Part shown: positions 1 to 44,927 of the stretch, piece after piece | How positions within the stretch are numbered: the first letter of the stretch is position 1 | Layout of the letters: each line of letters begins with the position of its first letter | Virus record (IMG/VR): IMGVR_UViG_3300025889_000209 | Location: 1 to 44,927 of that record | Direction: 5' to 3' (one strand) | DNA: 44,927 bases | DNA from: a virus | Notes under the pieces: model-generated | Told to the model about the DNA's origin: nothing | The model's input: the letters and a program-made list of their open reading frames with translations, nothing else | Database searches by the model: none | Position numbers and translations under genes: made by a program

Positions 1-3000
1 CTGCACCATCTGCCGCAGGGGTAAAAACAATCACCTTTGACTCTCAGCAAACCATCAACGGCACCCTGTCCACCACTGGCACGGCGGGCAACCGGCGCGT
101 ATTTTTTTCGTCAGAAACCTACGGCATCTCTGTTGACCTCGTAGTCAACTCCGCTCCCAGCCTGACAGACGCAGACTTCCGGGGGCTCTATGTCAGGGGC
201 ACATCGGCCCCCATCAGCGGCACGCGCATCGGCAACCGTGGCGAGTGTAGGAACATCACGTTCGATGCGCCCAAGACGGTGTATCTAAATTTATCAAGCG
301 GCAGTTGGTCGGGCAACGCATGGGCATCCAGTTCGGGCGGGACTCCAAACACCAATAATTTTCCATTGCCGCAAGACACCGCTGTAGTTAATAACAGCAG
401 TGCGGGATTGTCGCTGACTTTGGATACTGCTATTGGTTGGCTGCCTACGGTTGATATGTCGGCAAGAACAACAGTTATGACTGTGGCAGTTAATGCCAAT
501 GCTGTTTATGGCAATTGGACCAACGGTTCTGGAGTTTCTTTTACCGGAACAGGCACACTTAGTTTTCAGGGCGGTGGCACCCAGACTATTACCAGCGCTG
601 GCAGAACATTTTCTTGCCCCATCACTATCAACACGTTTGGTGGAACGGTACAGCTTGCTGATGCGTTGAGCATTAATGCGCAAAACATAACAATTAACAA
701 TGGCACTTTTACTACAGCGAACTATGCGGTAACTGCTGCGGCATTTTCATCCAATAACACCAACGTCCGAACGGTAAATCTTGGCTCAAGTACTGTAACG
801 CTAAGTACAAACGGAACATCCATAAACTTTACTGGGACTAACTTTACATTTAATGCCGGAACGTCACAAATACTACTTACGGGAGCTCCAACAATGGTGG
901 GGGGCGGACTTACATTTTATAATGTATCAGTAACATTTACTGGCGCCTCTGGAACCGTCCCTTATATTTCTGATCAAAATACATTTAATAATTTATCAAT
1001 TTCCCCAAGAGCAACAGATGCTATTAGATTCTTTTATTTCTTTAATAATCAAACAATCAATGGAACTTTAACTTGCGCCGGAGCAACCCCAACACGCCGT
1101 ATTTTTTTATATTCAAATACATTGGGTAGTCAGCGCACTTTAACAGTCAATAGCCTATCTGCCACAGACTGCGATTTTCAAGATATTAACCTTGCCGGGG
1201 CTGCGGCGGGCTCTTCTCCCACACGCGCTGGAGACTGTGGCAACAACACAGGCATCACATTTCCCGCAGCCAAGACAGTGTATTGGAACCTTGCCGGGGC
1301 GCAGAACTGGAGCGCTACGGGATGGGCCACATCATCCGGGGGCTCCCCGGCAGTCAACAACTTTCCGTTGGCACAAGACACGGCAGTGTTTGATAACACG
1401 GGGAGTGTGACGGGGACGATTACTATCGACCAAAACTGGAACATCGGCACGTTCGACGCATCAAACCGTACCAGCGCAATGACGCTGAGTACCAGCACTA
1501 ACAACCCGGTGGTCTACGGAGATTGGAAGTTTGGTACGGGGGTGACATCTTCCAGCACCACGGGCACGTTGGTTTTTAGCAAAAATGGCACTCAAACCAT
1601 CACCAGCAATGGTGTTCAGTTTGGCTGTCCCGTTACAGCCCTCCATCCCTCAGTTACCGTCCAACTTGCTGACGCAATATCTCTAAACTCCGCTAGACAG
1701 TTAGCCGTAGGTAGCGGAGCCACGTTTGATGCTGTTACATACAACGTAACGGCAGGCTCCTATTCTGTGGCATTAACTGGCGGTACCACAAAAATGGGGT
1801 CTGGCACATGGACATTGTCAGGCACAGGGATAGTTTGGAACTTATCCAATGGTGCGCCAATTCTGATTGCCGGTACATCCACCATTGTTCTTTCGGACAC
1901 CTCTACGACGGCAAGGACTTTTGCTAGTGGCGCCCTGTATTACAACAAGCTAACGATTGGCGGGGCCACGGGCACATCCACGTTAACCCTTACTGGGGCA
2001 AGCATTTTTGGCGAGTTGGCGTCTACCAAAACAGTAGCGCACACCATCACGATGCCGTCTAATACAACAACGACGGTTGGCAAGTGGTCCATCACGGGTA
2101 CGGCAGGCAACGTAGTTACGCTAGCCCCATCCACTGCCGCCACCACGTACACACTTTCCATAGCTGGCCCTGCTAACACCGGCATCGACTACCTGTCGAT
2201 CAGCTACTGCGCAGTCTCCACCACCAGCCCCGGGGAGTTCTATGTCGGTGTAAACAGCACCAACACCGCTGGCAACACACGGGTTATATTCACGGCCACC
2301 CCTGCCCCTCGCACTCTCTACTGGGTAGGCGGCACGGGCAACTGGTCTGATACGGCACGGTGGTCAACATCCTCTGGTGGTGGTTCGGGTGCGGCCATCC
2401 CGACATCTCTAGATGCAGTTATCTTCAACTCCGCATCCAACGCCACAGCCTACACAGCCACCGTTGACGCAGGTGTGACGATTGCCCGGTGCGCATCGTT
2501 TACCATGGCTGGCCCTGCCGCAGGCAACGTGACGTTTGCCGGTACTGTGGGTATTGCCTTCCACGGCAACGTGAGCTTTGCTGCAACAGGCATTACCCGG
2601 ACGTACACAGGAGCGATGACTTTAGCGGGCAATAGCACTTATACATTTACAACCAATGGTGTTGGATTTGCAAGTGCAACCATCTTTACTGTAAACGGGC
2701 CGTTTGCGGCTTGGACGCTTGGCAGTGCTCTTAGCCAAGTACAATTTGTAATGGTATGCGGCACATTTTCAACAAACAATTTTGCTCTTGGAGTTGTAGG
2801 GTTTGGTGATAGCGGGTCAAACATTTATACTATATCGCTTGGCTCTAGTACTGTAACATTGGGGGGAGGAAATCTTTCATTTATAAGCAATAATAGAATA
2901 TTTAATGCAAATACTTCTACTATTCTTATGAATGGATCAAACCAATTTGTTTTGGGTAGTAATACGTACTGGAATTTAACATGGGTTGGTGGCACGCCAT

Positions 3001-6000
3001 TCCAATCGTGCGGTTTTAGTGGGTCAAATGTATTTAATAATCTGACTATCAACAATCCATTTAACCCCGGCATAAAACCTTATTCACTTGGTGGAAATCA
3101 GACAATTACAACACTGGCTCTCAACGCGGGTACCGCCTCGGCTTATCGCGCATTTCTAGCGTCTGATACGCTAGGAACAGCCCGCACATTGACAGTTGGA
3201 ACATTGACCGCTGGCGCTGCGGATTTTGATTTCCGAGACATCACTATCGCTGGCGCAGCGGCCCCGATTTCAGGCACACGACTTGGCGATGCGAAGGGCA
3301 ACTCCGGCATTACGTTCCCGGCAGCGAAGACGGTCTACTGGGCGGTGAACTCCGCCAACTGGGGCGCAACAGGTAATGGTTCTTGGACGGATGTGTCTGG
3401 GAACCCCGCAGTTGCTACTCAGTTCCCCCTCCCCCAAGACACCGCCTACATCCCGTTTGCCACGCCCACCAGCGGCAGCACCATCACGGTCAACGCCAAC
3501 TACAACATTGGCACGGTAGAGATGAGCAACCGTAACGGCAGTGCGCTGGTTACGTTGGCAACGGGCACGACAACACCGACGATCTATGGCAACTGGATCA
3601 ACGGGACGGGGACGACGCTGTCGGGTACGCAGACGCTGACATTTGCGGGACGGGGCAGCCAGCAGCTTACTAGCGCGGGGAGGACATTTACACAGCTTTT
3701 TGCAATTAGTACACCCGGCGGGTCGGTAACGCTGCAAGATGCGCTGTCTATAAATAGTAACGTCACAGGTCAAATTACACTAAATTCCGGAACCTTTGAC
3801 GCCGCAACTTACAACGTCACATTTGTCAGTACCGCAAGCTATAACGCAGTTGTATCTTCAACAACATCAACCAGAACCCTTGCATTTGGTAGTGGAACGT
3901 GGACGGTTGGAGGCTCGCCTGTTTCTATAACTTCTACTACAAATTTAACCGTTACAGGAACCGCGACAGTAAATGCAACGGGTGCCGCTGCCAAGACATT
4001 TGCAGGCGGCGGCATCTCCTACTCCGGCATCACCCTGAACCAAGGCGGCGCGGGCGCGTTGACCATCACTGGCAACAACACCTTCAAGACAATCACCAAC
4101 ACGTACAGCGCCACGGGCGCTACGTCAATCGCGCTTGGCAGCACTACCACAACGCTAACCGATCCTTGGACTGCCACGGGCGCGGCGGGTAGAGTTCTGA
4201 CTGTTAGTGGGTCTCAGGCCAACCTTGTTTACACCGGCGCAGGAGTAGCCGCAAGCACGGTTGATTACTTGTCCATCTCTAGCGTCCGCGCTTACCCACT
4301 TGTTGATGAATGGTACGCAGGGGCCAACTCCACCAACGGCGGAACTCTAGGCTGGTACTTCGTCGCCGCAGGCGGCACGGTCTACGCTGCGACCATTACT
4401 GAGACGGGTACTGGCTCCGACTCTATCCTTGCCCGGGCAATCTTCAACAGCATCATCTCCGAGACCGGCACCGGCACGGACTCCATCAGCGCTGCTCTTG
4501 GTGGGATCACCTACCTTGGCACTATTGAAGAGCTTGCCACTGGCTCTGACGCTGTTCTGGCTCGGGCTATCTTCCGGGCATCGCTGGCTGAGTCTGGTAC
4601 AGGCACCGACACCATCTCCGCACGGTCTGCGTTTGGTACTGCGATCCTTGAGTCCGCAACCATTGCCGACACTAACCTTGCCCGGCTGATCGCCCGCGCT
4701 ACGCTGGCAGAGACCGCCACAATCACCGACGCGAATGTTGGACGCATCAGCTTCCCTACGGTCATCAGTGAAACAGCCTCTGGCTCCGATACCGACGCTG
4801 CCAGCCTGACTGTTAATCCTGCGATCTCTGAGACTGCCACGGGTACGGATGCTGTTTCTGCCCGGGCGATTTTCCTTGCTGCGGTTGCTGAGTCCGGCAC
4901 GATCACAGACCTGATCTCCGCAATTAAAGGGTACTTCGTTGCCATCCTTGAGAGCGCTACTGGCACGGACACCTTCTCTGCCAAGTACACCACCCTGCCC
5001 AGCGTCTCCGAGACTGCCGCCATCACCGACGCCAACGTCGGATTCATCAGTTTCCCCACGACGATTTCCGAGACCGCAACCGGGACGGATACTGACTCCG
5101 CCCAGTACATCACCCGGCCCAGCATTGCTGAGTCCGCTACCGGTACTGAAACTGTCTCTACCCTCTACAGCACCAACCCCAGCGTTGCCGAGTCTGCTAC
5201 CGGTACTGAGACCGTCAGCCCGCGCTATATCGCCAATCCCAGCATCGTGGAGTCTGCGTCCATCACTGACGCAGTGGCTGCCCGGTACATCGCCCTGCCC
5301 AGCATCTTTGAGTCTGCCTCCGGGTCGGACATCATCGTTGGTGGCCTGCGCTTCATAGGCGTTATTGCAGAGTCCGCCACGGGTACTGAGACTGTTGCCG
5401 CCCGGTACATCACCAACCCATTCATCGCAGAGACGGCCACCGGCTCTGATACAGACGCAGCCAGACTGTCTGCCGCAGGGATCATCTCCGAGACCGCAAC
5501 CGGCACCGAGGCCATCACCGCTCGGGCCACGTTTAAATCAGATATTGCCGAGTACTCATCAGTCGTTGAGATTGTCCGGGCGTTCTTCACCGCTGCCGCT
5601 CAGGTCAGCGAGCTTGCCACGGGTACGGATCAGGTCAGTGCCTTGCGTGCGTTGGCTGCGGCGGTTGCTGAGACGGCCACGGTCACAGACAGCCTGTCCG
5701 CCCGGGCGGTGTTTATCGGGCTGCTCCAAGAGGCTGCCACGGTTCAAGATGCTGTAAACGCCCCTGGCTCGACCTACAACATCCTGATGCAGGAGCTTGC
5801 ACAGGCGCAGGACGCAATCACCGCGCAGGCCATCTTCCCGGCTTCTCTGGCCGAGACCGCCACCGGCACCGAGACCAACAGCGCGGCGTTCATCCCGTTG
5901 GCAACAATCACGGAGACGGCCACGATCACGGACGCAGCGAGCGCTCTTCAAGCGTTTGCCGCCAGCATTTTCGAGACCTCCGCAGCCGCAGACTCAGTGC

Positions 6001-6530
6001 TGGTTGCTCCGTCCATCTTCAACGCCATCGCGGTTGCCTCTGCCACAGCCCTAGACAATTTAAACGCCCCGGGCAGCATCTACAACGTCACTATCCCCGA
6101 GAGCGCCACACTGTCCGACAGCGTGATCGGGGCGTTCCTGTGGAACCTGATTGACGACTCCCAGCCGGAAAGCTGGCAGAACGTGCTGGACGCACAGTCT
6201 GTTACTTGGAGCGCCATAAATGCCAGCCAGACTGCGGGCTGGGGGGAAGTTGATAGTGCGCAGGCTACCTCATGGGGTAACGCAGACTCTGCTCAGGCCC
6301 CGGGCTGGCAAGACGCGCAGACCTCCCAAACTGGAACTTGGAACGCCGTAGATGACTCCCAGAGCGTTAACTGGCAAAATGTGGTAAATGAGCAGCCTGA
6401 TGGCTGGAACGCTGTAAACGCCAGCCAGACCGCCGGGTGGGGGAACACGGGCAACGCTCAATCCGGGACATGGAACAACATTGACGACGACGAAGACCCG
6501 GACTGGGTAAATATCCCGACATTAAATTAG
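1..6530 (+). CDS. Giant repeat-built tail fibre/adhesin-like virion protein, 5' end outside window
   Basis: The reading frame is open from the left edge (first full codon at base 3), so the protein is longer than the ~2175 residues seen here. The first ATG in the window, at 279, lies inside a repeat module and is not a credible start. Three repeat classes are visible: about four ~340-residue modules, each opening with a KTVYW-like motif followed by SSGG and NNFPLPQDTA motifs (near bases 267, 1268, 2304 and 3322); about 29 copies of a ~20-residue repeat resembling ESATGTDTVSAR (about 4390-6120); and eleven 11-residue Trp/Gln repeats at the C-terminus. Ser/Thr/Asn/Gly-rich composition and predicted beta-structure fit a long fibre or surface adhesin. 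Position beside the lysis genes and other tail genes supports a host-contact role. The family is not recognised, so the function is inferred. Confidence 0.9.
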   Translation, partial: APSAAGVKTITFDSQQTINGTLSTTGTAGNRRVFFSSETYGISVDLVVNSAPSLTDADFRGLYVRGTSAPISGTRIGNRGECRNITFDAPKTVYLNLSSGSWSGNAWASSSGGTPNTNNFPLPQDTAVVNNSSAGLSLTLDTAIGWLPTVDMSARTTVMTVAVNANAVYGNWTNGSGVSFTGTGTLSFQGGGTQTITSAGRTFSCPITINTFGGTVQLADALSINAQNITINNGTFTTANYAVTAAAFSSNNTNVRTVNLGSSTVTLSTNGTSINFTGTNFTFNAGTSQILLTGAPTMVGGGLTFYNVSVTFTGASGTVPYISDQNTFNNLSISPRATDAIRFFYFFNNQTINGTLTCAGATPTRRIFLYSNTLGSQRTLTVNSLSATDCDFQDINLAGAAAGSSPTRAGDCGNNTGITFPAAKTVYWNLAGAQNWSATGWATSSGGSPAVNNFPLAQDTAVFDNTGSVTGTITIDQNWNIGTFDASNRTSAMTLSTSTNNPVVYGDWKFGTGVTSSSTTGTLVFSKNGTQTITSNGVQFGCPVTALHPSVTVQLADAISLNSARQLAVGSGATFDAVTYNVTAGSYSVALTGGTTKMGSGTWTLSGTGIVWNLSNGAPILIAGTSTIVLSDTSTTARTFASGALYYNKLTIGGATGTSTLTLTGASIFGELASTKTVAHTITMPSNTTTTVGKWSITGTAGNVVTLAPSTAATTYTLSIAGPANTGIDYLSISYCAVSTTSPGEFYVGVNSTNTAGNTRVIFTATPAPRTLYWVGGTGNWSDTARWSTSSGGGSGAAIPTSLDAVIFNSASNATAYTATVDAGVTIARCASFTMAGPAAGNVTFAGTVGIAFHGNVSFAATGITRTYTGAMTLAGNSTYTFTTNGVGFASATIFTVNGPFAAWTLGSALSQVQFVMVCGTFSTNNFALGVVGFGDSGSNIYTISLGSSTVTLGGGNLSFISNNRIFNANTSTILMNGSNQFVLGSNTYWNLTWVGGTPFQSCGFSGSNVFNNLTINNPFNPGIKPYSLGGNQTITTLALNAGTASAYRAFLASDTLGTARTLTVGTLTAGAADFDFRDITIAGAAAPISGTRLGDAKGNSGITFPAAKTVYWAVNSANWGATGNGSWTDVSGNPAVATQFPLPQDTAYIPFATPTSGSTITVNANYNIGTVEMSNRNGSALVTLATGTTTPTIYGNWINGTGTTLSGTQTLTFAGRGSQQLTSAGRTFTQLFAISTPGGSVTLQDALSINSNVTGQITLNSGTFDAATYNVTFVSTASYNAVVSSTTSTRTLAFGSGTWTVGGSPVSITSTTNLTVTGTATVNATGAAAKTFAGGGISYSGITLNQGGAGALTITGNNTFKTITNTYSATGATSIALGSTTTTLTDPWTATGAAGRVLTVSGSQANLVYTGAGVAASTVDYLSISSVRAYPLVDEWYAGANSTNGGTLGWYFVAAGGTVYAATITETGTGSDSILARAIFNSIISETGTGTDSISAALGGITYLGTIEELATGSDAVLARAIFRASLAESGTGTDTISARSAFGTAILESATIADTNLARLIARATLAETATITDANVGRISFPTVISETASGSDTDAASLTVNPAISETATGTDAVSARAIFLAAVAESGTITDLISAIKGYFVAILESATGTDTFSAKYTTLPSVSETAAITDANVGFISFPTTISETATGTDTDSAQYITRPSIAESATGTETVSTLYSTNPSVAESATGTETVSPRYIANPSIVESASITDAVAARYIALPSIFESASGSDIIVGGLRFIGVIAESATGTETVAARYITNPFIAETATGSDTDAARLSAAGIISETATGTEAITARATFKSDIAEYSSVVEIVRAFFTAAAQVSELATGTDQVSALRALAAAVAETATVTDSLSARAVFIGLLQEAATVQDAVNAPGSTYNILMQELAQAQDAITAQAIFPASLAETATGTETNSAAFIPLATITETATITDAASALQAFAASIFETSAAADSVLVAPSIFNAIAVASATALDNLNAPGSIYNVTIPESATLSDSVIGAFLWNLIDDSQPESWQNVLDAQSVTWSAINASQTAGWGEVDSAQATSWGNADSAQAPGWQDAQTSQTGTWNAVDDSQSVNWQNVVNEQPDGWNAVNASQTAGWGNTGNAQSGTWNNIDDDEDPDWVNIPTLN
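267..4370 (+). repeat. Four ~340-residue tandem modules in the fibre protein
   Basis: Each module opens with a KTVYW/RTLYW motif, then a W-S-x-x-x-W segment, SSGG, and usually NNFPLPQDTA, and ends near a TRxGDxxGNxGITFPAAK-like segment. Openings near 267, 1268, 2304 and 3322 give a period of about 1000-1036 bases. The modules are clearly related but diverged, so this is an old tandem duplication within a protein and not a recent DNA repeat. Confidence 0.8.
4390..6120 (+). repeat. About 29 copies of a ~20-residue E-[ST]-A-T-G-T-D repeat
   Basis: The translated stretch is a run of short units built around SETATGTD/AESATGTE followed by hydrophobic residues such as VSARYITNPSI. I count about 29 units of roughly 20 residues. 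The regular spacing suggests a stacked beta-structure forming a shaft. The same regularity generates long open frames on the other strand (for example 4511-5125), which I treat as shadows. Confidence 0.8.
6153..6515 (+). repeat. Eleven perfect-length 11-residue Trp/Gln repeats at the fibre C-terminus
   Basis: Eleven consecutive units of exactly 33 bases follow the pattern x-x-[SAE]-[QE]-x-x-x-W-x-x-[VIAT], for example DDSQPESWQNV and NASQTAGWGEV, and only PTLN and the stop codon follow. The unit length never varies although the sequence does, so the 11-residue register is under selection. Confidence 0.9.
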
Positions 6531-6552
6531 TTAGTTGTCAAATACGTAGATC

Positions 6553-7023
6553 ATGATAATGATTGATCCAATAGCCGCCCTCGAAGCCGTTAACAAAGCG
6601 GTGAAGATGGTGAAGATGGCCAGCAAAACTGCCAATGATGTTGCGCAGCTGGGTCCGCTATTGGGAAATTATTTTGATGCCAAGGCCACAGCAACAAAAG
6701 CGGCCAGGCAAGCAAAGAAGAAAGGCGGCTCCAATTTAGGGGCCGCGATGCAAATTGAGATGGCGCTCAAAGCGCAGGCGGACTTCGAACGGGAAGTGCA
6801 GGGGCTATTCTTCTCCAGCAACAACATGGACATCTGGCACCAAATTAAAAAAAGGGAAGCCGAGTTAAATGCCGAGGACAAGGCGGAAGCGGAGAGGGAG
6901 AAGATTGCCGAGATCAAGCGTAAGCGCGAGATGCAGGACATGAAGGAGCTTGGGCTTGCGGTTGTTATTTCCGCAATCTTGCTGGGTGGGTTGGGTTGGT
7001 TAATGATCAAGATAATGTTCTAA
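6553..7023 (+). CDS. Small phage protein with C-terminal membrane anchor
   Basis: 156 residues. The N-terminal ~120 residues are helical and rich in Ala, Lys and Glu, with a strongly charged stretch (about 95-128) likely to be a coiled coil. A hydrophobic segment at about 134-154 (LAVVISAILLGGLGWLMIKI) looks like one transmembrane helix with the tail ending almost at once. The gene follows the fibre gene by 22 bases and opens the run of small membrane genes that leads to the lysis cassette. ATG at 6553 is used; ATG at 6559 is equally possible and neither has a clear ribosome binding site. Structural or lysis accessory roles are both possible. The family is not recognised. Confidence 0.75.
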   Translation: MIMIDPIAALEAVNKAVKMVKMASKTANDVAQLGPLLGNYFDAKATATKAARQAKKKGGSNLGAAMQIEMALKAQADFEREVQGLFFSSNNMDIWHQIKKREAELNAEDKAEAEREKIAEIKRKREMQDMKELGLAVVISAILLGGLGWLMIKIMF

Positions 7024-7030
7024 CCATGAC

Positions 7031-7204
7031 ATGCCACGCAAACCCGTTGACATTCACTTGGTCCTTATCGACGCAATGGAGAAGTGGATCAAAGTCATCT
7101 GCTACCTCATATTTATCAATTACGCTTTTGACTTCATCATCACCCTGCCACCGGACATCGCGAACAGGATTTTTGCCATGATCTTTCAAAAGCTAGGCAT
7201 ATGA
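7031..7204 (+). CDS. 57-residue membrane protein
   Basis: A short gene starting at ATG 7031, seven bases after the previous stop. It begins MPRKPVDIHLVLIDAMEKW and then has a hydrophobic stretch (about 20-40, with VICYLIFINYAFDFIITL) that can span the membrane once. Its stop overlaps the ATG of the lipoprotein gene at 7201 (ATGA), which implies translational coupling and supports it as real. It lies in the pre-lysis cluster and could be a small holin or antiholin-like protein, but nothing in the sequence settles that. The frame is well packed between its neighbours. Confidence 0.65.
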   Translation: MPRKPVDIHLVLIDAMEKWIKVICYLIFINYAFDFIITLPPDIANRIFAMIFQKLGI

Positions 7205-7410
7205 AGTACACGCTCCTTGCTGTCATGCTGCTCCTCGCTGGATGCGAAGATCAGTACCGTTACCCGTGCCAAAACCCGGATAACTTCCAGAAACTTGAGT
7301 GCCAGAAACCCAAGTGCCTGTTCACCCAAATGTGCCCCGAGTACATGGTTGCCCCTGTGTTGGAGAAACAAATAAATGCCGAACAACCAGCCTCCGCGCC
7401 TAAGCGGTGA
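7201..7410 (+). CDS. Small lipoprotein
   Basis: 69 residues. A Lys-positive start, a hydrophobic core and a lipobox LLAGC place the lipidated cysteine at residue 15, so the mature protein is a ~55-residue lipoprotein. It carries five more cysteines (in YPCQNP, LECQKPKCLF and QMCPEY), which suggests disulfide bonds in the periplasm. It is coupled to the previous gene by an ATGA overlap and overlaps the next one by 35 bases. The distance from Rz means it is not the o-spanin, which is found at 8066. Membrane, lysis or superinfection-exclusion roles are possible; none is shown. Confidence 0.75.
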   Translation: MKYTLLAVMLLLAGCEDQYRYPCQNPDNFQKLECQKPKCLFTQMCPEYMVAPVLEKQINAEQPASAPKR

Positions 7411-7861
7411 CGAAATTGAAGTCCGCATCTGGGCTTTTGTTGTCGTCACAGTCACGCTAATTCTTGGCTTCATCGTCATCATGCTGCTCTACAGCGTGAC
7501 GTTCGTGACTCAGCCGATCAAGGCCATGGCGCCTATCGACCAGGCGTACACGAAGATGCTTAACGATATCGTGCTGCTCATTGTGGGCGGCATCGGTGGC
7601 GTGATGACCAAGCGAGCGGCCAGGGCGGTTGCTAACGCAGTCTCCCCAGAACCCCCAAAGCCCCCGGCACCGACCGCATCCGGCCCTGCTCCGACTGCCC
7701 CCATCGACCCCCTGCCTAACTTCAACTGGATGGGGTTTGTTAACCCGCAGCTAGACGAAACCTGGGTGCCGCCCCCACCGCCTACGACGGCGCCGGACTA
7801 CATCCCGCCAGAAGCTGAGGAGATTGCCCAAGAGCGGGCGGCAGCAAAAGGAGCGGCATGA
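7376..7861 (+). CDS. Two-helix membrane protein, holin candidate
   Basis: 161 residues. Two hydrophobic segments are visible: about 18-46 (AFVVVTVTLILGFIVIMLLY) and about 62-80 (MLNDIVLLIVGGIGGVMT). A basic patch, then a Pro-rich C-terminal half (PPKPPAPTASGPAPTAP) and an acidic end follow. The gene directly precedes Rz/Rz1 and a GH19 endolysin, which is the usual place for a holin. The long proline-rich tail is unusual for a holin, and membrane anchoring of a virion protein remains an alternative. The start at 7376 overlaps the lipoprotein gene by 35 bases; the stop overlaps the next ATG. Confidence 0.75.
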   Translation: MPNNQPPRLSGDEIEVRIWAFVVVTVTLILGFIVIMLLYSVTFVTQPIKAMAPIDQAYTKMLNDIVLLIVGGIGGVMTKRAARAVANAVSPEPPKPPAPTASGPAPTAPIDPLPNFNWMGFVNPQLDETWVPPPPPTTAPDYIPPEAEEIAQERAAAKGAA

Positions 7862-8334
7862 TGATGCTGTTTAACCCGTGGGTTATTGTTGGACTGATTT
7901 CGGCGTTGGCCGCCGTGTTTACCTACGGGCACCATGTCGGATGGACGTCCCGGGATGACGAAGTAAAGCTGGAAATTGCAGCCGCCAACGAAACGGCCCG
8001 CAACGTCGAAAAGTTCATGAACGAGAAGTTGAACAAACAAGCTGAACAACTCAAAAAGGCCAACAATGAAATTGCTCAAAAGACTGGTGCTCTGTCTGCT
8101 GCCAATGCTGCTGGTCGGCTGCGGCTCCCTACGCAAGCCTGTCCCACCCTACCAGCCGCCCCAGATGCCCCCGCTCCCAGCGGAGATAGCGGAGAAAGAG
8201 CCAGTGACATTGAGCGACAGACTATCGAAGCTCTTATCGCCATCGCAGCCGACGGCGACCGCGCAGCCGCCAAAGCAAACGCCTGCATCGACGCCTACGA
8301 AGCCGTCAGAAAACAAATAAATGGGGGGCGCTAG
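7858..8334 (+). CDS. Rz: Rz-like inner-membrane spanin (i-spanin)
   Basis: 158 residues. An N-terminal membrane segment (about 5-26, PWVIVGLISALAAVFTYG) is followed by a long charged helical region (about 35-80) with coiled-coil character, and a C-terminal periplasmic part with two cysteines. This is the Rz layout: anchored in the inner membrane, reaching across the periplasm and binding the outer-membrane Rz1 so the outer membrane is disrupted at the last step of lysis. The call is secured by the Rz1-like lipoprotein gene nested in the +1 frame. The start overlaps the upstream gene (ATGATG at 7858), so translation is coupled. Confidence 0.85.
   Translation: MMMLFNPWVIVGLISALAAVFTYGHHVGWTSRDDEVKLEIAAANETARNVEKFMNEKLNKQAEQLKKANNEIAQKTGALSAANAAGRLRLPTQACPTLPAAPDAPAPSGDSGERASDIERQTIEALIAIAADGDRAAAKANACIDAYEAVRKQINGGR
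8066..8320 (+). CDS. Rz1: Rz1-like outer-membrane spanin lipoprotein, nested within Rz
   Basis: 84 residues, wholly inside the i-spanin gene in another frame, as in lambda Rz/Rz1. It has a signal peptide with lipobox LLVGC (lipidated cysteine at residue 19) and a proline-rich mature part (KPVPPYQPPQMPPLPAEI), both diagnostic of o-spanins. After export and lipidation it sits on the inner leaflet of the outer membrane and binds the C-terminus of the i-spanin. Full nesting means every substitution here affects two proteins. Confidence 0.88.
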   Translation: MKLLKRLVLCLLPMLLVGCGSLRKPVPPYQPPQMPPLPAEIAEKEPVTLSDRLSKLLSPSQPTATAQPPKQTPASTPTKPSENK

Positions 8335-8785
8335 GGTGATGAACCGCCTTGGCTGCAACATACGCGGCATGGGCTTCTTCTGCGGTGTTGAAGTACCCAA
8401 GATGGATGCGCCGACGATCTACGGTGATGGCCGCACACCACTTTTTGGTTTGCTTCGGTTTGGTTACGCCCAGCAAGCCACACGATTTATTTTGGCAGTT
8501 CGCGAATTTTTTATTGTGGCTGTTGATGCGATGGTCAACAAGACGCAAGTTTTCAATTCGGTTGTCCGTTTTAGTGCCGTTAATGTGGTCAATGACTCCA
8601 TCCGGCTTTACTCCATAGACAATTTGCCAAGCAAGCCGATGCGCATAGTGAAGTTTCCTGCTAACCCGGATGACGATGTATCCATCCTTACTTGTTGTAG
8701 TGATGGCTTGGCCCGGTCGTTTGGCGCGAAAAAACAAACCCGTGGCACGCTGGTACTCCAGTCCGCTAAAATCAATCTCGCTCAT
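8306..8785 (-). CDS. HNH-AP2 endonuclease, homing-type
   Basis: 159 residues on the strand opposite to its neighbours. The start at 8785 has a strong ribosome binding site (AAGGGGAG about 7 bases upstream); the frame could extend to 8857 but without such a site. The HNH core includes H49 (YAHRLAW), H67 (VIDHING) and Asn residues in the DNRIENL segment. From about residue 103 an AP2-type DNA-binding domain follows (GLLGVTKPKQTKKWCAA, then HLGYFNTAEEAHAAY). This combination is typical of free-standing phage homing endonucleases. It lies between the spanins and the endolysin, and its 3' end overlaps the ends of Rz and Rz1, as expected of a selfish insertion. Confidence 0.88.
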   Translation of the reverse strand: MSEIDFSGLEYQRATGLFFRAKRPGQAITTTSKDGYIVIRVSRKLHYAHRLAWQIVYGVKPDGVIDHINGTKTDNRIENLRLVDHRINSHNKKFANCQNKSCGLLGVTKPKQTKKWCAAITVDRRRIHLGYFNTAEEAHAAYVAAKAVHHPSAPHLFVF

Positions 8786-8873
8786 GCTGTTGCTCCCCTT
8801 TTGCAATGGTCTGAGAAGTGGCGGCTCGGTGTTGGTAGCACCGGGCCGTTGCGCCATTATAGGAGCTTAAGCC

Positions 8874-9473
8874 ATGGTCAACGCTGAACAACTCAAAAAG
8901 CTGGGGATCGGCCCCCAATGGGTTGACGCGCTCAACAGCACCTTTGATCGGTTTGGTATCGCCACGCCAGAGCAGCAGGGTGCGTTTATCGGGCAGTGCG
9001 GCCACGAATGCGGGCACTTCAAAGTCCTGGAGGAGAACCTAAACTACCGCGCTGCAACATTGATGCGGCTCTGGCCCAGGCGGTTCCCCACTTTGGAGGT
9101 TGCCAACCAGTACGCTGGCAACCCCAAGAAGATTGCCAACATGGTCTATGCTAACCGGATGGGCAACCGGGACGAGGCGTCCGGGGATGGCTATCGGTTC
9201 CGTGGGCGGGGTTGTATCCAGCTTACAGGGCATACCAACTACCACCACGCCGGCAAGGCTCTGGGGGTGGACTTTGTGATGGAGCCCGATCTGGTTGCCA
9301 CGCCCCAGTATGCAGCTCTGACGGCGGGCTGGTTCTGGTCAACCCATAACTGCAATGCGTTGGCCGCGGCCAGTAACTGGGTGGGGCTGACTAAAAAGAT
9401 TAACGGTGGGACAATAGGGCTAGACGACCGTATCCACCATACTCAACTAGCGTTAAATACGCTGATGGCTTAA
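8874..9473 (+). CDS. GH19 chitinase-like endolysin
   Basis: 199 residues. It degrades host peptidoglycan at the end of infection. The glycoside hydrolase family 19 pattern is visible: QCGHECGHFKVLEENLNY contains the likely catalytic glutamates E45 and E54, and GYRFRGRGCIQLTGHTNY (about 107-124) is the conserved substrate-cleft segment. There is no signal peptide, so release should depend on the holin. ATG 8874 overlaps the upstream region of the antisense HNH gene but not its coding part. It shares the lysis cassette with the spanins. A second endolysin of another family (GH24) is cut by the right end of the window. Confidence 0.92.
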   Translation: MVNAEQLKKLGIGPQWVDALNSTFDRFGIATPEQQGAFIGQCGHECGHFKVLEENLNYRAATLMRLWPRRFPTLEVANQYAGNPKKIANMVYANRMGNRDEASGDGYRFRGRGCIQLTGHTNYHHAGKALGVDFVMEPDLVATPQYAALTAGWFWSTHNCNALAAASNWVGLTKKINGGTIGLDDRIHHTQLALNTLMA

Positions 9474-9484
9474 AAGGAAATCCA

Positions 9485-10300
9485 ATGCCAACCTCTTCAA
9501 CACCACTTCTTGGCCTAGCACTGCCAGTAACGGGCGAGTTGGACGGCACCTGGGGTGATACCGTCAACAACAGCATTACGTCGCTGGTGGATTCGGCAGT
9601 TGCTGGGCTTTCAACGATTAGTGTTACGTCAGCTAACCAGGCCTTAACATATACGGCGCTGACTTCAAATCAAGCAAGAAACGCGTCTTTGAAATTTACG
9701 ACGACAACAGCTGCGCCATTTGCTGTTTATGCTCCGCCAAATTCAAAAACGTACGTTATTCAAAACAGTACCTCGTACACAGCCACGATTTACAACTCAA
9801 CAGTGGCTGGGAATACGACGGCTGCTGGCGCTGGGGTAGCTATTCCTGCGGGCAAGACCATGACGGTTTGGTCCAATGGCACCGACTTTTTGGTGCAAAA
9901 CAGCCATGTGATCGGCACGGTAGTTGGGGATGTTACGGGCAACGTGACTGGAAACGTAGCTGGCACGCTAACTGGAACTATTGCATCGACCACCACTGCA
10001 ACAACGCAGGCTCCTGGAACCAATAACACCACTGTAGCCACAACGGCGTTTGTTGCTGCAGCTGCTACGGGCGTGACAAGCCTAACGGCTGGCACGGGGA
10101 TAAGCGTCAGCGCTTCTACCGGCGCGGTTACCGTGACCAACTCTGGCGTGACAAGCGCTGTTGCCGGGACGGGCATTAGTGTTAGCGGCGCTACTGGCGC
10201 AGTGACATTCACCAACTCTGGCGTGACCAGCCTGACGGCTGGTACTGGCATCTCTCTCAGTGGGGCTACGGGTGCTGTAACCATCACCTCTTCTTCTGCA
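9485..10300 (+). repeat. Tandem ~25-residue shaft repeats in the fibre gene
   Basis: Between about 10068 and 10290 the translation repeats GVTSLTAGTGISVSGATGAVT three times with small changes. The preceding segment (TGNVTGNVAGTLTGTI) has shorter repeats. They are protein-level shaft repeats with recent DNA similarity. Confidence 0.7.
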
Positions 10301-10822
10301 TATGTCGGCCCAACCGCTCAGGTCTACACCACCGCAGGCTCTTCTACTTTCACTATCCCCACAGGAATTACCAAACTTAAAGTGACGGTGGTAGGCGGGG
10401 GCGGTGGGGCTGCTTATGCTACCGGCCCATGCAGTTGCACTCAAGTTGCAGGAGGCTCTGGAGGTACTTCATCTGTTGCTTCTGGAACTCAAACTATTAC
10501 GACCATATCTGCAACCGGTGGCGCGGGGGGGCCGGCAAGCGGAACTGCAGCATCAATTGGTGGTTTGGGAAGCAATGGAGACATTAATAGCCGAGGAGGT
10601 GTATATGGATCATTGCTATCGCAGACGTCGGCTTCTGGAGCGCTTTTGGGGGCGGGGGGGCAAAGTGGTTCAGGTAACGCGGGCGCTTCAGGCGGCGCAG
10701 CAATTAAATGGCTTACCGGCCTCACTCCGGGGAACACGTTAAGTATTACTGTTGGCAATTTTGGATCATCAGGTGCGACGGCTTGGCGTGGCGGTGTTGG
10801 TGTTGTTTTTATTGAATGGTGA
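9485..10822 (+). CDS. Tail fibre/receptor-binding protein with glycine-rich tip
   Basis: 445 residues. The N-terminus (TPLLGLALPVTGELDGTWGD) is of the kind found on fibre proteins of environmental podoviruses and probably attaches to the tail. About residues 195-275 hold near-perfect ~25-residue repeats built on GVTSLTAGTGISVSGATGAV, likely a trimeric beta shaft. The C-terminal ~160 residues contain runs of glycine (VVGGGGGAAY, GGSGGTSS, GGAGGPASG) and end in a GGVGVVFIEW-type strand, resembling glycine-rich receptor-binding tips of phage adhesins. An AAGGA element precedes the ATG. Glycine-rich loops would let host specificity change by point mutation. Confidence 0.85.
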   Translation: MPTSSTPLLGLALPVTGELDGTWGDTVNNSITSLVDSAVAGLSTISVTSANQALTYTALTSNQARNASLKFTTTTAAPFAVYAPPNSKTYVIQNSTSYTATIYNSTVAGNTTAAGAGVAIPAGKTMTVWSNGTDFLVQNSHVIGTVVGDVTGNVTGNVAGTLTGTIASTTTATTQAPGTNNTTVATTAFVAAAATGVTSLTAGTGISVSASTGAVTVTNSGVTSAVAGTGISVSGATGAVTFTNSGVTSLTAGTGISLSGATGAVTITSSSAYVGPTAQVYTTAGSSTFTIPTGITKLKVTVVGGGGGAAYATGPCSCTQVAGGSGGTSSVASGTQTITTISATGGAGGPASGTAASIGGLGSNGDINSRGGVYGSLLSQTSASGALLGAGGQSGSGNAGASGGAAIKWLTGLTPGNTLSITVGNFGSSGATAWRGGVGVVFIEW

Positions 10823-10827
10823 TCTTC

Positions 10828-11055
10828 ATGCAAGCACTTATTGACACTTTGGACCCCCGCAAAACTGGCTACCGTGTGGCGCAGGTTGTCCCCGATGGGG
10901 AGACTTTTCCTGTGGCTGACACGCTGTTTTGGACTGCCTGCCCCGACTATGTGCAAGCAGATCAGTATTGGTACGACCCATCTGACCAGCAGTTCAAGCC
11001 GATGACAGAAGCAGCTCCTGTCCAGCCCACGGTTGAAGGGGCGCAGACGCTATGA
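10828..11055 (+). CDS. Small conserved-type protein downstream of fibre gene
   Basis: 75 residues from ATG 10828, or 79 from ATG 10816, which overlaps the fibre stop; neither has a clear ribosome binding site. It reads like a single small domain rich in aromatic residues (FWTACPDYVQADQYWYDP). Its coupling between the fibre gene and the cupin gene (ATGA overlap at 11052) suggests a fibre-associated role such as assembly or capping. The family is not recognised with certainty and the role is inferred from position only. Confidence 0.7.
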   Translation: MQALIDTLDPRKTGYRVAQVVPDGETFPVADTLFWTACPDYVQADQYWYDPSDQQFKPMTEAAPVQPTVEGAQTL

Positions 11056-11333
11056 CACAGGCTGTCAATCCGCGTTTCACCGTTACACAGAACGGGACAA
11101 CGCTTGCCATCTACCATGCCGATACTGGGCAGGGGTTGCCGCAGCACTCCCACGAGTATTCCCACCTAACCATCTGCACGTCAGGGCGTTGCATCGTCCG
11201 CAAGGAAGGTAGGCAGTTGGAGATGACCAAGGATACCCAGCCTGTGAATTTGGTGGCTGGTGAGTGGCATGAGATTGAAGCGCTGGAAGATGGAACCGTG
11301 TTCGTAAACGTGTTTGCTGAAGGAGCTTACTAA
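11052..11333 (+). CDS. Small cupin-fold protein
   Basis: 93 residues. The sequence fits a single cupin beta-barrel: motif 1 is seen as LPQHSHEYSHLTICTSG with clustered histidines (about residues 32, 34 and 38) that could bind a metal, and a later motif (LVAGEWHEIEALEDGTVFVNV) contributes another histidine. The start overlaps the previous stop (ATGA). Cupins are either small-molecule enzymes or non-catalytic binding folds. In a fibre cluster it could be a fibre assembly factor or a host-surface-modifying enzyme. The metal ligands look intact; the substrate is unknown. Confidence 0.8.
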   Translation: MTQAVNPRFTVTQNGTTLAIYHADTGQGLPQHSHEYSHLTICTSGRCIVRKEGRQLEMTKDTQPVNLVAGEWHEIEALEDGTVFVNVFAEGAY

Positions 11334-11334
11334 C

Positions 11335-11406
11335 ATGGTTGAACTCTTTAGTGGCGGCATTCTGGGTGGTCACGCGGGGCTGGCAAATGTTGCTCTGCCT
11401 AGTTAA
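11335..11406 (+). CDS. Possible 23-residue peptide gene
   Basis: A tiny ATG-TAA frame just after the cupin gene, preceded by a good ribosome binding site (AAGGAG about 10 bases upstream, inside the cupin 3' end). The peptide is hydrophobic and Gly-rich (FSGGILGGHAGLANVALPS). It fills most of the 108-base gap before the 704-residue structural gene, which lacks its own obvious ribosome binding site. It is too short to judge by composition. Confidence 0.3.
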   Translation: MVELFSGGILGGHAGLANVALPS

Positions 11407-11441
11407 ACATTGCACTGCTGAACGCGCTTGATTGGATAGCC

Positions 11442-13556
11442 ATGCCGCTAAAGAAGCTCACACTCAAAGCCGGGGTCAATCGGGAGAACACTCGATACAC
11501 CAACGAAAACGGTTGGTACGAGAGTGACAAAGTGCGTTTTCGCCAGGGTACGCCTGAAAAGATTGGCGGCTGGGCGCGGATCTCGGCCAATACGTTCCTT
11601 GGCATTTGCCGGTCACTGTGGAACTGGGTAACGCTTGGTGGCGCCAACCTGCTGGGGCTTGGAACGAACCTCAAGTTTTACATTGAAAATGGCGGGGCGT
11701 ATTACGACATCACCCCAACAATGCCGGTAGTGACATTGTTAAATCCATTCACAACCAACACCGCCACCAACTCTGGTGGATACACAACGGTGACGGTGAC
11801 TGATGCTGGCGGTGGATACCTGAACAATGACTTTGTCACATTTACTGGTGGCACAGCTGTTGGCGGGGTAACCGTTAACGGCGAATACCAGATCACCAAA
11901 ACATCAACAACAACCTACACCATTTTGGTTTCTGGAACAGCGTCTTCCAGCACAACTGGTGGCGGTACTGTGTATGCCGTCTATCAAATCAATACTGGCC
12001 CAGAGTTGGTTGCGCCAATCACGGGCTGGGGCGCTGGCTTCTGGGGCTCTGGAGCATGGGGTATTGGAACAAGTTCCGCCGAAGCTATCCGCATTTGGAG
12101 CCAGACAAACTTTGGCTCTGACTTGCTATACGCACCCCGCGGCGGCCAGATCTATTACTGGAGTTCCACGATTGGATACCAGGCATCAACCGTCACGATG
12201 ACGATTGCATCGCCGTGCGTTGTTACGGGAACAATTGCTCTGGCCAACAACACGCCAATTATTTTCCAAACCACGGGTGCATTGCCCACGGGCCTTTTGG
12301 TGGGCACGACGTACTATGTTGTAAACACGGCTGGCGTGACATTCAACGTTGCTGCAACTTCTGGCGGAACGGCAATTAATACTAGTGGCACGCAATCTGG
12401 GGTTCATTCAATCTCTGCCAGAGGGATTCCGTTGACCAGCCTCAGCGGAGGAAGTGATGTTCCTATCATTCAGGAATTCATTTTTGTATCGGATACAAAC
12501 CGGTTTATTTTTGCATTTGGCACTAACGATTATGGAAGTACCGTTCAGTCAAAGATGCTGGTTCGCTGGTCTGATCAGGAATCCCTGACTGATTGGACGC
12601 CTGCGGCTACCAACCAGGCCGGCAGTGTTTTGCTTTCGCATGGATCTACGGTTGTAACATGCCTGCAAACCCGCCAGGAAATTGTGGTGTGGACGGATTC
12701 GACGCTGTATTCGTTTCAGTATGTAGGCGCTCCCGCGGTGTGGCAAACCCAGCTGCTGGGGGACAACATCTCGATTGCTAGCCCTAACGCCGCAGCTGTT
12801 GCGTCTGGCGCCGTGTACTGGATGGGTGTGGACAAGTTCTACAAATACGATGGCCGCATCCAGACCCTGCGTTGTGACCTTCGCCAATTCATCTACGGCG
12901 ACATCAACCTTCAGCAGGCTGACCAGATTTTTGCCAGCACCAATGAAGGATTCAACGAGGTTTGGTTCTTCTACTGCAGCGCCAACTCAAACACGGTTGA
13001 CCGCTACGTGGTTTACAACTACTTCGAAAACAACGGCGAAGGGGTTTGGTACTACGGGAACATGGCCAGGTCGGCTTGGCTGGACTCTGGGCTAAGGGAT
13101 TACCCTATAGCTGCTACGTATATCAACAACATCGTGAACCATGAGTATGGTGTTGATGATGCTGCCACGGCAATCCCAGCATCGATCTATGCCCTGATTA
13201 GCTCATCGGAATTTGACATCGATGATGGGGATCGGTTTGGCTTTGTGTGGCGGATGCTGCCTGACGTTACGTTCCGCGGATCGACGGCCACCAGCCCGCA
13301 GGCTACGCTGACATTGATCCCGATGCAGAACTCGGGCTCAGGGTATAACAATCCGACGTCGGTTGCCGGAAGCGACAATGCTACTGTGGTGAGGACTGCC
13401 ACGGTTCCCATCGAGCAGTTCACCGGCCAGGTTTACGTTCGGGTTCGAGGCCGCCAGATGATTATTCAGATGGAGTCTGACCAGCTGGGATGCACCTGGC
13501 AGATGGGCTCACCTCGAATCGACATCCGCCCGGATGGCCGCAGAGGTAACACATGA
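11442..13556 (+). CDS. Large tail/head-tail structural protein (704 residues)
   Basis: Starts PLKKLTLKAGVNRENTRYTN and continues with segments such as GWYESDKVRFRQGTPEKIGGW, a pattern seen in podovirus proteins annotated as tail or DNA-stabilisation proteins, though I cannot assign the family firmly. Many W-G, Y-Y and beta-rich segments across the chain (VWYYGNMARSAWLDS, WQMGSPRIDIRPDG) fit a beta-propeller or hub fold. About residues 90-180 and 250-330 look like inserted Ig-like or Gly/Thr-rich domains. Its stop overlaps the next start (ATGA at 13553). It contains one near-copy of the window's 14-bp palindrome at 12065. A virion location is likely; the exact place is inference. Confidence 0.8.
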   Translation: MPLKKLTLKAGVNRENTRYTNENGWYESDKVRFRQGTPEKIGGWARISANTFLGICRSLWNWVTLGGANLLGLGTNLKFYIENGGAYYDITPTMPVVTLLNPFTTNTATNSGGYTTVTVTDAGGGYLNNDFVTFTGGTAVGGVTVNGEYQITKTSTTTYTILVSGTASSSTTGGGTVYAVYQINTGPELVAPITGWGAGFWGSGAWGIGTSSAEAIRIWSQTNFGSDLLYAPRGGQIYYWSSTIGYQASTVTMTIASPCVVTGTIALANNTPIIFQTTGALPTGLLVGTTYYVVNTAGVTFNVAATSGGTAINTSGTQSGVHSISARGIPLTSLSGGSDVPIIQEFIFVSDTNRFIFAFGTNDYGSTVQSKMLVRWSDQESLTDWTPAATNQAGSVLLSHGSTVVTCLQTRQEIVVWTDSTLYSFQYVGAPAVWQTQLLGDNISIASPNAAAVASGAVYWMGVDKFYKYDGRIQTLRCDLRQFIYGDINLQQADQIFASTNEGFNEVWFFYCSANSNTVDRYVVYNYFENNGEGVWYYGNMARSAWLDSGLRDYPIAATYINNIVNHEYGVDDAATAIPASIYALISSSEFDIDDGDRFGFVWRMLPDVTFRGSTATSPQATLTLIPMQNSGSGYNNPTSVAGSDNATVVRTATVPIEQFTGQVYVRVRGRQMIIQMESDQLGCTWQMGSPRIDIRPDGRRGNT
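12065..12078 (+). promoter_or_regulatory. Near-copy of 14-bp palindrome (TGGAACAAGTTCCG)
   Basis: Differs from TGGAACAAGTTCCA only at the last base. Here it is read in a different codon frame (Gly-Thr-Ser-Ser) from the coding copies at 16479 and 21882 (Val-Glu-Gln-Val-Pro), so shared protein sequence cannot explain it. Confidence 0.55.
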
Positions 13557-14929
13557 CGTTGATCGTCACCACCGAAAACGAGCTGCTGCGGGTAGCTCCG
13601 CCAAACCTGCCATTGGCACCAACTCAGTATGACTCGCGGTATCACGAGCAGTTCAACAATGTCCTGCGCCTGTACTTTAACCAGCTCAACAAAATCGTGG
13701 GGCAGCTTGTGGCCAACACATCAACTCTTCCCGTATCAATTGATGGTACCAATACCGATGCGTTTGGACGGCTACGTGTAAGCCAGCCTTACACGTTGTT
13801 TGACAGCCAGAACCGATATGCGGCGGACACCCAGTTTGATACCAGCACAGCTACTGGCGGTTCGACAACATACCTGTCGAACGAGTCCACGTTGCGCATG
13901 AACGTGACTACGTCGTCTGGTTCTGAGGTGGTGCGCCAGACGTTCCGCAGCTTCCCGTATCAGCCTGGGAAAGGGCTGCTTTGTTTGGCAACGTTTGTAA
14001 TGAACACAGCCAAGACGGGGCTGCGTCAACGGGTTGGCTACTTCAATACCCAGAACGGCGTGTTCTTCCAACAGGCCGACAGCACCAAGTCGTTTGTGTT
14101 GCGGTCCTATGTAACGGGTTCTGTGTCTGATGCCAGGACGGTCAATCAATCAGACTGGAACGGCGACAAGCTCGATGGCACCGGCGCGTCTGGGTTGACG
14201 CTGGACACTTCCAAGGCACAGATTCTGTGGATGGATTTTGAGTGGCTGGGCGTAGGCTCGGTACGGTGCGGCTTCATTATTGATGGCCAATACATTGTTT
14301 GCCACACGTTCCAAAATGCTAACGACATCCAGAACGTGTACATGACCACTGCCACGCTGCCAGTAAGATACGAAATTACTAATACTGCAGCGACGGCATC
14401 GTCCTCAAGTTTGAAGCAGATTTGCTCATCCGTCGTTTCGGAGGGCGGTTATGAGCAGTATTCGCCGGGTCATATTGCGCGGCGCACAACAACGGTTACA
14501 ACAATTGGCTCTACATTCAAACCGATTGTTTCTATAAGACTGGCATCCACATCGCCTGGAGCGGTGATTGTTCCTGGACGAATCCAGGTTCTGCCAACAA
14601 CCAGCCAGAACTACGAAGTGGCATTGGTAAAAAATGCAACCTTGACGGGCGCGTCGTGGGTCACGATGCCAACGGACTCAAACGTGGAGTATGACGTTTC
14701 CGCCACGGCCATCACTGGCGGAACAATTGTTCAGACAGATTATGTGTCGTCCAGTGGCGCTGGCGGCACGGTTCCGTTGGTTGACCCGGCTGGTTACAAC
14801 TGGGCGCTCCAGCCCGGGGTTTCGCTTGCCGGGGTAAGCGACATCATTTCAATCCAGATTAGGACTGTTTCTGGCGCGACCACGGGTGACGCGGTTGGCT
14901 CTTTATCCTTCTGGGATCTCACCGCATAA
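13553..14929 (+). CDS. Virion structural protein (458 residues)
   Basis: A short helical N-terminus (about 28-55, HEQFNNVLRLYFNQLNKIVGQ) leads into a beta-rich body with segments typical of phage structural proteins: DAFGRLRVSQPYTLFDSQ, then QTFRSFPYQPGKGLL, then RQRVGYFNTQNGVFFQQ. The same order is seen in baseplate or tail-tip proteins of large environmental phages that carry a jelly-roll or lectin-like fold; I recall the pattern but cannot name the family. It is coupled to the 704-residue gene by ATGA and to a downstream micro-ORF by TAATG. A carbohydrate- or host-contact role is possible. Confidence 0.8.
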   Translation: MTLIVTTENELLRVAPPNLPLAPTQYDSRYHEQFNNVLRLYFNQLNKIVGQLVANTSTLPVSIDGTNTDAFGRLRVSQPYTLFDSQNRYAADTQFDTSTATGGSTTYLSNESTLRMNVTTSSGSEVVRQTFRSFPYQPGKGLLCLATFVMNTAKTGLRQRVGYFNTQNGVFFQQADSTKSFVLRSYVTGSVSDARTVNQSDWNGDKLDGTGASGLTLDTSKAQILWMDFEWLGVGSVRCGFIIDGQYIVCHTFQNANDIQNVYMTTATLPVRYEITNTAATASSSSLKQICSSVVSEGGYEQYSPGHIARRTTTVTTIGSTFKPIVSIRLASTSPGAVIVPGRIQVLPTTSQNYEVALVKNATLTGASWVTMPTDSNVEYDVSATAITGGTIVQTDYVSSSGAGGTVPLVDPAGYNWALQPGVSLAGVSDIISIQIRTVSGATTGDAVGSLSFWDLTA

Positions 14930-14964
14930 TGGAACAAGTTCCAGCTAAACCCTGCCAATCATGA
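14929..14964 (+). CDS. 11-residue micro-ORF bridging two genes
   Basis: The stop of the upstream gene and this ATG share one base (TAATG at 14927-14931), and its own TGA overlaps the next ATG (ATGA at 14961-14964). The next gene has no visible ribosome binding site, so ribosomes could pass along this chain. The peptide is MEQVPAKPCQS, and its first 15 bases contain one exact copy of the 14-bp palindrome. It may simply be a coupling device. Confidence 0.35.
   Translation: MEQVPAKPCQS
14930..14943 (+). promoter_or_regulatory. 14-bp palindrome TGGAACAAGTTCCA, intergenic copy
   Basis: Exact copy between two structural genes: 6-bp arms TGGAAC/GTTCCA around an AA spacer. The spacer is too short for a stable RNA hairpin, so a DNA-binding site is more likely. 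Confidence 0.7.
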
Positions 14965-15344
14965 CACCTGCTGAAATCCTTGAAGTTGACGCTAAGCGCA
15001 ACCACCCGCCCGGAACCAAGGCTGGTAACTTGATGGCAATCATCAATGAAGAGCTACGCGGGAATAGTAAATTGGTTCAGCAGGGCAATACGTTGATTTT
15101 GTTTGGTAACGCCGGCGGTGTAGGGAACGCTGAATTCCACTGCTTTAATGCAGACACCCCTGAAAACCTGGCCAAAAATGTGCTCAAGTTTTTTGAGATG
15201 CTGCAAAAACTTGGCTACAAAACAGCATCAACTCCCTACGAAAACGCCAAAATTTCAGACCTGTTCAAAGCATTTATTGCTCCAAAACATGAAGTCAAAA
15301 TTGACAAAAAAGATGGCCGCTACGTCGCCAAAGTGAGGCTGTAA
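14961..15344 (+). CDS. Phage protein of unknown function (127 residues)
   Basis: A single compact alpha/beta domain: MTPAEILEVDAKRNHPPG at the start, a central stretch (LVQQGNTLILFGNAGGVGNAEF) with two strands, an amphipathic helix (ENLAKNVLKFFEMLQKLG) and a Lys-rich end. It is coupled to the micro-ORF by ATGA, and its own TAA shares a base with the ATG of the next gene (TAATG at 15342). Placed between tail and internal virion proteins, it could be an assembly protein or a minor virion component. GNAT-like acetyltransferase features were considered but no acetyl-CoA motif is convincing. Confidence 0.75.
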   Translation: MTPAEILEVDAKRNHPPGTKAGNLMAIINEELRGNSKLVQQGNTLILFGNAGGVGNAEFHCFNADTPENLAKNVLKFFEMLQKLGYKTASTPYENAKISDLFKAFIAPKHEVKIDKKDGRYVAKVRL

Positions 15345-17695
15345 TGGGATACTTAAAAAAGATGGGTCCAAGGTGGGATGATGCAATCATCCAACCGGTT
15401 GTCCAAACAGTCGAAAAGGTTGTTGAGGATCCAAAACTGCTGGCGGCAGTAGCTATTAGTGTTTTTGCTCCCGGGGTTGGAACAGCAATTGGATCTGCGC
15501 TTGGACTGGGCAGTGGAGCCGTAGCCACTGTTGTTGGCAACACAATTGTCAACGCGGCAATTAATGGCGGGGATGTTGAGAAGGCACTTATTTCAGCGGT
15601 CATTCCTGTTGCTGGCGCTGAGGTGGCAAGTGTTGCCACTACTGCGTTTGCTGACCTTGGGATGAGCACTGCGCTGGCGGATGCTGCTGGTAAAGCTACA
15701 GCAAAAGCCGTGGTGGCTGAAGTAACAGGGCAGGATCCTGCTCAGGCATTCCTTACCTCTGCAGTTTCGTCTGGAGTAAACGCAGCTGCTGAAGGAATTG
15801 ATGCTTTTAAGGAGCTGCCCAAACCTATCCAGCAAGCAGCAAAGGCTGGTATCACCTCAGAACTTACTGGCGGCGATGGTGCCAAGGCCGCGACTAACGC
15901 GCTGGTTTCGTCAGGCATATCGTCGTTGAGATCGGCGTTGAAAGACGATACGCCAACTGCCAGCAAAGAAACGCCCGTCGTTGCCGATGCAGGCATACCG
16001 CAGCAGCTGGTAAACGCTACTGAGGTCGATGACTCACAAACCTTTGACCCCAACACATTCGAAGTTGCGGAGGCGCCAACATATACGGCTGATGCAACTG
16101 ACACGGAAATTCCAGAATTCGAGCCGCAACAGATTGAGCCGTCAGCCGCTGATTTGGAAGCGCAAAAAGAAGGCTGGCCAGGCGATTACACCAGGCGAGT
16201 TTTTAACGGGGATATTGCTGCATACAAAGATGAAACAGCAAAACGTCTGGGATGGCCAGACGACGCAACCCGGCAGTACGCACAAGCAAATGGATTTGGC
16301 AACGAACCGTTTTATGCATTGCGTGCAATGCAGGAAGCGTCTGACAAAAAAGGTCTTCCGGCGGTTGCTCCAGAGCCCGTGGTAACCGCGCCCGTGCAGC
16401 CCCAGACCGAAGTCGAAGCAACAGGGTTGCCGTCAATTGCTGGAACCGAAAAGCCAGTCGAGCCAGCGCCTGTAAAAGTGGAACAAGTTCCAGAGGAAAC
16501 GAAAGAACCTGGGCTGCCATCAATCGTGGAGCAGCCTGCTCCAGCAGTGGAGAGCGAAGAAGAGTTGTATGCCAGGCTTCCTCCTGAAATAGTTAAAGCG
16601 TTGAAAGAATTGCAAACTAGCAATGAAATGTTTTCTAACATTTCGCCAAACACAGATTTGCCTGTTACGGAAAACACAACAGAAAATGTTGAACCAGCTC
16701 CAGTTGAGCCAGTAGCGCCGGCTTCAGTTAGGCCGGAAGTAGCGGAAATGCCGCGGGCTGAATTTCCTGAGCCAGGGGCAATTGTGCCGGGCGATGTTGG
16801 TCAGTCAGATCCAGTAGCTCAAAGATTTGGATATGATCCAGAAAAGTACCCGGTGCAAAACTTTGGGGTGCCTGCTGATCAGAATATAAATTCCTATCAG
16901 CAAACGCTGAAGGAAATCTATGACAACGGCGGCCTGACATCCCAGTGGATGCCCAACGGCGATGGCACAAACACGATAGTTAATGATGACGGCAGCACCG
17001 TCACTATTAACGAGAAAAACGAAATTATTTATACAACCCCGGCTACCGATAATCAGCCGGCAACAACGCCTGCGCCGGCAAAGCCAACGACACCGAAACC
17101 TGCGGCACCAACGATTGGCGGGACAATGGCAGCGTCTGGCTCGACCAGCACCGCGCCCAAAGGGGACATTAGTCAGAACATAATCAATGCGGCGGCAGCT
17201 GGGCTTTTGACTGCTGGTGCAGTATCGGCACTTGACTCGCTGACAAGTGGGACGCCGCAGCAGCAGGCTGTAGCCAGGGACGTCCTTAAAATGGACTGGA
17301 ACCAGCAGAATGTCCAACCAGTCCAGCGCGGGATTGCGTATGGCCAGCAGTTTTTGAACCCGAAGTTTACGAAGGTAAAAGCAGCGGCTGGTGGTTTGAT
17401 GTCTCTGGCCGGTGGCGGTATGCTTGGCTCCTACTCGGACGGCGGCAGATTGCTTCGCGGCCCGGGTGATGGCATGTCTGACAACATCCCTGCATCGATT
17501 GCTAATAAGCAGCCGGCGCGGCTGGCTGATGGGGAGTTTGTTATTCCCGCAGATGTGGTGTCACATTTGGGGAATGGTTCAACGGAAGCTGGGTCGCGTG
17601 TTCTGTATGAAATGATGAACCGGGTTCGCAAGGCTAGGACGGGCAATCCTAAGCAAGGCAAGCAGATCAAGCCGCAAAAATTCATGCCAAAATAA
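15344..17695 (+). CDS. Internal virion (ejection) protein, 783 residues
   Basis: About residues 30-200 are Ala/Gly/Val-rich and hydrophobic (VAISVFAPGVGTAIGSALGL, VVGNTIVNAAING), as in ejected proteins that enter the host membrane. The centre is Pro/Glu-rich and probably disordered, with repeated GLPSI motifs. The C-terminus has GGLMSLAGGGMLGSYSDGG, then ARLADGEFVIPADVVSHLGN and GSRVLYEMMNRVRKARTG, a tail I associate with podovirus internal proteins and perhaps a packaging or docking signal. The start has GAGG six bases upstream and shares a base with the previous stop. It contains an exact 14-bp palindrome at 16479. It heads the four-gene block ending with the polyvalent protein. Confidence 0.82.
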   Translation: MGYLKKMGPRWDDAIIQPVVQTVEKVVEDPKLLAAVAISVFAPGVGTAIGSALGLGSGAVATVVGNTIVNAAINGGDVEKALISAVIPVAGAEVASVATTAFADLGMSTALADAAGKATAKAVVAEVTGQDPAQAFLTSAVSSGVNAAAEGIDAFKELPKPIQQAAKAGITSELTGGDGAKAATNALVSSGISSLRSALKDDTPTASKETPVVADAGIPQQLVNATEVDDSQTFDPNTFEVAEAPTYTADATDTEIPEFEPQQIEPSAADLEAQKEGWPGDYTRRVFNGDIAAYKDETAKRLGWPDDATRQYAQANGFGNEPFYALRAMQEASDKKGLPAVAPEPVVTAPVQPQTEVEATGLPSIAGTEKPVEPAPVKVEQVPEETKEPGLPSIVEQPAPAVESEEELYARLPPEIVKALKELQTSNEMFSNISPNTDLPVTENTTENVEPAPVEPVAPASVRPEVAEMPRAEFPEPGAIVPGDVGQSDPVAQRFGYDPEKYPVQNFGVPADQNINSYQQTLKEIYDNGGLTSQWMPNGDGTNTIVNDDGSTVTINEKNEIIYTTPATDNQPATTPAPAKPTTPKPAAPTIGGTMAASGSTSTAPKGDISQNIINAAAAGLLTAGAVSALDSLTSGTPQQQAVARDVLKMDWNQQNVQPVQRGIAYGQQFLNPKFTKVKAAAGGLMSLAGGGMLGSYSDGGRLLRGPGDGMSDNIPASIANKQPARLADGEFVIPADVVSHLGNGSTEAGSRVLYEMMNRVRKARTGNPKQGKQIKPQKFMPK
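16479..16492 (+). promoter_or_regulatory. 14-bp palindrome TGGAACAAGTTCCA, copy in internal virion gene
   Basis: Exact copy inside the coding region, read as Val-Glu-Gln-Val-Pro in a disordered Pro/Glu-rich segment, where protein-level constraint is probably weak. Confidence 0.7.
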
Positions 17696-17704
17696 GGAAG
17701 CATC

Positions 17705-18856
17705 ATGGCACTTTTGACTTCTCCTGGGACGAGCGCCACGCCGACGACGTCAGTAACGACGACGCCAAGTCCTGACGTTCAGCCCTACGCGCAGGATGTA
17801 CTGCAAAAAGGGCAAGCGCTTATTGATGCTGGAACCCCCGCGTACACAGGTAAGATGACGGCGGGTACGTCAGACCTACAGAACCAAGCATGGCAAGGGT
17901 TGTCTAATCTGACGCTACCCAGTTCGTTGAAAGAATCCGGTTCGCGCTTGGGTGACCTAAGCCAGCAGGCATCAAACTACCGATTTGATCCGTCAACGGT
18001 CACCACGTACATGAACCCGTACATCCAGAATGCGCTAAACCCGCAGCTGGAGGAGTTGCGTCGGCAATCGCAGATCAACCTGCAGCCGTATCTGGCCAAG
18101 CTAACGCAAGCTGGTGGTTATGGTGGTGGCCGGGAAGCTATTTTGAGAAGCGAGGCCAACCGTAATTTGCTGCAAGAGCAATCCAAAGTAACGAGCCAGG
18201 GATACAAAGACGCCTACGACAACGCCATGAAGGCGGCGCAGTATGCGTCTGACCTGGGGCTTAAAGGGATCACGACTGGAATTCAAGGAAGCCAAGCGCA
18301 GGGCAACGTTGGGGCTCAGGAAGCTCAATACGGGTTGCAAAACCTGCAGGCGCTGTCCACGGCAGGCAAGACCCAGCAGGAACAGGAGCAAGCTGGATTG
18401 AATGCTCAGTACAACGAGTTCCTGCGCCAGCTCAAGTACACGCCCGAAATGTTGAAGACTCAGGCAGATCTGATTCGTAACATGCCTGGAGGCACAACGG
18501 TTAACACGTACAGTGCCCAACCCAGCACGCTGCAGCAACTGGTTGGCTCGTCGGCAGGTGTTGCATCGATTGTCAAGAACATGAAGGAAGCCGGCATAAC
18601 GCCGGACGTCATTGCAAAAACGCTAAAGTCGTTGGGTATTAATTTCAATTCTGGAGATACCTACAGTACTAACCCGAGCGACTATGCAAATTTCCCGGAT
18701 TACATCGGAGGAACTCCTGGAGCCGATACAGTTAATCCAGATGATTATGCAAATTTCCCTGATTACATTGGTGGCGGGATCGATACAGTTCTTCCAGAAG
18801 ATTACGCAAATTTCCCTGATTACATTGGCGGGACTCCTTCGAGGGATGAAGAATGA
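17705..18856 (+). CDS. Internal virion protein with C-terminal triple repeat, 383 residues
   Basis: Mostly helical and Gln/Ala/Leu-rich: after a Thr/Pro-rich start come YMNPYIQNALNPQLEELRRQ and LTQAGGYGGGREAILRSEAN, segments typical of small internal or ejection proteins of environmental podoviruses. The C-terminal ~65 residues contain three units of DYANFPDYIGG spaced 19-21 residues apart. AAGGAAG precedes ATG 17705, and the stop overlaps the next ATG (ATGA at 18853). Its place between two other ejection-type proteins supports the role; the function of the triple repeat is unknown. Confidence 0.78.
   Translation: MALLTSPGTSATPTTSVTTTPSPDVQPYAQDVLQKGQALIDAGTPAYTGKMTAGTSDLQNQAWQGLSNLTLPSSLKESGSRLGDLSQQASNYRFDPSTVTTYMNPYIQNALNPQLEELRRQSQINLQPYLAKLTQAGGYGGGREAILRSEANRNLLQEQSKVTSQGYKDAYDNAMKAAQYASDLGLKGITTGIQGSQAQGNVGAQEAQYGLQNLQALSTAGKTQQEQEQAGLNAQYNEFLRQLKYTPEMLKTQADLIRNMPGGTTVNTYSAQPSTLQQLVGSSAGVASIVKNMKEAGITPDVIAKTLKSLGINFNSGDTYSTNPSDYANFPDYIGGTPGADTVNPDDYANFPDYIGGGIDTVLPEDYANFPDYIGGTPSRDEE
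18670..18835 (+). repeat. Three C-terminal DYANFPDYIGG repeats
   Basis: Three units begin near 18677, 18740 and 18797; each contains the DNA string GCAAATTTCCC[GT]GATTACAT. Units two and three are nearly identical at the DNA level, so the last duplication is recent. Confidence 0.85.
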
Positions 18857-20475
18857 GCGAAGCATCACAAAACCTGATTGAAATTCAGTCGCTTCTGCAA
18901 AACCCGACTCGGGTTTCAACGCTGGATTTGATGAACTACGCCAACGGGTCCAACCCGGCGGTGCCTTCATTTCTTGCGCTCATGGAGCTGAGCCGACGTA
19001 GCCAAATTGAAAGAACGTCGCAAGACTTCAATGGCCCGCAGGCGTCGGTAAAAGACCAGACCATCGCCGCGCTTACGGGTCGGGGACAGCCCCAGCCAGC
19101 CAACCCAACGTTGCCGGCACAGGGCGCGAGCTTGGCTTCTGCGGCACCGATGGTTAACCCTACCCAGGCACCTCAGCAGGTTAACCCCACGCAAGCGCCC
19201 CAGCAGGTGAACCCAACGGCGACGCCGATGCAGGCGGCTAGCGGTGGGTTGATGTCCATCCCTGTCAACAACATGTTCAAAGCCAAGAGCTACGCTACTG
19301 GCGGAATCGTGGCGTTTGATGGGGGCGGAAGCACCAACGATGAGTTTAGGAAGTCCGAGCGGGAGTACCGCCGCGACCTGGAAATGATGAGGCCGGACTC
19401 TGATAAAGAGCCCCCAATTAAATATCCGCCCCGGGCCACATACAAGCTGGGCAATCAAACGATCCAAGGCCCGCGCAGCCAAGAGGAAATCTTTGCTGGC
19501 CTGCCTACGATCCCGCGTCCGCAAGCCACCCGTCCTGAAGACATGACTGTTGAGCAGGCAGCGGCACGGCAAAAGGAAATCCAAAGGGTTGCCGGCGTGT
19601 CCGAAGACCCATATGCCGAGGCAAGGGCATATCAAAAGGGCATCGAGGAGCGCCAGGCTGAAGAGCGCAAGGGCAATGCACTCGAACGCTTGATGGCCCA
19701 GGCTGAGGCCTTTGCTACGGCTGATCCCACCAAAGGGTTTGGCTATCAAGCGGCGGCAAGCTCAAAAGCATCCCGGGGTTTGGAGGCTGAGCAACGCGCT
19801 ATCCGCGAAAAGCAAGACGCTCTTAATCTGGACTTCCGCCGTAACCTGGCCAAGGAAGACGATGCTCGTCGGCGCGGCGATGCTAATGGCATTACTGCGG
19901 CGCTTAAGCAGCAAAAAGATGACCAGGCTGCTTATGACAAGCTGGAGATGGATTACCAGCGGTTGGAGCAAGGGCGTTACACAACGGCGGCAAACATTTA
20001 TCAGGCCGAAGCCACTGCTGCCAAGATGCCGATTGATATCTTCCAAGCGGATACAGCTCGCCGTAATGGTGAGTCATCCGCAGACTATCACAGGCGGATG
20101 GCTGCAGTCTCCGAACGCAATGCTGCGACTAATGAAGCGCGTGAAAAGCGGGAGGATGAATCTAAGCCTACGGCTGATGAAATTAATCGCAACCGCATTT
20201 TGGCGAGAGTATCCCAAGACCCAGTCGTCAGACAGTTGTCAAAGAGCATGGAAGGCCTGGATCCTTCAACCCCTGAGTATCACCAAATTGAAATGGCTAT
20301 TTACAACAGGATGAAGGCCTACTTTGCGGGGTTTGAACATTTGCTGCCGCCCAAACCCGAGGCGGTTGCGCCGTTGCCTCCAAGACCAAGGACAGGATTC
20401 TTTGGTGGTCGTCCTGCGCCAGCTCCAGCTCCAGCTACAATTCCGCCTGGGTGGACGGTTCAGGTGCAGCCATAA
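18853..20475 (+). CDS. Internal virion protein, 540 residues
   Basis: About residues 90-125 contain a short tandem repeat (NPTQAPQQV), followed by ASGGLMSIPVNNMFKAKSYA and TGGIVAFDGGG, related in style to the GGLMSLAGGG segment of the 783-residue protein. About 150-450 is highly charged and helical (KREYRRD, EARAYQKGIEERQAEERKG, RNLAKEDDARRRGDANG), suggesting a long coiled coil. The end is Pro-rich. It is coupled to the previous gene by ATGA and followed after 10 bases by the polyvalent protein gene. Ejection into the host with the DNA is inferred from composition and position. Confidence 0.78.
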   Translation: MSEASQNLIEIQSLLQNPTRVSTLDLMNYANGSNPAVPSFLALMELSRRSQIERTSQDFNGPQASVKDQTIAALTGRGQPQPANPTLPAQGASLASAAPMVNPTQAPQQVNPTQAPQQVNPTATPMQAASGGLMSIPVNNMFKAKSYATGGIVAFDGGGSTNDEFRKSEREYRRDLEMMRPDSDKEPPIKYPPRATYKLGNQTIQGPRSQEEIFAGLPTIPRPQATRPEDMTVEQAAARQKEIQRVAGVSEDPYAEARAYQKGIEERQAEERKGNALERLMAQAEAFATADPTKGFGYQAAASSKASRGLEAEQRAIREKQDALNLDFRRNLAKEDDARRRGDANGITAALKQQKDDQAAYDKLEMDYQRLEQGRYTTAANIYQAEATAAKMPIDIFQADTARRNGESSADYHRRMAAVSERNAATNEAREKREDESKPTADEINRNRILARVSQDPVVRQLSKSMEGLDPSTPEYHQIEMAIYNRMKAYFAGFEHLLPPKPEAVAPLPPRPRTGFFGGRPAPAPAPATIPPGWTVQVQP

Positions 20476-20485
20476 GGGAAATTAA

Positions 20486-23400
20486 ATGCCTACATTTGTA
20501 TTTACCGCGCCGGACGGTAAAACCTACACGGTTAATGGACCTGAAGGTGCGACGGCAGATCAGGCATTTGGCATTCTTCAACAGCAACTAAGCGCACAAG
20601 CCGCGGCACCAGCCGCTCAACCACCTGCTGCCCAACCGCCAGCGGCAGAGCCGCAGCCTGGAGCAGCGCCGCAGGTCTTTAACGCCCAAGATTATTTGGA
20701 GGCTGTTGAAAAGCGCAAATTAGAAAACCCGGATCGTTCCGCTGGTGACATTGCTGTAGATGTCGGCATCACATTCCTCAAGGGCGTAATTGGTTTGCCG
20801 GAGGCTTTTGTTGGCTTGGCAGATATTCCAACTGCTGGCTACATTGGCAAAATTCTTGAAAACGCAGGCTTCAAACCAAAAGAAGCCAAAGCCATTCTTG
20901 ACAGTTACCTGTCAGAAGCACAGCAAGCGGCCAACAGAAAGGTCAGAGAAGCTGAAGGCTTCGGAGGCACGGTTGCCGCTGCCCTGCAAAACCCAAGCGT
21001 GGTTGCAACATCGATTGGCGAGTCCTTGCCCCAGATGATTGGTGGCGCTGGCGTAGCTCGCAAGATGCTGCAGTACGGCTCCAAAGCGGCGGGTGTTGGT
21101 GCGGGCGCCGTGGGTCCAACGCTGCCAGGCGTTCTCTCACGCACTGTCGGTGAGAAGCTCGCCCCTGTCGTGGCCGGTGCCGCTGGTGAGGGTTTGTTGG
21201 GCGCTGGTTCTGCTGCGGAAGAGCTGCGTCAGGATTCAAAGACCGGTCTTCTGAGCGGCAGGGAAATCGTCTCTTCTATTGGCTCCGGTGTTGGTACGGC
21301 TTTATTCGGCCTGGCCGGTGGCCGCTTGGCCCAAAAACTTGGCTTTGACGACATCGACACTTTGCTGGCGACTGGCGTGTCAAGAGGCCCGGCAAAATCG
21401 GTTGGCGACTTTGCCAAGAAAGCCGCCGCTTCTGGTGTATCGGAGGGTTTGTTTGAAGAGATGCCGCAGTCTGCGCAAGAGCAGATGTGGATGAACTACG
21501 CCACTGGAAAGCCGCTGATGGATGGCGTGCCAGAGGCGATGGGCATGGGCCTGGTGACTGGCGCGGCCATGGGTATTGGTGGCGTTGGAGCTGGCTCAGC
21601 ACTGAACCGTCTGCGCCGTGGAAGAGATGGTACAGCCGAGACTGGTGCTCCTCCCGAGCGGATAGAACCTACCGGCCTGCCTGGACTGCAAACACCGCCC
21701 GCTGGTCCTGCACCGGCGGCTCCTCCGACCCTCGAAGACCAGGTTAACGAACTGCTGCGAACCGCGGAGACCCCGCCTGCAGAGTCGGCAACCCCGGCAA
21801 CAACTGCAGCAGAAGAAGCTGCACAGGATCAAAACGCTCTGCTCGAAGAGCTGCGCGTCATCATGGGCGGCGAGCCCAGAGTGGAACAAGTTCCAGCAAC
21901 CCCAGGAGAAACCATTGGCGCTCAAGCCCCTCAAGCCATCGAAGCAGAAGCGCAAGGACAAGAAGCTCCCGCCGCCGCCCCAGCAGTAAACCAAGAACTG
22001 GAAAACCGGTTCAACGCTGTTGTTCAGTCGTACCGCGATGCCGGTATGGATGAGAACGCCAGGCTGACAGAAGCCGGGCGCAACCTTGGCGGCAAGCCTG
22101 GTGAGTTGACCGAGCAGCGCGTTGCCGATGCTGAGCAAATTGCCAGCAGGTTGATCAGGCAGAACAACCTCATCAAAGGGGCTGAGGCCGGGACCAACGA
22201 GCCGGTCGAGCCGCGCATGCGTACAGTTGCCGACCTGTATCAAACGAAGTATGAAGATGCTTCGGGTGATGTTGTGCCCAAAGATGTCCAGCAAATGGTT
22301 CTGGACAAGGTCAATGGCTATGTCAAGCAACTTGCAGACAAAGGCGTTCAACTGGAAGAGGTTGATGCCCGCTTTCCAAAAGATCTGCTAGACATAAAGT
22401 CAAACATGATGAGGTTGACGGGAACGTTTATGCGTTACGCCAACCAGCTCAAAGCGGTTACCAAAGATTACAAGCGAGCCAACTTTGCTCAGTTTGAGCA
22501 GGCCGAGCAAGATCTTGGGCAAATGCTTGGCGTTGACCTGCGTGAGATGCGCGAGCCAACGCCCAAAAAACCTGAGCAGTTGCTGAGCGAAGCAACGGAT
22601 GCTGAGCTTGAATCGGCGATGAAGGAGCGGAGTGATTCGCCAGTTTCTCAGCTGTATCCCGGAGATATCCAAGCTGAAATTGACCGGCGCAAAGCTGCGA
22701 AGCCGCAAGCCCCAGAAATTACAGTTGATGAAGCACTTGCTAAACAAGCAGATGCTTTGGACAAATTAAAAAAGGCGCAAGCAAAAGACGACAAGCTAAG
22801 TAATTCTTTGCCAACAAATGATCCTCGCTTAATTAAAGCAAGGGAAGAACTTAATAAAGCAGACAAAGAAGTAAGTGATGCTACGAAAGTAGCTGCAGAT
22901 GCTATTAGTGCTCGTGAGGAAAAGACGGCCAAGCCGCAGAAGGAGCAAGCTCCGTCGGTAGAGCCAGAGGCCGCCGCCAAAGCCAAGGCTCAGCAGGATA
23001 TCGAGGACGCCCTCGGTGACCTGGGTGACATCCTTGGCAAGGGCACGCGCCTGAACATCGTTCCCGAGCAAGAGCAAAAACTCATCCCCGTCCTGACCAA
23101 GCTCATGGACGCGGCCTTCCGCCTTGGGTATATCAAGTTCAAGGAAGCGGCCAGGTACGTGATGAACCTGATCCGCCAGAAGCTGGGCAAGGATGTTGCA
23201 GACGAGATCACGATTGACCACCTGCAGGGCGCGTACATCGGTATGGCCGGCAAGTATCAGGATCAGGGAGCCAGCAGCAAGAAGGACGTTGTTTCTGTTG
23301 ATTCCTTGGATGAGCTGGAAGAAGCCGAGCAAGCGCCTGCAGAGGAAGCTCCTGCGGCCAAGCCTGGCATTACTGATGCCAAGGTAGTTGAGCAGCTGCG

Positions 23401-26400
23401 CGACCGCTTGATCGGCGGTGATGGGTTCAAGTCAATTGTCGAAGCCCGCAAGTTCATTGAAGAGCTGACTGGAAAGAAGATCGAGCCTGGCACTACTGAC
23501 GCCAAGGTCGCCGACGAGGTGGTCGAGGCCGCCGTGGTTATGGCTGCCAGGGAAATCATCCAGGCAGGCCGGGCTCAGGGCCGCAGCCCCCAGGTTATCT
23601 ATGACCGCCTGGTGGACCTGTATAACCGCCAGCCCAACCTGGGCGTGCGCACCTCGACCAGCGTGGCCAACCAGGCCTACTCGACCCCTGCGCCGTTGGC
23701 GTTTATCGCGTCTGAGCTGGCCGGCATCACGAACGACACCACGGTCTACGAGCCCACTGCTGGCAACGGCATGCTGGTGATCGGTGCCGCTGAGGGCAAG
23801 CTGACACTCAACGAGCTGAACGACGACCGGTTCGCAATGCTCAAGCAGCTGTTCCCGAACGCCACGGTTACCCAAGGCAATGCTTTGGAATCCAAGGTCA
23901 AGCCTGGATCGTTTGATGTGGTCATCGAGAACCCGCCGTTTGGCAAGGTTGGCGACATCAGCAACATCGACCACGACATTGCAAACCAGTCTCTGCTGGC
24001 GATGATGCCCGATGGCCGGGCGGTGCTGATCCTTGGCGGCGTGCAAGCAACCACTGAGGAAGGCCGGCGCGAAGGCTATCGCGGCAAGGCCAAGCGCGAG
24101 TTCTACTACGACCTGTACAACAAGTACAACGTCGTCGATCACTTTACTGCTGGCGGCAACCTGTACGCTAAGCAAGGAACCACCTACCCCGTTGATGTCA
24201 TCGTGATTGACGGGGTGGGCAAATCGCAGCGTGACCTGCCCGCGGCTGACCTGCCGCAGCTGATCACGTCCTACGAACAACTGAAGGAGAAGCTAAATGA
24301 TCGCGTGGTACCCGGAGAATCTCAACGCCCCAGCGCAACTGACAGCGGTCCTGGTACAGGCGGGGAAACTGGAGAAGAAGGAGTGGCTGGAGGCGCTGGC
24401 CGACCGGGTGGTGGATCTGGCACTGGCGGAGGACGACCCACTAGAGGCGTCCAACCTGGCGTGTCTGAAGATGGGGCTCCCCAAGGTGGACGACCCGGAA
24501 CAACTGGGAGCCTCACTGGTGCAGCACAACCTGGAGCTCAGGACGTTTCTGAACCTGTCGGAGATCGCGGAGCAGTGGCCGGCCCAGGTGAGCAAACCCC
24601 TGGAGGGCGCAAAGGAAGCGCTGAAGGAGTCGGACCTGGACCTCTGGGTGGAGTTAGCGTTGTCGCAGGCGAGCGGGTCGGATCTGGATTAACAGACCGC
24701 GCTGGCCAGGAAACCGAAACGGCTGGACAAGTTACTTATAACCCGCACTCAATGGCCAATTCGGTCGGCACTCTTGTGCCCCGCGCCATGGCCGATTCGA
24801 TTGAGCAGTCGCTGGCAAAGGTTGAAGCCGACAAGGGCAGTTTGGATGATTACGTCGCTACGTCTTTGGAAATGGATCCTGAGACGGTGCGCGAGTTGTT
24901 CTCCGCCGAGCAGATTGATGCGCTAGCACTGGCAATTAAAAACGCTGAGGAAGGCAAGGGCTTCATCATTGGCGACCAAACGGGCATTGGTAAGGGCCGT
25001 GTTGTGGCCGGCATGATCCGTTACGCCCTGGTCAATGACAAGATCCCAATCTTCGTCACGGAAAAGCCGAACCTGTATTCGGACATGATCCGCGACTTGG
25101 ACGACATCGGCATGACCGATGAGCTGGCGCTAGACACAGCCAAGCCAAAGATCCTGATCACAAACTCTGACGCCAAGATTCCGTACACCCTGCTGCGCAC
25201 GGTCAATGGCGAGATCACGGAAAACAACCTGACGCTCAAGGCGCCCAAAACCGGGGCGGCCATGGAGGGCGTGCTCAAGAAGATGCAGGCTGATGACAGC
25301 CTGGGCGATTTCAAAGTCATCTTCACCACATACAGCCAGCTGCAAACTGTCAAAGGGAAGATGACGGAGCGCATGCGGTTTGTCAGCCACTTTGGCGCAG
25401 CCAATTACATGATCTTCGACGAAAGCCACAACGCTGGCGGCGCCGGAGAGCAGCAGGCTCGAACCAAAGAACAGCGCGAAAAAGAGAAGAACGGCGAAAG
25501 TTTGGTCACAGGGCGTGCGGCGTTTGTCCGCGACTTGGTCCGCAAGGCATTCGGCACGTTCTTCTCATCGGCCACTTACGCTAAGCGCCCGGACGTGATG
25601 GATCTTTACTCCAGCACGGACATGAAGCTGGCCGTAGACAAGATCTCTGACCTGGCTGACGCCATCAAGAACGGCGGCATTCCGATGCAGCAGGCCGTGG
25701 CCAAGATGCTGACCCAAGTGGGCCAGTACATTCGCCGCGAGCGCACCTTTGCTGGCGTGTCCTACGACACCCAGGAAACAAAGGTGGACAAGCAAACTGC
25801 CGAGAACATGGCCACCTCGATGCGCGACATCCTGGCCTTCTCGCGCATGAAGGAAGCCGTCGTCAAGGGCATCCAAAAGGAGTTCGACAAGCAGGGAGCC
25901 AAGCTCGGCGAAGTAGGCGAAAGAACCAAGGTGCAGAGCGCCAACTTTGGCTCAATCATGCACAACTTGATTGACCAGATGCTGCTGTCGCTCAAAGCTC
26001 AGGACAGTGTGCGTCATGCCATCGAGCGCTTGAAGGCTGGCGAGAAGGTCGTTATGACCGTCAGCAACACGATGGGCTCATTCCTGAAGACCTATGCCGA
26101 CGACATGAACCTGTCGGTTGGCGACAAAGTCGAGCTGTCCTTTGCTGATCTGTACGAGCGCTATCTTGAGAAGCAGCGCATGATCAAGATCAAGCGCCCG
26201 GGCGGCAAAGTAGAAGAATACAGACTGACTGACGAAGACCTTGGCCCTCAGCTTGTTGATGAGTTCAACCGTATCAAGGAGTTCATTGCGGGCGCTGGGT
26301 TTGGATCCGCTCCGATCAGTCCGATTGACTACATGCATGCCGAGCTTCGCAAGGCGGGGTACAAGACGGAGGAGATCACTGGCCGCGATATGGTGGTGAG

Positions 26401-29400
26401 CTATGAGTCTGGCGCACCCATCCTTTCAAAGCGGTCATCTGACATTCGCCAACGGGTCAATGCTGTAAAGGCGTTTAACAGCGGCGCTGCTGATGTAATC
26501 ATCCTGAACCAGGCTGGTTCAACCGGTCTGTCGTTGCACGCTTCGAGCAAGGTCAAAGATCAGCGCAAGCGCCACATGATCATTGTCCAACCGGAAAAGA
26601 ACATTGATACCCACATGCAGATGTTGGGCCGTGTTCACCGCACGGGACAGGTTATTGCCCCGGCTTACTCGCAGATGATGGCCGACATCCCTGCAGAGAT
26701 GCGCCCGGCTGCCGTGCTGCTCAAGAAGATGGCCAGCTTGAACGCCAATACCACGGCGTCTCGCAAATCCGCTGTTACCGCTGAAGGTGCCGTTGACTTC
26801 ATGAACGACTACGGCGGCCAGGTTGTGCAAGAGTATTTGCGCGACAACCCCGATGTCTACACTGCTATCGGTGGGAAAGTTGTGGTCGAGCTGGCGGAAG
26901 ATCCGACCGAAGCCAACGAAGACGACATCCGCAAGTTCACTGGCTACATTCCAATTCTGCCCATCGAGCAGCAGGAAGAAATTTACAAAGACCTGATTGA
27001 TCGCTACAACGAGCTGATCGAGCGCGAAGACAGCATGGGCACCAACAAGTTGGAAGCCAAAGCTAAAGACCTCGATGCCAAAACCATTGAGTCCAAGCAG
27101 ATCACTGAGGACAAGGGCGATCCGTCTGTGTTTGCCCAACCCGCCTTCATGGAGCGGGTGGACGTTAAACGCACATTCAAGCCGTTTTCCAAGCAGGAAG
27201 TTCTGCAGCTGGTTAAAGAAAAGCTACAAGGCCTAACCACATCTGAGTTCCGCAATAGCATTTTGGGGAACGTCAGGGAGCGAGCTGGCGAGTATGGCCG
27301 CAACCGTGTCGCCGAAATGCAGGCGGCGCCTGAGCCAAATCCTGTGGCTATTGAGAAGTTCAAGAATGATTTGAACGCTCAAAACGCTCACATCAGGACG
27401 GTCATTGACACGTATCCGATTGGCACACCAGTTTCCATCAAGAACAACAAAGGCGTGTTCATGTATGGGGTGGTGACCAACATCGAAAACAAGGGCAAGA
27501 CCAAGAACCCGGTGGCTGGCTCTGACTGGAAGATGACCTTGGCCCTGGCCAACGGCGAGGACAAGTCAATCACGGTGTCGTTCTCCCAGATTGGGACCAC
27601 CTACACCCTGGCCAGGCAGGACTACGAAGTTCAGTGGCTCAACCCTGAGACGTTGCAGGCCGAGCGCATCCCGTTGATTGACCTGTTTGACAAGGGTGCA
27701 ACCGTCCGCCGCGAGAAGCGTTGGATGGTGACGGGCAACATCCTGGCCGGCTACGCTGCCGTGGATAACATAGGGCAGATCCTGACCTACACGAAGGAAG
27801 ACGGCACCACGGGCCAGGGCATCCTGATGCCGCGCACGTTTGACTTCGAGAAGCAGCAGAAGAACGCGCCGGTCAAGCTCAGCAGCGTGGCCAAGGTAAT
27901 GGCGTTCTTCGAAAAGTTTGGCGTCAACTCCGAGGTCAGCACAGATAACGGCTTGCTAAAAATCAAACGTGTTGGGCTGGAACGCTATCGGGTCACTGTC
28001 CCCAGCTCCAAGCGTGAAGGTGGCTCGTACTTCCTGGATAAGGATTTGATCGAGCGCACGGGGCAGTTCGTAAAGAGCGGACCGTCCATGAATGTGATGG
28101 TCTATGGCGCCGGCGATGTAGAGTCGGCGATCCAATACATCATTTCGGAGCGCGAAGAATCCTTCGTGGCCGTGAGCGACAAGCAAGAGGCCCGCGAAGC
28201 ATTCCAAACCCCTCTCAGGAACATCGAGCCTAGTGCCGAGATGCTCATGCAGAACCCGACGGAAGCGTTGGTGTTCGACCGCAAGGCGCTGATTGCCAAG
28301 TACAAGGAGATGCGCCAGCGTCGGGCCGCCATCATGAAGCGGTTCCAAAAAGGGCAAGCCGGCCTGTCAGAGCAGCGCGAGATGCAGCAGCTGGCCAATG
28401 AACTCCAGCAGCTGAAGGCAGAAGTCGATATGACCAAGCCAGAGAAGCGCTCGGCAAGGGACTTCTTCCGCAAGGCTACGGATGAGTGGGCAGATGGCAA
28501 CATCAGTGATGACGTGTACGCCGTCATTGAAACCCTGTACAGGAAGTTCCCGTTTGTCCTGGAGCAGCTCAAGCTGTCCGTTAAGCAGGGGGGAGAGGGA
28601 AGAATTAGCCAAGTGATGGGTGAGTTCTTTGCAATGGGCCGCCTTGTCCGCCTGTACAAAGGCACTAACGGCGTTATTGATCCCATGACTGCCCGCCATG
28701 AGATCGTTCATTCGCTTGAACAGATGATGTCGGACGAGGCCTCTATGGCCGTGGTGGACGACTGGATGAAGAAGCTGCAGCAAGCAGCCAGCAAGGACAA
28801 GACAGAAGCCGGCCAAAAGTTTTTTGCTGCGGTTTTGGAGTTCATCAATAACCCCAACGAACAAACCTATGACGCAGCTACTGATGCGCTGCCGTCTATG
28901 GAGTACTACCAGTACCTGAACCCGTCGGAGTACTGGGCTGTCAATGCCGAGAAGCTGATGAAGCGCAAGCTCGGCAGCGCCTGGGATCGGTTTGTTCTGG
29001 CAATTAAGAAGATGTACGAGGGGCTCAAGTCCCTGATCGGGTTTGATAACCAGTACGTAATCCATCGCACGTTCGATGACATCATGAACGCTCGGGCGGA
29101 GCGCGTTACCAAGCGCGTACTGGCTGATTACGTTGGGATGGTGTCCATCCCCCTGGCTAACATTGACAACACCAGGCGCAACTACAAGGGCGGCCCGGCC
29201 CCACTGGCCACCTGGACGTCCCCCAACGAGTCTCGCCTGGACAACTTCATTTACAAGTACCAGGACAAGCACGTCGATACCAAGCGGATGCAGGAAGCCG
29301 TCTCAAACGAGATCGGCGACATCCAGGATGGCCTCGATACGTACATGAAGGAGGAGCTGTACCACGGGCGCGTGGCCAAGCAGACGCAGGACTTCCTGAA

Positions 29401-35766: not shown

Positions 35767-35957
35767 ACGGCGGCCCCGAACGTGTCCTCAATGTCGGTGG
35801 CCTTCACCAGCTTGACCTGCTCCTCAACTTGGGAGACAACGCAAAAGTCACCGATGTAGGAGGACAGATCGACGCGGTCCATGGAAATGCCAAACTTGCG
35901 CCGGACGTGCATGAGGATGATGTCCTCGACTTCGGCTTTGGTAAAAACTATCTTCAC
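35763..35957 (-). CDS. First gene of leftward early operon, 64 residues
   Basis: GTG start at 35957 with AAGGAG seven bases upstream, 30 bases downstream of a good leftward -10 element (35987-35992). The protein begins MKIVFTKAEVEDIILMHVRR and has a helical first half and a strand-rich second half with one cysteine (YIGDFCVVSQVEEQ). The length and the 'TKAEVEDII' style recall small early phage proteins of unknown function. Its promoter-proximal place suggests high early expression. Confidence 0.75.
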   Translation of the reverse strand: MKIVFTKAEVEDIILMHVRRKFGISMDRVDLSSYIGDFCVVSQVEEQVKLVKATDIEDTFGAAV

Positions 35958-35986
35958 AGGTTCTCCTTGGGTTAAAGTGAGGGGAC

Positions 35987-36016
35987 ATTATACCCACACC
36001 AATTCATGTGTTGCAA
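35987..36016 (-). promoter_or_regulatory. Sigma70-type promoter for leftward operon
   Basis: On the minus strand TTGCAA (36016-36011) and a perfect TATAAT (35992-35987) are 18 bases apart, placing the start of transcription near 35979, about 20 bases before the GTG of the first gene. It reads a ten-gene operon coupled by stop-start overlaps. Confidence 0.75.
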
Positions 36017-36024
36017 GGACTCTT

Positions 36025-36501
36025 ATGAAATTTATTATTGGGGTTGACCCGGGGGCTCATGGAGCCATTGCCATCATGAACATGAACGGGAGCCTGGTGC
36101 GGCTGCTGGACATGCCGGTGGTCCAGGTCCAGGTTGGCAAGGCGGTAAAGACCAGGGTCAGTCCTGAGCTGCTGGCTTATGACCTGAGCTGGTACTCCGG
36201 CGAGGCGCACGCTTGGGTGGAACAAGTTACAGCGATGCCGGGCCAGGGGGTCAGCTCGATGTTCGCTTTCGGGGAGGCGTTTGGCATCGTCAAAGGGGCT
36301 CTGGCGGGCAACAATATCAAGATCAGTACTGTCACCCCAGCCAAGTGGAAAAAAGCGCTGCAGCTCGATTCTGGCAAGGATGCGAGCCGGTCCATGGCCA
36401 TGGGGATGTGGCCGGCGTTTGCCGGGTCGTTCAAGCGGGTGAAGGATGACGGGCGGGCCGAGGCTGCGCTGCTTGCAGAGTACGGCCGCCAGCAGATCTG
36501 A
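36025..36501 (+). CDS. RuvC-like Holliday junction resolvase
   Basis: 158 residues from ATG 36025 (AAGGA eight bases upstream); an extension to 35881 would run through the divergent promoter and is rejected. The RNase H-like fold shows D8 (IIGVDPGAHGAIAI), E66 (WVEQVTAMPGQGVSSMFAFG) and D141-D142/E146 (KDDGRAEAALLAEY), all expected catalytic acidic residues. It would cut four-way junctions left by recombination or replication before packaging. It is divergent from the recombination operon across a 67-base gap and followed by an intrinsic terminator. The E66 region contains a one-mismatch copy of the 14-bp palindrome. Confidence 0.9.
   Translation: MKFIIGVDPGAHGAIAIMNMNGSLVRLLDMPVVQVQVGKAVKTRVSPELLAYDLSWYSGEAHAWVEQVTAMPGQGVSSMFAFGEAFGIVKGALAGNNIKISTVTPAKWKKALQLDSGKDASRSMAMGMWPAFAGSFKRVKDDGRAEAALLAEYGRQQI
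36218..36231 (+). promoter_or_regulatory. One-mismatch copy of the palindrome (TGGAACAAGTTACA)
   Basis: Differs from the consensus at one base and encodes Val-Glu-Gln-Val-Thr in the catalytic region of the resolvase, where the protein motif itself is conserved. It may therefore be chance. Confidence 0.35.
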
Positions 36502-36553
36502 TACAGTAGCGCCGCGGTGATTGCAGTTGCCGCATCATGGTTGATTCTTGTTG

Positions 36554-36587
36554 AGTTCCCCCTCGCCGAAAGGTGGGGGGACTTTTT
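36554..36587 (+). terminator. Intrinsic terminator after resolvase gene
   Basis: A nine-pair GC-rich stem (CCCCTCGCC with GGTGGGGGG) closed by a GAAA tetraloop (36568-36571), extended by AGT/ACT pairing and followed by five T residues at 36583-36587. Confidence 0.8.
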
Positions 36588-36666
36588 CCAAGACGCATGG
36601 GGATGTGGCCGGTGTCGCCACGCTAATCGAAGGACGCACGACGAGTCCCCAGCCGTGTTGGAAAAA
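36583..36666. repeat. Large imperfect inverted repeat, 21-base arms
   Basis: Arms 36583-36603 and 36646-36666 pair at 18 of 21 positions around a 42-base loop that contains its own hairpin (GTGGC/GCCAC, 36605-36621). The right arm ends just before the -35 box at 36672, so a cruciform or RNA form could affect that promoter. Confidence 0.7.
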
Positions 36667-36671
36667 AATAG

Positions 36672-36702
36672 TTGACACGCGTTGAAGCTGTGTTGGTATA
36701 AT
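36672..36702 (+). promoter_or_regulatory. Consensus sigma70 promoter for the small RNA
   Basis: Perfect TTGACA (36672-36677) and perfect TATAAT (36697-36702) with a 19-base spacer, slightly longer than the usual 17. Expected transcription start near 36709. Confidence 0.8.
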
Positions 36703-36708
36703 CCACCC

Positions 36709-36830
36709 AGCTAGGCGTGGAAACCTAAGCAACGAAAGCCGTTAAGTCAGACTCCGACCCCGACTGGGGTGCCGTCCTCCAAAAGAGGGTGGGTTTCCAC
36801 CGGGGTCTGTCTTAACGGCTTTTTGCTTTT
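36709..36830 (+). ncRNA. Candidate novel ~120-nt phage small RNA with own promoter and terminator
   Basis: Start near 36709 from the promoter above. Stem B: 36735-36746 pairs perfectly with 36811-36822 (12 bp), continues after a T-T mismatch with 36748-36755 against 36802-36809 (8 bp), and ends in a T-rich tail (TTTTTGCTTTT), so it is a terminator. Inside lie ACCCC-GACT-GGGGT (36757-36770) and CCTC/GAGG (36776-36788). Stem A: 36717-36727 pairs with 36790-36800 (11 bp, one G-U), and these arms interleave with stem B. The RNA could form an H-type pseudoknot or switch between two folds. No downstream gene is directly controlled, so a trans-acting RNA is more likely than a riboswitch. I do not recognise a known family. 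Confidence 0.7.
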
Positions 36831-36831
36831 C

Positions 36832-36918
36832 GGGAACTGGACTGGTAACGGGTTAGCTCCGTGACTTGGTCTCCGTAACTTTCACAGAACGCTGCTTCAT
36901 GCGAGCAGTTCAGTTCCC
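36832..36918 (+). repeat. Stem-loop, 13-bp arms with inner hairpins
   Basis: Arms 36832-36844 and 36906-36918 pair at all 13 positions with one G-U. Inside are ACGG/CCGT and CTGCT/AGCAG, the latter competing with the right arm. Directly downstream of the small RNA terminator. Confidence 0.65.
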
Positions 36919-37090
36919 ACCCTCCACACCCAGCCGGACTCCGCCCGTCAGCAAGCACTTGAAATCGGTGGCGCGGAAGAAAAGACAATCGTGCCGGCAA
37001 GACCAACCGGTGCGTGCGAGCGTAGTTGAGCGACTCGCGCAGGCAGGGGTGACTCGTGACAGCCAAAGCACCCTTCCCGATGACTCAACC

Positions 37091-37148
37091 ACCCATGGTG
37101 GGTCGCCCAGTGATGGTCGGCTGCTGGTCTAAGGGCTAACCCCTAGAC
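37091..37148 (+). repeat. Two short hairpins
   Basis: ACCCA/TGGGT around TGG (37091-37103), and GTCTA...TAGAC plus GGG/CCC around CTAA with one mismatch (37127-37148). Neither is followed by a T-run. Confidence 0.5.
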
Positions 37149-37154
37149 GGGCAC

Positions 37155-37193
37155 GGTGACTGAGAAGCCTAAGATGATGGCCCCCCAGTCACC
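37155..37193 (+). repeat. Stem-loop GGTGACTG/CAGTCACC
   Basis: Perfect 8-bp arms (37155-37162 and 37186-37193) around a 23-base loop, ending 17 bases before the -35 box of the next promoter. GTGACT also occurs at 36861 and 37050, so this may be part of a small family of repeats. Confidence 0.55.
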
Positions 37194-37209
37194 CGGCGTA
37201 GCTTGACTC

Positions 37210-37238
37210 TTGCACACATCAGATGCATTTGGTACAAT
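37210..37238 (+). promoter_or_regulatory. Sigma70-type promoter for the ParB-like gene
   Basis: TTGCAC (37210-37215) and TACAAT (37233-37238) with the ideal 17-base spacer; transcription should begin near 37245. The exact palindrome at 37262 would lie at about +18, a normal position for a repressor site. Confidence 0.8.
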
Positions 37239-37261
37239 ATATGTGGTGCAAGCCAAACGGG

Positions 37262-37275
37262 TGGAACAAGTTCCA
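37262..37275 (+). promoter_or_regulatory. 14-bp palindrome TGGAACAAGTTCCA between promoter and ParB-like gene
   Basis: Exact copy about 18 bases downstream of the predicted transcription start and 19 bases before ATG 37294. An operator here would block early transcription, and the encoded protein is itself a DNA-binding protein, so autoregulation is the simplest reading. Confidence 0.75.
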
Positions 37276-37293
37276 ATTTTTTAAGGAGTGAGG

Positions 37294-38103
37294 ATGAGCA
37301 AACCCATCGATATCAACAAGATCCGCATCGACGGCGGTACGCAATCACGCAAGCAGGTCTACGAGGACACTGTCACGGCGTACACCGAGGTGCTGTTGGA
37401 CGGGGGGAAAATGCCTCCTGTGGTCGTCTTCAACGACGGCAAGGATCTTTGGCTGGCTGATGGGTTCCACCGCTACCATGCCCACAAGCGGGCTGCCATT
37501 CGCTCTATCGAGTGCGAAGTCCACACGGGCACCAAGCGCGATGCGTTCATCTATTCCCGCGGTGCCAACTCGGAGCACGGCCTGCCCCGCACCAACGAGG
37601 AGAAGCGCCTGGTGGTTGCCTCCCTCCTCGAAGACATCGAGTACGCAGACAGCTCTGACCGGGACATCGCCAAGATTTGCAAGGTGTCCCACATGACCGT
37701 GGGCCGCATCCGCAAGGCCATGGAGCTCAACAAGAAGCAGAAGCTCCCGCCGCCCCCGCCTGCCAAGCCCAGCACCAAAGCGCCCGAGCCTGAGCAGCCC
37801 GCGGAGGTTACCGAAGAGGATCGGATGGCAGAGCTGGCCACAGAGATGAGGGCCATCGCCGAGGAGAACGCCAAGCTCAAGGACCAGCTGGCCATTGTGG
37901 ACATGGACATCGATGATGCCGCCAAAGCCCAGGTCACGACGACGATTGACGACCTGCGTGCGGAGGTCAAAGACCTGGAGATGCAGCTCAAAGCCGTGAC
38001 CATCTCCAGAAACGACTTCCAGAACAAGTTTGCCGAGGCTGTGAAGCAGGTGAACTACTGGAAGAAGCGTGCTGAGAAGGCTGAAAAAGCAGCCACTGTT
38101 TGA
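37294..38103 (+). CDS. ParB-domain DNA-binding protein
   Basis: 269 residues from ATG 37294, with AAGGAG at 37283-37288; a GTG at 37288 is less likely. The ParB/sulfiredoxin-like domain is seen in IDINKIRIDGGTQSRKQ, PVVVFNDGKDLWLADGFHRYHA and YSRGANSEHGLPRTNEEKR, followed by a helix-turn-helix (about 121-142, SDRDIAKICKVSHMTVGRIR). A Pro-rich linker (150-172) leads to a long coiled coil (180-265). In ParB relatives the central HTH binds a palindromic site (parS), and this gene has an exact palindrome in its own leader. A role as regulator, in partition or in DNA organisation is possible; ParB-type CTP motifs are only partly visible. Confidence 0.88.
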   Translation: MSKPIDINKIRIDGGTQSRKQVYEDTVTAYTEVLLDGGKMPPVVVFNDGKDLWLADGFHRYHAHKRAAIRSIECEVHTGTKRDAFIYSRGANSEHGLPRTNEEKRLVVASLLEDIEYADSSDRDIAKICKVSHMTVGRIRKAMELNKKQKLPPPPPAKPSTKAPEPEQPAEVTEEDRMAELATEMRAIAEENAKLKDQLAIVDMDIDDAAKAQVTTTIDDLRAEVKDLEMQLKAVTISRNDFQNKFAEAVKQVNYWKKRAEKAEKAATV

Positions 38104-38138
38104 TGCGAAGCCGGGCGCTTTCCCGGTAGGAGGACTTC

Positions 38139-39617
38139 ATGCTCTCGTTGAGACCCCACCAGCAAGAGGTGGTCGAGAAGCTGCGCGATGGATTCAAGAG
38201 TGGACATCGCTGCCAGCTGTTATATGCCCCGACGGGGTTTGGTAAGACCGAGGTGGCCATGTCGATCATGGCCGAGGTGGCCAAGGGCTACAAGAAGGCC
38301 GCCATGGTGCTGGATCGCATCGTGCTGGTGGACCAGACAAGCCTGCGGCTATCGAAGTACGACATCCCGCACGGGGTGATGATGTCTGGGCACTGGCGTT
38401 ATCGCCCGTACGAGAACATCCAGGTCTGCAGCGCACAGACCCTGGAGCGCCGGCAGAACGACATGGACATCGATCTGCTGATGATCGACGAGTGCCACGT
38501 CCAGCGTGCCAGCACCACCAAGTGGATCAAGGACAACCCCACAATCAAAGTGATCGGCCTGACCGCCACGCCGTTCACCAAAGGCCTGGGGGATGTCTAC
38601 ACCCATGTGGTCGGGGCCAAGCCCACGGGTGAGCTGATCAAGGATGGCTGGCTGACCCCGCTGCGGGTGTTCATCGCCAAAGAGATCAACATGACCGGGG
38701 CCAAGAAGGTGGCCGGCGAATGGTCCCAGGACGTGGTCAGCGAGCGCAGCATGAAGATCACCGGGGACATCGTCGCCGAGTGGATCAAGCAGACTAACAG
38801 AATCTTTGGCAGGCCCAAGAAGACGGTTGTGTTCTGTGCAGGCGTAGCGCACGGCAAAGACCTGGAGCGCCAGTTCAAAGAGCAGGGCTATAACTTTGTC
38901 TCGATCTCCTACAAAGAGGACGACGAGTTCAAGCGCGAGACCATCGAGGAGTTTGCCAAGCCTGACAGCTCAATCCATGGGCTCATCGCCACCGATATCC
39001 TGACCCGCGGGTTTGACGTGCCTGACGTGATGATTGGCGTGTCTGCCAGGCCGTTCTCGAAATCCTTCAGCTCTCACGTCCAGCAGATGGGTCGCATCAT
39101 GCGCCCCTTCGAGGGCAAGCAGTTCGGCGTGTGGCTCGACCACTCGGGCAACTACCTGCGGTTCCGCGGGGACTGGGACGATCTCTTCGATAACGGCGTC
39201 ACTGAGTTAGCCAAAGACGGCGAGAAGGCTAAGAAAGAGCCCACGGAGAAGGAGAAGAAGGAATCCAAGTGCCCAGTGTGCGCGGCGCTGTGGATTGGCA
39301 AAGACAACGTCTGCCTCTCTTGCGGGTATCAGCGCCCGGTGAAGAACGTGGCCAGCGTGGCGGGAGAGCTGCACGAGCTCGATGGCAAGTCCAACAATCC
39401 GCTGCAGGATCGTCAGAAGTTTTATTCGGAGCTGCTCTATTACTCGCGTATGCGCGGCTACAAGGATGGATGGGTTGCTCACAAGTACAAGGAAATGTAC
39501 GGCGTGTTCCCGCGTGGGGTGGAGCAAACAACCATTCCCACCAGCACAAAAACATTTAGGTGGATTCAGTCACGCAACATTGCGTGGGCGAAATCCAAAT
39601 CCAGGGCGGCGGCATGA
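38139..39617 (+). CDS. SF2 DEAD/DEAH helicase with C-terminal zinc ribbon
   Basis: 492 residues. Walker A APTGFGKT (30-37), DECH (117-120), GLTATPF (140-146), and a second RecA-like domain with ATDILTRGFDVPD and QQMGRIMRPFEGKQ. Near the C-terminus KCPVCAALW and VCLSCGYQ give a CxxC-x(n)-CxxC zinc ribbon after a Lys/Glu-rich linker. The overall pattern is of a ResIII/UvsW-like helicase that remodels branched DNA or R-loops, fitting a phage replication and repair role. A strong ribosome binding site (AGGAGG) precedes ATG 38139, behind a CCGGG/CCCGG hairpin. First of two helicases in this strand block. Confidence 0.9.
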   Translation: MLSLRPHQQEVVEKLRDGFKSGHRCQLLYAPTGFGKTEVAMSIMAEVAKGYKKAAMVLDRIVLVDQTSLRLSKYDIPHGVMMSGHWRYRPYENIQVCSAQTLERRQNDMDIDLLMIDECHVQRASTTKWIKDNPTIKVIGLTATPFTKGLGDVYTHVVGAKPTGELIKDGWLTPLRVFIAKEINMTGAKKVAGEWSQDVVSERSMKITGDIVAEWIKQTNRIFGRPKKTVVFCAGVAHGKDLERQFKEQGYNFVSISYKEDDEFKRETIEEFAKPDSSIHGLIATDILTRGFDVPDVMIGVSARPFSKSFSSHVQQMGRIMRPFEGKQFGVWLDHSGNYLRFRGDWDDLFDNGVTELAKDGEKAKKEPTEKEKKESKCPVCAALWIGKDNVCLSCGYQRPVKNVASVAGELHELDGKSNNPLQDRQKFYSELLYYSRMRGYKDGWVAHKYKEMYGVFPRGVEQTTIPTSTKTFRWIQSRNIAWAKSKSRAAA

Positions 39618-39641
39618 AGTTAATCAACCAGGAGTTTAGAA

Positions 39642-39860
39642 ATGATTAAGGTGTATCCAGTAAAGATCGAGGCGTACGACGAGGAAAAAGAAACGGTCGT
39701 GTTTACGATTGAAGCGTTTGATTCGTTCTGCGCGGAGGTCACGATGAAGCAGGAGGTCACGAACGAATCCATCGAGAACGTGACTGCAGCGCTGCGCCGG
39801 GCGGTGCAGATGCTGGAGCTGAACAGCAAGTTCAGGCACGAACACGGGGGCCAAGAATGA
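39642..39860 (+). CDS. 72-residue phage protein of unknown function
   Basis: AGGAG precedes ATG 39642. The protein starts with a strand pair (IKVYPVKIEAYDEEKETVVF), contains FCAEVTMKQE, and ends in an amphipathic helix (ENVTAALRRAVQMLELNSKF). A small alpha/beta protein, possibly dimeric. Its stop overlaps the next ATG (ATGA at 39857). It starts the chain of small coupled genes after the helicase. The family is not recognised. Confidence 0.7.
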   Translation: MIKVYPVKIEAYDEEKETVVFTIEAFDSFCAEVTMKQEVTNESIENVTAALRRAVQMLELNSKFRHEHGGQE

Positions 39861-40030
39861 GCGAAAAGATGAGCTACCCCGAGTTCTGCGTTTGGCTGGA
39901 GCAAGAGTGTTTGTACGAAACCCTCTATCAGGATTCTGATGGCCGGGAGATTCTGGTAATCCGCTTGCTCGACGTGTGGGCGCTGGCAAACAAGTTTGCA
40001 GGCACGTTCAATAAAGGGGAGAAGAAATGA
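39857..40030 (+). CDS. 57-residue protein of unknown function
   Basis: Starts with ATGA overlap and ends with another ATGA overlap, so it is coupled on both sides. MSEKMSYPEFCVWLEQECLY is followed by a strand-loop and a helix (ILVIRLLDVWALANKF). Acidic, two cysteines. No family recognised; coupling and composition support it as real. Confidence 0.65.
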   Translation: MSEKMSYPEFCVWLEQECLYETLYQDSDGREILVIRLLDVWALANKFAGTFNKGEKK

Positions 40031-40143
40031 TCGACTTCTTTCTTGGGCTCATCATTGGATTCGCTGTTGGTGGACTGTTGGTACACCTAGCCCACGAGTA
40101 CTTTGACTCCATGCTCAAGAAGGACGAGGAGGAATGGAAATGA
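40027..40143 (+). CDS. 38-residue single-span membrane protein
   Basis: Starts and ends in ATGA overlaps. MIDFFLGLIIGFAVGGLLVH is one hydrophobic membrane span with Gly-zipper character, followed by a charged cytoplasmic tail (FDSMLKKDEEEWK). Tiny single-span proteins of this kind include phage toxins, regulators of host membrane complexes and accessory lysis factors. The role is unknown. Confidence 0.6.
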   Translation: MIDFFLGLIIGFAVGGLLVHLAHEYFDSMLKKDEEEWK

Positions 40144-40640
40144 GCATCGACGCAATGAAGCAGGCGCTCGAGGCGCTGGAGTTTTTTGCTGACGAGTGGG
40201 GTTTTACCCACAAATCAACTTTGCCAGTACGACAAAACGCCATCGCCGCTCTCCGCACCGCCATTGAGCAGGCCGAAAAGCAGGAGCCGGTGGCGTGGGT
40301 TTGCGAAGGAAGCTTGTCTGACGAGAAACACGCCATCGATTACCAGCAAGAAGATGTTGATGCAATTCCAATCGGCACGATGCTCTACACCGCCCCGCCC
40401 CAGCGCCAGCCTCACGAACTGCTGTGCGTTTGCGGCGCGTCATGGAGCATTGACAGCGAAGGCAATGAGGAGCTTCTGTCAACCCCGCCCCAGCGCCAGC
40501 CGCTGACGGAGGAAGAGTTCGACAAGATCGAAAACCGCGTTTACTGCCGCACTAGAGAGAAGGGCAAGCCGCTCGGTGTTTATGTGCGAGAGCTTTGCCG
40601 CGCCATCGAGCGCAAGCACGGGATCGGGGGTGGGGAATGA
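40140..40640 (+). CDS. Modular phage protein with duplicated PPQRQP segment
   Basis: 166 residues from ATG 40140 (ATGA overlap; 40134 is an in-frame alternative). It has the layout of a family common in phages of Burkholderiales-like hosts: MKQALEALEFF near the start, NAIAALRTAIEQAEKQEPVA, then YTAPPQRQP and a C-terminal helical segment. Here PPQRQP occurs twice, 30 residues apart, with a Cys-containing stretch (LLCVCGASWSID) between them, encoded between 19-bp direct repeats. The function of the family is unknown. Confidence 0.8.
   Translation: MSIDAMKQALEALEFFADEWGFTHKSTLPVRQNAIAALRTAIEQAEKQEPVAWVCEGSLSDEKHAIDYQQEDVDAIPIGTMLYTAPPQRQPHELLCVCGASWSIDSEGNEELLSTPPQRQPLTEEEFDKIENRVYCRTREKGKPLGVYVRELCRAIERKHGIGGGE
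40393..40501 (+). repeat. 19-bp direct repeats exactly 90 bp apart
   Basis: CCCCGCCCCAGCGCCAGCC at 40393-40411 and again at 40483-40501. Recombination between the copies would delete or duplicate exactly 30 codons in frame, so the gene can gain or lose a module. Confidence 0.85.
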
Positions 40641-40975
40641 CTGAACGTCAATGCTCATCGTGCGGGGGGTTTTGCAAACGTAGCGGCTGCGAGCGTGAAA
40701 ACGTAAAGCATCTGGCTGATGAACTGGACGGTGCCAGCAATGGCCCAATGGACTTCAAACACAAAGCCGCCGCCGAACTGCGCCGCCTGCACGAACTCAA
40801 CGAGAGCTTGCGCGACCAGAACACCGAGCTAGACAAGAAGCTGGCCGAGTTGGAGCGTGTAAACGAGCAACTGCTGGAGGCGCTGGAGTTAATTCCGGCA
40901 AGTGGCTCCATGCTTGGCGCACAAGCAGAGGCGAAGCGAATCGCCGCCATCGCCGCAGCAAAGGAGAAATCATGA
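40637..40975 (+). CDS. Cys-rich knuckle plus coiled-coil protein, 112 residues
   Basis: ATG 40637 overlaps the previous stop (ATGA). The N-terminus has CSSCGGFCKRSGCE, four cysteines in about 12 residues, which may bind zinc. Residues about 45-90 are a coiled coil (AELRRLHELNESLRDQNTEL, KKLAELERVNEQLLEALEL), and the end is Ala-rich. The small size and the coiled coil suggest an adaptor or inhibitor protein. The family is not recognised. Confidence 0.7.
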   Translation: MTERQCSSCGGFCKRSGCERENVKHLADELDGASNGPMDFKHKAAAELRRLHELNESLRDQNTELDKKLAELERVNEQLLEALELIPASGSMLGAQAEAKRIAAIAAAKEKS

Positions 40976-41109
40976 GAAAAAGTTTGCATTTGACCACCGA
41001 GTTTTTCCCGCGCCTATGGCCGTGCTTTGCCGTGGGGTTTTTCAGCGGCGGCAATGAGTTTGTCCTGCACCTCTATCTGGTGTGCTTTCGAATCCGGTGG
41101 GGGTACTGA
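40972..41109 (+). CDS. 45-residue protein of unknown function
   Basis: ATGA overlap at the start, TGATG at the end. Rich in Phe and aromatic residues (LTTEFFPRLWPCFAVGFFSG, VLHLYLVCFRIRWGY), moderately hydrophobic but with no clean span. It may associate with membranes or with another small protein. Supported by tight coupling on both sides only. Confidence 0.5.
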   Translation: MRKSLHLTTEFFPRLWPCFAVGFFSGGNEFVLHLYLVCFRIRWGY

Positions 41110-41339
41110 TGAACAACGAAAAAGTAATCAGCCTACCCGCAAGCGTGAACTACACCCCAGAGCAGGCGCTCAAGTCCGCGCTGGATATGTGTGAGGATGG
41201 TGGCCTGACCGATGTGATGATCATTGCTTTCGACTGGGAAGGCGAACTGTTTGTGCGCTCATCCAAAATGACCCGGGCCGAGGGGCTGTTCATGGTGGAG
41301 AAGGCCAGAGAGTGGTCAATGTATGGAGGTTTGAAATGA
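41109..41339 (+). CDS. 76-residue phage protein of unknown function
   Basis: Starts at ATG 41109, which shares the last base of the previous stop. The sequence has SLPASVNYTPEQALKSALDM, then GLTDVMIIAFDWEGELFVRS and a helix with TRAEGLFMVEKAREWSM. Its strand-helix pattern (a DVMIIAFDW strand, then SSKMTR) resembles a small family found beside helicase and nuclease genes in phages; no function is known. ATGA overlap with the next gene at 41336. Confidence 0.7.
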   Translation: MNNEKVISLPASVNYTPEQALKSALDMCEDGGLTDVMIIAFDWEGELFVRSSKMTRAEGLFMVEKAREWSMYGGLK

Positions 41340-41497
41340 GCGCAAAACGAGAGTATCTGTGGGCGGTGTTCGCCAGCACCCCACAAAGCCCGAAACTTGT
41401 GGAAGCGGCGCTAATTTTCTACCACGCCGAAGTTCCTGTCGAACAAGCACGCGAGTACATCAGGGTGCTGGCAGAAAAAATAAAGGAGATGGAATGA
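41336..41497 (+). CDS. 53-residue protein of unknown function
   Basis: Starts MSAKREYLWAVFASTPQSPK and ends in a helix (VEQAREYIRVLAEKIKEME). Linked to both neighbours by ATGA overlaps. Short helical phage proteins of this sort are often hypothetical early proteins. Confidence 0.6.
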   Translation: MSAKREYLWAVFASTPQSPKLVEAALIFYHAEVPVEQAREYIRVLAEKIKEME

Positions 41498-41823
41498 CCC
41501 CGGGACAATTGATTGACTTGTTAGAGAAAGCAGAAATGTTGAAAGAGGAATCGCCCGGGGTTCTGGGTTGGCATCCAACAATGGAAAAGGCTGGTCGTTT
41601 TGTTGAACTTCACCGCGATTACCTGCTCTCCACCGAGATTCACTCATGCCATGCTGATTGCCAGCGGTTTGCCTGTGTGCAGACTCGGCGGGCGGTGGAG
41701 GCCGAGCGCGAGGCGTGTGCAGTTATTGCTGAGACGCCTGTATCTGGCGAGCAGGACGATATCACTATGCAAGCTAAAGACCGCGTAGCCGCCGCCATCC
41801 GCGCAAGGGGGAAGCATGAGTGA
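41494..41823 (+). CDS. 109-residue phage protein of unknown function
   Basis: ATG 41494 overlaps the previous stop. It begins TPGQLIDLLEKAEMLKEESP and has two cysteine-histidine segments (SCHADCQRFACVQT) that may bind zinc, then a charged helix (AVEAEREACAVIAET) and AAAIRARGKHE, a C-terminal form often seen in phage hypothetical proteins. The stop overlaps the next start by eight bases. Confidence 0.7.
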   Translation: MTPGQLIDLLEKAEMLKEESPGVLGWHPTMEKAGRFVELHRDYLLSTEIHSCHADCQRFACVQTRRAVEAEREACAVIAETPVSGEQDDITMQAKDRVAAAIRARGKHE

Positions 41824-42010
41824 CATAACCATGTGTGCATCGACTACCTGCAACCGTAGGACTGAGTGCTACCGCAACGAGGCCAGCGGCACGAAACCCG
41901 ACCCGTACCAACAGGCGTATTTCGTGTCAACCGACATGATCGAGGATGGGTGCGAGATGTTTTCTCCACAGCATACAAAAAAGTATGTAAAGGAAGATCA
42001 TGCCGACTGA
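41816..42010 (+). CDS. 64-residue Cys-rich protein
   Basis: The segment MCASTTCNRRTECYRNEASG has three cysteines spaced for a small zinc or disulfide knot, and a fourth lies in EDGCEMFSP. This type of protein is common as a short open frame next to replication genes in phages. It overlaps the upstream gene by eight bases and the downstream gene by eleven. Function unknown. Confidence 0.65.
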   Translation: MSDITMCASTTCNRRTECYRNEASGTKPDPYQQAYFVSTDMIEDGCEMFSPQHTKKYVKEDHAD

Positions 42011-42230
42011 GAAAGAACTCTTAGCGATCTGTCTGCGCTGGATCGAGGACAGCCCTGAGGATGCATTCGATCGGGCGATGCTGATCGACGCAATCAAGGC
42101 CAAGCTCAAGCCCGAACTTGAGGCACAGCGCCTGCGCTCGTTCCTGACGCGCCTGATCGACCCGGAAGACCTGGGTCACGCCGTAACGGCTGAAGTCCGG
42201 CAAAAAGTGAGCGCGTTGTTACGTGCGTGA
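42000..42230 (+). CDS. 76-residue helical protein of unknown function
   Basis: All-helical sequence (KELLAICLRWIEDSPEDAFD, then IDAIKAKLKPELEAQRLRSF). Overlaps the next gene by eight bases. Directly upstream of the VRR-NUC nuclease, it could be its partner, but nothing in the sequence shows this. Confidence 0.65.
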   Translation: MPTEKELLAICLRWIEDSPEDAFDRAMLIDAIKAKLKPELEAQRLRSFLTRLIDPEDLGHAVTAEVRQKVSALLRA

Positions 42231-42510
42231 GTCAACTATCGAGAAGCACTTTGTCGCTCAGGTCAAGAAGCTGGGCGGCATGGCCTACAAGTTCACCAGC
42301 CCCGCGCATCGCGGCGTGGCCGACCGCGTGGTATGCCTGCCAGACGGTACTACTTGGTTCGTTGAACTCAAGGCGCCAGGCGGTCGGCTGTCCGAGCTAC
42401 AAAAGGTCTTCCAATCCGACATGGCCCGGATGCGCCAGAACTACGCCTGCCTGTGGAGCAAGGACCACGTTGATGAATGGATCAAAGAAAATTCGCCCGG
42501 TCTCTCTTAA
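42223..42510 (+). CDS. VRR-NUC domain nuclease
   Basis: 95 residues with a GTG start at 42223. STIEKHFVAQVKKLGGMAYK gives the N-terminal helix with the E-x(n)-K motif, GVADRVV contains the catalytic Asp, and WFVELKAPGGRLSELQ has the E-x-K of the PD-(D/E)XK fold. Stand-alone VRR-NUC proteins of this size are common in phages near SNF2 helicases and resolve flaps or branched DNA. The 3' end overlaps the XF1762-like gene by 38 bases. Confidence 0.85.
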   Translation: MRESTIEKHFVAQVKKLGGMAYKFTSPAHRGVADRVVCLPDGTTWFVELKAPGGRLSELQKVFQSDMARMRQNYACLWSKDHVDEWIKENSPGLS

Positions 42511-42934
42511 GACCGCACAGGAATTTGTGCGCCAACATCATCGGCATAACAAGCCTCCCGTTGGGCATAAATTTAGTGTCGGACTATTTGAAAATGAAAA
42601 TCTGCTTGGCGTTGCTATCGCAGGCCGCCCTGTGGCACGGATGCTCGACGACGGGCTTACGCTAGAAGTAACTCGCACTTGCACGGACGGAACTCGCAAT
42701 GCCAACTCCATGCTGTACGGCGCCGTCGTCCGCGCCGCCACGGCACTTGGATACACAAAGTGCGTGACGTATACGCAGCACGATGAATCCGGCGCTTCTT
42801 TGCGTGGGGCCGGATGGGAGATTGCGGCACAACTTCCGGCGAGAGCCGGATGGGACGCCCCTAGCCGTAATCGCAAAGATATCGGGTCAGCCGATACGGC
42901 TCGTACCAGATGGGAACGCAAATGCTCGCCCTAA
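42473..42934 (+). CDS. XF1762-family phage protein
   Basis: 153 residues from ATG 42473. The signature elements are visible: RPVSLKTAQEFVRQHHRHNK, GHKFSVGLFENENLLGVAIA, EVTRTCTDGTRNANSMLYGA and YTQHDESGASLRGAGWE. The fold is related to GNAT acetyltransferases, but the substrate is unknown. It overlaps the nuclease before it by 38 bases and the helicase after it by 25 bases, so the three are co-translated. Phages commonly keep this trio together. Confidence 0.85.
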   Translation: MNGSKKIRPVSLKTAQEFVRQHHRHNKPPVGHKFSVGLFENENLLGVAIAGRPVARMLDDGLTLEVTRTCTDGTRNANSMLYGAVVRAATALGYTKCVTYTQHDESGASLRGAGWEIAAQLPARAGWDAPSRNRKDIGSADTARTRWERKCSP

Positions 42935-44202
42935 GACCGTATCAAAACCAGGCGGCTGACTTCTTGTACGAACACGACCGCGCCATGATCTTGGCGCCGG
43001 TCGGTGCAGGCAAGACCGCCATCACGCTGACGGCGATGAACGATATGCTGCGCCACGGCCATGTCAAGCGCTTCCTAGTGCTGGCGCCCCTGCGCGTGGC
43101 TACCAGCGTCTGGCCAGCCGAGTTGCCTAAGTGGGCAGTAGGCGTCACGATGGCCGTGGCGGTTGGCACGCCAGCGCAGCGCCTAGCCGCGCTCAACAGC
43201 GCCGCGCAGGTCGTCGTGACCAACTACGACAACCTGCAATGGCTCGCCGCGCAGAAGCTCAACTTCGACGGCGTGGTGTTCGACGAACTGACGCGCTTGA
43301 AGAATCCCTCTGGCGCGCGCTTCAAAGCGCTTGCCAAGGTGCTGGACTGCAAGGTCCGTTGGGGACTGACTGGCAGCTTCACCAGCAACGGCTTAGAGGA
43401 TGTCTTCGGCCAATGCAAGATCATCGACCAGCAGTTGCTGGGCCGGTCCAAGGGCGCGTTCCAGCAGCAGTACTTCTACCTCGTCAACCGCGAGTACGGC
43501 GATTGGCAACCGCGCCCTGGCTCGCTGGAGTTGGTTATGCGCCGCATCAAGCCAGCGACCTTCGTGCTAGAGCCTGGCGAGTACAAGGACAAGCTACCAC
43601 CCATGCACACGGTCGAGGTGCGGATGGACTTGCCCGACCGCGCGCCCTACGAAGCGATGAAGAAAGACTTTGTGACGCGCTTCCCGGACGCTACCGCCGT
43701 GGCTGTCAACGCGGCTGTGGTGACGCAAAAACTACAACAGATGGCTGCGGGATTCGTTTACACTCCCGAGCCGGTTTGGTTTAGCACGCACAAGTTTGAC
43801 CGGCTCGAAGAACTGCTGGCCGAGAACCAGCAGGCCAACACCATCGTTTTCTACAACTACGTAGAGGAGCTAAGTGAACTCAAGCGACGTTTCCCACACG
43901 CCCGAACAGTTGACAGCATTGATGATTGGAACGCCGGACGAGTACGCTTGCTATGTTTACACCCCAAGTCCGCTGGACATGGACTCAACCTCCAGCACGG
44001 AGGCCACCACATCGTCTGGCTCAGTCTGCCCTGGTCCCTCGAACTCTTCGAGCAAGCCAACGGACGCCTGCACCGTAGCGGCCAGCAGCGAGAAGTCTGG
44101 TGCTATGTGATGCTGGCTAACAAGACGGTGGACGAGAAAATCTGGGCGGCGCTGCACGACAAGCGCAGCGTCAGCGACATTGCAATGGAGAGTCTTAAAT
44201 GA
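42910..44202 (+). CDS. SNF2-family DNA helicase/translocase
   Basis: 430 residues from ATG 42910 (42922 is also possible). Walker A APVGAGKT (29-36), DELT in place of the usual DEAH box (125-128, VVFDELTRLKNPSG), GLTGSF in the motif III position, and GRLHRSGQ (about 391-398) as motif VI. It is the compact phage SNF2 helicase found with VRR-NUC nucleases and probably moves along duplex DNA to displace proteins or remodel forks. The stop overlaps the next start (ATGA at 44199). Confidence 0.9.
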   Translation: MGTQMLALRPYQNQAADFLYEHDRAMILAPVGAGKTAITLTAMNDMLRHGHVKRFLVLAPLRVATSVWPAELPKWAVGVTMAVAVGTPAQRLAALNSAAQVVVTNYDNLQWLAAQKLNFDGVVFDELTRLKNPSGARFKALAKVLDCKVRWGLTGSFTSNGLEDVFGQCKIIDQQLLGRSKGAFQQQYFYLVNREYGDWQPRPGSLELVMRRIKPATFVLEPGEYKDKLPPMHTVEVRMDLPDRAPYEAMKKDFVTRFPDATAVAVNAAVVTQKLQQMAAGFVYTPEPVWFSTHKFDRLEELLAENQQANTIVFYNYVEELSELKRRFPHARTVDSIDDWNAGRVRLLCLHPKSAGHGLNLQHGGHHIVWLSLPWSLELFEQANGRLHRSGQQREVWCYVMLANKTVDEKIWAALHDKRSVSDIAMESLK

Positions 44203-44357
44203 CCGATATCAGGGAGCGAATTCGCTCGACCAAGGCCCAGCTTCGTATTGCCACCAAGCAGTACAACCAAGCAGGGCGACTACTGGCGCGGCTCACGAAG
44301 TCGCTTGAGCAACTGGAGAAGAAACATGAACTGGCGCGAACTAAATCAAAAACTTAA
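44199..44357 (+). CDS. 52-residue basic coiled-coil protein
   Basis: MTDIRERIRSTKAQLRIATK, then a helix with LLARLTKSLEQLEKKHE and a Lys-rich end. Coupled to the helicase by ATGA and overlapping the next gene by 32 bases. It may be a helicase accessory or just a small DNA-binding protein. Confidence 0.6.
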   Translation: MTDIRERIRSTKAQLRIATKQYNQAGRLLARLTKSLEQLEKKHELARTKSKT

Positions 44358-44508
44358 CCTGATGACGGAGGATCAAGTCCTTCAAATGCTCAACGACGAG
44401 CGTATCGGCGCGCGGCGCGTGACGATCTTGCAGCGCCTTCACCAGCGCTACACGATGCTACGCGCGGCCCGAGAACGAGTGGAAATCCTAAAGGAAGCAG
44501 TCAAATGA
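44326..44508 (+). CDS. 60-residue helical protein of unknown function
   Basis: ATG 44326 with GGAGAAG upstream. MNWRELNQKLNLMTEDQVLQ is followed by a helix (RRVTILQRLHQRYTMLRAAR). Sequence of this type, with an MTEDQVLQMLNDER motif, is known from small phage genes beside DNA metabolism clusters. Stop overlaps the next start (ATGA). Confidence 0.65.
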   Translation: MNWRELNQKLNLMTEDQVLQMLNDERIGARRVTILQRLHQRYTMLRAARERVEILKEAVK

Positions 44509-44690
44509 AGCCAAGCCTCTTAGACCCCAAATTCAAGTACATACCGGCAGCAGCCACCAGCATTCAAGACACATGGAGAAAACACGGATGGAGACCCAAA
44601 AATGAAGTGTCCGGTTTGCGGAGCGTGGACGCAAGTGAAGCAATCACGCCCGAGCGACGAGTTCGTCCGGCGATCTCGCGTGTGCGGTAA
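44505..44690 (+). CDS. Small phage protein, DPKFKYIPA type
   Basis: 61 residues from ATG 44505. The first ~32 (LLDPKFKYIPAAATSIQDTW, then RKHGWRPK) resemble a small phage protein that normally ends soon after, while the last ~29 residues (SGLRSVDASEAITPERRVRP) run through the next gene in another frame and look like read-through. The protein has probably lost its original stop and gained an overprinted tail. Confidence 0.6.
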   Translation: MKPSLLDPKFKYIPAAATSIQDTWRKHGWRPKNEVSGLRSVDASEAITPERRVRPAISRVR

Positions 44691-44826
44691 CGAGCATCGC
44701 TTCTCGACTGAGGAGCGCGTCGTGCCTGACTCTAGGCAGCGTCTGACAGAAAGAGAGCTTTCTCAGCCTCGCGGCGCTTCACCAGGCCAGGCAGTACCTT
44801 CCCGCCGCCCTTCGTCCAATCCATAA
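44602..44826 (+). CDS. NrdR-like zinc-ribbon protein
   Basis: 74 residues. MKCPVCGAWTQVKQSRP and FVRRSRVCGNEHRFSTEERV form a CxxC plus C-x-x-x-H zinc ribbon of the NrdR N-terminal kind, used for DNA or RNA contact. There is no ATP-cone. The last ~30 residues (RERELSQPRGASP and similar) are low-complexity and lie opposite the 3' end of the GH24 lysozyme, so they may be read-through. Transcription factor or nuclease-accessory roles are possible. Confidence 0.7.
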   Translation: MKCPVCGAWTQVKQSRPSDEFVRRSRVCGNEHRFSTEERVVPDSRQRLTERELSQPRGASPGQAVPSRRPSSNP

Positions 44827-44927
44827 GTGCCTCAGCCGCGCCTTCCCACTCACCTCGGTTGGCGCGGATTCTGATCTGGCTGCGCTGAAGGTTTCCTAAC
44901 CCAGCATTAAAGGCAAAAGAGACCAAA
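44732..44927 (-). CDS. GH24 lysozyme-type endolysin, cut by right end
   Basis: The C-terminal ~65 residues of a T4/lambda-R21-like lysozyme reading leftwards: VSFAFNAGLGNLQRSQIR, then GEWEGAAEALMDWTKGGGKV and LPGLVKRREAEKALF. The last stretch (V-L-P-G-L-x-x-R-R-x-x-E) is the family signature. The frame is open to the window edge; the TTG at 44926 is not taken as a start. The catalytic Glu-Asp-Thr part is outside. It overlaps the zinc-ribbon gene tail to tail by 95 bases. Confidence 0.85.
   Translation of the reverse strand, partial: LVSFAFNAGLGNLQRSQIRIRANRGEWEGAAEALMDWTKGGGKVLPGLVKRREAEKALFLSDAA

Follow-up and report, generated by a model that had tools for sequence, protein, structure and literature searches.

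Dispersed palindromes in a phage genome as probable operators of the phage's own ParA-less, KorB-like protein

The window analyzed here, a stretch of viral DNA of 44,927 nt, carries the 14-bp palindrome TGGAACAAGTTCCA at widely scattered positions, which raises the question of what protein reads this sequence and to what end. A rescan of the whole window returned the six coordinates given in an earlier note on this DNA, four of them exact copies and two with one mismatch, with no TT-centred copy and no other one-mismatch copy. Two exact copies are intergenic: one (14930..14943) abuts the stop codon of a virion gene (13553-14929), and the other (37262..37275) lies in the 5' leader of a gene encoding a ParB-like protein. 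The remaining two read VEQVP, one within the gene 15344-17695 (16479..16492) and one in a low-complexity linker of a giant gene encoding a 3808 amino acid protein (21882..21895). The one-mismatch copy TGGAACAAGTTCCG (12065..12078) falls in the GTSS frame of the gene 11442-13556 and may be a weak, degenerate site; the other, TGGAACAAGTTACA (36218..36231), reads EQVT within a gene for a RuvC-like resolvase (PHROG 1770, Pfam RuvC), is also found in the related contig L007, and may be a coding coincidence. The claim that the copies occupy intergenic DNA and at least two codon registers (EQVP at 16479 and 21882, GTSS at 12065) therefore holds.

TGGAACAAGTTCCA is by a wide margin the commonest 6-N2-6 palindrome of the window. 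Allowing up to three mismatches, 17 matches were observed against 3.7 +/- 2.1 in dinucleotide shuffles, and 0/100 shuffles reached 17. In synonymous, codon-preserving shuffles of the 36.4 kb of coding sequence (n = 300), the mean number of exact copies was 0.023 and none attained the observed two. The earlier note had argued that the copies go beyond chance and had named an equal density in codon-preserving shuffles as the result that would speak against it; both kinds of shuffle fell short of the observed counts, and the codon-preserving ones did not reproduce the density.

A near-identical contig (G001, also L005) coincides with the window between 24501 and about 41758, past which the two diverge; it extends 16 kb beyond the window's end. 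It supplies five further exact copies: one before terS (24046), one between terS and terL (24919), one at 29745, and a tandem pair (36499/36532). A second contig, L112, joins the end of G001 to the start of the window, suggesting that the whole genome measures roughly 66 kb and carries nine exact sites. The copy at 24919, TGGAACTTGTTCCA, has a TT centre and thus the opposite orientation, so that the single AA orientation described earlier is a trait of the window and not of the genome; relatives also mix AA, TT and TA centres. Against named phages, the window gave no megablast match; when viral contigs were searched for the exact 14-mer, a number of the matches listed were relatives of this phage group.

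To place the palindrome in its family, we assembled 33 loci through the ParB-like protein, 80 through its alignment and 80 through the large terminase, and compared about 30 contigs whole or nearly whole. Many relatives have a dispersed palindrome of their own, including TGGAACWWGTTCCA, TGTAACWWGTTACA, CGCAACWWGTTGCG, ATTAACASTGTTAAT and others, and a de novo search likewise found many genomes with several dispersed copies of their own version. A cross-table of genomes against motifs is nearly diagonal, with 2-6 exact copies of a genome's own version and almost none of the others; its motif columns were partly chosen non-blind (for L412 and G063 the motif was not the top blind call), several motif calls are based on two copies, and some contigs are short. 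Upstream of terL, many relatives carry a palindrome whose arms are altered symmetrically: besides TGGAACTTGTTCCA, versions there include TGTAACTAGTTACA, TGTCACTAGTGACA, TGGTAAATTTACCA, ACTATAACTTGTTATAGT, AATTAACAGTGTTAATT, CATATTTTCAGGTGAAAATATG, ACTATTCCACGTGGAATAGT and more. Half-site spacing across the family ranges from 2 to 4. An RNA hairpin was rejected as an explanation, as a two-base loop cannot close and relatives alter both arms with no fixed strand.

The de novo search returned no clear palindrome in the deepest clade, marked by VSATFVDK (G013 and G019); G015, a relative of this clade, has CTTTAAACGTTTAAAG at two places, in the spacer between terS and terL and some 0.5 kb ahead of the ParB-like gene. 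Among 31 bacterial homologues examined, no clear repeated palindrome of this kind was found nearby. Two named but distant relatives, DSL-LC04 (scanned as a whole record) and HTVC027P (over its first 50 kb), showed no comparable palindrome, and no P0001 match was reported for either.

Site positions are kept while their sequence differs among relatives: the spacer separating terS from terL is one such position, a linker of the giant gene another, and further ones fall within or ahead of the ParB-like gene. For the giant gene, with a product of 3368-4572 aa, six genomes have a site at residue 416-498, in a low-complexity linker past a conserved (A/L)L-x-EL-like helix, where the encoded peptide is VEQVP or INSVN; the copy in G055 has one mismatch. 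Sites inside the ParB-like gene cluster near +65 (L009, L395, L396 and G005) and near +460 (L404, with one mismatch, L409, L413 and L416, with three different motifs); most relatives are without a site right at this gene. Several sites surround terS-terL in some genomes (four in L061 and in L281, three in L288, two in G061 and in G069), and the palindrome found upstream of terS lies, by eye, about 20-24 nt before a TTGACC/TTGCAA-like box in G001, G002 and G003. On a rough ORF map, although about 95% of the sequence falls inside ORFs, a large share of exact sites, near half, is intergenic in several genomes. G053 and G059 depart from this: their sites are mostly coding, and most lie far from promoters.

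The gene behind the 37262 copy (37294..38103, + strand) encodes a 269 amino acid ParB/KorB-like DNA-binding protein (PHROG 1033, E = 3.5e-20), and is present in 10/11 tested terL-related contigs of at least 34 kb (the exception is G064). A sigma70-like promoter, TTGCAC-17-TACAAT (37210..37238, + strand), precedes it; the palindrome begins 23 nt past the -10 box and ends 18 nt ahead of the ATG at 37294. L007 keeps this palindrome exactly despite an 11-nt deletion before it and an 8-nt insertion after it. The protein comprises a ParB-N/sulfiredoxin-like domain (about 1-98), an HTH (122-147) with a recognition helix starting at His133 (codon 37690-37692), a disordered linker (about 149-171) and a long C-terminal coiled coil (174-268). 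Its Pfam ParB_N score is under the curated cut-off. Foldseek/VIA searches with an AF2 model (pLDDT 83) matched Noc, ParB and KorB (Z about 11-13.5), and the match best spanning the N-domain and HTH jointly was KorB from a KorB-KorA-operator structure (8qa9_B; Z 12.9, 2.6 A across 135 residues). With ParB-N followed by HTH, the modeled protein is thus predicted to belong to the ParB/Noc/KorB fold family.

The nucleotide motif of ParB/Noc/KorB CTPase clamps appears not to be intact, however. In 54 family sequences, Gly57 and Arg60 of a GxxR-like stretch and Asn92 are invariant, and the Glu of the CTP-motif 'EN' is replaced by Ala91 in 54/54 (register from the alignment), which makes clamp behavior of the phage protein doubtful and clamp sliding speculative. 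Other ParB-fold proteins, including phage ones, bind other nucleotides (PMC12704722).

Does the palindrome follow this protein? The recognition helix varies mostly at, and around, the residue after an invariant Ser, which is His133 here. A His at the helix start goes with GTTCCA in two clades that are only about 55% identical outside the HTH; TGGAAC and His133 are thus common to two distant clades, whereas closer relatives with Ala or Ser at that position have other arms. Helices with Arg-Val-Ser-Ala, Lys-Val-Ser-Ser or Lys-Val-Ser-Val go with GTTACA, Lys-Val-Ser-Asp with GTTGCG, Asp-Val-Ser-Asn with GTTTCA, and Asp-Val-Ser-Ser with GTTAAT at a spacing of 3 or 4. In the sampled genomes with a called motif, M-T-V/I-G-R helices go with GTT as inner bases, and other helices with altered ones (MTVNR with GTG, VTVNR with GTA, VLVGR with TTA, ATVSR with GAA, QTVGR with GGA).

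Helix distance correlates with backbone distance (0.74), so part of this covariation is shared ancestry. Ancestry confounded the mutual information of single alignment columns too much for it to decide; we therefore relied on close pairs, an HTH-free tree and partial Mantel tests. Three close pairs change helix and motif jointly: G058/L411 (88% identical outside the HTH), L437/G062 (86%) and the window protein/G005 (70%). Conversely, the window and G053/G059 have the same motif and His in common at 55-56% identity outside the HTH. In the tree built without the HTH, the His clades stand apart, and the window protein falls, at 99/97, in a group with Ala, Ser and Asn lineages. With blind motif calls, noise included, motif correlated with helix given backbone (partial Mantel r = 0.26, p = 0.028); the value for backbone given helix was r = 0.08 (p = 0.20). 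Taken together, these comparisons indicate that changes of palindrome version follow the ParB-like protein's recognition helix rather than overall relatedness. By the conserved preceding Ser and the shared fold, the His133 position would correspond to a proven specificity residue of Caulobacter ParB, Arg173, which touches base 1 of parS and belongs to a set of four switching residues (PMC7383237).

The assignment of the ParB-like protein as reader is therefore strong, and TGGAACAAGTTCCA is very probably a docking site of the phage's own ParB/KorB-like protein, judged from sequence comparison. This favors the earlier note's proposal of a binding site for the 37294 protein, since site versions covary with its recognition helix. 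The note's alternative, a host factor, is disfavored and was set aside: the version differs between related phages, and each lineage's version matches its own protein.

As for function, ParA (PF13614) was found in 0/14 contigs, none certified complete, with controls positive in 14/14, and no tyrosine integrase was found in the 14. With these absences, the dispersed sites and the KorB-like fold, a transcription regulator fits better than partition, and we consider it probable that the palindromes are dispersed operators of a ParA-less KorB-like regulator encoded by the phage itself. The two HTH domains of one dimer would read the two half-sites, with His133, at the N-terminus of the recognition helix, helping to choose the outer bases (CCA here) and the M-T-V/I-G-R part going with the inner GTT. 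Bound protein would most likely control transcription, both of its own gene, from a site just behind the promoter or, in relatives, inside the gene, and of the late operon, from sites on either side of terS, the second of them in the gap to terL. Intragenic sites could be extra loading or road-block sites, like distal KorB operators or L5 stoperators.

A close parallel is the KorB protein of plasmid RK2 and the OB operators dispersed on that plasmid: both proteins have ParB-N and HTH, and some KorB operators sit close to a promoter (4-10 bp), others 45 to over 1,000 bp from one (PMC11790492). The phage sites lie at the gene's own promoter and upstream of terS. With KorB operators spread over such distances, distal phage sites would be no obstacle to transcription control. 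Unlike KorB, the protein is phage-encoded, comes from genomes in which no ParA was found, may lack a KorA partner, and has a long coiled-coil C-terminus and the Ala for Glu of 'EN'; many of its sites are inside genes, and specificity diversifies within one phage group. Noc/NBS and ParB/parS sites are likewise palindromic, and in them the helix residue that follows the conserved Ser determines half-site specificity (PMC7383237), as it probably does in the phage protein; here, however, no nucleoid-occlusion or partition role is indicated, and half-site spacing varies. The term 'parS-like' used earlier is thus apt for the probable binding mode, whereas a partition role finds no support, as the phage system, lacking a detectable ParA partner in the 14 contigs, does not appear to be a ParABS member.

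The ParB fold, the spread of sites over the whole genome and their frequent clustering around terS-terL would also suit centromere-like or packaging marks, by which the protein gathers or condenses replicated DNA near the terminase and aids packaging or segregation. We regard this as unlikely, as no ParA was found in the 14 contigs, sites also occur within and ahead of the ParB-like gene and far inside structural genes, and the TerS HTH region does not follow the motif.

Operator specificity diversifies fast among otherwise similar phages, as would be expected if a resident's protein silenced co-infecting relatives and operator changes were selected for escape. Cluster A mycobacteriophages (L5/Bxb1) offer the parallel: their stoperators are likewise dispersed phage-wide, with one upstream of the regulator, and repressor and stoperator motifs co-diversify (PMC6550527). 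Stoperators are asymmetric, have a prevailing orientation, and serve an unrelated repressor in temperate phages, whereas the present sites are palindromes of no fixed orientation tied to a ParB-fold protein. With no tyrosine integrase and no ParA in the 14 contigs there is no sign of lysogeny, and we consider such immunity improbable here. It is compatible with the operator explanation and supplies a reason for diversification.

That a different phage protein, for example the small terminase subunit, is the reader seems very improbable. The G001 sites 24046 and 24919 flank terS, as do those of G003, but G001 and G003/G005 have almost identical TerS HTH regions with different motifs, TerS of G053/G059 differs while the motif is the same, and it is the ParB-like helix that fits the motif. 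Chance, or a recurrent peptide suggested by coding copies that read VEQVP or LEQVP, can be practically dismissed, given the failure of synonymous shuffles to reach the observed count, the GTSS-frame, antisense and intergenic copies, the unrelated INSVN at a held position, and the conserved intergenic copy at 37262.

The covarying sites and helix, at kept positions, point to an uncharacterized phage control system, of which we found no earlier description in the open-access literature. A wider reading, which we put forward tentatively as about an even prospect or slightly less, is that widespread aquatic, apparently lytic phages carry a genome-wide, ParA-less and possibly nucleotide-independent ParB-fold operator system whose specificity is continually rewritten. 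The label mostly given to solitary ParB-like genes of phages, those without ParA, is 'partition protein'. From sequence alone, the present phages yield likely cognate sites, tied to one variable helix. Its about ten half-sites are natural specificity variants, making both solitary ParB function and the HTH code testable with short DNA probes, and, if the wider reading is true, the group would amount to a library, made by nature, of paired ParB helices and half-sites from which a recognition code could be read.

In the clade of the window, the sequence AGAAAATTAG lies exactly 5 nt 3' of the palindrome at five sites, found in four contigs (G001 24938; G002 14984; G003 7922; G005 7269 and 20776). 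A cluster was identified in the locus L061, where TGGAACAAGTTCCA occurs four times inside 170 bp (1173-1342) upstream of terL, the large terminase subunit gene; in the region upstream of terL, this fragment is about 69% identical to G001, the contig near-identical to the window from 24501 to ~41758. G028 (L265-L268), a 61-kb structural relative, carries 11-12 copies of GTAAAASTTTTAC between 44 and 58 kb, and a homologue of the ParB-like protein (window 37294-38103) was not detectable in it; these copies are perhaps operators of a different regulator.

Two window genes were also noted: 42227-42934 encodes a Mom-like DNA modification protein, which matches PHROG 1384 with E=1e-38, and gene 279-6530 (2083 aa) contains degenerate repeats with a 60-nt period at 4392-5950.

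Comparison of the window with L007, a related locus covering the ParB-like gene region, showed that ~280 non-coding bases (36930-37210) are almost the same, whereas the adjoining spacer is divergent; the fold signal of this block is moderate (z = -2.5). At window 36671-36830, a sigma70-like promoter (TTGACA, TATAAT) is followed by a ~125-nt stretch with strong folding (z = -7.0), comprising a long outer stem and a T-run. An Rfam search returned no matches for this stretch; its stem is kept in L007, and we consider it a candidate phage small RNA.
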